Position numbers and translations under genes: made by a program
Notes under the pieces: model-generated
Databases searched by the model: none
What the model saw: the letters and a program-made list of their open reading frames with translations, nothing else
What the model was told of the DNA's origin: nothing
In this document: in pieces, positions 1-56,399 of the stretch
How positions within the stretch are numbered: position 1 is the first letter of the stretch
How the letters are laid out: each line of letters begins with the position of its first letter
From: an uncultured Limosilactobacillus sp.
GTDB taxonomy: Bacteria; Bacillota; Bacilli; Lactobacillales; Lactobacillaceae
Length of the DNA stretch: 56,399 bases
Assembly (NCBI GenBank): GCA_944327195.1
Contig: CALVGV010000012.1
Span: 1-56,399, forward strand
Direction: 5' to 3'

Positions 1-109
1 TTGCCTCGATCATAAAGATCAAGGACCCTACACATTTGATTCGTCGAAACTTTATTCAGTTTTCAAAGGTCTACCGTTGCGCCGGAGCCTTAAGCCCGGC
101 GGCTTAACT
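1..109 (-). other. rRNA operon 5' leader with boxA-like antitermination site
   Basis: The minus strand carries CTTTGAAAACTGA (around 57-69), the boxA-type leader motif found ahead of 16S and 23S rRNA in Bacillota. Together with the three tandem promoters just upstream this marks the start of an rRNA operon running off the left edge. The rRNA genes are not in the window, so this is inference from leader motifs. Confidence 0.65.
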
Positions 110-138
110 AGTCTACCATCGATCGATTTCGATGTCAA
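110..138 (-). promoter_or_regulatory. rRNA operon promoter, proximal of three
   Basis: Minus-strand TTGACA (133-138) and TAGACT (110-115) with a 17-base spacer. A perfect 7-bp hairpin (TTAAGCC, loop, GGCTTAA; 90-107) lies at the expected transcription start. Confidence 0.75.
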
Positions 139-188
139 GAACTTTTTTCAAGTTCTTGATGACCAGCAAGCTCATCAGCAACTATTTC

Positions 189-217
189 ATGTTACCAAAG
201 CGCTCAATCACTGTCAA
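189..217 (-). promoter_or_regulatory. rRNA operon promoter, middle of three
   Basis: Minus-strand TTGACA (212-217) and TAACAT (189-194) with a 17-base spacer. The -35 is embedded in a short motif, AAGTGCTTGACA, that resembles the sequence before the third promoter (AAGTTCTTGACA), which suggests the promoters arose by duplication. Confidence 0.75.
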
Positions 218-282
218 GCACTTTTTTTAAGTGGCTTGACTTGATCGCCAGCAGTTAGTTAACTGCCGTGACAACGATATCT

Positions 283-311
283 AATATACCGGGTCTACCG
301 CGGGGTGTCAA
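283..311 (-). promoter_or_regulatory. rRNA operon promoter, distal of three
   Basis: On the minus strand TTGACA (306-311) and TATATT (283-288) are separated by exactly 17 bases. It is the strongest and most distal of three tandem promoters that point out of the left edge of the window towards a boxA-bearing rRNA-type leader. Seen directly; the rRNA genes themselves lie outside the window. Confidence 0.8.
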
Positions 312-427
312 TCGGAATCTTAAAATTAATCCAACTTTTCTGTTGATCCTAACAAGCGGTCAACAGCACCCTTCGATTGTCCGTGATTAACGGATAAACC
401 AACCTATCGCACGCCGTGATCATCCGG

Positions 428-673
428 CTAGAATGTGTTGGCGAAGTCGTAGAGGCAGCCGTAGATTTCGATTGCCGCCAGGTCGAGGTTGTCAAACACC
501 GTTGTTTCTTCCTGGCGGGCGCGGTGAACGGCAAACTCGCCGGTCAGCGGCTCGTAGGTCACCTCGCAGACCGTGACCCCGTAGGCGGTGAACTCCCGCT
601 GCTGAAGCGCGGTGCCCGGGGTCTTGGTCATCGCGATCAGGCGCCGGACGATTGCTTCCAGTTGACTGGTCAT
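428..673 (-). CDS. ykuJ: YkuJ family protein
   Basis: An 81-residue cytosolic protein of unknown function, the usual length of the YkuJ (DUF1797) family of Bacillota. The C-terminal half carries the family-like pattern FDNLDLAAIEIYGCLYDF. The start at 673 is chosen because a GGAGGG Shine-Dalgarno lies just upstream; a longer reading to 751 would run through the terminator region of the previous gene and adds only low-complexity residues. It lies alone between the terminator of the flippase-like gene and the rRNA promoters. Recognition is by motif and length only. Confidence 0.8.
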   Translation of the reverse strand: MTSQLEAIVRRLIAMTKTPGTALQQREFTAYGVTVCEVTYEPLTGEFAVHRARQEETTVFDNLDLAAIEIYGCLYDFANTF

Positions 674-751
674 CTTCTTCCCTCCCTCGCTCCCCATTCT
701 ACCCGCTCCGCGTGGGCGGCGGCAAGTCATCCCCACCCCGCGCGAGCACAC

Positions 752-781
752 AAAAAGGCGGCCGGGTTATCCCGCACCGCC
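752..781 (-). terminator. Rho-independent terminator of the laf operon
   Basis: On the minus strand GGCGGTGCGGG, loop ATAA, CCCGGCCGCC is followed by TTTTTG. It starts directly after the stop of the flippase-like gene. Confidence 0.8.
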
Positions 782-1801
782 TTAGTTTTCAATTTTATCC
801 GGCTTGATCATCAGGGCAAACATCCCGGCGAACATACCGAAGTAGTAAGTCAAGAGCCGCCACAAAAACATCGCCAGTACCAGCTTGCTTTGCGAGTGGA
901 CGAAGCTCATGAAGAGGACCGAGAAGGAGTACTCGGCGCCCCCGGTCCCCCCGGGAATCGGGAAGAGGGAGATGATCATGAAGATCAGCACGTGGAGGCT
1001 CATCACCATCACCAGGTTCACCCCGCGGGCGCCAAGCGCCAGCAGGATGAAGTAGGGAATGATGTAGTAGGCCAGCAGCTGGACCAGGGTCACCAGGGCC
1101 ACCTTGGCCAGCTTGCCGTACTCGCGCTTCATCTTGACACTCTCCTGGTAGAAGGTGTCGATCTTTTCGTTCAGGGTTGCCCACCAGCGCTCGTAGCGTT
1201 GCGGCCCCTTCTTGCCGAACCAGCGCACCGGCTGGAGGACAATCCGCGTGGCCCGCTTGGTAAAGGAGTACCAGTACATCACCATCAGGAGGCCGACGAT
1301 CACGCTCAGGTGGATGACGAAGCCGAAGATGACGAAGAGCGACAGCGCCTGGAGTTTGGTGGCGATGTAGTGGAAGCCAATGATGATGCTGACGATGAAG
1401 TTCAAAACGATCATCGACTGGAAGACGACGAACTTCATCAAAAGCACCGAGCTGGCCATCCCCCCTTCGACCCCGGACTGGAGCATCGCCACCAGCTGGG
1501 CCGGCTGACCGCCAGTCGAAAAGGGGGTCAGGCCGTTGAAGAGTTGCTCAATCAAGGGCAGGCGAAAGGCGTTCTTCCAGGTGAAGTCCGGGTGACGGTC
1601 CGCCATGAAGGCCTTGACCACCACCCCCTCCATCGCCAGGTAGATGATGATGCAGACCACCGCCAGGGCGAACCAGCCCCACTTCAGGTTGGCCAGGTCC
1701 CAGGCGAGCTGGTGGAGGTTGGTGTTGCGCAGGGAGAAGGCAAAGATCCCCCCGCCGATCAGGAGCATCAAGGCTAAGACAAACCAGTTTTTCCGTGTCA
1801 T
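782..1801 (-). CDS. Flippase-like integral membrane protein (UPF0104 / MprF N-terminal type)
   Basis: A 339-residue polytopic membrane protein with about eight hydrophobic segments. It has the family hallmark PIPGGTGGAE near residue 290 and LTPFSTGGQP near residue 100, both typical of the lysylphosphatidylglycerol synthase transmembrane / YbhN flippase-like family (UPF0104). The start at 1801 follows an AGGAGGG that overlaps the end of lafB; a longer reading to 1828 would lie inside lafB. As the last gene of an operon with two diacylglycerol glycosyltransferases, it probably moves or helps process the glycolipid product. That role is inference from context; no enzymatic domain for lysine transfer is present. 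Confidence 0.8.
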   Translation of the reverse strand: MTRKNWFVLALMLLIGGGIFAFSLRNTNLHQLAWDLANLKWGWFALAVVCIIIYLAMEGVVVKAFMADRHPDFTWKNAFRLPLIEQLFNGLTPFSTGGQPAQLVAMLQSGVEGGMASSVLLMKFVVFQSMIVLNFIVSIIIGFHYIATKLQALSLFVIFGFVIHLSVIVGLLMVMYWYSFTKRATRIVLQPVRWFGKKGPQRYERWWATLNEKIDTFYQESVKMKREYGKLAKVALVTLVQLLAYYIIPYFILLALGARGVNLVMVMSLHVLIFMIISLFPIPGGTGGAEYSFSVLFMSFVHSQSKLVLAMFLWRLLTYYFGMFAGMFALMIKPDKIEN

Positions 1802-1805
1802 CTGC

Positions 1806-2828
1806 TCAGCCCTCCTTTGCCTGTTCAAGGTAGAACTGGTGCCACTCGGCCGCCAGGTGGTCCTTGGAATAACGGGCCGCCGCCGTCTGCGCCGCTTGCT
1901 TCAATTCCGCCAACTTGGCCGGGTCGCCCAGCAGGTCCTTCAACTTGGCCTGCATCTCCGCCCGGTCGGCGGCCGGCAGGTAGTAGCCCTTGATGATGGC
2001 GTGGTAGAGGTCGAGGTCGCGCAGCATCACCGGGGTGCCGCAGCTGAAGGCCTCCAGGACCGACATCGGAAAGAGCTCATTGTAGGACGGCAGCAAGAAG
2101 AGGTCGGCCAGGTTGTTGTAATCGGCCACCTCTTCCCGGGAAACGATCCCAGGAAAGCGGAGGTTGGCCGGCGGGTTCTCAACCACCCGCTTGAGCTCGC
2201 GGTAGCCGTCGGTCATCGGACCAAAGGAAAAACCACCCGCCCAGATGAAGAGCAGGTCCGGGTTTTGCTTGGCGAGGGCGATGAAGTCCCCCACCCCCTT
2301 GCGCTCCTGGACCTGGCCGCTGCCGAAGACGACGAACTTGTCCTGCGGCACCCGGTACTTGTCGCGCAGGGCGGCCCTTTCGGCGGCGCTGACCGGGTGG
2401 AAGTGGGCCGGGTCGACGAAGTTTGGGATGTAGGTCACCCGCTCTTCGGGGATCCCGTAGGCCGCCAGCTTGGGAATGAAAGTTGGGTTGACGACCACCA
2501 GGTGATCCATCCGCTTGTAGAAGGCGATCACGTAGCGGTAGAAGAGCCCCCGCCAGGGCTGGGGAATCTTCAGGCTGCCCTCGAGGGTCTCGGGCAAGAA
2601 GTGGACGTAGCCGATCTTGCGGCCGCGGCGGCGGGAGAAGGTCGACAAATAATAGGTCGGGTTGATCGTGTGGTAGTGGCTGATGTCGGACTTGCGCCGG
2701 GAGTTGATCGCGATGTCGAACTCGCCGGCAAAGCGCTCCTTCAAGAGGGCCACCAGCTCCTTGTAGGCACTGCCAACCCCCTGGCCCTGGACCGAATCGG
2801 CCTGGGAAAACATGGTGATTTTAAGCAT
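1806..2828 (-). CDS. lafB: Glycosyltransferase LafB-like (hexosyl-alpha-glucosyl-diacylglycerol synthase)
   Basis: A 340-residue GT-B fold glycosyltransferase of family GT4. It has the acceptor-domain start MLKITMFSQADSVQGQGVGSAY, a donor-domain segment FGSGQVQERKGV and the E-x7-E region SYNELFPMSVLEAFSCGTPV near residues 253-272. It follows lafA with a one-base TAATG overlap and is followed by a membrane flippase-like gene. In Listeria, Enterococcus and lactobacilli the second gene of such a pair adds the second hexose to glucosyl-diacylglycerol, making the dihexosyl-diacylglycerol that anchors lipoteichoic acid. The sugar added cannot be read from sequence. Confidence 0.82.
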   Translation of the reverse strand: MLKITMFSQADSVQGQGVGSAYKELVALLKERFAGEFDIAINSRRKSDISHYHTINPTYYLSTFSRRRGRKIGYVHFLPETLEGSLKIPQPWRGLFYRYVIAFYKRMDHLVVVNPTFIPKLAAYGIPEERVTYIPNFVDPAHFHPVSAAERAALRDKYRVPQDKFVVFGSGQVQERKGVGDFIALAKQNPDLLFIWAGGFSFGPMTDGYRELKRVVENPPANLRFPGIVSREEVADYNNLADLFLLPSYNELFPMSVLEAFSCGTPVMLRDLDLYHAIIKGYYLPAADRAEMQAKLKDLLGDPAKLAELKQAAQTAAARYSKDHLAAEWHQFYLEQAKEG

Positions 2829-4051
2829 TACTTACCACCCCGCATGAAGGGAAACCGGCGCGCGTTCTTCTGCGCGGCCAGCACGGCGGCCTCGTCGGCC
2901 CGCCGCGCCTGGCATTCCTGGTAAAAAGCCAGCACCCGGTCGGCAAAGACGGCCGCCGAGATCTCGTGGAGTTTTTGCTGGCGCTTGGCCTGGTCCTCGG
3001 CGGCCAGCCGGTTCTTAAGGTAGTAAACGATCCCGTTGACCAGGCCGAGCCGTTGTTGGAAGACGGTCCCGATCGCCGGGTCGTCAATCAACTCGGCCGT
3101 GTAGTCGCTCTTCATTACCACCAGCGGCAGGTCGGAGGCCAAGGCCTCGTCGTAGGTCAGCCCCTGCGATTCGGAATCGGAGGCCGAAACGAAGACGTCG
3201 GCCAGCTGGTAGTAGTGGTAGACCTGGTCGTTATCGACCTGGCCTACGAAGGTGACGTGGTCGGTGAGGTTCATCGCCCGTACCTGGCGTTCGAGGCTGG
3301 CCCGGGCCGGACCGTCGCCGACGATCAGCAGCTGGGCGTCGGGCACGGCCACCAAGACGTCGGGCAGGGCCTCAATCAGGGCCTGGATGTTCTTTTCAAA
3401 GGCCAAGCGACTGAGCGACAGGAGGACCGGGGTCTCAGGCGCGTAGCCGAGGCGGGCGCGGCGGGCGGCCACCTCAGCGGCGGAGTCCTTGACCAGGTAG
3501 CGGTCGAGGTTGACCCCGGTCGGGATGATCTTGATCGGGGCAGTCACCCCGTAGCCCAGCAGGGTGTCGAGCACCCGCTCGCTGGGAGCGATCACCCCGT
3601 CGATGCTCTTCATGTAGAGCTGGGCCAGCTTGGCGACGTCCTTGGGCTTGAGGATCCGGCCGTTGGCAATGTAGTGGAGGTAGTCCTGGTACATCGTGTG
3701 GTAGGTGTGGAGGCAGGGAATCCCCAGTTCCTTGGCCACCATCTTCCCCATCATCCCCAGGGAGAACTCGGTCTGGTTGTGGACGATGTCGAGCTGGAGC
3801 TGCTTGGCTAATCGGAGCACCTTCACCCAGCCGGTGACGGCGATCCGCCGGTCGGTGAAGGAAACGAAGGGCACGCTCTTGAAGCGGTAGATCCCCTTTT
3901 CCGGCTCCGAGTGGGGCGCCGCCGGGTCGGTGGTGGTGAAGATGTAGACCTGGTGACCGTTTTTGATCAGTTCGTCGCGGAGGGTCTTGATTGAAGTTGC
4001 CACCCCGCTGACCTGCGGAAAATACGTATCTGTAAATAATCCGATCTTCAA
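2828..4051 (-). CDS. lafA: 1,2-diacylglycerol 3-alpha-glucosyltransferase
   Basis: A 407-residue GT4 glycosyltransferase that transfers glucose to diacylglycerol at the inner membrane face, the first step of glycolipid and LTA anchor synthesis. Visible are the N-terminal acceptor motif FTDTYFPQVSGVATSI, HTYHTMYQDYLHY near residue 117, IIPTGVN near residue 177, LSLSRLAFEKN in the donor domain, and the E-x7-E type segment SDSESQGLTYDEAL near residue 297. The start is TTG, seven bases after AAAGGAG; no ATG fits the spacing. It heads a tightly coupled three-gene operon with lafB and a flippase-like protein. BgsB/alMGS names are used for the same family elsewhere. Confidence 0.87.
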   Translation of the reverse strand: MKIGLFTDTYFPQVSGVATSIKTLRDELIKNGHQVYIFTTTDPAAPHSEPEKGIYRFKSVPFVSFTDRRIAVTGWVKVLRLAKQLQLDIVHNQTEFSLGMMGKMVAKELGIPCLHTYHTMYQDYLHYIANGRILKPKDVAKLAQLYMKSIDGVIAPSERVLDTLLGYGVTAPIKIIPTGVNLDRYLVKDSAAEVAARRARLGYAPETPVLLSLSRLAFEKNIQALIEALPDVLVAVPDAQLLIVGDGPARASLERQVRAMNLTDHVTFVGQVDNDQVYHYYQLADVFVSASDSESQGLTYDEALASDLPLVVMKSDYTAELIDDPAIGTVFQQRLGLVNGIVYYLKNRLAAEDQAKRQQKLHEISAAVFADRVLAFYQECQARRADEAAVLAAQKNARRFPFMRGGK

Positions 4052-4334
4052 GTTGCTACTCCTTTACTACTCCGTTTCCGGGCAAGGCGGCGCCCGCCCC
4101 ATCATTGGTGGGCCGCGTTGGCGCGGTCCACCCCGATTAATACTAGTTTTCTCATTTTAAACTTTTCCCAAGACCTTGGCAAACAAGGCGCGCACTGCCC
4201 CGGAAGGGTGGCTGGCGCCGGCGGGCGGCGGGAATGTTGGCGCTCTGGCGGGGGTTGGGCCGCTTTTTGGCCGAATTGTTGCCGATTTGCCCCGGCAAGG
4301 ACGCCAGGGCCGGTCGGGCGCCGGGGAATCGTTC
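4052..4334. other. Intergenic region upstream of lafA
   Basis: No convincing gene is present. A strong hairpin (GGTGG/CCACC arms around a GC-rich core, 4107-4132) lies in what would be the lafA leader, about 55 bases before the TTG start. It is not followed by a T-run on the minus strand, so it is not a simple terminator. Short open frames through here have compositions unlike neighbouring proteins. A lafA promoter could not be fixed with confidence. Confidence 0.5.
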
Positions 4335-4382
4335 GCAAAAAGCCGCCGGGCGTCCTCTTCAATGAGAAAACGACCGGCGGCC
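4335..4382 (-). terminator. Rho-independent terminator of ptsHI
   Basis: On the minus strand GCCGCCGG and CCGGCGGC arms enclose a 24-base loop region and are followed by TTTTTG. It lies about 20 bases after the ptsI stop codon. Confidence 0.75.
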
Positions 4383-4399
4383 AAAATTTAACCATTCTT

Positions 4400-6103
4400 T
4401 TAAGACTTTTTGACCATCACCGTTTGGTTGACCAGGTCGGCCACCTCGTCGGCGCTCTCCAGCTGGAGGGCCTGCTTGACCAGCGGCTGGAGCTGGCGGA
4501 CCGAGAGCTGGCGGATCCGCTGGCGCAGGGGCAGGATGGCGGCCGGCGGGACCGAGAACTCGTCGAGCCCCATCGCCACCAGCAGGGGTTGGGCCACCGG
4601 CTGGTCGGCCATCGCCCCGCAGAGGCTGACCCACTTCCCCTCGGCGTGGGCGGCGGTGATCACCCGCCGGATCGCCCGCAGCATCGCCGGGTTTAGGGCC
4701 GAGTAGTCCGGGTCCGGGCCGGCCTGCTGGCGGTCGGCGGCGAAGAGGTACTGGCCGAGGTCGTTGGAGCCGATGCTGAAGAAGTCGGCGTAGCGGGCAA
4801 ACTGGTCGGCCAGGAAGACGGCAGCCGGGGTCTCGACCATCATTCCGACCTCGATCTGGTCGGCCACCGCCTGGCCGGTCTTTTCCAGCCGACGCTTCTC
4901 CTGGTCGAGGATCACCAGCGCCTTTTGAAACTCGGCCACGGTGGTGACGAAGGGAAACATGATCGCCAGTTGGCCGTAGACCGAGGCCTTGAGCAAGGCC
5001 CGCAGCTGGGTCCGCAAAGGAGCCGGGTCGGCCAGCAGGCGACGAATCCCCCGCCCGCCGCCGGTGGCCAGGCCGCTGGCCAGGTCGGGCAGCTTGTCGG
5101 CACCGAGGTCCTGGACGCGGATCACCACCCGGGAGTTGGGCTGGGCCAGCAGGGCCTGCTTGTAAGCGGCCTCCTGCTCGGCCTCGGTGACCGGGTGGCT
5201 GGCGTCGACGAAGAGGTACTCGCTGCGGTAGAGGCCGATCCCCTCGGCCCCGCTCTGGGCCAACTGGGTCAGCTCGCGGGGGAGGGTAACGTTGGCCGCC
5301 ACGTGGAAGTGGTTGCCGTCGGCGGTCACCGTGGCCTGGGTGCGCAGGTCCCCCAGCTCCTGGCGCTGGCGGGCCTCCTGGGCGAGCAGTTGCTGGTAGT
5401 GATCGATTTGCTGCGGGGTCGGCTGGAGGATCACCTTGCCGTGGTGGCCGTCGATGATCGCCACCATGTCCTCGCGGGCCAGGGTGGTCGCCTGCTTGGT
5501 GCCGACGACCGCCGGGATCCCCAGCTCGGCCGTCAACAGGGCCGAGTGGGCGGTCACCCCACCGCGGTCGGTCACCAGCCCGGCCACCAGGCGCGGGTCG
5601 AGGCCGGCCACCAGGCTGGGGGTGGCCTCCTCGACGATCACGATCGCCCGGTGGTCCAGCTTGGCCGCGCCGGTGGGGCTGAGGTTTTCCTTGAACTGGC
5701 GGGCAACGTCGTGGAGGGCGATCGCCTGGGCGCGGGCCTGGCGGGCCGGGGCCGGCAGGTTGGCCAGCCGCTGGGCGAGCTCCGCCTCAATCGCCTTGGC
5801 GGCCGATACCTTGTCGCGGACCACCCGGCGGCTGATCTCGGCCTGCAGTGCCCAGTCGTTGACCAGGCGGAGCTGGTCCTTGAGTGCCCCGTGAGCGGCC
5901 GGGCCGAAGTTGGTGGCCGCCTGCTGAGCGATCTGGGCCAGCTTTTGGGCCGTTATACGAAAAGAATCATGAAGCCTAGCGACCTCATGATTCACGTCAT
6001 TCGTACTTTGTCGCCTTTCGCCGGGCGAATTTTCCCCCAACAGGTGAACGGGGGCGATGGCAATGCCGCCGCTCGCCGCGATCCCGCTGAGTAATTGTGT
6101 CAT
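4400..6103 (-). CDS. ptsI: Phosphoenolpyruvate-protein phosphotransferase (PTS Enzyme I), divergent
   Basis: A 567-residue Enzyme I, close to the usual ~570, which passes phosphate from PEP to HPr. The start at 6103 lies one base after the ptsH stop; longer readings overlap ptsH. The phospho-histidine loop reads GGVTAHSALL where the family has GGRTSHSAIM. The PEP-binding block reads EGIGLYRSEYLF (usual RTEF). The DIGGDK region is VQDLGADK and the usual GYRAIR reads GRGIRR. The IGTNDLIQY motif is IGSNDLGQY, and the catalytic cysteine region is CGAMAD rather than CGEMAG. The histidine, the arginine of the IR-DLG block and the cysteine are retained. So it may work, but it is more divergent than is normal for Enzyme I. 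Confidence 0.88.
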   Translation of the reverse strand: MTQLLSGIAASGGIAIAPVHLLGENSPGERRQSTNDVNHEVARLHDSFRITAQKLAQIAQQAATNFGPAAHGALKDQLRLVNDWALQAEISRRVVRDKVSAAKAIEAELAQRLANLPAPARQARAQAIALHDVARQFKENLSPTGAAKLDHRAIVIVEEATPSLVAGLDPRLVAGLVTDRGGVTAHSALLTAELGIPAVVGTKQATTLAREDMVAIIDGHHGKVILQPTPQQIDHYQQLLAQEARQRQELGDLRTQATVTADGNHFHVAANVTLPRELTQLAQSGAEGIGLYRSEYLFVDASHPVTEAEQEAAYKQALLAQPNSRVVIRVQDLGADKLPDLASGLATGGGRGIRRLLADPAPLRTQLRALLKASVYGQLAIMFPFVTTVAEFQKALVILDQEKRRLEKTGQAVADQIEVGMMVETPAAVFLADQFARYADFFSIGSNDLGQYLFAADRQQAGPDPDYSALNPAMLRAIRRVITAAHAEGKWVSLCGAMADQPVAQPLLVAMGLDEFSVPPAAILPLRQRIRQLSVRQLQPLVKQALQLESADEVADLVNQTVMVKKS

Positions 6104-6104
6104 C

Positions 6105-6371
6105 TTAGCCGGCCAAGCCTTCCTTTTGCATCGTTTCGGCGATGGCAGCGATGGCGTCCTTTTCGTCGTCCCCGTCAGCAGAGATCGTGACGTCAGCGTT
6201 TTGGCCAACCCCGAGGGACATTACCCCCATGATGGACTTGAGGTTAACACTCTTGCCGTTGTAGGTCAGCGTAATGTCGGATGAGAACTTCGAAGCAGTT
6301 TGAACCAAAATGGTTGCCGGCCGTGCGTGGATCCCAGTTTCAGCAGTAATGTTAAAATCGCGTTTTTCCAT
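6105..6371 (-). CDS. ptsH: Phosphocarrier protein HPr
   Basis: An 88-residue HPr. His15 lies in TGIHARPA and Ser46 in [10 protein letters not shown], the sites phosphorylated by Enzyme I and by HPr kinase respectively, so both sugar transport and CcpA corepressor functions look intact. The start at 6371 follows AAGGAGAAT; the frame extends further upstream, but those codons lie in the promoter region. It is followed after one base by ptsI. A TTGTAT-17-TACAAT promoter lies upstream. Unlike its Enzyme I partner, this sequence is wholly conventional. Confidence 0.95.
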
Positions 6372-6442
6372 TGTAATCATTCTCCTTAGCAGAATAAGAT
6401 TGGGCGGATTGGCGTTGTCGCCAACAGTCACCTTTGGGATTA

Positions 6443-6471
6443 ATTGTAGCAATTGTAAGCGTTAAATACAA
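6443..6471 (-). promoter_or_regulatory. ptsHI promoter
   Basis: Minus-strand TTGTAT (466-471 of the 6 kb block) and TACAAT (6443-6448) with a 17-base spacer, about 70 bases before the ptsH start. Confidence 0.6.
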
Positions 6472-6474
6472 GGC

Positions 6475-6515
6475 AAAACCCCGGGATTCGGGCGAGAACG
6501 GCCGGATCGCGGGGC
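6475..6515 (-). terminator. Terminator of the ABC exporter operon
   Basis: On the minus strand CCCCGCGAT and ATCCCGGGG arms enclose a GC-rich loop and are followed by TTTTG. It lies directly after the stop of the second permease gene. Confidence 0.65.
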
Positions 6516-6524
6516 GCCGGGTGG

Positions 6525-7289
6525 TTAAAAGTGCTTCTTGGCAAAGGCCCAGTTGCCGAGGAACAAGAAGAGCAGCAGGTAGGCCAGGGTGCCGCCGAGC
6601 AGCTGACCGTTGGTGAGGTGGGTGGTCAAGTGGTAGGTGGCATAGTTGTAGTACTGGTTGGTGAGGTTGAGCATGTTGAAGGGGTTCCAGCGAACCACCG
6701 TCGTCAGGCCGGCGTTTAGGAGGTTGGCCGAAAAGCCGCTCCCCATGAAGACCAGGATCGCGTTGACGGCGATCACCACCGAATTGGAGTTGATCAAACA
6801 CGACATCAGGCAAAGGAGGCTCAAGATTAATCCCGAGGTGACCAGGTCGACCCCGGTGGTGGCCAGCATGTTGACCACCAGCGGCTGGCCGTACTGGTAG
6901 ACCTGCAGCCAGGCCACCCGGGCGTTGACGATTGGCACCAGGTTCAAGAGGACGGTGAAGACCAGGGCGGCGAGGTGGAGAAGGCAGTTGTAGCTAAGGA
7001 GCACCAAAAACTTGGCCCAGAAGACCACCGCCCGGCCGGGGGCGTGGTAGAGGGTGGCGAGGATGGTGCGGTTCTGAAACTCGGTCGAGTAACTGGTCGA
7101 GCCGACGATCACCAAGAGGAGCATGATGATCGCGCTCGAGTCGTAGCAGGTCATCACCAACAACCGGCTGTAGGAGCGCCCCATCGCGATCCCCAGGGCG
7201 ATCATTAATACAAAGAGGACCGGGAGCATCAGCCAGGGCAGGCGCTGGTGGTAAAACTTGTAGCCTTCCCGCGATAGTTGTTCTTTCAT
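6525..7289 (-). CDS. ABC-2 type exporter permease, second subunit
   Basis: A 254-residue membrane protein with six predicted hydrophobic segments, of the ABC-2 permease type found in BcrB/LanE/LanG-like exporters. The N-terminus EGYKFYHQRLPWLMLPVLFVLMI parallels that of the preceding permease (HEFYKLLRQPTTRWAPLVLL), and both have a TEFQNRTILATLYHAPGRA- or ELRHHTLALLLAKSPRR-like loop before segment 3, so the two subunits are paralogues. The ATG at 7289 is preferred because AGGGGGTGG lies 6-7 bases upstream; a GTG at 7298 is an alternative. Substrate is unknown; bacitracin/lantibiotic self-protection is typical of the family. Confidence 0.75.
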   Translation of the reverse strand: MKEQLSREGYKFYHQRLPWLMLPVLFVLMIALGIAMGRSYSRLLVMTCYDSSAIIMLLLVIVGSTSYSTEFQNRTILATLYHAPGRAVVFWAKFLVLLSYNCLLHLAALVFTVLLNLVPIVNARVAWLQVYQYGQPLVVNMLATTGVDLVTSGLILSLLCLMSCLINSNSVVIAVNAILVFMGSGFSANLLNAGLTTVVRWNPFNMLNLTNQYYNYATYHLTTHLTNGQLLGGTLAYLLLFLFLGNWAFAKKHF

Positions 7290-7301
7290 TCTTGCCACCC
7301 C

Positions 7302-7976
7302 CTATTGTTGCCAGCGGGCAAAGAGCCAGCCCCCCAGCAAAAGGAAGAGGGCCCCGTAGGCCAGGGTGCCGGCCAGCAGCTGGAAATTGGTGAGGCCGCT
7401 GATTACCTGAAGCTGGTCGTTGCCCAACTGGCTGATGACGTTGATCATGTTCAGCAGGTTCCAGACCAAGAGCGGCCGCAACCCCGGCAGGGCCGCTTGC
7501 AAGAGGTTCGAGAGCGGGGCGCCGAAGAAGGCGATCGTCAGGCCGGTGATGATGACGGTGGCCGCATTCTTCAGCCAGACCGCCAGCAGGAGGACCAGGC
7601 TGAGGGCAAAGAAGAGGTAGGCCAGCGCCCCGCCCCCGTTTAGGAGGAGGGCCTGCCAAAGGGCGTGCTGGTGAAAGGCCCGCCCCCAGCCGCCGGGGGC
7701 CAGCAGGGCGCCGAGCAGGAAGGCGAGCAGGAGGCCGAGGGCCACCAGGGCCGCCCCCAGCAGGTAGCCGGCGATTGCCTTGGCCAGGAAGATTGCCGAC
7801 CGCCGCGGGCTCTTGGCCAGGAGGAGGGCCAGGGTGTGGTGGCGCAGCTCGCCGGTGATCAGGTTGGCCACCGGCAGGGCCGTGTAGAGTTGCAGGGCGA
7901 GCAGGACCAGCGGCGCCCAGCGGGTGGTCGGCTGGCGAAGGAGCTTGTAAAACTCGTGGTCAAGACTGGTTTTCAT
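7302..7976 (-). CDS. ABC-2 type exporter permease, first subunit
   Basis: A 224-residue membrane protein, about six transmembrane segments, in the same operon as the ATPase (17-base overlap) and a paralogous permease. The ATG at 7976 follows GGGGTGA; a GTG three codons upstream is possible. The motif GELRHHTLALLLAKSPRR between hydrophobic segments is the cytosolic coupling region typical of BcrB-like permeases. Two unequal permeases plus one ATPase match the LanF-E-G layout of lantibiotic immunity pumps, but no bacteriocin gene is seen nearby, so the function is open. Confidence 0.75.
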   Translation of the reverse strand: MKTSLDHEFYKLLRQPTTRWAPLVLLALQLYTALPVANLITGELRHHTLALLLAKSPRRSAIFLAKAIAGYLLGAALVALGLLLAFLLGALLAPGGWGRAFHQHALWQALLLNGGGALAYLFFALSLVLLLAVWLKNAATVIITGLTIAFFGAPLSNLLQAALPGLRPLLVWNLLNMINVISQLGNDQLQVISGLTNFQLLAGTLAYGALFLLLGGWLFARWQQ

Positions 7977-8853
7977 CGCGCTCACCCCGCTTCTCGGTCA
8001 AAATCGAAACGATCCGCTGCTCAAAGCTCGGCTCCGCCGGAGTTAGGGCGGTAATGGTGACCTGGTGGGCAAGCAAGAGCTCCTCCACCGGCTTCAGCTT
8101 GGCCGTGGCCACCACCAGGTCCCCGGAGTCGGCGCCCAGCAGGAGGCCGGCCTCTTCCATGAGCTGGCGGGCCAGCTTTGGCGCCGTTACCGCCAGCCGG
8201 CTGCGGGCGCTGGTGGTTGGGCTGAAGCTGGCCACCGGGGCGTTGACGATCAGGGTGCCGTAGTTTAAGATCAGCACCTTGGTCATGATCTTTTGCAGCT
8301 CGCTTAAGACGTGACTGGAGATCAAGAAGGCGGTCCCCTGGCGTGCGTAGTCGTGAATCAGCTTGCGGACCAGGATGGTGGCCTCGATATCGAGCCCGTT
8401 CATCGGCTCGTCTAGGATCACCAACTGCGGCTGGTCGAGCAGGGCCAGGGCGATCCCCAGCTTCTGCTTCATCCCCACCGAGTAGTCCTTGGCCGGGCGG
8501 TTGATGTAAGCGGTCATCCCCAGCCGCTGGACCAGGGAGTCGCAGGCGGCCGGATCCTGGGCGTAGAGTTTCAAGTTCTCCTTGCCGGTCAGGAAGGGAT
8601 AGATCGCCGGGGCCTCAATCAGGGCGCCGACCCGCTGCAGGGCGGCGTGGTGGCTGGGCGTCACTTCCTCCCCGGCCAACTTCACCTCCCCGCTGGCCCT
8701 GGTGAGGCCGAGCAGGGTCTTCATGATCGTGGTCTTGCCGGCGCCGTTGGGACCGATCAGACCGACGATCTCCCCGGGCTGGATGGTGAAGTTCAGGTCG
8801 TGAATCACCCGCTTGCGCCTGTAGTAGATGTTGACATTAGTAACCGATAGCAT
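7960..8853 (-). CDS. ABC transporter ATP-binding protein (BcrA/LanF type)
   Basis: A 297-residue ATPase. Walker A is GPNGAGKTT near residue 34, the signature is YSVGMKQKLG near residue 124 (an altered LSGGQ, as in BcrA-like proteins), Walker B is LVILDEPMNGLD near residue 144, and the H-loop is SSHVLSE. About 80 C-terminal residues beyond the nucleotide-binding fold are less conserved, as in other BcrA-type pumps. It starts after GGGGGGAG and heads a three-gene operon with two permeases. A cre-like site lies 44 bases upstream, suggesting CcpA control. Confidence 0.85.
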   Translation of the reverse strand: MLSVTNVNIYYRRKRVIHDLNFTIQPGEIVGLIGPNGAGKTTIMKTLLGLTRASGEVKLAGEEVTPSHHAALQRVGALIEAPAIYPFLTGKENLKLYAQDPAACDSLVQRLGMTAYINRPAKDYSVGMKQKLGIALALLDQPQLVILDEPMNGLDIEATILVRKLIHDYARQGTAFLISSHVLSELQKIMTKVLILNYGTLIVNAPVASFSPTTSARSRLAVTAPKLARQLMEEAGLLLGADSGDLVVATAKLKPVEELLLAHQVTITALTPAEPSFEQRIVSILTEKRGERDENQS

Positions 8854-8896
8854 GATTTCTCCCCCCTTTCCCCCATTCTAACTGATTTCGCCCCCG

Positions 8897-8910
8897 TGAA
8901 AGCGGTTTCT
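8897..8910. promoter_or_regulatory. cre-like site upstream of the ABC exporter
   Basis: TGAAAGCGGTTTCT, one position from the CcpA-binding consensus TGWAARCGYTWNCW. It lies just upstream of the TAGAAT-like -10 of the exporter operon. The same core GAAAGCGGTT recurs at the arc operon and the giant surface protein gene. Confidence 0.6.
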
Positions 8911-8925
8911 AAAATTGGCGTAAAA

Positions 8926-8961
8926 AAGCCGGGAGGCAGGTTTATCACCTTGTTCCCCGGC
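8926..8961 (-). terminator. Terminator of the small gene at 8978
   Basis: On the minus strand GCCGGG and CCCGGC arms with an inner AAGGT/ACCT pairing are followed by TTTTTT. It starts just after the stop of the small gene. Confidence 0.7.
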
Positions 8962-8977
8962 GGGTCCTTCGTGCAAT

Positions 8978-9181
8978 TTAGTCCTGACTGCCCCGGTCGC
9001 CGCTCTCCTTCATCCGGTAGTGGATCTCGCCGCCGCGGTGGGCCGCGCCGACGAGCTGGTTCTTGTACTCGTAATTATAGAAGACCGGCTGAAAGGCCAT
9101 GAATTCGTCCGGGGTGATCACTAATTCTTCCACCTTGCCGGTGCGCAGGTCCTCTAAGGCCGCCTGGTAGTCCTTGGCCAT
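8978..9181 (-). CDS. Small conserved-looking protein of unknown function, possibly heat-shock controlled
   Basis: A 67-residue soluble acidic protein that I do not recognise. It begins MAKDYQAALEDLRTGKVEEL and has a central aromatic patch (FQPVFYNYEYKNQ), with no membrane segment. AAGGAGGGG lies eight bases before the ATG at 9181; further in-frame ATGs upstream overlap the ribosome site. It has its own terminator (8926-8961). Its 5' end faces a CIRCE element at 9218-9244, 37 bases upstream, so it may belong to the HrcA regulon together with, or instead of, the divergent clpE. Confidence 0.75.
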   Translation of the reverse strand: MAKDYQAALEDLRTGKVEELVITPDEFMAFQPVFYNYEYKNQLVGAAHRGGEIHYRMKESGDRGSQD

Positions 9182-9217
9182 CTGCATCCCCTCCTTTTGC
9201 ATAATCCGCCTCCCATT

Positions 9218-9244
9218 TTAGCATTCCTTAGCAAAGAGTGCTAA
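9218..9244. promoter_or_regulatory. CIRCE element (HrcA operator)
   Basis: TTAGCATTC, nine bases, GAGTGCTAA: the CIRCE consensus TTAGCACTC-N9-GAGTGCTAA with a single mismatch. The flanking bases extend the palindrome (TTTTAGCA/TGCTAAAA) and form a TTAGCA-18-TAAAAT promoter-like pair on both strands. It lies between the small gene at 8978 and clpE, nearer to the small gene. Confidence 0.85.
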
Positions 9245-9318
9245 AATTTAATTGTTAGGTCAACCCATGCGGGACGGGCCTTTCCCCGTCCTCGCCCGCC
9301 TGGCGGTGACCAAATGAC

Positions 9319-9346
9319 TTGCTTTCTTTTTGAAAGGAAGTATAAT
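9319..9346 (+). promoter_or_regulatory. clpE promoter
   Basis: TTGCTT (9319-9324) and TATAAT (9341-9346) with a 16-base spacer, immediately upstream of the CtsR box. Confidence 0.7.
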
Positions 9347-9358
9347 GAATTGCAAATT

Positions 9359-9375
9359 AGTCAAGAAAGGTCAAA
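9359..9375 (+). promoter_or_regulatory. CtsR operator of clpE
   Basis: AGTCAAGAAAGGTCAAA matches the CtsR heptad direct repeat RGTCAAANANRGTCAAA with one difference in the first heptad. It lies just downstream of the -10, the usual position for repression of clp genes. Confidence 0.85.
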
Positions 9376-9406
9376 CTGTTTTGACCCAGCAAGGGGGAAT
9401 CAACCA

Positions 9407-11605
9407 GTGGAATGCCAAATCTGTCACGAAAATCCAGCCAGCATCCATCTGCAAATGATGGTTAACGGGCAGAAGATGCAAATTGACCTCTGCCAAATCT
9501 GCTACCAAAAATTGCAAAACCAACAAATGCAAATGCTAAACGGGGGAAATGATATGAACAACACCTTTGGATTCGCCAACCTCGACGACTTCATGAACGC
9601 AATGAACAACATGCAAAGCCAGGCCGCCAACAACGAGGGCCAGGCCCAAAACCAGCGCCAGGGCGGCGGCAACCGCCGCGGCCGCGGGGTGCTCGGCCAA
9701 TTCGGGATTAACATGACCGAGCTGGCCCGCCAAGGCAAGATCGACCCGGTGATTGGCCGCGACAAGGAAATCCACCGGGTAATCGAAATCCTCAACCGGC
9801 GGACCAAGAACAACCCGGTCCTGATCGGGGAAGCCGGGGTCGGCAAAACCTCGGTTGTCGAGGGGCTGGCGACGGCAATCGTTTCCGGTGAGGTGCCGGA
9901 AAAGCTGGCCAACAAGGAAATCTACCGGCTCGACGTCGTTTCCCTGGTTCAGGGGACCGGGATCCGCGGCCAGTTCGAAAAGCGGATGCAACAGCTGATC
10001 GATGAGGTTTCCAAGAACCACAACATCATCCTCTTCATCGACGAAATCCACGAAATCATGGGCGCCGGCAACGCCGAGGGCGGGATGGACGCCGGCAACG
10101 TCCTCAAGCCGGCCCTGGCCCGCGGCGAGTTCCAGCTGATCGGGGCCACCACCCTCAACGAGTACCGCAAGATCGAAAAGGACGGCGCCCTCGCCCGCCG
10201 GTTCCAACCGGTGGAAGTGGCCGAACCAAGCGTTGAGGAAACGATCGAAATCCTCAACGGGATCAAGGCCCGCTACCAGGACTACCACCACGTTAAGTAC
10301 ACCGACGACGCGATCGTGGCCGCGGCCAAGCTGTCCGACCGCTACATCCAGGACCGCTTCCTGCCGGACAAGGCGATCGACCTACTCGACGAGGCCGGCT
10401 CGCGCAAGAACCTGACCCTGAAGAACGTCGACCCGAACGCGATCGAAAACCAGATCCACACCGCCGAGGCCCACAAGCAACAGGCGGTTGAAAGCCAGGA
10501 CTACGAAAAGGCCGCCTTCTACCGTGACCAGGTGGAAAAGCTGACCAAGGCCAAGAAGGAAGCTGAGGAAAACAAGGTGACCGACGAGGCGGTGGTCGAC
10601 GTGGCCGACATGGAAAAGATCGTCGAGGAAAAGACCAACATCCCGGTTGGCGACCTGCAAAAGCAGGAACAAAACCAGCTCAAGGACCTCGACAAGGAAC
10701 TGGAAAAGCACGTCATCGGCCAGGACGAGGCGGTCGACAAGATTGCCCGCGCCATCCGGCGGAACCGGATCGGGCTGAACAAGTCCGGCCGGCCGATCGG
10801 CTCCTTCCTCTTCGTTGGCCCAACCGGGGTCGGCAAGACCGAAACCGCCAAGCAGCTGGCTAAGCAGCTCTTCGGCTCCAAGGACGCGATGATCCGCTTC
10901 GACATGTCCGAGTACATGGACAAGACCTCGACTTCCAAGCTGATCGGGGCCGCCCCGGGCTACGTTGGCTACGAAGAGGCCGGCCAGCTGACCGAACAGG
11001 TTCGCCGTCACCCGTACAGCCTGATTTTGCTGGACGAAGTGGAAAAGGCCCACCCGGACGTGATGCACATGTTCCTACAAATCCTCGACGACGGTCGCCT
11101 GACCGACTCGCAGGGGCGGACGGTTTCCTTCAAGGACACGATCATCATCATGACCTCCAACGCCGGCTCCGGCGACGCGGTGGTCAGCGTCGGCTTCGGC
11201 GCCGAGGCGGCCAACAACACCAACTCGGTAATGGACAAGCTGACCGACTACTTCAAGCCGGAATTCTTGAACCGCTTCGACGACATCGTGGAATTCAACG
11301 CCCTGACCAAGGAGAACCTGATGAAGATCGTCGGCCTGATGATCAACGACGTTAACCAGATGCTGGCCGACCGCGACCTCAAGATCAGCGTTCCGCAGGA
11401 CGTGGAAGAAAAGCTGGTTGAACTGGGCTACAACCCGAAGATGGGCGCCCGGCCGCTGCGGCGGGTCATCCAGGAACAAATCGAGGACCAGGTTGCCGAC
11501 TTCGTGCTCGAGCACAACGACAGCCACCAGCTGGCGGCCAAGCTCGATGCCGATGGCAAGATCGTGGTGGATGCGGCGGTGACGACGCCGGCAACTACTG
11601 ACTAG
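9407..11605 (+). CDS. clpE: ATP-dependent Clp protease ATP-binding subunit ClpE
   Basis: A 732-residue HSP100 unfoldase that feeds proteins to ClpP. Residues 1-40 form the zinc finger that defines ClpE (CQIC near the N-terminus, CQIC again near residue 30). A Gln/Asn-rich linker follows. AAA domain 1 has Walker A GEAGVGKT and Walker [11 protein letters not shown]. Then comes a UVR coiled segment ([16 protein letters not shown]), and AAA domain 2 has [10 protein letters not shown]. The start is GTG at 9407, nine bases after AAGGGGG (9391-9397). A longer reading to 9314 would run through promoter and CtsR box. The gene has CtsR and probably HrcA control. Repeat R1 begins four bases after its stop. 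Confidence 0.95.
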
Positions 11606-11608
11606 GCA

Positions 11609-11752
11609 GCTCCGCTCCGCGAAAAGCGCTGGGCCGTGACGATGGTGGGCACGACTTTGAGCCCCTTTGGGTCTCAAAGCTCGGCCTTTCACTAGGCGAT
11701 AAATCGCCAAGTGAAATTTCACCATCTTGGCCCGCGTTTTCGCTCCGCTCCG
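11609..11752 (+). repeat. Structured interspersed repeat R1 (class A)
   Basis: Outer stem GCG-GGCC / GGCCCGC, inner stem GATGGTG/CACCATC, hairpin TTTGAGCCC..GGGTCTCAAA, and hairpin TTTCACT-GGCGAT..ATCGCC-AGTGAAA. It is flanked on both sides by direct copies of CTCCGCTCCG. It begins four bases after the clpE stop codon and lies before the next terminator (12084-12122), so it is probably in the clpE 3' UTR. Confidence 0.85.
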
Positions 11753-11761
11753 ATGATAAAA

Positions 11762-11951
11762 GGCCTCCGGGGAGCAGCTGCTGGGAAACTAGAACGGCAC
11801 CCCTTGCGAATGTTACTTAGTTGGAGGCCGACCGGAGGAAGGACTCCGACTTAGAAACATTCCATGCGATAGCTGTCCAAGAACGAGGAGCTTGCGACAA
11901 GCGATTAGCGAACAGCGAACCGCAAGCTCCCAGGTCTGCTCCCCTCCGGCC
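11762..11951 (+). repeat. Rearranged copy of the structured repeat
   Basis: It has the class B ends GGCCTCCGGGGAGCAG (11762-11777) and CTGCTCCCCTCCGGCC (11936-11951), but the interior is unlike the other copies. An internal GGAGGCC (11823-11829) and a strong hairpin, GAGCTTGCG..CGCAAGCTC, suggest that two elements recombined or that one inserted into another. Confidence 0.6.
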
Positions 11952-12083
11952 AGTCAACTTTGCAGCAAATCTTCTCCTTATAGAGAGAATTAGAGGCTGC
12001 TGTATCCGATGTAGATGACTAGATGCTAGTTGCAAATAGCCACTTACACTAGCATCCCCTACTATTTAAAAATATCTACTCCT

Positions 12084-12122
12084 TGCAAAAGGGGCCCGCG
12101 CGATTTGCGCGAGCCCCTTTTT
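12084..12122. terminator. Bidirectional terminator between clpE and the SDR gene
   Basis: AAAAGGGGCTCGCGC and GCGCGGGCCCCTTTT arms (minus-strand reading), with A and T runs on both sides. It serves the SDR gene directly and could end clpE transcripts on the other strand. Confidence 0.75.
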
Positions 12123-12131
12123 GCTTGGCTG

Positions 12132-12899
12132 CTATTTGTATACCATTCCGCCGTCGATCACGATTGCCTGACCATTGACGTAGTTGGCCTTTTCGCTGGC
12201 GAGGAAGGAGACGACGTTTGCGATGTCCTCCGGCTGGGCCGGGCGACCGAGGGCCACCTCGCCGCCCCGTTGCTTGAAGAGCTCCTCCTTGGTGATCTTC
12301 AGCTGCTTGCAGTAGTTGGCCACGATCTGTTCCATCATCGGCGTCATCGTGAAGCCCGGACAGTAGCAGTTGGTCGTGATCCCGTAGCGGCCGAACTCCC
12401 TGGCCGCCGCTTGGGTCAGCGAGCGGACGGCGAACTTGGTTGCCGAGTAGCCGGCGTGGCCCGGTTGGACCTTGTAGCCGCCGATCGAGCTAGCGTTGAT
12501 GATCTTACCCGGCGTCTGCTGGGCGATAAACTGCTGGGCGGCCGCCTGGATCCCCCAGAGAACCCCCTTCTCGTTGACGGCGTAGAGGCGGTCCATTTCC
12601 TCCTCGCTCATCTCCAGCAGGCTCTTTTCCATTGAGATCCCGGCGTTGTTGACCATCACGTCAAGGCGGCCGAAGTCGGCCACCGTCTGCTTGACCAGGG
12701 CAAAGACGGCCGCCCGGTCGCTGACGTCGGCCGCGTAGGCCTTGACGGTGCCGGCTGGGAACTGCTGGGCGTACTGGTTGGCGCTGGCCAGGTCGCGTTC
12801 GCCAATTGCCACGGCAAAACCGTCGGTCACCAGCTGCTTAACGATGGCGGCGCCAATCCCCTTGCTACCGCCGGTAACGATTGCCACTTTCTTCTCCAT
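12132..12899 (-). CDS. butA: Short-chain dehydrogenase, acetoin/diacetyl reductase type
   Basis: A 255-residue classical SDR. It has the nucleotide motif TGGSKGIGAAI near residue 9, NNAG near residue 85, the catalytic Ser of INASSIGGYKVQPGHAGYSATK and the YxxxK pair near residues 150-154, and the C-terminal VNGQAIVIDGGMVY. The closest family by motif is (S)-acetoin-forming diacetyl reductase, which interconverts diacetyl, acetoin and 2,3-butanediol with NADH and helps redox balance. ATG at 12899 follows GGAAGG; a GTG three codons upstream is possible. The adjacent TetR gene on the same strand is its probable regulator. Substrate assignment is by family only. Confidence 0.78.
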   Translation of the reverse strand: MEKKVAIVTGGSKGIGAAIVKQLVTDGFAVAIGERDLASANQYAQQFPAGTVKAYAADVSDRAAVFALVKQTVADFGRLDVMVNNAGISMEKSLLEMSEEEMDRLYAVNEKGVLWGIQAAAQQFIAQQTPGKIINASSIGGYKVQPGHAGYSATKFAVRSLTQAAAREFGRYGITTNCYCPGFTMTPMMEQIVANYCKQLKITKEELFKQRGGEVALGRPAQPEDIANVVSFLASEKANYVNGQAIVIDGGMVYK

Positions 12900-12975
12900 T
12901 GGTTCCACCTTCCTTTGCTTCAGGATAGCAGAATCGCCGGCGCGGCGAGCGACAATCTGGGGGGCAAGTGTCTTC

Positions 12976-13536
12976 CTAGAGGTAGTCGAGCATGTGTTTG
13001 AGCAAGCGGTCGTACTTGCCGGTAATCACCACGTCGATTGCGATGTCGTGCTCGAGGCCGTAGCGAAAGAGGGTGATCACGTAGTTGGCCACCACCTCCA
13101 GCGCCAGATCGTCGTGGCAGCCGGTCTCGTAGTAGTGGTACTTGATGCTGGCACGGTACTTGGCCAGAAAGGAGGCGGTCGGCTGGTCAACCAGGAAGGC
13201 CTTGAAGAGGCGGCGGTTGTCCTTGATGAAGCTGGTTACCCGCGTGAGGTAGCGGCGGTAGTTGGGGTTCTTGGCGTCGGCGCGGGAGAGGTCGACCGTT
13301 GCCTTGAGGATGCCGGCAACGAAGTTATCCTCCAGCAGGTCGCGCAGCTCCCAGGTGTTGGAAAAGTGGTGGTAGAAGGTTGAGCGCGCCAGGCCGGCCT
13401 CCTTGCAGAGGGCGGACACCGAAATCTGCTCAAAGGGGCGGCGTTGGTAGAGGCGGATGAAGGCCGCGCCGAACTGGTCCTCGATCGCGTCGAGCTGGTG
13501 GAAATCTGGCAAATTGGCTTGGTAGGGATTGGCCAT
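12976..13536 (-). CDS. TetR/AcrR family regulator
   Basis: A 186-residue regulator. Residues ~20-65 form the TetR helix-turn-helix (ISVSALCKEAGLARSTFYHHFSNTWEL), where FYHHF is the recognition-helix hallmark. The C-terminal domain is of the TetR_C type seen with dihydroxyacetone kinase regulators. AAAGGAAG precedes the ATG at 13536. It lies 77 bases upstream of the SDR gene on the same strand and probably controls it; ligand unknown. Confidence 0.85.
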   Translation of the reverse strand: MANPYQANLPDFHQLDAIEDQFGAAFIRLYQRRPFEQISVSALCKEAGLARSTFYHHFSNTWELRDLLEDNFVAGILKATVDLSRADAKNPNYRRYLTRVTSFIKDNRRLFKAFLVDQPTASFLAKYRASIKYHYYETGCHDDLALEVVANYVITLFRYGLEHDIAIDVVITGKYDRLLKHMLDYL

Positions 13537-13595
13537 TGAGTTCACTTCCTTTGTCCCTTTCATTATACGGCAAGCCGGGCCAAAATTTGGGCGTA

Positions 13596-13625
13596 AAAAA
13601 AGAGCCGGGCGCTTGCCCAGCTCAG
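13596..13625 (-). terminator. Terminator of the arc operon
   Basis: GAGCTGGGC, loop, GCCCGGCTC followed by seven T on the minus strand, just after the arcD stop. Confidence 0.85.
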
Positions 13626-13637
13626 GGTTAAATTTAG

Positions 13638-15056
13638 TTAGCTAATGGCGATCGTCCCGTTGGCAACCAGGATGATGGCCAGAACCGAGAGGGCCAGGAC
13701 CAGGACGATGACCGTCTTTTCAGCCGCGGTCATCTTGTGGTCTTGTTCCTTGCAGCATTGCCAGTAAATCAGGAAGCCCGGAATGAAGCTGATCGAAACC
13801 AGCAGGACTTGTTGCCAGCCGGCGAGGATCATGCAGGCGAACTGGAAGGCCGCCGCCAAGAGGCCGATCGTGAATTGACCCCATTCCTGTTGCTCGGCAC
13901 TGTACTTCATCTGGTAGAGGCCAACCAGCAGGTAGGAGAAGAGGATGGCCGCCGCACAGAGCGAGTAGGCGAAGGTGTAGGCCTGTTCAGTGAAGAGCAG
14001 GGAGAAGAGGAAGAGGGTTTGCAAAACCCCGGTGATCATCAGCGAGGTGGTCGGTGCCCCCTTGCCGTTGACCTTCCCCCAGGCCTTTGGCATCGCCTTG
14101 TCTTCGGCCACCAGCATGGTGGTTTCGGCCGGCAGCATCGTCCAGGACAGCCAGGAGATGATCGTCGAGATGATCAGCCCGACGTTGATCAATACCGAAC
14201 CCCAGTGACCAACCACGGCCTCAAGCACGCTCCCGAGGGCCGGTTGCCCACCGGCGGCCAGTTGGGCCCGGGTCAGCGTCCCGTACGGCAGGATCGAGAT
14301 CAGCACGTAGATCAGGACCAGCAGGAGGAACCCGATGATCGAGGCTTGTTCCGCTTGGGAACGGGTCTTGGCCCGGTGCGCCATGACCGAGGCCCCTTCG
14401 ACCCCGATGAAGACCCAGATCAGGGTCATCAGGGTACCCTTCATTTGCTCCCAAACCGAACCGGTCGTGGTCCCCTTGGAGAAGTTATTGGCCACGTGCC
14501 CCCAGAAGTCGGTGGTGAAGAGGCCACCCTTGAAGGAGATGGCGATCAGGATGATGAAGAGGACCAGCGGGATGATCTTGAAGATCGTCCCGATCGAGTT
14601 GATGAAGGAGGCACTTTCGACCCCGTTGTTAACCAGGATCGTCAGCAACCAGCAGAAGACGATGGCGACGATGATCGAGGCCAGGTTTTGGCCCCCCTTG
14701 AAGACCGGGAAGAAGGTTCCCAAGGAACTCATCAGCATGGTGGCAAAGGCGATGTTCCCCAGCCAGGCCGACAGCCAGTAGGACCAACCGGAGATGAATT
14801 CGCCGAGCGGGCCAAAGCCGGCCCCGGCGTAGGAGAAGATTCCCGATTCGAGGTCTGGCCGCTTGTTGGACAGGTTGTTCAGCGACAGCACCAGCATCAA
14901 AATCCCAAAGCCGACAAAGAGCCAAGCCAAGAGCGCCGGCCCCGGCGCGGCCGCCTGCGAAACGTTGGTCGTGATCCCGAAGATCCCGGTCCCAATACAG
15001 GAACTAACGATCAGGGCGATCAGCTCGGCGCGGCCGATTCCTTTTTTGTTTTCCAT
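13638..15056 (-). CDS. arcD: Arginine/ornithine antiporter
   Basis: A 472-residue APC-family transporter with about 12 hydrophobic segments. The N-terminal substrate motif VSSCIGTGIFGITTN is typical of ArcD-like exchangers. It swaps extracellular arginine for the ornithine produced by ArcB, so the pathway makes ATP and ammonia without net transport cost. It is the last gene of the arc operon but is separated from arcA by an internal terminator (15201-15258) and a leader hairpin, and probably also has its own promoter. Confidence 0.92.
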   Translation of the reverse strand: MENKKGIGRAELIALIVSSCIGTGIFGITTNVSQAAAPGPALLAWLFVGFGILMLVLSLNNLSNKRPDLESGIFSYAGAGFGPLGEFISGWSYWLSAWLGNIAFATMLMSSLGTFFPVFKGGQNLASIIVAIVFCWLLTILVNNGVESASFINSIGTIFKIIPLVLFIILIAISFKGGLFTTDFWGHVANNFSKGTTTGSVWEQMKGTLMTLIWVFIGVEGASVMAHRAKTRSQAEQASIIGFLLLVLIYVLISILPYGTLTRAQLAAGGQPALGSVLEAVVGHWGSVLINVGLIISTIISWLSWTMLPAETTMLVAEDKAMPKAWGKVNGKGAPTTSLMITGVLQTLFLFSLLFTEQAYTFAYSLCAAAILFSYLLVGLYQMKYSAEQQEWGQFTIGLLAAAFQFACMILAGWQQVLLVSISFIPGFLIYWQCCKEQDHKMTAAEKTVIVLVLALSVLAIILVANGTIAIS

Positions 15057-15094
15057 TGTTCACTCCTCGATTCTATGAAATGAATAATTGCAAT

Positions 15095-15135
15095 CCGGAA
15101 GCCCCCCACCGAAAGCGGCGGGGAAAAAGCTTCCA
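15095..15135 (-). promoter_or_regulatory. Leader hairpin before arcD
   Basis: On the minus strand GGAAGC and GCTTCC enclose CCCCGCC..GGTGGGG, giving a long stem in the arcD 5' leader. An extended -10 (TGCTATAAC, about 15138-15146) lies just upstream. The role is unknown; it could stabilise the arcD transcript. Confidence 0.5.
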
Positions 15136-15200
15136 ATCAGTTATAGCATAATTTTTCCTACCAAAAAGGCGATTATGCTTAATTTGTCTATTTTCGCCCG

Positions 15201-15258
15201 AAAAAGGCGGGGGTAACCCCCTGGTTAGTTTGCTTAACCATTGGATCACCCCCGCCAA
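15201..15258 (-). terminator. Intra-operon terminator between arcA and arcD
   Basis: GGCGGGGGT and ACCCCCGCC arms with an inner GGTTA/TAACC pair, followed by TTTTT on the minus strand. It starts within a few bases of the arcA stop and should lower arcD expression relative to arcBCA. Confidence 0.8.
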
Positions 15259-15269
15259 GATGAGTGTGC

Positions 15270-16496
15270 TTAGTCAACGTCTTCACGAACAATCGGGCAG
15301 GACATGCACCGCGGACCACCACGGCCCCGGGACAATTCGCTCGAGCGAACCTCGTGAACGAGGATTCCGTGTTCCCGCAGCAGGGCGTTGGAGACGTAGT
15401 TCCGGTTGTAGGTAACCACTTCGCCTGGGGCGATGGCCAAGGTGTTGGAGCCGTCGTTCCATTGTTCCCGTGGGGCCACGATCGGATCGCCGTTCCCGGT
15501 TGGGATCAGGTCGATTTGGTCCTTGTTAAGGGCCTTCTTGAGAACCGCCTTGAGGTCGGTGTGGTGTTCCATCGTTACCTCACCGTCCTTACCCGGGTGG
15601 AGAACCCAGGTGTCAACTTGCCCTTCGTCGTCCAGGATGGCCGGGTGAACGGTAAATTGGTCGCGGTTGATCATGGTGAAGACCGTGTCGAGGTGCATCA
15701 TCGCGTGGTTGTGCGGAATCGAGATCGCGATCACCGTGTCGTAGTTGGAGTCCTTGAAGAGGTTGCGGGCGATGTCTTCGATCGCGTCGGCCGTCGTCCG
15801 TTGGGAAATCCCAATGGCGAAGACGTGGTCGGAGAGCACCAGCTCGTCCCCACCTTCGATGTGGGTGTCGTGGTTGCGGTCGCGCCATACTTCCACCTTG
15901 CCGGCGAAGCGTGGGTTGTGCTTGATGATGTATTCAGTGATCAGGGATTCCCGTTGCCGGGCCGCGAAGGTCATCCGGTTGATTGAGATCCCCTCGCCGA
16001 TTGAGGCTTGTGGGTCGCGGGTGAAGTAGGCGTTTGGCATCGGGTCCATCAGGAACGGCCAGTCGGTATTTTCCGAAACAGATTGCAGGTCTGGTTGCTT
16101 GATGTCGATGTCTTCGCCGCGAACCCCTTCGATTACCTTGTCGATCATGGCTTGTGGTTCCATGGCTTCCAGGTATTCAACTAGGGCGTCGTGGGTCGAG
16201 CCCGCCAGGTAGCCGGATTCAGCAACCATCCGCTCGATGAATTCGTGGCGGACGTCCTTGTCGGCAACCGCTTCGGCGGCCAGCTTTTCAAAGTAAAGTA
16301 CTTCGATCCCCTGGTCCCGCAGGGTTTGGGCAAAGTAATCGTGCTCTTCTTGGGCAATCGGTAAGTACGGAATGTCGTCGAAGAGCAGGCGTTCCATCGA
16401 GTCCGGGGTAATGTTTTCAATTTCCCGGCCTGGGCGGTGGAGCATGACCGTCTTCAGCTTGCCGATTTCAGAAGTAACGTGGATCGGACTAGTCAT
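15270..16496 (-). CDS. arcA: Arginine deiminase
   Basis: A 408-residue guanidino-modifying enzyme converting arginine to citrulline and ammonia. It carries the N-terminal [16 protein letters not shown], the substrate residues in [11 protein letters not shown] near 165-175, [10 protein letters not shown] with the catalytic His/Glu near 213, and the nucleophilic cysteine in [10 protein letters not shown] near the C-terminus. AGGAGTG precedes the ATG. All catalytic segments are intact. It is third in arcB-arcC-arcA-arcD. Confidence 0.96.
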
Positions 16497-16563
16497 TTTC
16501 TTACACTCCTATCTATATTCGTGCAACTGAGTTCATTTGTTAGAGAATCACATTGGGTGGTGC

Positions 16564-17493
16564 TTAGCCGTGGATCACCGTGCCGAGCTTGCCAGCGAGC
16601 GCATCATCCAACCCGGACAGGGAAGTGATGATTGCTTCGCGCTCTGGGTGCCCTTCGACGAAGGAGAGGCAAGCTTCGATCTTTGGCAACATGCTTCCGG
16701 CCGCAAATTGGCCTGCTGCCATGTACTCCTTGGCGTCATCAACGCTGAGCCGTTCCAGCTTCTTTTGGTCCGGCTTGTTGAAGTTGACGTAGACGTAGTC
16801 AACCGCCGTTAAGATGATCAACTTGTCGGCGCCGAGCTTGTCGGCCAAGAGGGCGCTGGAGCGGTCCTTGTCGATCACCGCCGGAACCCCCTGGAGGCCG
16901 TCGGCGGTCTTGATGACCGGGACGCCACCGCCACCGCCGGCGATCACGAGGTCGCCGTGGTTAATCAGGGCCTCGATCGAGCCGAGTTCCATGATTTGTT
17001 GCGGCAACGGTGACGGCACCACTTGGCGGTAGCCGCGACCGGCGTCTTCAACGAAGGTGTAGCCCTTCTCTTCGGCGATCTTTTCGGCCTGTTCCTTGGA
17101 GTAGAAGTCCCCAACTGGCTTGGTTGGGTTCTTGAATGCCGGGTCGGCTGGGTCGACGGCGATCTGGGTCACCGTGGTAACGACGTTCTTCTTCAGCCAA
17201 CGCTTGTGCAGCTCGTTTTGAAGACTCTGTTGCAGGTGGTAGCCGATGTAGCCTTGGCTCATTGCCCCGCATTCTGGGAACGAGAAGGAGGCGGTTTTGC
17301 CGTTATCGGCGGCAAAGTTCATCCCGAGGTTGATTTGGCCAACCTGCGGGCCGTTCCCGTGGCTGATCACCACTTGGTGGCCGGCTTCAATCAGCCCGAC
17401 CAGCGATGCCGCGGTGTTCTTCACCAGTTTTAATTGTTCTTCCGGGGATTTGCCGAGGGCGTTCCCCCCTAATGCGACAACTACCTTCGCCAT
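16564..17493 (-). CDS. arcC: Carbamate kinase
   Basis: A 309-residue amino-acid kinase fold enzyme that makes ATP from carbamoyl phosphate and ADP, the energy-yielding step of the arginine deiminase pathway. Visible motifs are [10 protein letters not shown] at the N-terminus, [12 protein letters not shown] near residue 47, [11 protein letters not shown] near residue 210 and [10 protein letters not shown] near residue 233. GGAGG precedes the ATG. It is 24 bases downstream of arcB. Confidence 0.95.
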
Positions 17494-17517
17494 TGCGCGA
17501 GTCCTCCTAACTAATCA

Positions 17518-18519
17518 CTATTCACCCAGGGTGGCAACCATTACCGCCTTGATCGTGTGCATCCGGTTTTCGGCTTCACGGAAGACAACGGATTGTTCAC
17601 TTTCGAAGACTTCGTCGGTAACTTCCATTTCCTTCAGGCCGTACTTTTCGTAGATCTTCTTGCCAACGCCAGTTTCTTGGTCGTGGAAGGCCGGCAGGCA
17701 GTGTTCGAAGATGGCGTGCGGGTTTTCGGTTGCTTCCATGACTTCCTTGGTAACTTGGTATGGCTTGAGGAGCTTGATCCGTTCTTCCCATACTTCGTCC
17801 GGTTCACCCATCGATACCCAAACGTCGGCGTAGATTACGTCCATGCCCTTAACGCCTTCCTTGATGTCGTTGGAAACGACGATCTTGGCACCGGTCTTCT
17901 TGGCGATTTCGTTGGCCTTGTTGAGGACTTCCGGTTCTGGGTTGAGTTCCTTTGGCGTTACCACGTGGTATTCCATCCCCATTACGGCGGCCCCGAGCAT
18001 CAGGGCGTTGGAGACGTTGTCTTGACCGTCACCGACGAAGGCGAACTTGATGTCCTTGTATTCCTTCTTCAGCACTTCCTTGGCAGTCAGGAAGTCGGCC
18101 AGCACTTGGGTCGGGTGGTCTTCGTCGGTCAGCCCGTTCCAAACCGGAACGCCGGAGTATTCAGCGAGGATTTCGGCGTTGCGTTGGGAGAAGCCCCGGT
18201 ATTCGATCCCGTCGAACATGCCACCAAGCACGCGGGCAGTGTCCTTAACGGATTCCTTGTAGCCGATGTGGGAGCCGGATGGGCCGAGGTAGGTAACGTG
18301 GGCCCCTTGGTCCTTGGCGCCAACTTCGAAGGCGCACCGGGTCCGGGTGGAGCTCTTTTCAAAGATCAGGGCGATGTTCTTGCCCTTCAGCTTTGGTTGT
18401 TCAGTCCCGGCGTACTTTGCCTTCTTCAGGTCTTCGGCCAGGTTGAGCATGTATTCCATTTCCCGGGTGTTAAAGTCAGCAAGCGTCAAGAAACTGCGAT
18501 TCCGTAAATTAAAAGCCAT
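17518..18519 (-). CDS. arcB: Ornithine carbamoyltransferase, catabolic
   Basis: A 333-residue enzyme converting citrulline and phosphate to ornithine and carbamoyl phosphate. It has the carbamoyl-phosphate loop [10 protein letters not shown] near residue 56, HPTQ ([11 protein letters not shown]) near residue 137, DVWVSMGE near residue 230 and HCLPA near residue 272. AGGAGG precedes the ATG. It is first in the arc operon, with two cre-like sites upstream; placing arcB first, rather than arcA, is one of the layouts seen in lactobacilli. Confidence 0.95.
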
Positions 18520-18571
18520 TGCTCTGTTTCCTCCTAAGGTCTTAACAACTTTTCTTTACGATTCTTATTGT

Positions 18572-18585
18572 AGGAACCGCTTTCA
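18572..18585. promoter_or_regulatory. cre-like site 1 upstream of arcB
   Basis: Minus-strand TGAAAGCGGTTCCT, about 53 bases before the arcB start. It fits the CcpA consensus with one difference, suggesting sugar repression of arginine catabolism. Confidence 0.55.
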
Positions 18586-18652
18586 ACTTTCGCCGCGAAT
18601 TTGACCCTTTCTTCAAGAAATTGCGCCAGAAAAATTTCGTAGTATCCTTATA

Positions 18653-18666
18653 GGGAAAGCGGTTTA
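18653..18666. promoter_or_regulatory. cre-like site 2 upstream of arcB
   Basis: GGGAAAGCGGTTTA on the plus strand, a weaker match with the same GAAAGCGGTT core. With site 1 it makes a pair about 80 bases apart in the arcB-regulator intergenic region. Confidence 0.45.
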
Positions 18667-18816
18667 TACGTTTTACCTATTTGATTTGCATATATTCATC
18701 GTTTTGACGAATTATTCGGCCGCCCAGTGAATATTCATGTTCACTAGGAACACAAAGTCGGATTTTCGCAAAAACTCAAGAAGATTCGTGATTACTCAAA
18801 AAGCGGAGGATTGCCC

Positions 18817-19662
18817 ATGAATTTCTACATTGCTGACCCCAATTCAGCCAACCGGGAACTCATCAGTGCGCTGATTGAGGACAGTTTTGACAACAACGTC
18901 GTCGGCCAGAGTGATTCGGCCTCCCAGGCCTACCTCGACCTCCTGGAACTGCGGGTCGACATCATGGTCGTGAGTTACGACCTGACCCCCTACGACGGGA
19001 TCGAGCTGATCAAGCGGCTCAAGGACGTCAACAGCCGGCCGCGCTTCTTGCTGACCGGCAAGCGGCTGACGACCGAGATCAAGGAGGCCGCCTACCAGGA
19101 AAAGGTCGACATCGTCTTGCCCGACCCGCTGCAAAAGACCGAGGTCAAGCACCTCCTGAAGCTGCTGGGCGGCTACGTTAACATGACCAACCGGCTGGCG
19201 ACGATCTACGAACTGGCCCTGGCCAGCCCGACCCGCTACCAGCGGCCGCAGTCGGCCCAGCGCAAGCGGATCGACCACGTCAACTCGGTGCTGATGTTCC
19301 TGGGGATCGCCGCCGAGAACGGCAGCGAGGACATCCGGCGGATTATCAAGCTGATGGTCGACCAGAACTGCAACTTCGCCAGCATCAACTTCGCCCGCGA
19401 CCTCCAGCTCAACGAGCACGACAAGAAGGTGGTCTTCCAGCGGATCCGGCGGGCGCTCAAGGCCGGGATCACCAACCTGGCAACGATGTGCATCGACTAC
19501 CCGGAAAACGAGATCCTACTCGAATACGCCAACAACCTCTTCGAGTACCAGAACATCCACATCGAGATGGCCCGCCTCCGCGACGAGGAGCCGCAAAAGA
19601 GCCAGATTTCCCTCCAGCACTTCTTCGATGGTCTTTGGCAGGAGAGCTTCCGGACGGAGTAG
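18817..19662 (+). CDS. Atypical response regulator with Spo0A C-terminal-like DNA-binding domain
   Basis: A 281-residue orphan regulator. Residues 1-120 have a receiver fold. Asp55 in SYDLTPYDGIEL aligns with the phosphorylation site. However, the usual acidic pair reads Ala6-Asp7, and the conserved Lys-Pro reads Asp103-Pro104, so phosphorylation chemistry may be lost. Residues ~150-180 (VNSVLMFLGIAAENG...IRRIIKLMV) follow the pattern of the Spo0A effector domain (ITSIIHEIGVPAHIKGY..LREAISMV), with a following helix ..FQRIRRALKAGI. ATG at 18817 lies six bases after GGAGGA. No kinase gene is adjacent. It is divergent from the arc operon, hence a candidate arc regulator. The family match is from memory. 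Confidence 0.7.
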   Translation: MNFYIADPNSANRELISALIEDSFDNNVVGQSDSASQAYLDLLELRVDIMVVSYDLTPYDGIELIKRLKDVNSRPRFLLTGKRLTTEIKEAAYQEKVDIVLPDPLQKTEVKHLLKLLGGYVNMTNRLATIYELALASPTRYQRPQSAQRKRIDHVNSVLMFLGIAAENGSEDIRRIIKLMVDQNCNFASINFARDLQLNEHDKKVVFQRIRRALKAGITNLATMCIDYPENEILLEYANNLFEYQNIHIEMARLRDEEPQKSQISLQHFFDGLWQESFRTE

Positions 19663-19683
19663 CTAGGGTCTCCGATGGCGGAG

Positions 19684-19849
19684 GGCCTCCGCGGGGGAGC
19701 TTCCGGGAGACTGGAACGGGGTGGGCACGACTTGAAGCCCACCGGAATCGCTTCGCTCTCCGGCGGTCTTCAAGCTCGGCCTTGTTCTAGGCGATAAATC
19801 GCCAAGAACAATTTCACCCCTGAGCTCCCGGGTCTCCCCCGCTCCGGCC
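19684..19849 (+). repeat. Structured interspersed repeat R2 (class B)
   Basis: Runs from GGCCTCC to CCGGCC, 166 bp. Outer stem CCGGGAG/CTCCCGG, inner stem GGGGTG/CACCCC, hairpin CTTGAAG..CTTCAAG with a long apical extension, and hairpin TTGTTCT-GGCGAT..ATCGCC-AGAACAA. It begins 22 bases after the regulator stop and lies before the terminator at 19959, so it is in the 3' UTR. Confidence 0.85.
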
Positions 19850-19958
19850 CGGCAGCGGTACGGTTCTTCGGCTGCTGATTGTCATTTGGCAACAACGCCC
19901 TAGCAAATCCATCCTAGTGGTAAGCAAGTTCTCGTTAACAAATCCTTCCCGGAAAACA

Positions 19959-20006
19959 AAAGTGGTGTGATCCCCTTTCCTCATGAGGATCACACCACTT
20001 TTTTTA
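19959..20006 (+). terminator. Strong terminator after the response regulator and R2
   Basis: AAAGTGGTGTGATC and GATCACACCACTTT form a perfect 14-bp stem, followed by TTTTT. Confidence 0.9.
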
Positions 20007-20086
20007 TTCCTTCCGCCGGTTTTTCTTCTATTATGAATGCAACTTCTCGCGGTCGCCGGAAATGGGGACTAGTTTCCGGTCCAAAT

Positions 20087-20127
20087 TAAAAGGCGGCGCC
20101 ACCCCATCTCCAGGGTCACGCCACCAT
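20087..20127 (-). terminator. Terminator of the ECF S-component gene
   Basis: Minus-strand GGTGGCG and CGCCGCC arms (one G-T pair), followed by TTTTAATTT. It lies about 35 bases after the stop of the gene at 20161. Confidence 0.5.
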
Positions 20128-20160
20128 TCATTCTTATTCGGTTCAATTCATTCTTTATGG

Positions 20161-20757
20161 CTACCGGTAACGGGCCAGGGCCTTCCAGAGGGGGACCACC
20201 AGCAGCGGGGTCACAATCGCGGTGAAGATCGCCTCCACCACCCCGTTCGTACCAATCACCGCCGCCAGGGCGACGCCCAGGTGGCCGGTCGCCACGTGGT
20301 AGGTGGCCGCCACCTTTGCGCTGTTATTAAAGAAGAGGTAGATTCCGCCGAGCACCAGCAGGGTGTTGGTCAAGGAGGCCACCAGGCCGCTCAAGGCCGC
20401 CGCCAGGCCAATCCGGTTGGTTTTCTTCATTAACAGGAAGACCCAGCCGGCAAAGAGGCCAACCAGCAGGCGCGGCAGCACCGAGATCACGGGGTTGGTG
20501 AAGACCAGGGGGGCCAGGGCGCTACTCGGGTAGACGTAGGCGCGGACGAAGGTCAACAACCCCCACAAGAGGCCGGCCAGGGTGCCGTCCACCGGGCCGA
20601 AGAGGACGGCGATCACCGCCACCGTCACCGGCAAGGTCGTCAGCGACAGGGGCCCAATCGGCAGGTTCCCCAAAAAGGGCACTAGGTCCTGGACGACAAT
20701 CAACACCAACAGCAGGCTCCGCCGGGTCAGGCGACGAATCTTGGCGCGGCGCTCCAT
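20161..20757 (-). CDS. ECF transporter S component (substrate-binding membrane protein)
   Basis: A 198-residue protein with five or six hydrophobic segments. The N-terminal block QDLVPFLGNLPIGPLSLTTLPVTVAVIAVLFGPVDG and the later VFTNPVISVLPRLLVGLFAGW fit the ECF-transporter S-component family, where this type is often assigned to pantothenate or a related vitamin. It would share the general EcfAA'T module encoded elsewhere. The ATG at 20757 is preferred on ribosome-site spacing; an ATG at 20766 is possible. The ligand cannot be told from sequence, and no riboswitch was seen upstream. Confidence 0.78.
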   Translation of the reverse strand: MERRAKIRRLTRRSLLLVLIVVQDLVPFLGNLPIGPLSLTTLPVTVAVIAVLFGPVDGTLAGLLWGLLTFVRAYVYPSSALAPLVFTNPVISVLPRLLVGLFAGWVFLLMKKTNRIGLAAALSGLVASLTNTLLVLGGIYLFFNNSAKVAATYHVATGHLGVALAAVIGTNGVVEAIFTAIVTPLLVVPLWKALARYR

Positions 20758-20862
20758 TCTAATCATTCCCTTCGGTTAATTATCGCCCCATTGTACCACG
20801 CCGCCGGACGAAAGAAAAACGATCCGCGCGGAAAGTTCGGCGACAAGCGGCCAAGAAAGCGG

Positions 20863-20868
20863 TATACT
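20863..20868 (+). promoter_or_regulatory. -10 element for the MucBP-like gene and proC
   Basis: TATACT, about 30 bases before the ATG at 20899. No good -35 is visible at the normal distance, so only the -10 is marked. Confidence 0.4.
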
Positions 20869-20898
20869 AGTGACAAAATGCATTATGGGGTGTTGATC

Positions 20899-21615
20899 AT
20901 GAGAGACGAATTTAAAACCGGCAATCCGATTTGGATTTACTACCGGGACATTGATAATAACGACAACCTTCGCCTGCCCCAACTTCTCCGGGGGCACCTC
21001 GGCCAAAGCTATGAAATTAAAAAAATAAAAATTCCTAACTATACCTTGATGCAGACCACCGGCACCTTGCAGGGGGTCTTCGATGACACCGCCAAGAGCG
21101 TCTGCTTCTACTACCGCAAGACCCGCTGGGGCGAAATCGACGACAGCGTCCACTACCTCTACCTCAAGCAACCGGTCACCGTTTACGACCAGGTGGAGGG
21201 GATGCCGCTCGGTACGCCGCTGCCGGGCGGGATCTACGTCAAGTCCTTCCAGCGGATTGCGACCACCGACCGCCAATTCTGGTACCAGGTTAACGCCGGC
21301 CAGTGGCTCCAGTTCGACGACGCCAAGGTGAAGATGGTCAAGGACGACCCCTTCAAGGGCGACGTACCCACCCGGCCGGTCAGCGACCTGACCTACCTGG
21401 CCCTCAACCGGGTGGCGGCGACGGTCGACTTCCTGCCGGAGCGGATGGTGGAAACCTACTCCACCCCCTACGGCCAGCCGAGTGGCAAGGTTGCCAACGG
21501 CCAGAAGCTGACCCTGATCGGCCGCCTGACCGACGACAACGGGGTCACCTGGTACAAGACCAGCGAGCAAAACTACATCAACGGCAACTACGTGAAGATT
21601 GTGGAGGAAGACTAA
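20899..21615 (+). CDS. MucBP-like plus SH3-like domain protein without export signal
   Basis: A 238-residue protein. Residues ~10-70 (PIWIYYRDIDNN...YTLMQTTGTLQGVFDDTAKSVCFYYRK) have the pattern of a MucBP mucin-binding domain. Two later segments (YLKQPVTVYDQVEGMPLG..., and MVETYSTPYGQPSGKVANGQKLTLIG...TWYKT...GNYVKI) resemble bacterial SH3-type domains. No signal peptide, membrane segment or LPXTG motif is present, which is odd for surface-adhesion modules. ATG at 20899 follows GGGGTG; longer readings overlap the -10. It is fused by TAATG overlap to proC, so the two are co-translated. Function unknown. Confidence 0.7.
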   Translation: MRDEFKTGNPIWIYYRDIDNNDNLRLPQLLRGHLGQSYEIKKIKIPNYTLMQTTGTLQGVFDDTAKSVCFYYRKTRWGEIDDSVHYLYLKQPVTVYDQVEGMPLGTPLPGGIYVKSFQRIATTDRQFWYQVNAGQWLQFDDAKVKMVKDDPFKGDVPTRPVSDLTYLALNRVAATVDFLPERMVETYSTPYGQPSGKVANGQKLTLIGRLTDDNGVTWYKTSEQNYINGNYVKIVEED

Positions 21616-22388
21616 TGCGGATTGCGATTGTTGGGGCCGGCAACATGGGCCAGGCCCTCTTGAAGGGCTTCAAGGCCGCCGGCGAAAAGGACCTCTGGGC
21701 GCTCAACCCGGTTAACCCGAAAGTGGCCGCCTTTGCCAAGGAAAACGGAATTGAACTGGTGAACACCCCGGCCGATCTGGTGGCCGCCAAGCCAGGGCTG
21801 GCGATCCTGACCACCCCGGCCCCGCTGACGGTGACGGTGGCCGGGCAACTGGCCGGCCTGCCAGCCGATAGCCTGGTAGTTTCTAGTGCCGCTGGGGTGA
21901 AGATCGCCGCCCTCGAGAAGGCAATGCCGCAACCGGTGAGCGCGATCATCCCCAACATCCCGGTGACCAGCCGGGCCGGCACGATCGGCCTGACGATGGG
22001 GACCCGGCTGAGCGACGCCCAAAAGGAAACGGTGACGACCAGCCTCAAGCTCCTCGGGACGGTGGTTGAGGTCAAGGAAGACCAGCTGGACATCGTCGGC
22101 ACGGTGGGCGGCTGCGGGCCGGCCTTCGTCGACGTGATGATGGACGCCCTGGCCGACGCCGCCGTCAAGCACGGCCTCGACCGGGCCAGCGCTTACCAGG
22201 TGGCCGCCAGCATGATCGCTGGCAGCGGCCAGCTGGCCCTTGACTCGGGCCTGGCCCCGGCCCTGCTCCGCGACCAGGTGGCCTCGCCGGGTGGGACCAC
22301 CATCCAAGGGATCAGCGCCCTCGAGGCCCACGGCTTCCGGGCGGCGGTGATCGCCGCCGTCGACGCCGCCATGGGCAAGGAAGAATAA
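21615..22388 (+). CDS. proC: Pyrroline-5-carboxylate reductase
   Basis: A 257-residue NADPH-dependent reductase for the last step of proline synthesis. The Rossmann motif IVGAGNMGQAL opens the protein. IPNIPV lies near residue 118. The C-terminal signature TVGGCGPAFV...LRDQVASPGGTTIQGISALE contains the P5C-binding loop. The ATG overlaps the previous stop as TAATG; upstream frame extension lies inside the preceding gene. No proA or proB is in the window, so it may serve proline made from ornithine or imported precursors. Confidence 0.92.
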   Translation: MRIAIVGAGNMGQALLKGFKAAGEKDLWALNPVNPKVAAFAKENGIELVNTPADLVAAKPGLAILTTPAPLTVTVAGQLAGLPADSLVVSSAAGVKIAALEKAMPQPVSAIIPNIPVTSRAGTIGLTMGTRLSDAQKETVTTSLKLLGTVVEVKEDQLDIVGTVGGCGPAFVDVMMDALADAAVKHGLDRASAYQVAASMIAGSGQLALDSGLAPALLRDQVASPGGTTIQGISALEAHGFRAAVIAAVDAAMGKEE

Positions 22389-22408
22389 GAACGAGATTAA
22401 TTGAACCC

Positions 22409-22440
22409 CGGTGGAGGGATGTCCTTCCACCGGGGTTTTT
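22409..22440 (+). terminator. Terminator of proC
   Basis: CCCCGGTGGA and TCCACCGGGG arms followed by TTTTT. Confidence 0.9.
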
Positions 22441-22446
22441 GAGTGC

Positions 22447-22484
22447 ACAAAAAGCGGCGGGGAGGCCATTTCTCCCCGCCGCTT
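22447..22484 (-). terminator. Terminator of the giant surface protein gene
   Basis: Minus-strand GCGGCGGGGAG and CTCCCCGCCGC arms followed by TTTTTG, about 35 bases beyond the stop codon. Confidence 0.85.
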
Positions 22485-22517
22485 CGTGCCCGTTAAAGGG
22501 TCTTGGTTGGCGAAATC

Positions 22518-25500
22518 CTAGTTTTCTTGCTTCTTGCGTGCTGCCCCACCGAGGCCGAGCAGACCGAGGGCCAGGCCAAGGAGGCCGAGGGTGGCCGCCG
22601 AGTGGTCGTCCCCGGTTTGCGGCAGCTGCTTCTGCTGAGTAGCAGTGGTTGCCGGAGTGCCACTTGCTTGCTTTGTGGCCGCCGGTTGGGTGCTGCTTGC
22701 GCTAGCCAGGCTGGTCGTTGGCTGCGCACTCGCCGAGGTCGACTGGCTGGCACCATTCTTGGTCCCATCGTTCGTCGGGGTGGCCGGTGCAGCGTCGTCC
22801 TTCTTTTCCGGAGTGGTCGATTGATCCTCTTCGGTTGACTCGGCCTGGTTGGTAGCCAAGGCTGCTTGGGCCGCAGTCAGAGCTGACAGGAGACTTTCGA
22901 CCGTTGCCTGGTCAGCATTGCTCCCGTCGGCGCTAGTAACCGTCTGGGCGTTGGCTACCGCTGCCTGGTAGGCGGCTTGGGCGGCCGCACTTGCCCCCTG
23001 GTAGGTTGCGCCGGCTTCGACAGTGGCCGCTTGGGCAACCGCGTTCTTGAGGGTAGCCATTGCCGCGTCCAGCTTCGTCGCCGTGGTCAGGGCCGCGGTG
23101 ATGCCACTTTCCGTGGTGGCTGCTTCGATCGCCGTCTGGCTGGCTTGCCACTGGGCGTTGTTGAGGTTGACCAGCTTACCCAGGGCAGCGATTGCCGTTT
23201 CCTTGGCGGTCGTCAGCTGGGCTTCCCCGTCAAGGGCCGCCTTGGCCTCGTTAATCGCCGTCGTGGCCGCCATCACCGTTGCCTCGTCCGCGTTTGGACC
23301 GGTGGTTGCCACGAGCTTTTCACCCGCCGCGATCGCCTGGTCGTAGGCGTCCTTGGCGCTTTGGCTGGCGTTTTCGTAGGCCACGCTCTGCTTGGTCGTC
23401 TCCGCATCCGCCAGGGCCGCCTCGAGGCTGGTCATCGCCGTGTTGACCTTGGTGGCGGTGTCTACGGCCGCCGTCATGGCCGTCGTGGTCTGGGCCGCTT
23501 CAACCGCGGTCTTGGCTGCAGCGGCCTGGGCCGGGTTGAGGGCGGTCAGCTTGGCCAGGGCAGTCAGGGCATTGCTCTTGGCAGTTGCCAGGTTCTGACT
23601 GCCGTCGAGCTTGCCGGCAGCACTAGTCAGGGCGGAAACCGCGGCGGCTACGCGATCGTTGTCGTTGGTTACCGTCGTGCCGGTTGCAATCGCGGTTGCG
23701 GTCGCGAGGGCCTGGTCGAAGGCCGTGACCGCGTCAGCACTGGCTTCCTGGTAGGCAACCGTCTTCTTGAGCTTGTCGGCCGCGGTGATTGCGTCCTTCA
23801 GGTTGCCCATCGTGGTGTTGAGGGTCGTCACCGTCGTCACGGCCGTGGTAACCTCGCTCGTCCCGTTGGCTTGGTTGATGGCGTCCGTGGCCGCCTGCTT
23901 CTGGGCGGTCGTCAGGTTGGTCAGCTTGGCGAGAGCCGCTAAGGCGTCATCCTTGGTGGACTTGAGGTTGGCGGCGCCGTCCAGGGCAGCCGTTGCCGCG
24001 GTCAATTCACCAGCCGCCTTGCTGATTGCTTGGGCGTCGTTGCTCGTCCCCTTCAGCAGGTCTTCGGCCGTTGCCAAGGCGGTCGTGAAGTTCTTCTTCG
24101 GGTCTGCCGTGACTTCGGTGTAGGCGGTGGTAGTTTGGGCATCCTTGGCGGCGGCAACGGCCTTCTTCAGGGTCGCCATCGCGTCGTCGAGGCTTGCCGC
24201 ATCCTTGTTGGCCTTGGCTACGGCTGCGCTATCAGTTGCCTTGGTAATGGCGTCCTTGGCCGCCGCCTTCTGGCTGGTCGTCAGGTTTGGCAAGGCGTCG
24301 ACCGCCGCCGTGGCCTGATCCTTAGCGGATGCTAAGTTTTGGTCGCCATCAAGGGCCGCCATCGCCTTGCCTAGTGCGGTGGTCTCCTGTTCAACCGTGG
24401 CCGGGTTGGTGACTACCGGCGTATCGGCGAGGAGGTTGGTGACTGCCGTCAGGGCCTGGTCGAAGGCCGCCTTCTTGGCCGGCGTTGCCTCGGTGTAGGC
24501 CGTGGTCTTGGCTACTTCCTTGGCGGCCGTGACTGCCGACCGGAGCGCGGCCATCTTACCGTCGAGGGTGGTGGCCGTCGTGACCGCCTCCTTGGCATCG
24601 CTCGTGGTAGCAGCCCCGGCAATCGCCGTCTTGGCCGCCTGCTTCTGGCCTGCCGTCAGGTTCGTCAGCTGGTCAAGGGCCGCCGTGGCTTCCTTTTTGG
24701 CGGCCTTGAGGGTAGCGTCGCCGTCGAGGTTGCTGGTGGCCGTCGTCAGGTTGGCAGCCGCCTTGCTGATCGCCTGGGCGTCGTTGCTCGTCCCCTTCAG
24801 TAGGTCTTTGGCCGCTGCCAAGGCGGTGGTGAAGTTCTCCTTCGGGCTGGCCGTGGCCTCGGTGTAGGCAGTGGTGTTCTGGGCCTTCATTGCCGCTTCG
24901 ACCGCGGCCTTCAGGCTGGCCATGCTGGTGTCGAGAGTCTTGGCGACGTCACCGGCCGTAGTGATTGCCTTCTCGTCCGTGGCCTTGGTGATGTTAGCCA
25001 CAGCCACTTCCTTTTGCGAATCAGTGAGGTTTGGCAAGGCGTTGACCGCCGTAATCGCCTGGTCCTTGGCTGCTTGAAGGACTGTGTCCCCATCAAGCTT
25101 TTCCTGGGCCGCCGTCAGGACACTAGCGTCATCCTTTACCACTGACCCATCATTGGTCTTGGTCTTCCCGTTCAAGATGGCTTCGGCTGCCGTGAGGGCA
25201 TCATCGAAGGTTGCCTTCGGCGTAGCCGTTGCCGCGGTGTAGGCCGGCGTGCCCTTGGCCGTGGTGGCCGCCGCAACTGCCTGCTTCAGGCTCCCCATGT
25301 CATCGTTGAGGGCCATGGCTTGGTCGCTAGCCGTGGTGATGGTTTCCGAGTCGGTAGCGCTGTTGATTGCGTCGGTGGCGGCTGCCTTTTGGTCCGTCGT
25401 CAGGTTGGTCAACTTGGCGAGGGCCGCGATCGCCTTGTCCTTGCCCCCCTGTAAGGAGGCGTCACCATCGAGGGCGCTCGTTGCCGCGATCAGGGTTGCG

Positions 25501-28500
25501 GTAGCCTTGGCCACCGTTTCACCATCACTCGTGTCCACGCTTCCAGAAAGGAGGTCGGCCGCCGTCGTCAGGGCGCTGTCGAAGGCCTGCTTTGGCGTGC
25601 TGGTTGCGGCAACGTAGGCCGGCTTGTCCTTGATCGCCGTGGCCGCCGCAACCGCCTGCTTCAGGGCCGCCATCTTGTCGTCCAGGTTAGTGGCCGCACT
25701 GGCCGCTTGATTCACCCCGGCGACCGTCGTTGCATCGGCAACCGCCTGCTTAGCCGCCGCAACTTGCTTGGTCGTCAGGTTGGTCAGGCCATCGATTGAC
25801 GACAAGGCCGTGTCCTTGGCATTGGCCAACACGGTGTCACCGTCGAGACCGTTCGTTGCGGCCGTCAACTTAGTAGCCGCGTCGGTAACGGCACTGCTGT
25901 CACTGGTGCCGGTAGTACCGTCCGCAATCGCCTTTGCCGCGGTCAAGGCATCATCGAGAGTCGGTTGGTTCGTCGCTTCGTTGTAGTTCGTCGTTGACTT
26001 GGCATTCTCAGCCGCGGTGATTGCCTTCTTCAGGGTCCCCATCGTGGTGTTTAGCTTGGAGGCCTGGCCCTTGGCCGTGGTGACCGCCGTCGTGCTGGTT
26101 GCCTGGTTGACTGCGTCCTTAGCCGCCGTCTTCTGGGCATCGGTCAGGTCGGTCAGGGCATCGATTGACGAAAGGGCCGTGTTTTTGGCGTTAGCCAACA
26201 CGGTGTCACCGTCAAGACCATTCGTTGCGGCCGTCAACTTGGTGACGGCGTCCGTAACGGCAATGCTGTCACTCGTGTCGGTGGTGCCGTCCGCAATCGC
26301 CTTTGCCGTGGTCAAGGCATTGTCAAGGGTCGACTGGTTTGTTGCTTCGTTGTAGTTAGTCGTCGACTTGGCGTTCTCGGCCGTAGTGATTGCTGACTTG
26401 AGGATGCTCATGTTTCCATCGAGGGTCGTCGCATTCTTAGCCGCGATCGTTGCCGCATTTGCGGTGGTGACAGATTCAACGGCAGACTTGGCCGCCGACT
26501 TCTGCGCGTCGGTCAGGTTAGTCAAGGCATCAATTGACGAAGTAGCGGCACTCTTGGCATTGGCCAGTACGGTGTCACCGTCGAGACCATTCGTTGCGTT
26601 CGTCAACTTGGTGGCAGCGGCCGTAACGGCACTGCTGTCACTGGTGTCGGTGGTGCCGTTCATAATCGCCTTTGCCGAAGTCAGGGCATCATCAAGGGTT
26701 GCTTGGTTCGTCGCTTCGTTGTAGTTCGTCGTTGACTTGGCGTTTTCGGCCGCCGTGATCGCTGACTTGAGGGTGCCCATGGTACCATCAAGGGTCGTAG
26801 CAGCGCTAGAGGCACTCGTTGCCGCTGAAGAAGTAGTCGCGGATTCAACGGCAGACTTGGCTGCCGACTTTTGGGCGTCGGTCAGGTTAGTCAAGGCATC
26901 GATTGCCGTCGTTGCCGCGCTCTTGGCGTTGGCCAGAACAGTGTCGCCGTCAAGGCCATTCATTGCGTTCGTCAGCTTGGTAGCCGCGTCGGTAACGGCA
27001 CTGCTGTCGTTGGTATCAGTGGTTCCGTCCGCAATTGCCTTTGCCGCGGTCAAAGCTTCGTCAAGAGTTGCTTGGTTCGTCGCTTCACCGTAGTCAGTCG
27101 TTGACTTGGCATTTTCGGCCGCGGTGATTGCTGACTTGAGGGTACCCATGGTGCCATCGAGGGTCGTGGCGGCACTGGAGGCACTCGTTACTGCATCCGC
27201 GGTAGTCGCAGATTCAATAGCAGACTTTGCTGCGGCCTTTTGGGCATCGGTTAAGTTAGTCAAGGCATCGATTGCTGACGTTGCCGCGCTCTTTGCGTTG
27301 GCCAGCACAGTGTCACCGTCGAGACCATTTGTTGCGGCCGTCAACTTGGTGGCCGCGTCGGTAACGACACTGCTGTCATTGGTATCAGTGGTACCGTCCG
27401 CAATTGCCTTCGCCGCAGTTAAGGCATCGTCGAGGGTCGATTGGTTCGTCGCTTCGTTGTAGTTGGTCGTTGACTTGGCGTTTTCGGCCGCGGTGATTGC
27501 TGACGTGAGGGTCCCCATAGTGCCATCCAGGGTCGTTGCAGCACTGGAAGCACTCGTTACTGCATCCGCGGTAGTCGCAGCTTCGACAGCAGACTTAGCC
27601 GCCGACTTCTGAGCATCAGTTAAGTTAGTCAAGGCATCGATTGCCGCGGTAGCTGAACTCTTGGCGTTGGTCAAAACAGTATTACCATCGAGTGCACTCG
27701 TCGCATTCGTTAATGCGGTCGTGGCCGCCGTAACTGCACTACTGTCACTCGTGTCATTCGTTCCATTAGCGATTGCTTGCGCCGCATTCAACGCGTCATC
27801 AAGAGATGCTTTGTTCGTTGCCGCGCTGTAGCTCGTCGTATCCTTAGCACTTTCGGCCGCGGTAATTGCCTTTTTGAGATCGCCCATGTTCCCGTCGAGG
27901 GTCGTGGCAGCACTCGCCGCGCTTGTTGCGTCACTTGAAGTGGTAGCGGACTCCACTGCAGACTTGGCCGCCGACTTCTGCGCATCGGTCAAGTTAGTCA
28001 GGGCATCGATTACCGTCGTTGCCGCGCTCTTGGCGTTGGCCAGAATGCTATCGCCATCGAGGCCATTCGTTGCCTTTGTCAGCTTAGTGGCGGCATCCGC
28101 CACGGTACTGCTGTCGCTAGTGTCGGTGGTACCGTCCATAATTTCCTTCGCCGCAGTCAAGGCGTCATCAAGAGTTGCTTTATTCGTTGCCTCGCTGTAG
28201 TTGGTCGTATTCTTAGCACTCTCGGCCGCCGTAATCGCCGCCTTGAGGTCGCTCATGTTGCCATCAAGGGTTGTGGCATCACTGGCCGCACTCGTTGCTG
28301 CTGAAGCAGTCGTTGCGGCGGCCACAGCAGACTTCGCCGCGGACTTTTGGGCGTCGGTCAGGTTGGTCAAGGCGTCAATTGCCGAAGTAGCGGCACTCTT
28401 GGCGTTGGCTAAAGTAGAGTCACCATCAAGCGAATTCGTTGCATTTGTTAACGCAGTCGTGGCCGCGGAAACCATACTACTGTCGCTCGTGTCGGTTGTC

Positions 28501-31500
28501 CCATCAACGATTGCTTGCGCCGCAGTCAATGCGTCATCAAGGGTTGATTGGTTCGTTGCTTCGCTGTAGTTGGTCGTGTTCTTGGCACTCTCGGCTGCCG
28601 CGATTGCCGCCTTGAGGTCACTCATGTTTCCATCGAGGGTCGTCGCATCGCTAGCTACACTCGTCGCCGCTGAAGCAGTAGTCGCAGATTCAACGGCAGA
28701 CTTCGCCGCCGACTTTTGCGCATCAGTCAAGTTGGTCAACGCATCGATTGCCGATGTTGCCGCGCTCTTCGCATTGGTCAGAACGCTGTTACCGTCGAGA
28801 CCATTCGTTGCGTTCGTCAGCTTGGTTACCGCATCCGCAACCGCACTACTATCACTAGTGTCGTTCGTCCCATCAACGATTGCTTGCGCCGCGGTCAATG
28901 CGTCATCAAGGGTTGATTGGTTCGTTGCTTCGCTGTAGTTGGTCGTGTTCTTGGCACTCTTGGCTGCCGCGATTGCCGCCTTGAGGTCGCTCATGCTCCC
29001 ATCAAGGGTCGTCGCATCACTCGCTGCACTAGTCGCCGCAGTAGCAGTAGTTGCGGCTTCGGCAGCAGATTTCGCCGCCGACTTTTGCGCATCGGTCAAG
29101 TTGGTCAACGCGTCAATCACCGAAGACGCCGCGCTCTTTGCGTTAGCCAACACAGTGTCACCATCAAGAGCGTCCGTCGCTGTCGTTAATGCGGTCGTTG
29201 CCGCCGTTACCACACTACTGTCACTCGTATCAGTCGTCCCGTCGGTAATTTCCTTCGCCGCAGTCAATGCGGCATCAAGGGCTGCCTGGTTCGTTGCCTC
29301 GCTGTAGTTAGTCGTGTCCTTAGCGCTTTCGGCCGCCGTGATCGCCGCCTTGAGGTCGCTCATGTTCCCATCGAGAGTCGTCGCAGCACTGGCCGCACTC
29401 GTTGCCGCAGAGGAAGTAGTTGCGGCTTCCGTGGCAGACTTAGCTGCGGATTTCTGAGCGTCGGTCAGGTTAGTTAGCGCATCGATCGCCGAAGACGCTG
29501 CGCTCTTCGCATTGGCCAAGATGGTATCGCCATCAAGCGCACTCGTCGCCGTCGTCAATGCGGTCGTCGCCGCCGTAACCGCACTACTGTCGCTTGTATC
29601 AGTCGTCCCGTCGGCAATTTCCGTCGCCGCAGTCAGTGCAGCATCAAGAGCTTTTTGGTTCGTTGCCTCGCTGTAGTTGGTCGTGTTCTTGGCGCTTTCG
29701 GCCGCCGTGATCGCCGCCTTGAGGTCGCTCATGTTCCCATCGAGAGTCGTCGCATCGTTGGCCGCACTCGTCGCCGCAGTAGCAGTAGTCGCAGATTCAA
29801 CGACAGACTTCGCCGCTGACTTTTGGGCGTCGGTCAGGTTGGTCAAGGCATCGATTGCCGAAGCCGCTGAACTCTTCGCATTGGCCAAAGTAGAGTCACC
29901 ATCAAGCACACTCGTTGCACTCGTCAATGCGGTCGTTGCCGCCGTAACTACACTACTGTCGCTAGTGTCGGTCGTGCCATCGGCAATCGCTTGCGCCGCC
30001 GTCAATGCTTCGTCAAGAGCTGCTTGATTCGTCGCCTCAGTGTAGTTCGTCGTATTCTTAGCACTTTCGGCTGCCGTGATTGCCGCCTTAAGATTGCTCA
30101 TGTTCCCATCGAGGGTCGTCGCATCACTGGCCGCACTCGTCGCAGCTGAAGAAGTAGTCGCGGCCGCCGCAGCCGACTTGGCTGCGGACTTCTGGGCGTC
30201 AGTTAAGTTGGTCAGGGCATCAATTGCCGAAGCCGCCGAGCTCTTCGCGTTAGCCAAGACGGTGTCACCATCAAGCGCACTCGTTGCCGTTGTCAATGCG
30301 GTCGTTGCCGCCGTAACTGTACTGCTGTCGCTCGTGTCGGTTGTCCCATCGGCAATTTCCGTAGCCGCAGTCAGTGCAGCATCAAGAGCTGCCTGGTTCG
30401 TTGCCTCGCTGTAGTTAGTCGTATTCTTGGCGTTTTCGGCCGTAGTAATCGCCGCTTTGAGGATACCCATGTTCCCATCAAGGGTCGTGGCGTCGCTAGC
30501 TGCACTTGTTGCTGCATCCGCGGTGGTAGCAGCTTCAGCAGCAGACTTAGCTGCGGACTTTTGGGCGTCGGTCAAGTTAGTTAAGGCATCAATTGCCGAG
30601 GCCGCCGAGCTCTTGGCGTTGGCCAAGACGGTGTCACCATCAAGCGCACTCGTCGCACTCGTCAATGCTGTCGTCGCAGCCGTTACCGTACTGCTGTCGC
30701 TCGTATCAGTCGTCCCGTCGGCAATTTCCTTAGCCGCAGTCAATGCGGCATCAAGGGCTAACTGGTTCGTTGCCTCGCTGTAGTTCGTCGTATTCTTAGC
30801 ACTTTCAGCTGCCGTAATTGCCGCCTTGAGGTCGCTCATGTTCCCATCGAGGGTCGTGGCTGCACTAGCTGCACTCGTTGCCGCGGAGGAAGTAGTTGCA
30901 GATTCAACGTTAGACTTGGCTGCCGACTTTTGAGCATCGGTCAGATTAGTCAAGGCATCGATTGCCGACGTTGCTGCGCTCTTCGCGTTGGCAAGCACAG
31001 TATCACCATCGAGATCATTCGTTGCGTTCGTCAACTTGGTAGTTGCGGCCGTAACGACACTGCTGTCACTGGTATCAGTGGTGCCATCCGAAATTGCCTT
31101 CGCCGTAGTCAACGCCTCATCGAGAGTTGATTTATTCGTTGCCTCGGTGTAGCTAGTCGTACCCTTAGCACTCTCGGCCGCCGTGATCGCCGCCTTAAGG
31201 CTACTCATGTTGCCATCGAGAGTCGTGGCTGCACTAGCTGCGCTCGTCGCCGCTGAGGAAGTAGTTGCGGCTGCCGCGGCGGACTTGGCTGCCGACTTTT
31301 GGGCGTCGATCAGGTTAGTCAGCGCATCGATCGCCGAAGCCGCCGAGCTCTTCGCGTTAACCAAGACGGTATCGCCATCAAGCGTACTCGTCGCCGTCGT
31401 CAATGCGGTTGTGGCCGCCGTTACCGTACTGCTGTCGCTCGTATCAGTCGTCCCGTCGGCAATTTTCTTCGCCGCAGTCAATGCGGCATCAAGGGCTGCT

Positions 31501-33419
31501 TGGTTCGTTGCCTCGCTGTAGTTCGTCGTCTCCTTGGCACTCTCGGCCGCCGTGATTGCCGCCTTAAGGCTACTCATGTCCCCATCGAGAGTCGTGGCTG
31601 CACTCGCCGCACTCGTCGCCGCTGAGGAAGTAGTTGCGGCTGCCGCGGCCGACTTCGCCGCCGACTTTTGGGCGTCAGTTAAGTTAGTCAGGGCATCGAT
31701 CGCCGAAGCCGCCGAGCTCTTTGCATTGGCCAAAACGGTGTCGCCATCAAGTGCACTCGTCGCCGTCGTCAATGCGGTTGTGGCCGCCGTTACCGTACTA
31801 CTGTCGCTCGTATCGGTCGTTCCGTCGGCAATTTCCTTCGCAGTAGTCAATGCGGCATCAAGGGCTGACTGGTTTGTTGCCTCGCTGTAGTTAGTCGTGT
31901 TCTTAGCGCTTTCGGCCGCCGTGATTGCCGCCTTGAGGCTACTCATGTCCCCATCCAGGGTCGTGGCGTCGCTGGCCGCGCTCGTCGCAGCCGACGCGGT
32001 CGTTGCAGCTGTCGCGGCGGACTTTGCCGCCGACTTCTGGGCGTCGGTCAGGTTGGTCAGGGCGTCGATTGCGGAACTAGCGGCGCTCTTGGCTACGTTC
32101 AGGTCCCCATCCAGGGCCGAAGTGGCGTTGGCCAGGTTGGTTACCGCCGTCGTTACCTCGTCCTGGGTTGCACTCGAATTATTCAAAACCGTCTTGGCGG
32201 CGGTCAGGGCCGTATCGTAGGCCGACTTCAAAGCGTCGCTGGCTTGCAAGTAGTTGTCACTCGCCGTCGTCGTTGCGCTCTCGTCAACCGCGCTTTGAAG
32301 GGCGGTCTTGTCGACGGCTGATTCGGCCTTTGCCGTCTCCTCAAGGCTGGTGATGGCGTCGTCACTCGCGCTGTTGTTGATGAGGTCCGCCAGTTCACTG
32401 ATCTCATCCCCACTGTTGATCAAAGACGAGGTGTTCTTAATTGCGTCTTCCACCTTGGAAACCGCGTCAGAAACCGACTGGCTATTCGGGTACTCTTCCT
32501 GCAGCTTCTTCAATTTATCCAGTTGATCGTTCAGGGCCGCCTGGGTCTTGGTGGTCAGGTCCGAGGAAACCCGTGAAATCACTTCGTCAATCGTTGCGTC
32601 TGTTAAGCTCGGAACCGACCCAGTAATCGCGCTGTCCAACCACGCTGCCCCGTAGTTAACGTTTTCCAAGCCGAGCGATGAAATCACCGACGGGGCCCCG
32701 TTTGCGTAGGCAACAAGCTTGGTCATCCCGTCAAGGGAAACGTTGGTCGAGGTGCTGGCCGAGGTGTTAACCGCGTAGAAGTTGTCGTACCAGCCCTGCG
32801 CGTTCTTGGTTACCCCCGCCTTGCTGGTATAAGTCAGGCTAGAGAGGTCGGTGCTGTTGGTGCTTTCGGTGGCCAGGGCTAACAGGGCGTTGGTTGCCTT
32901 GACCGCACTTGTTGACCCGCTCGCCGAGTTAGTTTCACTCGTTGAGCTAGCCGCACTCGTAACCTGGTCACTGCTGCTAGTGACATTGCTTTCGCTGGCA
33001 CTGGTCGATTGGGCACTAGCCGTTGTTGCCTGGGCGCTGCTTGCCGAAGCGCTACTTGCACTCGCACTAGTTTGACTCGCGGTTTCACTCGTGGCCGAAC
33101 TCGTTGACGTGGCTACCCCCACCGCCGGGCTGGCCGCCGCACTGGCACTACTCGTTGTCGCAGGACTGGCCGCACTCAGGGTAACACTAGCGGCCGACAG
33201 ATTGGTTGTCGCCGACGTGGTGCTGGTCGTCGAATCAGTCGTTGCCGAGGTGGCTGTCACGTCCGCTTGGGCGTGCGTCGCGCCGGTCCCCAGGTAGAAG
33301 GTGGTCGACAGCAAGACTGAGGCCACCCCCACCGATAACTTCCGCAGGGCGTAGTGAGGCACCTGCCGCTTTGCTTCGCGCCGTTGCCGTTCTGCAAGAT
33401 TTGCCTTTGAAAGTCGCAT
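22518..33419 (-). CDS. Giant LPXTG cell-wall protein with 25 GA/FIVAR repeats (Ebh-like)
   Basis: A 3633-residue cell-wall-anchored protein. A YSIRK-type signal peptide (HYALRKLSVGVASVLLST) is followed by a Ser/Thr/Ala-rich stretch to ~200, and a unique domain ~200-400 (GWYDNFYAVNTS..., NYGAAWLDSAIT). Then come 25 units of about 123 residues. Each has a GA module (AIDALTNLTDAQKSAAKSA) and a FIVAR-like module (ATTLDGNMSDLKAAITAAES). A Glu/Thr/Ser-rich linker and LPQTGDD, a hydrophobic helix and RKKQEN end the protein. Units 1-16 are nearly identical; 17-25 diverge. This is the layout of Ebh/Emb matrix-binding adhesins. ATG at 33419 follows GGAGGATTCGAA. Ligand unknown. Repeat number may vary by strain or assembly. 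Confidence 0.92.
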   Translation of the reverse strand: MRLSKANLAERQRREAKRQVPHYALRKLSVGVASVLLSTTFYLGTGATHAQADVTATSATTDSTTSTTSATTNLSAASVTLSAASPATTSSASAAASPAVGVATSTSSATSETASQTSASASSASASSAQATTASAQSTSASESNVTSSSDQVTSAASSTSETNSASGSTSAVKATNALLALATESTNSTDLSSLTYTSKAGVTKNAQGWYDNFYAVNTSASTSTNVSLDGMTKLVAYANGAPSVISSLGLENVNYGAAWLDSAITGSVPSLTDATIDEVISRVSSDLTTKTQAALNDQLDKLKKLQEEYPNSQSVSDAVSKVEDAIKNTSSLINSGDEISELADLINNSASDDAITSLEETAKAESAVDKTALQSAVDESATTTASDNYLQASDALKSAYDTALTAAKTVLNNSSATQDEVTTAVTNLANATSALDGDLNVAKSAASSAIDALTNLTDAQKSAAKSAATAATTASAATSAASDATTLDGDMSSLKAAITAAESAKNTTNYSEATNQSALDAALTTAKEIADGTTDTSDSSTVTAATTALTTATSALDGDTVLANAKSSAASAIDALTNLTDAQKSAAKSAAAAATTSSAATSAASAATTLDGDMSSLKAAITAAESAKETTNYSEATNQAALDAALTAAKKIADGTTDTSDSSTVTAATTALTTATSTLDGDTVLVNAKSSAASAIDALTNLIDAQKSAAKSAAAAATTSSAATSAASAATTLDGNMSSLKAAITAAESAKGTTSYTEATNKSTLDEALTTAKAISDGTTDTSDSSVVTAATTKLTNATNDLDGDTVLANAKSAATSAIDALTNLTDAQKSAAKSNVESATTSSAATSAASAATTLDGNMSDLKAAITAAESAKNTTNYSEATNQLALDAALTAAKEIADGTTDTSDSSTVTAATTALTSATSALDGDTVLANAKSSAASAIDALTNLTDAQKSAAKSAAEAATTADAATSAASDATTLDGNMGILKAAITTAENAKNTTNYSEATNQAALDAALTAATEIADGTTDTSDSSTVTAATTALTTATSALDGDTVLANAKSSAASAIDALTNLTDAQKSAAKSAAAAATTSSAATSAASDATTLDGNMSNLKAAITAAESAKNTTNYTEATNQAALDEALTAAQAIADGTTDTSDSSVVTAATTALTSATSVLDGDSTLANAKSSAASAIDALTNLTDAQKSAAKSVVESATTATAATSAANDATTLDGNMSDLKAAITAAESAKNTTNYSEATNQKALDAALTAATEIADGTTDTSDSSAVTAATTALTTATSALDGDTILANAKSAASSAIDALTNLTDAQKSAAKSATEAATTSSAATSAASAATTLDGNMSDLKAAITAAESAKDTTNYSEATNQAALDAALTAAKEITDGTTDTSDSSVVTAATTALTTATDALDGDTVLANAKSAASSVIDALTNLTDAQKSAAKSAAEAATTATAATSAASDATTLDGSMSDLKAAIAAAKSAKNTTNYSEATNQSTLDDALTAAQAIVDGTNDTSDSSAVADAVTKLTNATNGLDGNSVLTNAKSAATSAIDALTNLTDAQKSAAKSAVESATTASAATSVASDATTLDGNMSDLKAAIAAAESAKNTTNYSEATNQSTLDDALTAAQAIVDGTTDTSDSSMVSAATTALTNATNSLDGDSTLANAKSAATSAIDALTNLTDAQKSAAKSAVAAATTASAATSAASDATTLDGNMSDLKAAITAAESAKNTTNYSEATNKATLDDALTAAKEIMDGTTDTSDSSTVADAATKLTKATNGLDGDSILANAKSAATTVIDALTNLTDAQKSAAKSAVESATTSSDATSAASAATTLDGNMGDLKKAITAAESAKDTTSYSAATNKASLDDALNAAQAIANGTNDTSDSSAVTAATTALTNATSALDGNTVLTNAKSSATAAIDALTNLTDAQKSAAKSAVEAATTADAVTSASSAATTLDGTMGTLTSAITAAENAKSTTNYNEATNQSTLDDALTAAKAIADGTTDTNDSSVVTDAATKLTAATNGLDGDTVLANAKSAATSAIDALTNLTDAQKAAAKSAIESATTADAVTSASSAATTLDGTMGTLKSAITAAENAKSTTDYGEATNQATLDEALTAAKAIADGTTDTNDSSAVTDAATKLTNAMNGLDGDTVLANAKSAATTAIDALTNLTDAQKSAAKSAVESATTSSAATSASSAATTLDGTMGTLKSAITAAENAKSTTNYNEATNQATLDDALTSAKAIMNGTTDTSDSSAVTAAATKLTNATNGLDGDTVLANAKSAATSSIDALTNLTDAQKSAAKSAVESVTTANAATIAAKNATTLDGNMSILKSAITTAENAKSTTNYNEATNQSTLDNALTTAKAIADGTTDTSDSIAVTDAVTKLTAATNGLDGDTVLANAKNTALSSIDALTDLTDAQKTAAKDAVNQATSTTAVTTAKGQASKLNTTMGTLKKAITAAENAKSTTNYNEATNQPTLDDALTAAKAIADGTTGTSDSSAVTDAATKLTAATNGLDGDTVLANAKDTALSSIDGLTNLTTKQVAAAKQAVADATTVAGVNQAASAATNLDDKMAALKQAVAAATAIKDKPAYVAATSTPKQAFDSALTTAADLLSGSVDTSDGETVAKATATLIAATSALDGDASLQGGKDKAIAALAKLTNLTTDQKAAATDAINSATDSETITTASDQAMALNDDMGSLKQAVAAATTAKGTPAYTAATATPKATFDDALTAAEAILNGKTKTNDGSVVKDDASVLTAAQEKLDGDTVLQAAKDQAITAVNALPNLTDSQKEVAVANITKATDEKAITTAGDVAKTLDTSMASLKAAVEAAMKAQNTTAYTEATASPKENFTTALAAAKDLLKGTSNDAQAISKAAANLTTATSNLDGDATLKAAKKEATAALDQLTNLTAGQKQAAKTAIAGAATTSDAKEAVTTATTLDGKMAALRSAVTAAKEVAKTTAYTEATPAKKAAFDQALTAVTNLLADTPVVTNPATVEQETTALGKAMAALDGDQNLASAKDQATAAVDALPNLTTSQKAAAKDAITKATDSAAVAKANKDAASLDDAMATLKKAVAAAKDAQTTTAYTEVTADPKKNFTTALATAEDLLKGTSNDAQAISKAAGELTAATAALDGAANLKSTKDDALAALAKLTNLTTAQKQAATDAINQANGTSEVTTAVTTVTTLNTTMGNLKDAITAADKLKKTVAYQEASADAVTAFDQALATATAIATGTTVTNDNDRVAAAVSALTSAAGKLDGSQNLATAKSNALTALAKLTALNPAQAAAAKTAVEAAQTTTAMTAAVDTATKVNTAMTSLEAALADAETTKQSVAYENASQSAKDAYDQAIAAGEKLVATTGPNADEATVMAATTAINEAKAALDGEAQLTTAKETAIAALGKLVNLNNAQWQASQTAIEAATTESGITAALTTATKLDAAMATLKNAVAQAATVEAGATYQGASAAAQAAYQAAVANAQTVTSADGSNADQATVESLLSALTAAQAALATNQAESTEEDQSTTPEKKDDAAPATPTNDGTKNGASQSTSASAQPTTSLASASSTQPAATKQASGTPATTATQQKQLPQTGDDHSAATLGLLGLALGLLGLGGAARKKQEN
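26200..32110 (-). repeat. Tandem 369-bp repeats in the giant surface protein gene
   Basis: About sixteen near-identical units of 369 bp (123 codons); the period is visible from identical landmarks at 26368, 26737, 27106 and at 28201, 28570, 28939. Units further towards the 3' end (22.9-26.2 kb) keep the period but diverge. The pattern fits recent homogenisation of the 5' part by recombination. Confidence 0.85.
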
Positions 33420-33467
33420 TTCGAATCCTCCCATTCATCCGAAAAAATACTAATTACGGTTTCACGT

Positions 33468-33483
33468 GATCAACCGCTTTCTT
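33468..33483. promoter_or_regulatory. cre-like site in the leader of the giant surface protein gene
   Basis: Minus-strand AAGAAAGCGGTTGATC shares the GAAAGCGGTT core of the other cre-like sites. It lies just downstream of the promoter at 33493-33522, a roadblock position. Confidence 0.5.
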
Positions 33484-33492
33484 CACGCTTAA

Positions 33493-33522
33493 ATAGTATC
33501 ATCTTCGTATTTTTTTTCGCAA
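33493..33522 (-). promoter_or_regulatory. Promoter of the giant surface protein gene
   Basis: Minus-strand TTGCGA (33517-33522), 18-base spacer rich in A, and extended -10 TGATACTAT (TACTAT at 33493-33498). Confidence 0.6.
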
Positions 33523-33617
33523 TATCACTTATTTATGACTATTTATCAATCCGCTTCAACGGGCGCCATCCCCTAAGCCGCTGCGTCTGATTGCCATTCC
33601 CCAATTTTTCCAACAAA

Positions 33618-33663
33618 AAAGTCCACGCAACTCGTGGTGTAAATCACCGCTAGTCGCGCGGAC
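33618..33663 (-). terminator. Terminator of the ProX-type gene pair
   Basis: Minus-strand long stem built from AGTCC, GCGACT and GGTG against CACC, AGTTGC and GGACT with small bulges, followed by TTTTTT. Confidence 0.75.
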
Positions 33664-33684
33664 TAATTATCATTTATTTTTTCT

Positions 33685-34176
33685 CTACAAATCGATCACT
33701 TGGTAATCGTACCCCTGGGCCGTGATGAAGCGGAGCAAGTCTTCCTGCTTGAGAAAGACCGTGTGGGTGTTGTCGTTGGGGTGGACGATCCAGGTTGGCG
33801 TAGCCAGGAGCTGGCGGTCGAGGTAGACGCGCAAGTCCGGGTCGGTACTGTTCAGCAGGCCCAGCGGGGAAACGCTCCCCGGGTGAAGGCCCAGTTCGCT
33901 GGCCAGTTCCGCCGGCTTGGCCAGCGAGAGGCGGCGCGAGCCAAACTTGTCCCGCAAGGCCTTGAAGTCCATCCGGGCCTCCTCCCCCATCAGCAAGAGG
34001 TAGTAGTGGTGCTTGTCGGTCAGCAGCATCGTCTTGGTGCGGGCCCCCTCATAGCCCTTGATGTACTGGTCAGCCTGCTCGCAGGTTTCAACCGCCGGGT
34101 GGTCGACCTGCTGGTAATTGATCTTAAGCCGCCGCAGTTCGGCCTGGCAGCGTTCGTAATTGGTGCTAGTTTCCAT
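33685..34176 (-). CDS. Prolyl-tRNA editing protein, ProX/YbaK type, copy 1
   Basis: A 163-residue YbaK/ProX-fold deacylase of the type that clears mischarged alanine (ProXp-ala, PrdX) from tRNA-Pro. Visible are the GYEGARTKTMLL loop with its conserved lysine, HYYLLLMGEEARMDFKAL, LGLHPGSVSPLGLLN and IVHPNDNTHTVFLKQEDLLRFI. The ATG at 34176 follows AAGGAAAGG; a GTG two codons earlier is possible. It is the more diverged of two tandem copies, about 60 percent alike by eye, with 68 bases between them. Confidence 0.85.
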   Translation of the reverse strand: METSTNYERCQAELRRLKINYQQVDHPAVETCEQADQYIKGYEGARTKTMLLTDKHHYYLLLMGEEARMDFKALRDKFGSRRLSLAKPAELASELGLHPGSVSPLGLLNSTDPDLRVYLDRQLLATPTWIVHPNDNTHTVFLKQEDLLRFITAQGYDYQVIDL

Positions 34177-34244
34177 TTTCACCTTTCCTTTTCCCTTTTT
34201 TCCACCATTCTACCCGTCCCGGCCGCCGGTGGCCAGCGGAGTGC

Positions 34245-34742
34245 TTAGAGGTCGATCACCTGGTATTCGAAGCCTTGGGCGGTGATGAAGCGGAGGACGT
34301 CCTCGTTCTTCAGGAAGATGGTGTGGGTGTTTTCGTTCGGGTGGAAGGTCCAAATCGGCTCGTCGAGCACCATCTGGTCGACGTAGACCTTGACGTCGTG
34401 ACTATCGTTATTCATCAGGCCAAAGGGCGAGACGATCCCCGGACGGAGGCCCAGTTCGCTGGTGAGCTCCTCGTCCTTAGCCATCGAGATCCGCTTGGCG
34501 CCGGAGATTTCCTGGAACTCCTTGAAGTCCATCCGCTTGGCGTCGTCCATGATCACCATGTAGTGGTTCTTTTTCTTGTCGTGGAGAAACATCGTCTTGG
34601 TCCGGGCCCCCTCGTAGCCCTCGATGTACTTGTCGGCCTCCTCGGTCGTTTCGGCCGCCGGGTGGTCAACGACCGAGTAGTCGATCCCCAGCCGCTTCAG
34701 CTCGTTGATGGATTGTTCGTAGGTTGCAATGATTTCTGCCAT
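34245..34742 (-). CDS. Prolyl-tRNA editing protein, ProX/YbaK type, copy 2
   Basis: A 165-residue paralogue of the gene that follows it. It shares VDHPAAET, GYEGARTKTMFLHDKK, RMDFKEFQEISGAKRISMAK, LGLRPGIVSPFGLMN and HPNENTHTIFLKNEDVLRFITAQG. It lies first in the pair, after GAAAGGGG, and has a near-palindromic cre-like site (AGAAAGCGTTTTCT) just upstream. The two copies may edit different amino acids or differ in expression; the sequence does not say which. Confidence 0.87.
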   Translation of the reverse strand: MAEIIATYEQSINELKRLGIDYSVVDHPAAETTEEADKYIEGYEGARTKTMFLHDKKKNHYMVIMDDAKRMDFKEFQEISGAKRISMAKDEELTSELGLRPGIVSPFGLMNNDSHDVKVYVDQMVLDEPIWTFHPNENTHTIFLKNEDVLRFITAQGFEYQVIDL

Positions 34743-34758
34743 CGTTCTTGCCCCTTTC

Positions 34759-34772
34759 AGAAAGCGTTTTCT
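34759..34772. promoter_or_regulatory. cre-like site upstream of ProX copy 2
   Basis: AGAAAGCGTTTTCT, a near-palindrome close to the CcpA consensus, 17 bases upstream of the start codon. Confidence 0.5.
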
Positions 34773-34865
34773 TGGTTACTTCAATTGTAACAAGGATTAT
34801 TCACTTATCAACACATCAACGAAAAGAAGCGCCCGCCGGATTCGGCAGAGCGCTTCGCAATTTCT

Positions 34866-36794
34866 TTACTTTGCGGTGGCCAACTTGCCGACCGTCGCGG
34901 CGGCGTCGGCTTTCGGCCGTTGGTTGTTCTTGGCCCGCTTTTCGCTGGTAACCAGCCGGAGGGCGTTGAAGACCGCCAGCAGGGTGACGCCAACGTCGGC
35001 GAAGACCGCTTCCCAGAGGTTGACCACCCCGATGGCGGCCAGGGCCAGGCAGCCCAGCTTGATGACCAGGGCGAGGGCGATGTTCTGGTGGGCAATCTGG
35101 CGGGTCTTGGCGGCCAGGCGACGGGCAGTCAGGATGGCACTCGGCTCATCGTTCATCAGCACCAGGTCGGCGGCCTCGATGGCGGCATCCGACCCGAGGG
35201 CCCCCATCGCGATCCCGAGGTCACTCCCGGCCAAAACCGGGGTGTCGTTGAGGCCGTCGCCAACGAAGGCGACCTTCCCCTTGGCCTGGAGCTGCTTGAC
35301 GATCGTCAGCTTGTCGGCCGGTAGGAGCTCGGCGTAGACCTTGTCGATCCCCAACTCGGCCGCCACCGCCTCGGCAGTGACCTGGTTGTCGCCGGTCAGC
35401 ATTACCGTCTGCTTGATGCCGGCGGCCTTCAGCCCGGCGATCGTCGCCTTGGCGTCCGGCTTGACCGTGTCGGCCACCAGGATGTGCCCCTGGTACTTGC
35501 CGGCCAGGGCCACGTAGACCACCGTGCCAACCGCGGCCGGGGCCGGGGCGAAGCCGGTCACCTGGCGGGCGGTCATCAGCTTGGCGTTGCCGACCAGCAA
35601 TTCCTGGCCGTGGTAAATGGCGGCGACCCCCTGACCAACGATCTCTTCCGGGGTCACCGGTTCCTCGGCGGGCAGGTTGGCGGCGTCAACCAGCGCCTTG
35701 GCAATCGGGTGGGGCGACTTTTGCTCGGTCACCGCCGCCAGGTGCAGGAGGTCGGCGGCACTGCCGGTCACCGGTGCCAGGTCGCTAACCGAGAAGCGGC
35801 CGCGGGTCAGGGTCCCGGTCTTGTCGAAGACGACCGTGTCGACCTGGTTCAAAACATCGAGGTAGTTGCTGCCCTTGACGAGGACCCCGCGACGGGAGGC
35901 GGCGCCGATCCCGCTGAAGTAGGCCAACGGCACCGAGATCACCAGGGCGCACGGGCAGGAGATCACCAGCACGCTCAGCGCCCGGTAGATCCAGGTGGTC
36001 CACCCCGCCTGGAAGGCCAGCGGCGGGATCAGGGCCACCAGGGCGGCCAGGCCAACCACCGCCGGGGTGTAGACGCGGCTGAAACGGGTGATGAAGTTTT
36101 CGACCCTGGTCTTCTGTTCGCTGGCGGACTGGACCAGCTTGAGGATCTTGGCGACGGTCGACTCGCCGTAGGCCTTGGTGACCCGCAGTTGGAGGACCCC
36201 GCTCTGGTTAACCGTCCCGCTGAGAACGGTCGTCCCCGGGGTGACGAAGGCCGGCTTGCTTTCCCCGGTCAAGGCGGCGGTGTCGAGGTAGGATTGACCA
36301 TCCTCAACCACCCCGTCGAGCGGGACCTTCTCGCCCGGCTTGACCTGGATCAAGTCGCCGACCGCGACGGCCTCCGGCTTGACCTGGTTGATCTTGCCGT
36401 GGGCCAGCACCAGGTTGGCGTAGTCGGGCCGCAGTTGCAGCAAGGCGCTAATTGACTGCTTGGAGTTTTCGACGGCCAGGTCCTGGAAGAAGTCGCCGAC
36501 CTTGTAAAAGAGCATCACCGCCACGGCCTCGGCGAACTCGCCGATTAGCAGGGCGCCGATGGTGGCGATCGCCATCAGGAAGTTCTCGTCGAAGAGCTGC
36601 CCCTGGCGAATGTTCTTGACGGCGGCGGCGAGAACGTCGTAGCCGGCGACCAGGTAGGCAAGCACCAAGAGGCTATCGCTGACCAGGGATGGCAGCGGAA
36701 GAAAGGCGCCGAGCACCAGCAGGAGCCCCGCCAGGAGGGCAAGCTTGGCCTGGCGGCGCTGGGCGGCGGTAAGGTTCGATATCTTATTCATCAT
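34866..36794 (-). CDS. Heavy-metal P1B-type ATPase (Cd/Zn/Co exporter type)
   Basis: A 642-residue metal-exporting P-ATPase. It has the ion motif SCPCALVISVP near residue 278, DKTGTLTRG near residue 320 with the phosphorylated aspartate, SPHPIAKAL near residue 362 (the P1B histidine-proline), MLTGDN near residue 470 and VGDGLNDTPVLAGSDLGIAMG near residue 520. The N-terminus has no metal-binding HMA domain, shorter than full CadA. Two ATGs are adjacent; the first fits GGGGAG. A palindromic ArsR-type operator lies upstream, and an ArsR gene is 870 bases upstream on the same strand. Confidence 0.88.
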   Translation of the reverse strand: MMNKISNLTAAQRRQAKLALLAGLLLVLGAFLPLPSLVSDSLLVLAYLVAGYDVLAAAVKNIRQGQLFDENFLMAIATIGALLIGEFAEAVAVMLFYKVGDFFQDLAVENSKQSISALLQLRPDYANLVLAHGKINQVKPEAVAVGDLIQVKPGEKVPLDGVVEDGQSYLDTAALTGESKPAFVTPGTTVLSGTVNQSGVLQLRVTKAYGESTVAKILKLVQSASEQKTRVENFITRFSRVYTPAVVGLAALVALIPPLAFQAGWTTWIYRALSVLVISCPCALVISVPLAYFSGIGAASRRGVLVKGSNYLDVLNQVDTVVFDKTGTLTRGRFSVSDLAPVTGSAADLLHLAAVTEQKSPHPIAKALVDAANLPAEEPVTPEEIVGQGVAAIYHGQELLVGNAKLMTARQVTGFAPAPAAVGTVVYVALAGKYQGHILVADTVKPDAKATIAGLKAAGIKQTVMLTGDNQVTAEAVAAELGIDKVYAELLPADKLTIVKQLQAKGKVAFVGDGLNDTPVLAGSDLGIAMGALGSDAAIEAADLVLMNDEPSAILTARRLAAKTRQIAHQNIALALVIKLGCLALAAIGVVNLWEAVFADVGVTLLAVFNALRLVTSEKRAKNNQRPKADAAATVGKLATAK

Positions 36795-36826
36795 TTGAAT
36801 CTCCCCATTTCTGTTGTACCGTTTTC

Positions 36827-36850
36827 ATTCACATATAAGCATATATGAAT
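36827..36850. promoter_or_regulatory. ArsR/CzrA-type operator of the metal ATPase
   Basis: An AT-rich imperfect palindrome with half-sites ATTCACATATA and ATATATGAAT, 33 bases before the ATPase start. ArsR-family metal sensors (CadC, CzrA) bind such ATATGAA-type repeats. Confidence 0.65.
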
Positions 36851-37049
36851 ATGTCTGCCATAAGGATAACAGATCGCCTAAAAAAGGGCAAGGCCCGGGA
36901 GGAAAAAAGCTGAACCAATTGACCGCCTTGGTCGCAGACCGGGGGAAGTTCCACGTTTGGATTAGGGAACCGACGATTGGGGCGGTTGGTGCTGGGAGAT
37001 TTTCCAGGGAGCATCCCCGATTTCTACACGGCTAAGGGTGCTTTAGCAA

Positions 37050-37100
37050 GAATAAAAATGGACTGGTCCTCTACTCCAGTAGAGAAAACCAGTCCATAAA
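37050..37100. other. Stem-loop of unknown role upstream of the metal ATPase
   Basis: ATGGACTGGT and ACCAGTCCAT arms enclose CTACT/AGTAG, a two-tier hairpin with A-rich flanks. It resembles a bidirectional terminator but lacks a clear T-run, and sits between the ArsR gene and the ATPase. Confidence 0.5.
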
Positions 37101-37138
37101 AGAAAAATTTAATCCAAGAGAAACGATGATTTGCAGTG

Positions 37139-37190
37139 GTACCACCTAACCGGAGAGCAAGGCGATTCCGGTTAGCTCTCCGATCTGAAA
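37139..37190 (-). repeat. Fragment of the structured repeat
   Basis: CCGGAGAGCAAGGCGATTCCGG (at ~37152-37175 with context) matches the apical part of hairpin P4 in R2 and R4. It is a truncated remnant. Confidence 0.55.
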
Positions 37191-37269
37191 TTCGAGCATG
37201 TCCCCTATCACTTCCGGATTAAAGGAGGGGGCATCCCAATAGGAGAACTGCGCCCGAGGGGTAACACCT

Positions 37270-37416
37270 GGCCGGAGCGGAGCAGACCCACGGGCTCAAT
37301 GGGGAGACTCCCTTAGCGGCTTTGCCGCTTAGGGAGGGCCGAGCTTTGAGACTCTGCAGGAGGCTCAAAGTCGTGCCCCCCATGTTCCAGCCCGCGGAAG
37401 CTGCGGAGCGGAGGCC
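37270..37416 (-). repeat. Structured interspersed repeat R3 (class C)
   Basis: Plus-strand GGCCGGAGCGGAG to GGAGGCC. Outer stem CGGGCT/AGCCCG, inner stem ATGGGG/CCCCAT, hairpin CTCCCTTAGCGGC..GCCGCTTAGGGAG, and hairpin CTTTGAG..CTCAAAG. Oriented minus, like R4 beside it and the arsR-ATPase genes. Confidence 0.85.
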
Positions 37417-37506
37417 ACTCCGCTCTCCCCATTTTCCCTTAGTCAGAGCGAAGTGAACGGGGTACATCCCCCCAACAGAAGATCCGCGTCCAAGGGGTAC
37501 CACCTC

Positions 37507-37658
37507 AGACCCGGGAGCTCAGGGGTGAAATTCCACTTGGCGATTTATCGCCTAGTGGAAGGCCGAGCTTGAAGACCGCCGGAGAGCAACGCGATTCCGG
37601 GGGGCTTCAAGTCGTGCCCACCCCGTTCCAGTCTCCCGGCAGCTGCTTCCCGGAGGCC
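37507..37658 (-). repeat. Structured interspersed repeat R4 (class B)
   Basis: Outer stem CCGGGAG/CTCCCGG, inner stem GGGGTG/CACCCC, hairpin TTCCACT-GGCGAT..ATCGCC-AGTGGAA (a compensated variant), and hairpin CTTGAAG..CTTCAAG. The GGAGGCC end lies eight bases from the arsR stop. The opposite end lacks the usual GGCCGG. Confidence 0.8.
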
Positions 37659-37666
37659 ATCCCGCG

Positions 37667-37972
37667 TTACCCAATCTGGGTGTGGGCCCGCACCTGTTCG
37701 AGAATCGTCAAAACGTGCTGGTCGGTAAGCTGATAGTAGATGTAGCGACCGTCGCGTTTGCCAACCACCAGCCCGGCCTGGCGAAGCACCTTCAGCTGCT
37801 GGGAAGTGGCCGGCTGGGAGAGGTCCACCTGGCTGGCGAGCTCGTTGACCGTCCGCGGCCCGCAGGCCAATACGGTGATGATCCGGTAGCGGGTGCGGTC
37901 ACCAAAGGCCTTGAAAAGCCGCACCACCCGCTCGATTTCCTGTTCCTTCGGCAGGGTTACGTCGTCCGTCAT
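37667..37972 (-). CDS. ArsR family metal-sensing repressor
   Basis: A 101-residue winged-helix repressor. FKAFGDRTRYRIITVLACGPRTVNELASQVDLSQPATSQQLKVLRQAGLVVGKRDGRYIYY covers the DNA-binding fold; the helix alpha-3 ELxxxVDLSQPATSxxLxxL has no CxC pair, but the C-terminal helix holds HVLTILEQVRAHTQI with two histidines, as in CzrA/NmtR-type alpha-5 sites. So it probably senses Zn, Co or a similar ion and represses the downstream P-ATPase. Repeats R3 and R4 lie between it and the ATPase. Confidence 0.85.
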   Translation of the reverse strand: MTDDVTLPKEQEIERVVRLFKAFGDRTRYRIITVLACGPRTVNELASQVDLSQPATSQQLKVLRQAGLVVGKRDGRYIYYQLTDQHVLTILEQVRAHTQIG

Positions 37973-38107
37973 TGCCGTCGTCCTTTCTAAATCAATGTCT
38001 GCCTTCTATTGTACGGCATTCCCCCAGGCGGCAAAAGGATTATTGCTTGACAGGGCCGGCCGGCGTGGGATGATTGAGGTAATTAGCAATGAATTGGGGG
38101 ATTTGAA

Positions 38108-39427
38108 ATGATCAAACCTGAATTAACCACCGCCCAGCTGGCCGCCTTCCACGACCACTTTGCCGCCCGGCCAAACGCCGCCGCCCTGGCCCGTGCCGCC
38201 CAGAAGAGCGGCCTCTTCGCCGCCAGCGAGGACCCGGCCGCCAGCCAACGCCTCCACCGCGTCTTCTCGACCGAGATCGAGACCGGCAAGCCGACCAACC
38301 AGCGCCACTCCGGCCGCTGCTGGTCCTTCGCCGCCCTCAACACCCTCCGCCACAAGTTCTCCGCCAAGTACAAGGTCAAGGACTTCGAGCTCTCGCAGAC
38401 CTACCTCTTCTTCTGGGACCGGATCGAGCGGGCCAACACCTTCTTCAGCCGGGTGATCGAAACCGCCGACCGCCCGCTGGATGACCGGCTGGTCTCCTTT
38501 TACTTCGACATGGCCCTGACCGACGGCGGCCAGTGGGCCAACGCCGCGGCAATCATCGAAAAGTACGGCGTGGTGCCGGAATACGTGATGCCCGACACCG
38601 CCAACACCAAGGACACCACCGCGGTCGCCAGCTACCTCAACACCCTGGCCCGCAAGGACGGCCTCAAGCTCCGCGAGCTAGTCCGGGCCGGAATGGTCGG
38701 CGACCAGCTGACCGCGGCCCGCCAGGAAATGATGGCCGACGTCTACCAGGTGATCGCCACCGCCTTCGGGGAACCGGCCGCCCAGTTCGACCTCGAATTC
38801 AAGGACGACGACAAGCAGGTCCACCAGGTGCTGGACCTGACCCCGCAGAAGTTCTACCGCGACTACTTTGAAACCAACCTGGCCGACTACGTGGTGCTGA
38901 CCAACGCCCCTGACCACGCCTTCAACCAGGTCTACTCCCTGCCAAGCCAGGACAACATCGAAGGTGGCCTGCCGATCCGCTTCGTCAACGTTGACTTCGA
39001 CCAGTTCGAGGCGGCCACCTTGGCCCAGCTGAAGGCCGGCGAAACGGTCTGGGTCGGCAACGACGTCCTCCAGCAGATGGACCGCAAGCGCGGCCTGATG
39101 GACGCCCAGCTCTTCCGCTTTGACGACCTGCTCGGCGTCGACAGCCAGCTGAGCAAGAAGGACCGCCTGCAGAGCCGCCAGGCCACCGTCTCCCACGCGA
39201 TGACCCTGGCCGGCTTCAACCTCAAGAACGGCAAGCCGGACCGCTGGAAGATCGAAAACTCCTGGGGCAAGGACAACGGCGACAACGGGGTCTTCGTGAT
39301 GAGCGAGGACTGGTTTGAGGCCTACACCTACGAGGTGGTCATCAACAAGAAGTACCTGCCGACCAACCTGCAGGAACTGGCGACCCAGCCGGCAAGTGAG
39401 CTGGCGGCCTGGGATTCGCTGATGTAA
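38108..39427 (+). CDS. pepC: Aminopeptidase C (bleomycin hydrolase family)
   Basis: A 439-residue papain-fold aminopeptidase (family C1B) that releases N-terminal residues from peptides in the cytosol. The catalytic cysteine is in SGRCWSFAALN near residue 72, histidine in VSHAMTLAGF near residue 363, and asparagine in WKIENSWG near residue 385. Length is normal. GGGGG precedes the ATG. TTGACA lies 61 bases upstream (about 38047), although the matching -10 (ATGATT) is weak. Single-gene unit with its own terminator. Confidence 0.95.
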   Translation: MIKPELTTAQLAAFHDHFAARPNAAALARAAQKSGLFAASEDPAASQRLHRVFSTEIETGKPTNQRHSGRCWSFAALNTLRHKFSAKYKVKDFELSQTYLFFWDRIERANTFFSRVIETADRPLDDRLVSFYFDMALTDGGQWANAAAIIEKYGVVPEYVMPDTANTKDTTAVASYLNTLARKDGLKLRELVRAGMVGDQLTAARQEMMADVYQVIATAFGEPAAQFDLEFKDDDKQVHQVLDLTPQKFYRDYFETNLADYVVLTNAPDHAFNQVYSLPSQDNIEGGLPIRFVNVDFDQFEAATLAQLKAGETVWVGNDVLQQMDRKRGLMDAQLFRFDDLLGVDSQLSKKDRLQSRQATVSHAMTLAGFNLKNGKPDRWKIENSWGKDNGDNGVFVMSEDWFEAYTYEVVINKKYLPTNLQELATQPASELAAWDSLM

Positions 39428-39444
39428 TTCAAGGAAAGGACGAC

Positions 39445-39486
39445 AAAGCGGCGGTGAAGAAGCAATTTTCTCCACCGCCGCTTATT
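39445..39486 (+). terminator. Terminator of pepC
   Basis: AAGCGGCGGTG and CCACCGCCGCTT arms followed by ATTTT. It may also serve the opposing gene at 39491. Confidence 0.8.
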
Positions 39487-39490
39487 TTGG

Positions 39491-39856
39491 CTAGTCACTA
39501 TCCCGGGCCAGCAGGACCTGGACGCCGAGGACCAGGTTGTAGAGGAAGAAGTAGAGGCTCAGCAGGATCGCCAGCCCGATCACCACCAACGGCAACCAGG
39601 ACGAGGGCCAGCTGAGGCTGTTATCGCTGATCAATAGCACCGCGGCAACGACCAGCCAGGCCACGATCGGCCACAGCTGGAGCTTGAAGGCCCGCTTGGC
39701 GTGGTAGACCAGCAGGTCGTTGGCCGGCTTGAGGTGGGCGGCCGCGATCCAGATCACCAGCGGGATGAGGACCGGGAAGCCGAGGATCACCGCAAAGTAG
39801 CCCACCCCGGCGATGATCCGGGTGGTTAGGTCGGGCGCCGCACTTGTTCTCATCAT
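39491..39856 (-). CDS. Small integral membrane protein, DUF4870 type
   Basis: A 121-residue protein with three or four hydrophobic segments. Its pattern YHAKRAFKLQLWPIVAWLVVAAVLL after a first hairpin of membrane segments is like the DUF4870 family, in which a HAKQAL-type motif precedes the second membrane block. Two adjacent ATG codons are possible starts; AAGGAATC lies upstream. No function is known. It converges on pepC. Confidence 0.65.
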   Translation of the reverse strand: MMRTSAAPDLTTRIIAGVGYFAVILGFPVLIPLVIWIAAAHLKPANDLLVYHAKRAFKLQLWPIVAWLVVAAVLLISDNSLSWPSSWLPLVVIGLAILLSLYFFLYNLVLGVQVLLARDSD

Positions 39857-39944
39857 GATTCCTTCCCCCTTTGCAAAGATTATTCTCTCCTTCTATTATA
39901 CCAGGAAAGCCCTTCCGTGGCTGGACTGCCGCCCTAACGTAAAG

Positions 39945-39973
39945 GCCCCCGGGACGCATCAGCTTCCCGGGGG
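39945..39973 (-). terminator. Weak terminator after menG
   Basis: CCCCCGGGA and TCCCGGGGG arms about 30 bases beyond the menG stop. On the minus strand the following tract is only CCTTTACG; the plus-strand tract TTTTT is better but has no gene. Confidence 0.45.
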
Positions 39974-40004
39974 TCATCATTTTTATTCAGTTCAAAGCTC
40001 GTAA

Positions 40005-40721
40005 CTAACGGGGCTTGCGGCCGATGTGGATCGCCGCCGCGCCGAGGTTGAGCGGGGTTACTCGGACGTCCACCATCCCGGCCTCCTCCATCATCCGCTT
40101 CAGCTTGGCCGCCGAAACGAACTGGATCGAGGTTTCCTTGAGGTAGGCGTAGTCCTGGTAGCGGGCGCCGAAGGTCTTGGCCAGCAGCGGGAAGAGGTTG
40201 AAGTAGGCCCGCCAGCCGACCCGGACCAGCGGGTTGGTCGGCTGCGACATCTCGATGCAGGCGAAGGTGCCGCCTGGCTTGAGCACCCGGAAGGCCTCGG
40301 CCAGGGTGCGGTCGGCGTCGGGCACGTTGCGGAGGCCAAAGCCGATCGTCACGAAGTCAAATTGCTGGTCGCCAAAGGGGAGGTCCATCGCGTCGCCCTG
40401 GACCAGCTCGACGTCCTTGCTCAAGTCGGCAGCCTTGACCTTCTTTTCCCCGGCCGCCAGCATCGCGGCGTTGAAGTCGAGGCCGATCGTCCGCCCGCGC
40501 GGCCCGGCCAGCTGGGCGAGCTTGATCGTCAAATCGGCGGTCCCGCAGCAGAGGTCGAGGCAGTCGGCCCCGGCAAAGACCGGCAGTTGGTTGAAGAAGG
40601 TCTTGCGCCACTGGCGCTGGGTGCCGAGGCTGACGACGTCGTTCATCAGGTCGTACTTACCGGCCAGGCGGGTGAAGAGTTGGTTGACTTCTTGTTCCGA
40701 GTGCTTATTGGTTCGTGCCAT
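40005..40721 (-). CDS. menG: Demethylmenaquinone methyltransferase (UbiE/MenG)
   Basis: A 238-residue SAM methyltransferase that turns demethylmenaquinone into menaquinone. UbiE signatures are complete: KYDLMNDVVSLGTQRQWRK near residue 22, LDLCCGTADLTI near residue 55, FGLRNVPDADR near residue 128 and LKPGGTFACIEMSQP. GGGGGA precedes the ATG. It overlaps the end of the upstream Rgg-like gene by 17 bases, an unusual pairing. No other men genes are in the window, except that a polyprenyl diphosphate synthase lies at 51590. Confidence 0.9.
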   Translation of the reverse strand: MARTNKHSEQEVNQLFTRLAGKYDLMNDVVSLGTQRQWRKTFFNQLPVFAGADCLDLCCGTADLTIKLAQLAGPRGRTIGLDFNAAMLAAGEKKVKAADLSKDVELVQGDAMDLPFGDQQFDFVTIGFGLRNVPDADRTLAEAFRVLKPGGTFACIEMSQPTNPLVRVGWRAYFNLFPLLAKTFGARYQDYAYLKETSIQFVSAAKLKRMMEEAGMVDVRVTPLNLGAAAIHIGRKPR

Positions 40722-41622
40722 TGCTGTCCCCCGTGAGGCTGCCGGCCAACAGGTCCTGGTAGTGCTTGATCAAGGCCGTGGTTTGAATCAGCACCGCGTT
40801 GTTCTGGTTGAGGCGGGCAAAGGCGCGGGCGTCGAGCAGGTCGTCCATCACCTGGCGCGGGGTGACCGCCGTTTCAAGGCCGTTTTGCGCCGCCAAGAGC
40901 TTCAGCCGCGGCAAAAAGTAGGTGACGTGCTCCTTGGCGCAGCGGGCCAGCCCCTGGGCCAGGTACTGGTTGCTCAGGTCGTAGTCACCGGTCAGGGCGT
41001 GGTACTCGGCCAGGTAGTAGACCATCGTCAGCAGGCGGCCGTTATCAACATTGTCGCCGTGGGGGTCGTGCTCGTCTTGCCTGTTGGCCAGGTAGGCCTC
41101 GACCTTGGCCATGAAGAAGGCCGCCCGGTCCATCGAGTTCTTGCGGGCGTAGAGGATCCCCTCGCCGAGGTAGGCCAGTTGGGCGAAGACCGTCTGGTGG
41201 CGCTCGTCGAGTTCGTCCAGGATCCGGGTGAAGGAGAAGAGGGCCGCCGTGTCGGTGTCGTTGACCAAAGTGGCCAGTAGGCCCTCGAGGTAGCAGTACT
41301 GCATCTTGGCGTCGACGCTGGTCAGCCGGTCGGCATCGAGTTCCTTTAGGATTTGCATTGCCTGCTGGTAGTTTTCGACCATCAGCTCCTCTTCGGCCCG
41401 ATCGAGCTGGTGGCGGAGCCAGTAGGTCTGGCGACTCTTCTCGTCGAGGTCGTCGATAGTCAAATCGAGTCGCTCACACAGCTGGCGGAGGATTGGCAGG
41501 GAAGGAATTTGGTTGTTATTTTCAAACTTGCTCAGGGTGGACTGGGTGCAAATTCCCTTGCACAGGGCCACCTGAGAGAGGCCGCGGGCCTTGCGGCGGG
41601 CGACGAAGTATTCAATATCCAT
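40705..41622 (-). CDS. Rgg/PlcR-like transcriptional regulator (XRE HTH plus TPR-like helices)
   Basis: A 305-residue protein. Residues ~5-60 form an XRE helix-turn-helix (RRKARGLSQVALCKGICTQSTLSKFENNNQIPSLPILRQLCERLDL). The rest is all-helical and TPR-like, as in Rgg, PlcR and GadR/MutR regulators that bind short peptides. ATG at 41622 follows AAGGAA; longer readings enter repeat R5. It overlaps menG downstream. No small peptide pheromone gene was seen beside it. Ligand and targets unknown. Confidence 0.8.
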   Translation of the reverse strand: MDIEYFVARRKARGLSQVALCKGICTQSTLSKFENNNQIPSLPILRQLCERLDLTIDDLDEKSRQTYWLRHQLDRAEEELMVENYQQAMQILKELDADRLTSVDAKMQYCYLEGLLATLVNDTDTAALFSFTRILDELDERHQTVFAQLAYLGEGILYARKNSMDRAAFFMAKVEAYLANRQDEHDPHGDNVDNGRLLTMVYYLAEYHALTGDYDLSNQYLAQGLARCAKEHVTYFLPRLKLLAAQNGLETAVTPRQVMDDLLDARAFARLNQNNAVLIQTTALIKHYQDLLAGSLTGDSNGTNQ

Positions 41623-41660
41623 GCCAAATTCCTTCTTTCTTTTTGACGTTCGCGGTAAGG

Positions 41661-41690
41661 GCCTCCACTCCGGAAACCGCGACCTAGTGG
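41661..41690 (+). repeat. Fragment of the structured repeat next to R5
   Basis: GCCTCCACTCCGG followed by AACCGCGACCTAGTGG; it looks like a left-end remnant just before R5. Confidence 0.4.
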
Positions 41691-41693
41691 TGA

Positions 41694-41838
41694 GCCTCCG
41701 GGGAGCAGCTTCCGAGAGACTGGAACGGGGTGGGCACAACTTTGAGCCCGTTCCGGTCTCAAAGCTTGGCCTTGTTCTAAGCGATAAATCGCTAAGAACA
41801 ATTTCACCCCTGAGCTCCCGGGTCTGCTCCCCTCCGGC
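41694..41838 (+). repeat. Structured interspersed repeat R5 (class B)
   Basis: GCCTCCGGGGAGCAG at the left and CTGCTCCCCTCCGGC at the right. Inner stem GGGGTG/CACCCC, hairpin CTTTGAG..CTCAAAG, hairpin TTGTTCT-AAGCGAT..ATCGCTA-AGAACAA (a variant, compensated on both arms). It lies 72 bases upstream of the Rgg-like gene, in its probable promoter region, and is the left member of an inverted pair with R6. Confidence 0.85.
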
Positions 41839-42133
41839 GGTGGTACCACTACCACTCTCTGCCGTTGGATGGAGGAGGGCTCCGGTGTCCCGGAAATTCT
41901 CCCGGCTGAAGAGCTACTTTTGCTCCACTTTGGCCAACAGCGATCGGAAATCCAGGTACCAACCGGTAAGTGGCGGCCCGCTTCTCGTTAGTGAATGCGG
42001 AGCCGATCCAATCCCGCCTAGCAGTAAAGCCACACCCCGTGGAGTCTACTCAATCCGCGTTGATGGGGCGGCCACCACTCGCGGAGGTTGTTGCCCCTTC
42101 ACAAGCAGTTGTATTCGGCGCACTGCGACGCCG
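41839..42133. other. Spacer between inverted repeats R5 and R6
   Basis: 295 bp without a convincing gene. The right part (42088-42118, GTTGTTGCCCCTTCACAAGC...) is clearly similar to 48009-48039 in the R7-R8 spacer, so the spacer belongs to the same element family. Confidence 0.6.
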
Positions 42134-42279
42134 GGCCGGAGCGGAGGAAAATGCGGGCCAAGATGGTGAAATTTCACTTGGCGGTTTACCGCCTAGTGAA
42201 AGGCCAAGCTTTGAGACCCGGAGGGGCTCAAAGTTGTGCCCACCATCGTCACGGCCCGCAATTTTCCGGAGCGCAGGCC
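42134..42279 (-). repeat. Structured interspersed repeat R6 (class A)
   Basis: GGCCGGAGCGGAG at the left, CAGGCC at the right. Outer stem GCGGGCC/GGCCCGC, inner stem GATGGTG/CACCATC, hairpin TTTCACT-GGCGGT..ACCGCC-AGTGAAA, hairpin CTTTGAG..CTCAAAG. Its right end lies 46 bases past the sufB stop (minus strand), where no ordinary terminator is visible. Confidence 0.85.
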
Positions 42280-42325
42280 CTCCGCTAGGCTACTTTTCGC
42301 GCAGGCCCCATTAACCTAATCAATT

Positions 42326-43732
42326 CTACCCGATCGAGCCTTCCATTTCAAAGCTGATCAGCCGGTTCAACTCAACCGCGTACTCCATCGGCAGCTGCTT
42401 GGTGAATGGTTCCACGAAGCCCATGATGATCATCTCGGTCGCCTTTTGCTCCGAAATCCCGCGGCTCATCAGGTAGTAGAGCTGCTCCTCGGAAATCTTG
42501 GAAACCTTGGCCTCGTGCTCCATCGCCACGTTGTCGTTGTCGATTTCGTTGTAGGGGATCGTGTTGGATGACGACTGGTCGTCCATGATGATCGTGTCGC
42601 ACTCGACGTGGGCCTTGGAGCCGGAGGAGTCCTTGGTGAAGCGGACCGTCCCCCGGTAGTCGGTTGCCCCACCGGTCTTTGAGATCGACTTGGAAACGAT
42701 CGAGCTCGAGGTGTTCGGCGCGTTGTGGATCATCCGCGCCCCCGAGTCCTGGTGAATCCCGTTGGAGGCGACGGCGATCGACAGCATCGTCCCGCGGGCC
42801 CCCTCGCCGTTGAGGTAGACCGACGGGTACTTCATCGTCACCTTGGAGCCGAGGTTACCGTCAACCCACTCCATGGTGGCGTTCTTGTCGGCGGCGGCCC
42901 GCTTGGTTTCCAGGCTGTAGACGTTGTCAGACCAGTTCTGGATCGTCGTGTAGCGGCAGTAGGCGTCCTTCAAGACGTTGACTTCCACCACGGCGGCGTG
43001 GAGGCTGTCGGACGAGTAGTTCGGCGCCGTGCAGCCTTCCACGTAGTCGACGCTGGCCCCCTCGTCGACGATGATCAGGGTCCGCTCGAACTGACCGGTG
43101 TTTTCGGCGTTCAGCCGGAAGTAGGACTGGATCGGCGTCTTGGTCTTGACCCCCTTCGGCACGTAGATGAAGGAGCCACCGGACCAAACCGCCCCATTCA
43201 AGGCCGCGAACTTGTTGTCGGCCGGCTTGACCAGCTTGCCGAACCACTTCTTGAAGAGGTCCGGGTACTCGCGGAGGGCGGTGTCGGTATCGGTGAAGAT
43301 GATGCCAAGCTTTTCAAACTCGTTCTTCATGTTGTGGTAGACCACTTCCGACTCATACTGGGCCGAGGAGCCGGCCAAATACTTCCGTTCGGCCTCCGGC
43401 ACCCCGAGGCGGTCGAAGGTCTTCTTCAGGTCCTCGGGCACGTCGTCCCAGTCGCGGTACTTCTTGTCGGTCATCTTTTGGTAGTAGAGCATGTTTTTCA
43501 AGTCGAGCTCGCTCAGGTCGGGGCCAAACTTGGGCATTGGCAGCTTCTTGTAGATTTCGTAGGACTTGAGCCGGTAATCGAGCATCCACTGTGGTTCGTG
43601 CTTTTCGGCCGAGATCGCCCGCACGATCTCCTCGGTCAGCCCCCGGCCGGTAGAGAAGACCGGGGTGATGTCGTCGTGGAAGCCGAATTCGTAGTCGTCC
43701 TTGTTTTTTAAGATTTCGTTTGCGTTTGCCAT
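42326..43732 (-). CDS. sufB: Fe-S cluster assembly protein SufB
   Basis: A 468-residue scaffold component of the SufBCD complex. The N-terminus ([43 protein letters not shown]) and the beta-helix core with [20 protein letters not shown] (cluster cysteine region) and [16 protein letters not shown] are typical; the C-terminus ends with [25 protein letters not shown] at 43732 follows GAGG. Its start is one base after the sufU stop. Last gene of sufCDSUB. Confidence 0.96.
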
Positions 43733-43733
43733 G

Positions 43734-44186
43734 TTAATCCTCATCACTTTCTTGCAAGAGCGCCCGTTGCAGGGCCCACCAGGCGAGGGTGGCGCACTTG
43801 ATCCGGGCCGGGAACTCCATGATGCTGGTCAGCACCTGGGCGTCGCCGAGGGCGTCCAGGTCCGCTTGGGGGTGATCCTTGCCAATCGCCATGTCAGAGA
43901 AGGTCTTGGCCATCTTCAGCGCCTCCTCCTTCTTCTTGCCCTTGACCGCGGCGGTCATCATCGAGGCCGAGGCCTGGCTGATCGTGCAGCCCTCGCCGGT
44001 GAAGGCCACCTCCTTGATCCGCTCCTGGTCGTCCAGGTTGATCTGGAGGTTGATCACGTCGCCGCAGGTCGGGTTGTTGAGGATGATCTGGTGGGTGGCC
44101 GCCGCCAGCTTCCCCTTGTTGTGGGGGTTGGCGGCGTGGTCTAAGATCACTTCCCGGTAGAGGTTATTTAGTTTCTCCAGTCCCAA
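43734..44186 (-). CDS. sufU: Iron-sulfur assembly sulfur carrier SufU
   Basis: A 150-residue zinc-dependent sulfurtransferase that accepts sulfur from SufS. The three zinc/sulfur cysteines lie in NPTCGD (about 41), [10 protein letters not shown] (about 66) and [12 protein letters not shown] (about 128). The start is TTG at 44186, ten bases after AAGGAG; this gives [18 protein letters not shown], which aligns with known SufU N-termini, while no ATG fits. It overlaps the sufS end by about 20 bases. Fourth gene of the operon. Confidence 0.9.
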
Positions 44187-45408
44187 TTCTAAAGAACTCC
44201 TTTGCTTTCTTAATCGCCGCCACCAGCCGGTCAACGTCGGCTAGCGAGTTGTAAATGTAGAAACTGGCCCGGGCGGTCGCCGGCACGCCCAGCTCTTCCA
44301 TCAGCGGTTGGGCGCAGTGGTGGCCGGCACGGACGGCGATCCCCTCCATGTCGAGGGCGGTCGCCAGGTCGTGGGGGTGAAGGTGGCCGAGGTTGAAGGC
44401 CACCACCCCGGTGTGCTTGGCCGGGTCGTGGGGGCCGTAGACGGTCACTTCCGGAATCTGGGCCAGCTGCGGTAGGAGGCGGTCAACTAGCTTTTGCTCG
44501 TGGGCGGCCACCTGCTCCATCCCCAGCTGGTTCAGGTAGTCGATCGCCGCCGCCAGGCCGACCGCCCCGGCGATGTTTTGGGTGCCGGCCTCGAACTTGT
44601 AGGGAATCGGCGCCCAGGTGCTTTCCTGGCGGTGGACCTCCCCGATCATCTCGCCGCCGTACTGGTAGGGCGGCATGGCCTCCAAGAGGGCGGCCTTGCC
44701 GTAGAGGACGCCGATCCCGGTTGGCGCCATCAGCTTGTGGCCGGAGAAGGCGTAGAAGTCGGCGTCCAAATCCTGGACGTCCACCGGCATGTGCGGCACC
44801 GCCTGGGCGCCGTCGGCCACCAGCACCGCCCCGTGGGCGTGGGCCAATTCGGCCAGCTCCTTGATCGGGTTGACGGTGCCGAGGACGTTGGTGGCATGGG
44901 CGATTGCCACCAGCTTGGTCTTATCGGTGATCAGTTCCCGGGCCTGGGCCATGTCCAGCTCGCCCTCGTCGGTCAATCCGATGTACTTGAGGGTCGCCCC
45001 CTTCTTTTTGGCCAGCTGCTGCCAGGGGATCAGGTTGCTGTGGTGCTCGGCAATCGAGATCACGATCTCGTCGCCGGCCTCAATATTGGCCTCCCCGTAG
45101 GTGGCCGCCACCAGGTTGAGGGCGTCGGTGCAGCCCTTGGTGAAGACGACCTCCTCGGGCTTGGCGGCGTTGATGAAGGCCTGGACGGTCCGCCGGGCGG
45201 CCTCGTAGTCGGCAGTGGCCCGCTCGGCCAGGGTGTGGACGCCGCGGTGGACGTTGGCGTTGTCGGTCTGGTAGAAGTGCATCAGTTGCTTGAGGACCGG
45301 GGTCGGCCGTTGGGCGGTCGCCGCGTTGTCGAGGTAGACGAGCGGCTCGCCGTTGACCTCCTGGTCGAGGATCGGGAAGTCGGCCCGCAGTTTGCTAAAG
45401 GTTTCCAT
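44164..45408 (-). CDS. sufS: Cysteine desulfurase SufS
   Basis: A 414-residue PLP enzyme that takes sulfur from cysteine as an enzyme persulfide. N-terminal VYLDNAATAQRP, IAEHHSNLIPWQ, DGAQAVPHMPVDVQDLDADFYAFSGHKLMAPTGIGVLYG with the PLP lysine near 225, and the catalytic cysteine in VRAGHHCAQPLM near 362 are all intact. AAGGAAG precedes the ATG. It overlaps sufD by 14 bases. Confidence 0.96.
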   Translation of the reverse strand: METFSKLRADFPILDQEVNGEPLVYLDNAATAQRPTPVLKQLMHFYQTDNANVHRGVHTLAERATADYEAARRTVQAFINAAKPEEVVFTKGCTDALNLVAATYGEANIEAGDEIVISIAEHHSNLIPWQQLAKKKGATLKYIGLTDEGELDMAQARELITDKTKLVAIAHATNVLGTVNPIKELAELAHAHGAVLVADGAQAVPHMPVDVQDLDADFYAFSGHKLMAPTGIGVLYGKAALLEAMPPYQYGGEMIGEVHRQESTWAPIPYKFEAGTQNIAGAVGLAAAIDYLNQLGMEQVAAHEQKLVDRLLPQLAQIPEVTVYGPHDPAKHTGVVAFNLGHLHPHDLATALDMEGIAVRAGHHCAQPLMEELGVPATARASFYIYNSLADVDRLVAAIKKAKEFFRIGTGETK

Positions 45409-46678
45409 CGGTCAACTTCCTTTCCAAAATCGCGATCAATTCTTCGCGAACCCGCTTGGCCGGGATGGCGGCGATCACCGAGCTGAGGAAACCGCGGATG
45501 ACCATGTGCTCGGCCACCGGCCGCGGGATCCCCCGACTCATCAGGTAGTTCATCTGAACCGGGTTGACCGGGCCAACGCTGGCGGCGTGGCCGGCGATGA
45601 CGTCGTTTTCGTCGATCAGAAGGATCGGGTTGGCATCCCCGCGGCAGTCCGGCGACATCATCAGGACCCGGTTTTGCTGCTCGGCGTTGGCGTCGTGGGC
45701 GCCGTGGATGATCTCGCCGATCCCGTTGAAGACCAGGTGGGACTTGCCGAGCAGGACCCCGCGCTGGTTGATGTTCCCGGTGGTGTGCTGACCGTGGTGG
45801 GTAACCCGGTTGTTGATGCCGACGTGCTGGTCGCCGGTGGTGACGGCGATCAGCTTGGAGTCGCCCTCGCCGCCCTCGCCGGTCAGTTCGGAGTCCATGT
45901 CGCCAACCGTGTCGCCGCCGTTCATCAGGCCGACCGCCCATTCGACCTTGGCGTCGCGGCCGATGTTGGCGCGGCGCTTGAAGTAGGTCAGTGTCTGGTC
46001 GCCGAGTTCGTCGAGCGAGGAGAAGTTGACGTGGCTCCCCCGGCGGGCGTCGATTTCGACCATCAGGCTGGCCCGGTTGGCCGCCGTCCCCAGGGTGGTG
46101 GTGTGTTGGAGGACGCTGACGCTGCTGCCGGGTTCGGTCACGATCAGCAGGTGGGCGTTGAACTCGCGGTCCGCTACGGTGCTGTCCTGAACCAGGTCAA
46201 CTTCAACCGGTTGATCCACCTGGACGCCCTTTGGCACGTAGAGGAAGACCCCGGAATTGAGGTAGGCCAGGTGGTAGGCGGTCAGCTTGTTTTCGTCCGG
46301 CTTGACGATCGCCATCAGCTGGTCAGCCACCAGGTCGGGGAACTGGTCGAGGGCGGCGAAGAGGTCCATCAGCTTGACCCCCTGGTCGGCCCAGGTCTTT
46401 GGCAGGTGGACGTCGACGGTAGTTTGGCCGACCTGGACCAGGCGGATTGCTTCCTCCTTGATTTCGGGAAGGTCCGGCGTGGCCGTCGATTCGGTGAAGG
46501 TCAGGGCCGGTTGCTTGGCGAAGAGGTCCCAGTCGCTGAAGTTGAAGCGGGCCATCTTCGGCATCCGGCTGGCGGCGAAGTGGTCAAAGGCCGCTTGCCG
46601 GCGGGCCACCAAAGCGGCCGGCTCGCCGTGGGCGGTCGCGGCGGCGGTTAGTTGCTCCTTTGCTGCTGTTTTATCCAT
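45395..46678 (-). CDS. sufD: Fe-S cluster assembly protein SufD
   Basis: A 427-residue SufB-like beta-helix partner in SufBCD. KMARFNFSDWDLF near residue 37, GVFLYVPKGVQVDQPVEVDLV near residue 148, LLGKSHLVFNGIGEIIHGAHDANAEQQNRVL near residue 310 and the C-terminal MSRGIPRPVAEHMVIRGFL mirror SufB. It starts 11 bases beyond the sufC stop. Second gene of sufCDSUB. Confidence 0.94.
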   Translation of the reverse strand: MDKTAAKEQLTAAATAHGEPAALVARRQAAFDHFAASRMPKMARFNFSDWDLFAKQPALTFTESTATPDLPEIKEEAIRLVQVGQTTVDVHLPKTWADQGVKLMDLFAALDQFPDLVADQLMAIVKPDENKLTAYHLAYLNSGVFLYVPKGVQVDQPVEVDLVQDSTVADREFNAHLLIVTEPGSSVSVLQHTTTLGTAANRASLMVEIDARRGSHVNFSSLDELGDQTLTYFKRRANIGRDAKVEWAVGLMNGGDTVGDMDSELTGEGGEGDSKLIAVTTGDQHVGINNRVTHHGQHTTGNINQRGVLLGKSHLVFNGIGEIIHGAHDANAEQQNRVLMMSPDCRGDANPILLIDENDVIAGHAASVGPVNPVQMNYLMSRGIPRPVAEHMVIRGFLSSVIAAIPAKRVREELIAILERKLTDGNL

Positions 46679-46689
46679 GAGAACGCCCC

Positions 46690-47487
46690 CTAGTTTTCGT
46701 CGTCAACCAGCTTGATGTCGAGGCCAAGCTCGTCGCGCAATCCGGCGTAGCCTTCCTTTTCCAGCTGCTTGGCCAGGTCCGGCCCACCGGTCTTGACGAT
46801 CCGGCCGCCCATCATCACGTGGACGGTGTCGGGCACAATGTAGTTGAGCAGGCGTTGGTAGTGGGTGATGATCAGCGAGCCAAAGTTGTCGCCGCGCATC
46901 GAGTTGACCCCCTTGGCAACCACCTTGAGGGCGTCGATGTCGAGCCCGGAGTCGATTTCGTCGAGGATGGCAAAGGTTGGTTCGATCATCAAGAGCTGGA
47001 GGATTTCGTTGCGCTTCTTTTCCCCGCCGGAGAAGCCTTCGTTGAGGTAGCGCTCGGTCATCGATTCGCTCATGTCGAGCAGCTTGAGGTTCTTGTCGAG
47101 CTTCTTGATGAAGTCCATTACCGAGATCTGGTCGTCCTTGGCGCGGCGGGCGTTGATGGCGGCACGGAGAAATTCGGCGTTGGTGACCCCTTGGATTTCG
47201 GCCGGGTACTGCATGGCCAAAAAGAGGCCGCGGCGGGCCCGCTCGTCAACCGGCATGTCGAGGATGCTGGTGCCGTCGAGCAGGATGTCCCCCTGAGTGA
47301 CCTCGTAGCCCGGTTGGCCCATGATCGTTTGCGAGAGGGTGGACTTCCCGGTCCCGTTTGGCCCCATGATGGCGTGGATCTCGCCGGAGTGCATTTCGAG
47401 GTTGACCCCGGTCAGGATTTCCTTTTGCTTCTTGGTTTCATCGTCGGTGACCGCAACGTGCAGGTCCTTCACTTCAAGTGTCGCCAT
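46690..47487 (-). CDS. sufC: Fe-S assembly ATPase SufC
   Basis: A 265-residue ABC-type ATPase that drives SufBD. Walker A GPNGTGKSTL near residue 40, signature FSGGEKKRNEI near residue 153, Walker B FAILDEIDSGLD near residue 170 and the H-loop ITHYQRLL are present, with the SufC-specific MQYPAEIQGVTNAEFLR. ATG at 47487 follows GGAGGAATTTGAAC. First gene of the operon, promoter -10 at 47568-47573. Confidence 0.96.
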   Translation of the reverse strand: MATLEVKDLHVAVTDDETKKQKEILTGVNLEMHSGEIHAIMGPNGTGKSTLSQTIMGQPGYEVTQGDILLDGTSILDMPVDERARRGLFLAMQYPAEIQGVTNAEFLRAAINARRAKDDQISVMDFIKKLDKNLKLLDMSESMTERYLNEGFSGGEKKRNEILQLLMIEPTFAILDEIDSGLDIDALKVVAKGVNSMRGDNFGSLIITHYQRLLNYIVPDTVHVMMGGRIVKTGGPDLAKQLEKEGYAGLRDELGLDIKLVDDEN

Positions 47488-47567
47488 GTTCAAATTCCTC
47501 CAGATCATTATTAATATTCCATTTTCCGCCCGACGCGCATGCCGAGTTTTGAAAACGCTATAGGTCT

Positions 47568-47573
47568 ATTATA
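47568..47573 (-). promoter_or_regulatory. -10 element of the suf operon with nearby cre-like site
   Basis: Perfect minus-strand TATAAT about 80 bases upstream of sufC; the -35 is weak. A cre-like TGAAAACGCTATAG lies at 47551-47564, next to the probable start of transcription (12 of 14 positions fit the consensus). Confidence 0.5.
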
Positions 47574-47734
47574 GCCACAAGTAGCGGAGATAACCTTAGT
47601 AATTTCCCCAATTTAAAGATTTTTGTGAATCCCGGCGCAATTTTGGGGTATCATGATGATAACGGATTCAAAAATATTCCGTTACGGAATATTCGACTGG
47701 GACCCTTTCCCACATCTGTGGATTCCATAAGGGG

Positions 47735-47885
47735 GGCCTCCGGGGAGCAGCTTCCGCGGGCTGGAACATGGGGGGCGCGACTTTGAGCCCTAGCTTCGCC
47801 AGGTCTCGAAGCTCGGCCCTCCCTAAGCGGCAGAGCCGCTAAGGGAGTTTCCCCATTGAGCCCGTGGGTCTGCTCCCCTCCGGCC
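47735..47885 (+). repeat. Structured interspersed repeat R7 (class C)
   Basis: GGCCTCCGGGGAGCAG at the left and CTGCTCCCCTCCGGCC at the right. Outer stem GCGGGCT/AGCCCGT, inner stem ATGGGG/CCCCAT, hairpin CTTTGAG..CTCGAAG (one G-T pair), hairpin CTCCCTAAGCGGC..GCCGCTAAGGGAG. Left member of the inverted pair R7-R8 between sufC and feoA. Confidence 0.85.
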
Positions 47886-48055
47886 CCGGCAACGATGTGC
47901 TTTCTCGGCAACAAATTGGTAGAAGATTCAATTCTTGCCTCCGCTATTAGGAACAAGGCGTCGCTCCGTGGTGAATTGCTCACCCGGCTACGATCACGAC
48001 TTGTGGTAATTGTTGCCCACTCACAAGCAGTTGCATTCGCAACCTTGCGTTGCCG
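47886..48055. other. Spacer between inverted repeats R7 and R8
   Basis: 170 bp, no gene. Its ends extend the pair symmetry (CCCGGCAACG at the left, CGTTGCCGGG at the right). The stretch 48009-48039 matches the R5-R6 spacer. Confidence 0.6.
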
Positions 48056-48206
48056 GGCCGGAGCGGAGCGAAAATGCGGGCCAAGATGGTGAGATTTCAC
48101 TTGGCGGGTTTCCCGCCTAGTGAAAGGCCAAGCTTTGAGACCCAGAAGGGGGCTCAAAGTTGTGCCCACCATCGTCACGGCCCGCAATTTTCGCGGAGCG
48201 GAGGCC
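48056..48206 (-). repeat. Structured interspersed repeat R8 (class A)
   Basis: GGCCGGAGCGGAG to GGAGCGGAGGCC. Outer stem GCGGGCC/GGCCCGC, inner stem GATGGTG/CACCATC, hairpin TTTCACT-GGCGGG..CCCGCC-AGTGAAA, hairpin CTTTGAG..CTCAAAG. It ends 40 bases before the feoA start, too close for a promoter in between, so it probably lies in the feoAB leader. Confidence 0.85.
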
Positions 48207-48246
48207 CCACCACTAACCAGACTTCGATCACAAGGAGGAGATTATC

Positions 48247-48450
48247 TTGTCACCAAAAAACTACACCCTCCATCACTTCAACCAAATCGAGCGGGCAACG
48301 CTGACCCGGCTTCACAACCTCGGCCTCTACGACGGCGAGGTGGTCACCCTGATTCAGCGCTACCCCTTCCACGGACCGGTGATCATCGAAAATGACCACC
48401 AGCGGATCGCCCTGCGTTACAAAGTCTTTGCCACCTTGGCGGGGGAATAG
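48247..48450 (+). CDS. feoA: Ferrous iron transport protein FeoA
   Basis: A 67-residue SH3-like protein that assists FeoB. The pattern ERATLTRLHNLGLYDGEVVTLIQRYPFHGPVIIENDHQRIALRYKVF is typical of FeoA (loop, glycine at LGL, and the IALR strand). The start is TTG at 48247 after AAGGAGGAG; no ATG is in range. It is two bases upstream of feoB. Iron supply beside the suf operon is a sensible neighbourhood. Confidence 0.88.
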   Translation: MSPKNYTLHHFNQIERATLTRLHNLGLYDGEVVTLIQRYPFHGPVIIENDHQRIALRYKVFATLAGE

Positions 48451-48452
48451 CT

Positions 48453-50438
48453 ATGGAAATTGCCCTGATTGGAAACCCGAATACCGGGAAAACCACCCTC
48501 TTCAACAGCCTCACCACCAACTACGCCACCGTCGGCAACTGGACCGGGGTGACGGTCGAAAAGAAGATGGGCCAGCTCAAAAACGCCGCCGCCAAGCTGA
48601 TTGACCTACCCGGCGTCTACTCGCTGACCCCGCTCACCAAGGACGAGGAGGTCGTCACCCGCTACCTGCTAGAAAACCGGCCCGATCTGATCCTAAACGT
48701 CACCAACGCCGGCCAGCTGAAACGCAACCTCCTGCTGACCCTGGAGGTGCGCGAGTTCGGCCAGCCGATGATCTTGAACCTCAACATGATCGACGACCTC
48801 AAGCGCCAGGGGGTGGCCTTCGACTTCGCCACCCTTAGCGCCCGCCTCGGTTGCCCGGTGATGGCCACCAACGCCCGCAACCAGGACGGGATCAAGGCCT
48901 TAAACGCCGCCCTGGTCAAGCAACCCGCCGAACAGGAGCCGCTGGTCCTCGACTACCCGCCGATGGTCAAGGAGGCGATCCGCCAGGCCAGCCAGGCCCT
49001 GGTCAAGGACTACGACTACCAGGAGGCCGACGCCCGCTGGCTGGCGATCCAGTACATGAACAAGAACAAGGTCGTCCGCCGCTACGCCGCCTTCAAGGAC
49101 CTCAAGCCCCTGCTGTCGATGCTGGCCTACTACGACGCCCAGCACTTCGACGACAAGATCTTCAACACCCGGCTCGACTTCATCGAGGACACCCTGGCGG
49201 CGGCGCGGGAGAAGCTCAGCGACCAGCAGCCGCGCGAGTTCTCCAACCAGGTCGACAAGGTGATCACCAACCCGATCCTCGGTCTGCCGATCTTCTGCCT
49301 GATCTTCCTCTTGATCTTCAAGCTCTCCTTCGACTGGGTCGGCACGCCGATTTCCGACCTGCTCGACTCCTTCATCTCCGGGCCCTTCTCGACCGCCGTT
49401 AACCACTGGCTGACCGCCGCCGGGGCCCTGCCGGTCTTGCGCTCGCTGGTGGTCAACGGCCTGATCGCCGGGGTCGGCGGGGTGCTGGTCTTCGTGCCGC
49501 AAATCTTCACCCTCTTCGCCTGCATCTCGATTTTGGAAGACTCGGGTTACATGGCGCGGGCGGCGCTGGTGACCGACCGGCTGATGCAGCTGATCGGCCT
49601 CAATGGCAAGTCCTTCATCCCGCTGATCATCGGCTTTGGCTGCAACGTCACCGGGATCATGGCGGCCCGGACGATCGAGCAGCCCAAGGAGCGGCTGGTC
49701 ACCACCCTGATCTCGCCCTTCATGTCCTGCTCGGCCCGCCTGCCGATCTACGGCCTGGTGGTGGCCGCCTTCTTCCCTAAGCACCAGGCCCTGATCGTGC
49801 TGTCGATCTACCTACTGGGGATCGTGGTCGCCCTGGCGGTGGCCAAGGGCTACCAGCTCTTCTTCCACACCTCCGACAGCTCGGTCTTCATCGTTGAGCT
49901 GCCCGAGTACCACCTGCCACGGCTGGACGTGATCTGGCATAGCACCTGGGACAAGAGCAAGGGCTTCGTCCACAAGGCGGGGACGGTGATCTTTGCCGGG
50001 ACGGTGCTGATCTGGCTGATGTCCTCCTTTGGCCTCTCCGGCTACACCACCGACCCGGCCAACAGCTTCGCCGCCCTGCTGGGCAAGGCCCTCCTGCCGC
50101 TCCTGGCCCCGCTGGGGATCACCCACTGGGAGATCATCTCGGCCCTCTTCACCGGGGTGCTGGCCAAGGAGGTCATCACCTCGAGCATGATGGTGATGTT
50201 CCACTCGGCCAACCAGGCGGCCCTGATCGGCGCCCTCGGCTCCTTCATGACGCCGGTGGCCGCCTACGCCCTCTTGGCCTTCATCCTCCTCTACTCGCCC
50301 TGCTTTGCCACTTTGGGGACGATCAAGCAGGAAACCGGGTCGACCAAGTGGATGCTCTGGTCACTGATGCTGAGCCTCCTGATTGGCTACGGGGTTTCGA
50401 TGCTGATCTACGTTGGGGGAACGCTGCTACTTGGTTAG
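48453..50438 (+). CDS. feoB: Ferrous iron transporter FeoB
   Basis: A 661-residue GTPase-coupled Fe(II) importer. G1 is GNPNTGKTTLFN near residue 8, G2 region TVGNWTGVTVEKK, G3 DLPGVYSL near residue 52, and G4 NMID near residue 112. Two gate motifs are present: IIGFGCNVTGIMAARTIE near residue 387 and SPFMSCSARLPIYGLV near residue 423. A second set of membrane helices follows. FeoC is absent. Length is at the short end for FeoB. Repeat R9 begins one base after its stop. Confidence 0.94.
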   Translation: MEIALIGNPNTGKTTLFNSLTTNYATVGNWTGVTVEKKMGQLKNAAAKLIDLPGVYSLTPLTKDEEVVTRYLLENRPDLILNVTNAGQLKRNLLLTLEVREFGQPMILNLNMIDDLKRQGVAFDFATLSARLGCPVMATNARNQDGIKALNAALVKQPAEQEPLVLDYPPMVKEAIRQASQALVKDYDYQEADARWLAIQYMNKNKVVRRYAAFKDLKPLLSMLAYYDAQHFDDKIFNTRLDFIEDTLAAAREKLSDQQPREFSNQVDKVITNPILGLPIFCLIFLLIFKLSFDWVGTPISDLLDSFISGPFSTAVNHWLTAAGALPVLRSLVVNGLIAGVGGVLVFVPQIFTLFACISILEDSGYMARAALVTDRLMQLIGLNGKSFIPLIIGFGCNVTGIMAARTIEQPKERLVTTLISPFMSCSARLPIYGLVVAAFFPKHQALIVLSIYLLGIVVALAVAKGYQLFFHTSDSSVFIVELPEYHLPRLDVIWHSTWDKSKGFVHKAGTVIFAGTVLIWLMSSFGLSGYTTDPANSFAALLGKALLPLLAPLGITHWEIISALFTGVLAKEVITSSMMVMFHSANQAALIGALGSFMTPVAAYALLAFILLYSPCFATLGTIKQETGSTKWMLWSLMLSLLIGYGVSMLIYVGGTLLLG

Positions 50439-50439
50439 G

Positions 50440-50585
50440 GGCCTCCGCTCCGGAAAATTGCGGGCCGTGACGATGGTGGGCACAACTTTGAGCCCCTCCG
50501 GGTCTCAAAGCTTGGCCTTTCACTAGGCGGTAAACCGCCAAGTGAAATTTCACCATCTTGGCCCGCATTTTCCTCCGCTCCGGCC
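50440..50585 (+). repeat. Structured interspersed repeat R9 (class A)
   Basis: GGCCTCCGCTCCGG to CTCCGCTCCGGCC. Outer stem GCGGGCC/GGCCCGC, inner stem GATGGTG/CACCATC, hairpin CTTTGAG..CTCAAAG, hairpin TTTCACT-GGCGGT..ACCGCC-AGTGAAA. Direct copies of CTCCGCTCCG flank the structure. It begins immediately after the feoB stop. Confidence 0.87.
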
Positions 50586-51111
50586 CGTCGGCAATCATCA
50601 TCACAGATCGTTATGAGGAAAAATGCAGCCATCCTCCAAAGGCCGTCAGCGGTCACCAGTTCTTAGAAACAATAGGAAATTAGGATCGCCAGCGCTAGGC
50701 ATCTTCCAGTCCTCCTTCCTAGTCATAAACTACTTTGACCGGATCCGAAGGACAACGTCAATCATCAAAGGTAAAAGCCACAAAGCGTTACTAGCAGCAT
50801 TCCATTAAGTCCTTTTTAACTGTTTATTTCGTCACTCGTTATTCCGCAACTAGCTCGTCCGTCTCGCGGAACCTAGCGTTGGCTATGGCTCATCCCCATC
50901 CGACGCCTAGAAAAGCTTCGCTGCCGGGGCCGGAGCGGAGCCGACGCAGCGTCAATTATCATCACGGGCAATTGTGCGGATATATGTACTTTTTACCCAG
51001 TAGGATCACCATCTCACGCCAACTATTTTGATCAAATCGGAGTACAGCTACCTCTAAATATTCTCACCCCCCTGCCCCCTCTCAGCGGCCGCGAGTTACA
51101 CTACCGTTGCC
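50586..51111. other. Spacer between inverted repeats R9 and R10
   Basis: 526 bp, no convincing gene; base composition is more AT-rich than the genes. A lone copy of the repeat end GGCCGGAGCGGAG is at 50928-50940, so the spacer itself contains a remnant. The right end GTTGCCGGCC matches the R7-R8 spacer end. Confidence 0.55.
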
Positions 51112-51261
51112 GGCCGGAGCGGAGCGAAAACGGGGGCCAAGATGGTGAAATTTCACTTGGCGATTTATCGCCTAGTGAAAGGCCGAGTTCTGAGACCCGT
51201 TCCGGGGCTCAGAATCGTGCCCACCATCGTCACGGCCACCGCTTTTCGCGGAGCGGAGGCC
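51112..51261 (-). repeat. Structured interspersed repeat R10 (class A)
   Basis: GGCCGGAGCGGAG to GGAGGCC. Outer stem GGGGGCC/GGCCACC (imperfect), inner stem GATGGTG/CACCATC, hairpin TTTCACT-GGCGAT..ATCGCC-AGTGAAA, and hairpin TTCTGAG..CTCAGAA, a compensated change relative to the usual CTTTGAG..CTCAAAG. Confidence 0.85.
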
Positions 51262-51267
51262 CCATCA

Positions 51268-51314
51268 AAGGTGCCACCCCGTTCCAGTTTCCCGGAAGCG
51301 GCGGAGTGGAGGCC
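51268..51314 (-). repeat. Right-end fragment of a class B repeat
   Basis: GTGCCACCCCGTTCCAGT followed by TTCCCGGAAGC and GGAGGCC matches the right third of R4. It lies between R10 and the Cys-rich gene, so a second element inserted or recombined here. Confidence 0.6.
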
Positions 51315-51338
51315 CCCCACAGAAAGGAATTGATTTTC

Positions 51339-51509
51339 ATGCTTTCATTTCTCGTCAACGCCGTCATTATCCTCGCCATCGTTGGCCTGGCCGCCTACCA
51401 GCTGGTCAAGGTCTTCAAGCGGTCGAAGAAGGGCAAGTGCGCCGCCTGCGATTATGATTGCGAGATCAAAAAACAGGTCAATTCGCAGCGCAATTCTGCT
51501 AAAATGTAG
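51339..51509 (+). CDS. FeoB-associated Cys-rich membrane protein
   Basis: A 56-residue protein with one N-terminal hydrophobic helix (LSFLVNAVIILAIVGLAAYQLV) followed by a basic stretch and a cysteine cluster (KGKCAACDYDCEIKKQ). This is the layout of the small FeoB-associated Cys-rich family found after feoB in Bacillota. ATG at 51339 follows AAAGGAA; a longer reading enters the repeat fragment. Here it is 900 bases from feoB because the R9-R10 composite lies between. Confidence 0.82.
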   Translation: MLSFLVNAVIILAIVGLAAYQLVKVFKRSKKGKCAACDYDCEIKKQVNSQRNSAKM

Positions 51510-51526
51510 ATAGACTGATCACGGAA

Positions 51527-51577
51527 TGAAAAAGCGGCCGCGCTCCCGGATAAGTCGGGGCGGCCGCTTTTTATACA
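51527..51577 (+). terminator. Terminator of the feo operon
   Basis: AAAGCGGCCGC and GCGGCCGCTTT arms followed by TTAT, after the Cys-rich gene. Confidence 0.85.
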
Positions 51578-51589
51578 GGGGAGTTTTTC

Positions 51590-52561
51590 ATGCAACAAGC
51601 CTACCTTCGTTATTACCCACAGTTAAAACCCGGCCTCGGAGCCGTCAGCAGCCTGATCGACGAGCGGATCAACGTCCACTACGATAGCCTCGAACCGGCC
51701 CTACGCCAGATGGCCGACCACGGCGGCAAGTTCCTCCGCCCGGCCTTCTTCCTCCTCTTTGCCGGCCTCACCAGCCCGCAGTTCAGCGAGGACCAAATCA
51801 AGGCGGCCGCCTCGATCGAGATCCTCCACATGGCGACCCTGATTCACGACGACATCATCGACGACTCCCCCAAGCGCCGCGGCGCCGCCAGCATCCAGGC
51901 CGCCTTCGGCAAGGACGTAGCCGTCTATGCCGGCGACTACCTCTTCACCGTCTTCTTCGACCTGATCACCGAAACGATGACCAACAGCCGCTTTTTGACG
52001 GTCAACGCCCGGATCATGAAGCGGATCCTAAACGGCGAGCTGGGCCAGATGAGCGACCGCTACCGGCTCGACCAGCCGCTACTGAACTACCTGCGCAACG
52101 TCAACGGCAAGACGGCCGCCCTCTTCAGCCTCGCCGCCGAGGAGGGAGCCTACTTTGGCGGCGCCGACCACCGGGTGATCATCGCCGCCAAGCGGATCGG
52201 CCAAAACATCGGCATCGCCTTCCAGATGCTCGACGACATCCTCGACTACACCGGCCACCGGCTCAACAAGCCGATCCTCAAGGACCTGGCCACCGGAGTC
52301 TACTCCCTGCCCCTGCTGATGGTCTTGGCCGACCACCGGGCCGAATTGGCCCCCTACCTAGAAAAGCAGGCGGCAATGACGACCGCCGACATCAAGGCCG
52401 TCCAGTCCCTGGTGGTCGAATTCGGCGGCGTCACCCGCGCCCAGGAACTGGCCGCCAAGTTCACCGCCAAGGCCGAGCAGCAGCTGGCCGCCCTGCCGGC
52501 CAGCCCGGCCCGCGACGCCCTCGAAAAGCTGGTCGCCCAACTCCTCAAGCGCACCAAGTAA
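51590..52561 (+). CDS. Long-chain polyprenyl diphosphate synthase (HepT / component II type)
   Basis: A 323-residue trans-prenyltransferase. The first Asp-rich motif LIHDDIIDDSPKRRG is near residue 85 and the second FQMLDDILDYTG near residue 210; GGKFLRP near residue 45 binds the allylic substrate. It would make the heptaprenyl or longer side chain of menaquinone from farnesyl diphosphate. The small component I (HepS) is not nearby. It fits with menG at 40005. Chain length cannot be read from the sequence. Confidence 0.85.
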   Translation: MQQAYLRYYPQLKPGLGAVSSLIDERINVHYDSLEPALRQMADHGGKFLRPAFFLLFAGLTSPQFSEDQIKAAASIEILHMATLIHDDIIDDSPKRRGAASIQAAFGKDVAVYAGDYLFTVFFDLITETMTNSRFLTVNARIMKRILNGELGQMSDRYRLDQPLLNYLRNVNGKTAALFSLAAEEGAYFGGADHRVIIAAKRIGQNIGIAFQMLDDILDYTGHRLNKPILKDLATGVYSLPLLMVLADHRAELAPYLEKQAAMTTADIKAVQSLVVEFGGVTRAQELAAKFTAKAEQQLAALPASPARDALEKLVAQLLKRTK

Positions 52562-52562
52562 A

Positions 52563-52606
52563 CCCAACGCCCCCGCAACGGCAGTAGCCGCGGCGGGGGC
52601 GTTTTT
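52563..52606 (+). terminator. Terminator of the polyprenyl synthase gene
   Basis: CGCCCCCGC and GCGGGGGCG arms followed by TTTTTT. The opposite strand has no A-run of matching quality. Confidence 0.85.
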
Positions 52607-52984
52607 TCAATCTTTGACTGGTTCAACCGTAATCTCGGCGGTGGTGACCACCGTTGCCGCTTCGAGCTCGCCGGCCAGCGAGTGCAGGATGCCGGTCGCG
52701 CCGTCGAGGTAGGAAAAGACGGCGTGGGCGCTCACCGTCCGCCGAAAGAGGTCGGCCTCCCAGGTCACCTTGCCGTCCAGGCCCAGCAATTCGAGCCAGC
52801 CGTGCTGGACCTGGCGGCCGCCGTCCTCCTCGCGCACCACGGTGGCCACCGAAAAGGTGCCGATCCCGGAAAAGGTGGCCCCCTGCATCAGGTGGTGCTG
52901 GCAGGCGGCGCGGACGCTGGACAGGAGTTCCTCCCCCGCCGCAAGCTGAACGTAGAGCTTACCGTCAACCTTGTGTGCTTCCAT
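52607..52984 (-). CDS. PPC/DUF296 domain protein
   Basis: A 125-residue protein with the PPC (plant and prokaryote conserved, DUF296) fold: YVQLAAGEELLSSVRAACQHHLMQGATFSGIGTFSVATVV near the N-terminus and HAVFSYLDGATGILHSLAGELEAATVVTTAEITV near the C-terminus. In plants the domain is paired with AT-hook motifs; bacterial single-domain forms are of unknown function. GAGGAG precedes the ATG. It stands alone. Confidence 0.78.
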   Translation of the reverse strand: MEAHKVDGKLYVQLAAGEELLSSVRAACQHHLMQGATFSGIGTFSVATVVREEDGGRQVQHGWLELLGLDGKVTWEADLFRRTVSAHAVFSYLDGATGILHSLAGELEAATVVTTAEITVEPVKD

Positions 52985-53090
52985 CTGCTTTCTCCTCTCC
53001 TCGTGACCAGCATTCTAGCATTCCCCGGGCCCGGGAGGCAACGAATTTCCCGCGAAGAAAGGGTGCTTTCTGGTGTCCGGGGCCAACGAT

Positions 53091-53136
53091 AAAAAAATGG
53101 GGATGAAAGCGGCGTGCTCCCATCCCCATTTTTTTA
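53091..53136. terminator. Bidirectional terminator downstream of the PanE-type gene
   Basis: AAAAAATGGGGATG and CATCCCCATTTTTTT arms, perfect 12-bp stem with runs on both sides. Confidence 0.9.
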
Positions 53137-53210
53137 GTTTCCAACCGCGCGCCGTGCCCACAGTAACTAAGCTTTTCTTCATTCAAGCTACTTCGCGGTC
53201 GGAATCCTTT

Positions 53211-54176
53211 CTATTCGGTGCGGAACTTGCGGGTGTTTTCCGCCAGGTGCACCAGCCCGCGGAGGAAGTCGTGGGTGCTTGCCTCGTAGTCGTACTTCTT
53301 CCCCAGGTCGTAGATGTAGCCGTTGATGTAGTCGACCTCGGTTGGCCGGCCCTTACTCATATCCTGGTACATCGACGGGTAGTGGAGCGGGTTGGTGACC
53401 TCGCTGACGTACTTGACCGTCTGCCATTCCTCCTCGCGGGTCGACAGCAGTTGCACCCCGGCCCGTTCGGCCACGTCGAAGGCCTCGTTGATCAATTGCT
53501 TGCCCAGCCGTTCGGCGCCCTCGTAGTCGATGAACTGGCCCATCTGGATCTCAAAGAGGGTGCAGAGGGTGTTGATGACCGAGTTGAAGACCACCTTGGT
53601 GAAGAGGGTCCCGGCGCAGTTGTGGTTGAGGTGCGGGTTGATGTTGGCCTTGGTGAAGTCGGCCACCAGCTGGTCGAGCCAGTCGGCGTCCTGGTTGTTT
53701 TGGGCCGCCAGGTTGATCGAGCCGGCCCCGGCCTTGCCGATGAAGTCGACGTCGCCGGCCTTGTTCAAGACGGTCCCGATCAGGCAGGTCCCGGCTGCTA
53801 CCCGGTCCTCCGGGAAGTAGCGGTTGATCTTTTCGAGGTGGCCCATCCCGTTCATCCCGGTAAAGACGTGCTGGGTCTTGGGATCAAAGGCGTGGGCGGT
53901 CCGGGTCAGCAGGTCGTCTAAGGTCATTTGCTTGGCGAAGACCACCCAGACGTCGGGGTGGCCCTGGTACTCTTCCGGGCTGAAGATCTTGACCGGCACC
54001 AGGTGACGATTTTCGTGGTCGCGGGAGACGTAGACCCCGCCCTGGGCCTTAATCGTTTCGACTTGCGGGTCCCAGTTGTCGACGAATTCGACCTCGGCCC
54101 CGGCCAGTTCTTGCAGCAGTACCCCAAAGCGCAGGCCCATTGCCCCCGCCCCTAAAACCGTATACTTAAAAGCCAT
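53211..54176 (-). CDS. panE: Ketopantoate reductase family protein
   Basis: A 321-residue NADPH-dependent reductase of the PanE/ApbA family. Nucleotide motif LGAGAMGLRFG near residue 8, MNGMGHLEKI near residue 108, and FTKVVFNSVINTLCTL near residue 190 with the catalytic lysine and following Asn. Full-strength AGGAGGT precedes the ATG. It is a single gene; panB, panC and panD are not in the window, so it may reduce ketopantoate or branched 2-keto acids, as related lactobacillar PanE proteins do. Confidence 0.83.
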   Translation of the reverse strand: MAFKYTVLGAGAMGLRFGVLLQELAGAEVEFVDNWDPQVETIKAQGGVYVSRDHENRHLVPVKIFSPEEYQGHPDVWVVFAKQMTLDDLLTRTAHAFDPKTQHVFTGMNGMGHLEKINRYFPEDRVAAGTCLIGTVLNKAGDVDFIGKAGAGSINLAAQNNQDADWLDQLVADFTKANINPHLNHNCAGTLFTKVVFNSVINTLCTLFEIQMGQFIDYEGAERLGKQLINEAFDVAERAGVQLLSTREEEWQTVKYVSEVTNPLHYPSMYQDMSKGRPTEVDYINGYIYDLGKKYDYEASTHDFLRGLVHLAENTRKFRTE

Positions 54177-54317
54177 CCTAAATTACCTCCTCGGTTATGT
54201 ACGCAGGAATTGCTTCCCGCCAAGAAACAAAGTGTGCGGATGATCCGTCCCGTGCGGCCCCAAGCCGCGCCCATCGTGACCCCCTCCGCCAGGGGCCACC
54301 CAACCAAATTAAACGGA

Positions 54318-55493
54318 CTAGAAGAGCTGGAGCTTGCCCACCCGGTCGACGGCCTCGACCAGCCGGTCCGGCTCGATCAAAAGGCCAATCCGGACGTAGC
54401 CCTCGCCGTAGTCACCAAAGCCCTTGCCGGGGGCAACCGCCACCGCCGCCTCGTCGAGCAGGCGGTCGGCGAATTCCTCGCTGGTCATCCCCTTTGGCGT
54501 CTCCATCCAGGCGTAGAAGGTTCCGGCCGGGGTGACCCCCGGCCAACCGATCCGCTCGGCGGCCGCCATGAAGGCGTCGCGCCGTTCCTGGTAGCGGTCG
54601 ACCAGGCGCTTGATGCCTTCGTCCCGTTCCGGGTTCTTCAAGGCGTCAACCGCCGCGGCCTGGAGGGTCGGGAAGAGCGACACGAAGAGGTGGTCCTGGA
54701 TCAGGTTGAGGGCGCCGATGATGTCGGCGTTGCCGACGGCGAAGGCGATCCGCCAGCCGGCCATGTTGAAGGTCTTGGAGTAGGTGTAGAACTCGATGCC
54801 GACCTCCTTGGCCCCGGGGATTTCCATGAAGCTTAGCGGCCGCTTGCCGTCGTAGCCGATCGCCCCGTAGGCGAAGTCGGAGATGATGCCGACGTGATAC
54901 TTCTTGGCCCAGGCCACCAGCTGCTCGTAGAATTCGCGGGTGGCCACCGCCCCGGTCGGGTTGTTCGGGTAGTTGAGGTAGAAGAACTTGGCCCGCTTGG
55001 CCACCTCCTCCGGGATCGCCGCCAGGTCCGGCAGGAAGTTGTTCTCGGCCTTCAGCGGCACCGTTTGGTATTCCACCTGGCCGAGGGCGGCGCCGGAGAG
55101 GTAGTCCGGGTAGCCCGGGTCCGGCAGCAGGAAGAGGTCGCCCGGGTTCATCAGCGCCCAGGGGAGCTCCACCAGGCCGATCTTGGAGCCACCGAGGATG
55201 GCGACCTCCTTTTCCGGGTCGAAGCTGGCCCCGTAGACTTCCTGGTAGAAGTCGGCCGCCGCCTGCTTGAAGAAGTGCTGGCCGCGGAAGGCCGAGTACT
55301 TGTGCTTGGCCGGGTCGGCCACCCACTTCTGGGTGCTCTTGACGATGTAGTCCGGCGTTGGCTGGTCGGGATTCCCCTGGCCAAGGTTGATCACGTCGGC
55401 CCCGGTGGCGACCTTGGCGTTGACCTTGGCCACTAGGTTGGCAAAGAACTGCTTGGGCAGTTGGTCGAGTAGGTTGGATTGGGCAAAGTTCAT
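54318..55493 (-). CDS. PLP aminotransferase class I, probable glutamine transaminase
   Basis: A 391-residue fold-type I aminotransferase. GQGNPDQPTPDYIV near residue 38, YLNYPNNPTGAVA near residue 165, ISDFAYGAIGYDGK near residue 198, and the PLP-binding lysine in YTYSKTFNMAGWRIAF near residue 236 are present. GAAGGGG lies five bases before the ATG at 55493; longer readings enter the hydrolase gene. The next gene upstream (17 bases) is an omega-amidase-like hydrolase. The pair matches MtnE-MtnU or glutamine transaminase-omega-amidase systems that salvage keto acids such as KMTB. Substrate not certain. Confidence 0.85.
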   Translation of the reverse strand: MNFAQSNLLDQLPKQFFANLVAKVNAKVATGADVINLGQGNPDQPTPDYIVKSTQKWVADPAKHKYSAFRGQHFFKQAAADFYQEVYGASFDPEKEVAILGGSKIGLVELPWALMNPGDLFLLPDPGYPDYLSGAALGQVEYQTVPLKAENNFLPDLAAIPEEVAKRAKFFYLNYPNNPTGAVATREFYEQLVAWAKKYHVGIISDFAYGAIGYDGKRPLSFMEIPGAKEVGIEFYTYSKTFNMAGWRIAFAVGNADIIGALNLIQDHLFVSLFPTLQAAAVDALKNPERDEGIKRLVDRYQERRDAFMAAAERIGWPGVTPAGTFYAWMETPKGMTSEEFADRLLDEAAVAVAPGKGFGDYGEGYVRIGLLIEPDRLVEAVDRVGKLQLF

Positions 55494-55510
55494 TGAGACC
55501 CCTTCTTTCA

Positions 55511-56293
55511 TTAACGGTAGAGTTCTGGACGGCGGTCCTGCTGGATGTTGAAGAGCCGCTTGGCCTCGCGGGTGGCGTGAGGATCGATGTCGACGAGGAC
55601 GATCCCGGCCCGCTCGCCGGCCGCGGCCAGCACCTCGCCGCTCGGAGCGACCGCCAGCGAGTGGCCGTTGAAGTCGTTGTCCGGGTCGCTGCCGATCCGA
55701 TTGACGGCGATCACGAAGGCCTGGTTTTCGATCGCCCTCGCCTTGACCAGGGCCTCCCACTGGTCGATCCGGCTGGCCGGCCACTGGGCGGGCAGGTAGT
55801 AGAGGTCGACCCCGGTGGTGCCGGCCGTCCGCCACCATTCGGGGAAGCGCAGGTCGTAACAGATCAAATTGGCGCTGCGGATCCCGGCGAGGGTGAAGAG
55901 GGAGGGCTGGTTGCCGGCGGTGATGTACTGGTCCTCGTGCATCGGCCCGAAGCGGTGGGCCTTGTGGTAGGCGGCCAGTTCCTCGCCGGCGGCGTTGAAG
56001 ACGTAGGAGGTGTTGTAGAAGCGGCCGGCGTCAACGGTGGCCACCGAGCCAGCGACGACGTTGATCTCGTTTTGCTTGGCCAGCTGGCTGATCAGGGTGC
56101 GGGTACGGCGGCCGTGGCGGTCGGCCAGGTCACTTAATTGGTCGAGGGCGTAGCCAGTGTTCCACATTTCGGGAAAGACGACCACGTCCGCGCCGGCCTC
56201 CTTGGCGGCCTCGATCGCCTCGCCGACAAAGGCAAAGTTCTTTGCCGGGTTGGCGAACACCACGTCCATTTGCACCATTGCTACTTTGACCAT
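55511..56293 (-). CDS. Carbon-nitrogen hydrolase, omega-amidase type
   Basis: A 260-residue nitrilase-superfamily amidase. The catalytic triad is visible as Glu in VVFPEMWNTGY near residue 42, Lys in YHKAHRFGP near residue 111, and Cys in LICYDLRFPEWWR near residue 145. Size and motifs match Nit2/YafV/MtnU omega-amidases, which hydrolyse 2-oxoglutaramate or 2-oxosuccinamate. GGAGGAG precedes the ATG. First gene of a two-gene operon with an aminotransferase; TTGACA lies about 35 bases upstream, near 56330. Confidence 0.87.
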   Translation of the reverse strand: MVKVAMVQMDVVFANPAKNFAFVGEAIEAAKEAGADVVVFPEMWNTGYALDQLSDLADRHGRRTRTLISQLAKQNEINVVAGSVATVDAGRFYNTSYVFNAAGEELAAYHKAHRFGPMHEDQYITAGNQPSLFTLAGIRSANLICYDLRFPEWWRTAGTTGVDLYYLPAQWPASRIDQWEALVKARAIENQAFVIAVNRIGSDPDNDFNGHSLAVAPSGEVLAAAGERAGIVLVDIDPHATREAKRLFNIQQDRRPELYR

Positions 56294-56399
56294 CGTAATT
56301 TCTCCTCCATCTTTAAAACAAAAGGCTCTTTGTCAATCGGTACTGATAGATCATTTTAGCTAGTTCAAGCGGCTTGGCTGCTTGGGCTAGCTTTTTGTT

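What the first reader, a model, noticed from the sequence alone, without database searches (positions are those of the whole stretch)
11609..51261. Unrecognised family of ~150-bp branched structured repeats with compensated stems
Ten near-complete copies (R1 11609, R2 19684, R3 37270, R4 37507, R5 41694, R6 42134, R7 47735, R8 48056, R9 50440, R10 51112) share one fold: outer stem P1, inner stem P2, and hairpins P3 and P4 on a junction. The primary sequence of the helices changes between copies but pairing is kept. P3 arms are TTTCACT/AGTGAAA, TTGTTCT/AGAACAA, TTCCACT/AGTGGAA or CTCCCTTA/TAAGGGAG. P2 is GATGGTG/CACCATC, GGGGTG/CACCCC or ATGGGG/CCCCAT. P4 is CTTTGAG/CTCAAAG, CTTGAAG/CTTCAAG or TTCTGAG/CTCAGAA. 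P1 also varies in step (GGGCC/GGCCC, CCGGGAG/CTCCCGG, GCGGGCT/AGCCCG). Unpaired GGCC-AGCTT and GTCGTGCCC junction segments stay fixed. That is the signature of selection on structure, in RNA or single-stranded DNA. I do not know this family.
Basis: partly seen in the sequence, partly recalled or inferred. Interest (0 to 1): 0.9.

Follow-up and report, generated by a model that had tools for sequence, protein, structure and literature searches.

The report
Paired branched DNA repeats in lactobacilli
The ten repeats are real and belong to a family of DNA sequences that fold into branched hairpins, often sit in facing pairs between genes of lactobacilli, and look like small mobile DNA whose moving enzyme is not known.

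Summary
A covariance model finds exactly the ten reported copies in the window. The fold occurs in 123 of 397 sampled Lactobacillaceae genomes, 16 of 40 genera, with 104, 107 and at least 150 copies in three of five genomes searched to depth. Pairing is kept through sequence change far beyond shuffled controls. Rfam gave no match; my paper searches found no description.

Three features refine the interpretation. Wobble pairs are rare and no commoner than A.C mismatches (P3/P4: G.T 7, A.C 10, of 2190 cells; tRNA control G.U 29 of 442), which points to a DNA-level fold or to RNA used from both strands. Neighbours within 900 bases are mostly convergent, 5' ends outward (24 of 24 in G181; own genome 17 of 24, rest tandem). 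Partners usually differ in type (20 of 20 fetched G181 pairs; own genome 13 of 17).

Best reading: REPIN-like miniature mobile DNA with branched ends. REPINs' Y1 transposase is undetected in 62 of 123 carriers, reverse transcriptase in 5 of 6. The enzyme is unknown; movement was not observed.

The parts
11609..11752 (+). R1, type-A copy (GTGAC/TT internal loop), without the 3' tail seen on other copies
11760..11951 (+). Broken type-B copy beside R1 (limits by eye): 5' arm up to 11804, then a second repeat in place of the inner part, then 3' arm 11924-11951
   Evidence: read from the sequence; arm matches at 11763-11797 and 11925-11950
11805..11923 (+). Second structured repeat of about 118 nt, also seen inside several other copies in this genome
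   Evidence: start and middle motifs found at one place in the window, end by eye; inserted copies in L016, L020, L035, L038-L041
19684..19905 (+). R2, type-B copy with long P4 loop and a 3' tail
37267..37415 (-). R3, type-B variant (ATGGGG/CCCCAT P2)
37497..37660 (-). R4, type-B copy, same strand as R3 (tandem, not a convergent pair)
41694..41843 (+). R5, type-B copy; left member of convergent pair R5/R6
42134..42285 (-). R6, type-A copy; right member of convergent pair R5/R6
47735..47900 (+). R7, type-B variant copy; left member of convergent pair R7/R8
48054..48212 (-). R8, type-A copy; right member of convergent pair R7/R8
50434..50634 (+). R9, type-A copy; left member of convergent pair R9/R10; starts at the end of an open frame (48453-50438)
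51112..51267 (-). R10, type-A copy; right member of convergent pair R9/R10

Best explanation
The repeats are the two ends of a small non-autonomous mobile DNA, comparable in organisation to REPINs. The unit is a convergent pair of branched palindromes, 5' ends outward and tails facing inward, usually of two different sequence types. Shown: the pairing, the convergent arrangement, the type mixing, the copy numbers and the Watson-Crick compensation. Inferred: that the pair spreads as a unit; that an enzyme recognises each end as folded DNA (a single strand exposed in replication, or an extruded cruciform) through the conserved irregular features (TGGAAC/TGA loop, P4 bulges, P3 A.A mismatch); and that this enzyme is neither the Y1 transposase of REPINs nor a reverse transcriptase.
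For: Convergent neighbours within 900 bases: 24 of 24 in G181 (100 of 107 matches were listed and typed in); 18 of 18 in loci from other genomes (one of them a G181 pair counted before) and 17 of 24 in own-genome stretches, the other 7 tandem; none divergent in these model-based sets. Different types in 20 of 20 fetched of 24 G181 pairs (5.3 same-type expected, p 0.003) and 13 of 17 own-genome pairs. G.T no commoner than A.C: 7 against 10 of 2190 (P3 and P4), 21 against 21 of 1790 (A5); tRNAs of the same genome show G.U in 29 of 442 pairs. P3 A.A mismatch kept in 100 of 100 parsed cores (the finder pattern partly favours it). High copy number; own-genome copies up to 99% identical; five copies with the same second repeat at about the same place in P4 but at different sites (L035, L038-L041); intergenic islands that differ between two related species whose flanking blocks are 94 and 97% identical.
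Against: No transposition, excision or clean empty site was seen; no target-site duplication was defined. No enzyme gene was recognised between five more distant convergent pairs of G181 (open frames judged by eye), nor among the 25 largest clusters of neighbouring open frames (by eye). In the own genome 7 of 24 close neighbours are tandem, and tandem runs appear in the G134 listing. Many copies are single. The one physically linked transposase, ISLre2 type, is undetected in 7 of 10 carriers. T.G does occur at one P2 position, 11 of 57 copies. RNA made from both strands would also penalise wobble pairs.
Confidence: 0.6

Rival explanations
1. A structured RNA element (cis-regulatory, mRNA-stabilising or terminating), possibly working from both strands between genes.
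For: Strong fold and covariation; 5' end often within 160 nt of a gene; four-base P3 loop TAAA in 96 of 100 parsed cores (the finder pattern partly favours it, and G181 copies have other loops).
Against: G.T no commoner than A.C while tRNAs have G.U in 29 of 442 pairs; copies lie on either strand relative to the gene on their 5' side (50 of 82 same strand); over a hundred copies in three of five genomes; no Rfam match. A two-strand RNA could still avoid wobble.
Confidence: 0.15
2. REPINs proper, or IS200/IS605-type miniature elements, moved by a Y1 (RAYT-like) transposase.
For: Same layout of inverted doublets, singlets and compensated hairpins as described for REPINs (PMC3116915, passages); Y1 transposase is modestly enriched in carriers (61 of 123 against 79 of 274 non-carriers).
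Against: 62 of 123 carriers show no Y1 match, among them G181 and G368 with 107 and at least 150 copies; none in C. zhongbaensis either. The arms are branched, not simple 20-40 bp hairpins. Loss of the enzyme after spread is not excluded.
Confidence: 0.1
3. Compensated arms arise without selection, through template switching that copies one arm of a hairpin onto the other.
For: Changes are mostly on both sides (290 two-sided against 15 one-sided cells), as such copying would give; one own-genome copy has a fully complementary P4 base (L032, read).
Against: Irregular features that copying would erase are kept: the P3 A.A mismatch in 100 of 100 and a TGGAAC or TGGAGC loop in 75 of 100 parsed cores. 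It does not explain copy number or orientation.
Confidence: 0.1

Closest known systems
REPINs (REP doublets forming hairpins; PMC3116915, passages seen)
   Same: Two inverted repeats as the unit, intergenic, high copy, compensated changes, single copies alongside pairs
   Different: Ends are about 125-145 nt cores and branched, with conserved bulges and a mismatch; partners are usually of different types; half of the carriers have no detected Y1 transposase
Bacterial MITEs (review PMC10969869, passages seen)
   Same: Short, intergenic, multi-copy, inverted ends
   Different: No target-site duplication defined, no parent insertion sequence found; between species the structure is kept more than the sequence
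BOX elements of Streptococcus pneumoniae (recalled, not compared here)
   Same: Modular, structured, intergenic repeats
   Different: Not compared by sequence; the convergent-pair layout is not part of the description as I recall it
attC sites of integrons (recalled, not compared here)
   Same: Fold conserved while sequence varies, with fixed irregular bases in the stem, as expected for recognition of folded DNA
   Different: Not in cassette arrays; branched; no integrase link tested

Membership tests
REPIN / REP-RAYT system | Inverted doublets as the unit | tested here: met
   24 of 24 close pairs in G181 convergent; 18 of 18 in loci from other genomes, 17 of 24 in the own genome
REPIN / REP-RAYT system | Associated Y1 tyrosine transposase (RAYT) in the genome | tested here: not met
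   PF01797 undetected in 62 of 123 carriers, including G181 and G368
REPIN / REP-RAYT system | Short simple hairpin (20-40 bp) | tested here: not met
   Branched core of 125-144 nt in the window
REPIN / REP-RAYT system | GTAG-type tetranucleotide at the foot of the hairpin | not tested
   No search for the foot was run
REPIN / REP-RAYT system | Excision or transposition intermediates | not testable with these tools
   No read data
Rfam RNA families (release 15) | Match at the family's gathering score | tested here: not met
   0 matches in the window. In 8 loci at E<=5, six hits, none over a core by coordinates; one chance-level hit (E 1.1, L020 759-843) lies beside a copy
One-strand structured RNA | G.U pairs tolerated more than A.C | tested here: not met
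   7 G.T and 10 A.C of 2190 (P3/P4); 21 and 21 of 1790 (A5); tRNA G.U 29 of 442 (the tRNA program may mark only standard pairs, so its zero A.C is not informative)
MITE of a DDE insertion sequence | Terminal inverted repeats shared with a parent insertion sequence, plus target-site duplication | tested here: inconclusive
   An ISLre2-type element carries one copy but PF06782 is undetected in 7 of 10 carriers; outer flanks of 20 units gave no clear duplication
Retroelement / SINE-like | Reverse transcriptase in the genome | tested here: not met
   PF00078 undetected in 5 of 6 carriers, own genome included; present in G309

The most novel reading that the evidence does not exclude
A family-wide class of miniature mobile DNA whose two different, branched ends are recognised as folded DNA by an unidentified enzyme that is neither a Y1 transposase nor a reverse transcriptase, and which has evolved by nearly strict Watson-Crick compensation across about a third of sampled Lactobacillaceae.
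Probability: 0.35. Interest if true: 0.85.

Novelty: new variant of a known kind. Interest (0 to 1): 0.7.

Why it matters
The bacterial family includes many food and probiotic species (general knowledge), and 123 of 397 sampled Lactobacillaceae genomes carry these repeats, three of the five searched to depth with 100 or more copies; I found no name for them in Rfam or in my paper searches. If the pair is a mobile unit, a further enzyme that handles folded DNA remains to be found. Comparing G.T with A.C counts is a cheap test for telling DNA-level from one-strand RNA structure in other repeat families.

Tried and rejected
Rfam at gathering scores on the window and at E<=5 on eight loci: no family over a core. 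Phages with one copy from another genome and one pattern in viral contigs: none. Plasmids: none with one own-genome copy; 4 and 2 records, all partial matches, with copies from two other genomes. T-box idea: some 3' tails hold GGTGGTACC, which resembles the T-box motif from memory; no T-box match, so it was dropped. Y1 transposase: undetected in half the carriers. Reverse transcriptase: undetected in 5 of 6. ISLre2 transposase: undetected in 7 of 10. Autonomous copy between distant convergent copies: five intervals in G181 held ordinary-looking genes by eye, no family scan done. Recurrent neighbouring gene: 25 largest clusters looked at, none resembles a mobiliser by eye. Similar flanks on both sides of a unit: mean score 21.9 within units against 18.6 between units, sd 5.3, inconclusive. 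Strand bias towards the 5'-side gene: 50 of 82, weak (crude open-frame calls; the other cores of 111 were dropped for want of a called gene on both sides within 1200 bases). The first pair finder gave false hits, four 'divergent' ones among them, and was replaced by covariance-model hits; the script returned nothing; a first clustering of own copies lumped the types and was replaced; two early tRNA parses gave no count.

Limits of the wobble count: one search covers P3 and P4 only, took 100 of 111 cores, and accepted a core only if 5 of 7 outer P3 pairs were Watson-Crick (P4 likewise), treating G.T and A.C alike. One of the 111 (window 42834-42945) is a false positive of my pattern. One search covers P2, P3 and P4 on model-fitted alignments; A5 overlaps the seed set (L130 repeats L088, for example).

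Papers: search listings; passages seen in PMC2267715, PMC10969869, PMC3116915 and PMC6006769; no paper was read whole. 'Not found in print' rests on these seven searches of open-licence papers.
Full report
The observation. The ten copies are present. A covariance model built from 47 cores finds exactly ten matches in the window, one for each of R1 to R10; eight of them were in the seed, so the stronger evidence is what the model finds elsewhere. In the own genome, blast with a type-A copy gives 57 matches and with a type-B copy 56, overlapping sets. In the window and the 46 stretches fetched from the own genome (175,036 bases together) the model finds 75 copies.

The fold. From outside in: outer stem P1, an internal loop, P2, then two hairpins P4 and P3. 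P4 begins GGC with GCC and usually carries one bulged base on each side; P3 carries an A.A mismatch and a four-base loop. In most copies the internal loop is TGGAAC against TGA; type A of the own genome has GTGAC against TT instead. On a sequence-only alignment of 47 cores, 94.9% of cells pair against 76.9% shuffled, 27 of 34 pairs have a change on both sides, and sliding the partner by one to three columns drops pairing to 31-48%. The number of further pair types did not exceed shuffles there (55 against 54.9). On 59 copies from 39 loci, aligned by the model and so leaning towards it, 33 of 34 pairs have a change on both sides and the covariation score is 0.616 against 0.166 shuffled.

Distribution. 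One pattern in a named genome collection gave 52 stretches in five other species: Lapidilactobacillus achengensis, L. luobeiensis, Companilactobacillus suantsaicola, C. zhongbaensis and Candidatus C. pullicola. The model finds copies in 123 of 397 sampled Lactobacillaceae genomes, 16 of 40 genera. In an order-wide sample 13 of 295 genomes match, 12 of them Lactobacillaceae and one a single weak hit in another family. In the own genus blastn found none in 32 other genomes, and the model found two copies in one, G296. Copy numbers in five genomes: 107, 104, at least 150 (the scoring limit), 12 and 9.

DNA or RNA. In P3 and P4 of 100 cores that parsed (of 111), cells were 2162 Watson-Crick, 7 G.T, 10 A.C and 11 other. 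In the model-aligned sets, P2 to P4, G.T and A.C are 21 and 21 (A5), 24 and 26 (A4) and 14 and 27 (A3). T.G does recur at one P2 position, 11 of 57 copies in A5, and P1, whose alignment is poorer, shows a few G.T. Twenty distinct tRNAs of the same genome gave 413 Watson-Crick and 29 G.U pairs; the program may mark standard pairs only, so its lack of A.C says nothing. Copies within a species are not independent, so the p value of the comparison (4e-17) is not to be taken literally, but the balance of G.T and A.C holds in the multi-genome set. A one-strand RNA should prefer G.U over A.C. A fold made by DNA, or RNA used from both strands, should not.

Pairs. In G181 each of 24 neighbouring pairs within 900 bases is plus then minus (100 of 107 matches were listed and used). 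Of these, 20 were fetched; all 20 join two different sequence types: 12 a/b, 5 c/d and 3 a/c, with 5.3 same-type pairs expected (p 0.003). In the own genome, model hits give 17 convergent, 5 minus-minus and 2 plus-plus neighbours and none divergent; of the 17, 13 are A/B, 4 A/A and none B/B. In loci from other genomes 18 of 18 neighbours are convergent, one of them a G181 pair counted before; the one other pair of that set is tandem and lies in an own-genome locus. In the window R5/R6, R7/R8 and R9/R10 are convergent pairs and R3/R4 are tandem. The G134 listing shows tandem runs, which I did not study. In the own genome the 5' end lies a median 77 bases from the next gene when that gene is on the same strand (20 of 34 cases), and the bases just outside the 5' end are rich in G and T in five species (0.66-0.92 against 0.45-0.66 further out).

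Turnover. Five copies carry the same second repeat at about the same place in P4 at different genomic sites (L035, L038-L041), which suggests that copies spread with their cargo. Between L. achengensis and L. luobeiensis one region has flanking blocks 94 and 97% identical (a third block 82%) while two intergenic islands differ in length and content. Several own-genome copies sit behind the 5' half of another copy, joined at GGGC, and two G181 units (L214, L215) abut a truncated copy. This fits insertion into old copies followed by loss, but the order of events is inferred.

Enzyme. Y1 transposase (PF01797) is found in 61 of 123 carriers and 79 of 274 non-carriers: enriched, but undetected in G181, G368, G103 and G309 and in C. 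zhongbaensis. Reverse transcriptase is undetected in 5 of 6 carriers and present in G309. A copy lies beside an ISLre2-type transposase on a Levilactobacillus brevis plasmid, and by eye the flanks of L154 and L158 match that arrangement, but PF06782 is undetected in 7 of 10 carriers. None of these explains the family as a whole; loss of an enzyme after spread is not excluded.

Conclusion. The layout works like a REPIN: inverted doublets, singlets, compensated arms, intergenic, high copy (PMC3116915, passages seen). It fails the REPIN membership test on the enzyme and on the short simple hairpin. I therefore describe it as a REPIN-like family with branched, mixed-type ends. Mobility, the folded-DNA recognition step and the enzyme are inferences; no movement was seen.

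Noticed in passing
window 22518-33434 (-): One open frame of 3638 codons contains at least 17 copies of a 369-base direct repeat, as in a large repetitive surface protein. The function is a guess from the layout.
   Followed up: no
window 11805-11923 (+); also L016, L020, L035, L038-L041: A second structured repeat of about 118 nt is inserted inside several copies of the family at a few positions.
   Followed up: partly
L107 2082-2807 and 4377-5100, and dozens of places in G438: In Lapidilactobacillus the paired copies lie in composite islands of about 720 bases with a conserved middle part, not tested for coding.
   Followed up: partly
L088, L099, L106, L118 near one end: Four C. suantsaicola copies are cut at the same point by one shared sequence, as if an insertion sequence targets the repeat.
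   Followed up: no
L169 3990-5535, Levilactobacillus brevis plasmid NZ_CP033886.1: An ISLre2-type insertion sequence (annotated ISLca4 family) has one copy of the family just downstream of its transposase gene.
   Followed up: partly
window 41838-41847 (+), 37260-37269 (-), 37496-37505 (-); copies in other species: Some 3' tails hold a sequence like AGGTGGTACC (one mismatch allowed in the search), resembling the T-box antiterminator motif (recalled); no T-box match was found.
   Followed up: partly
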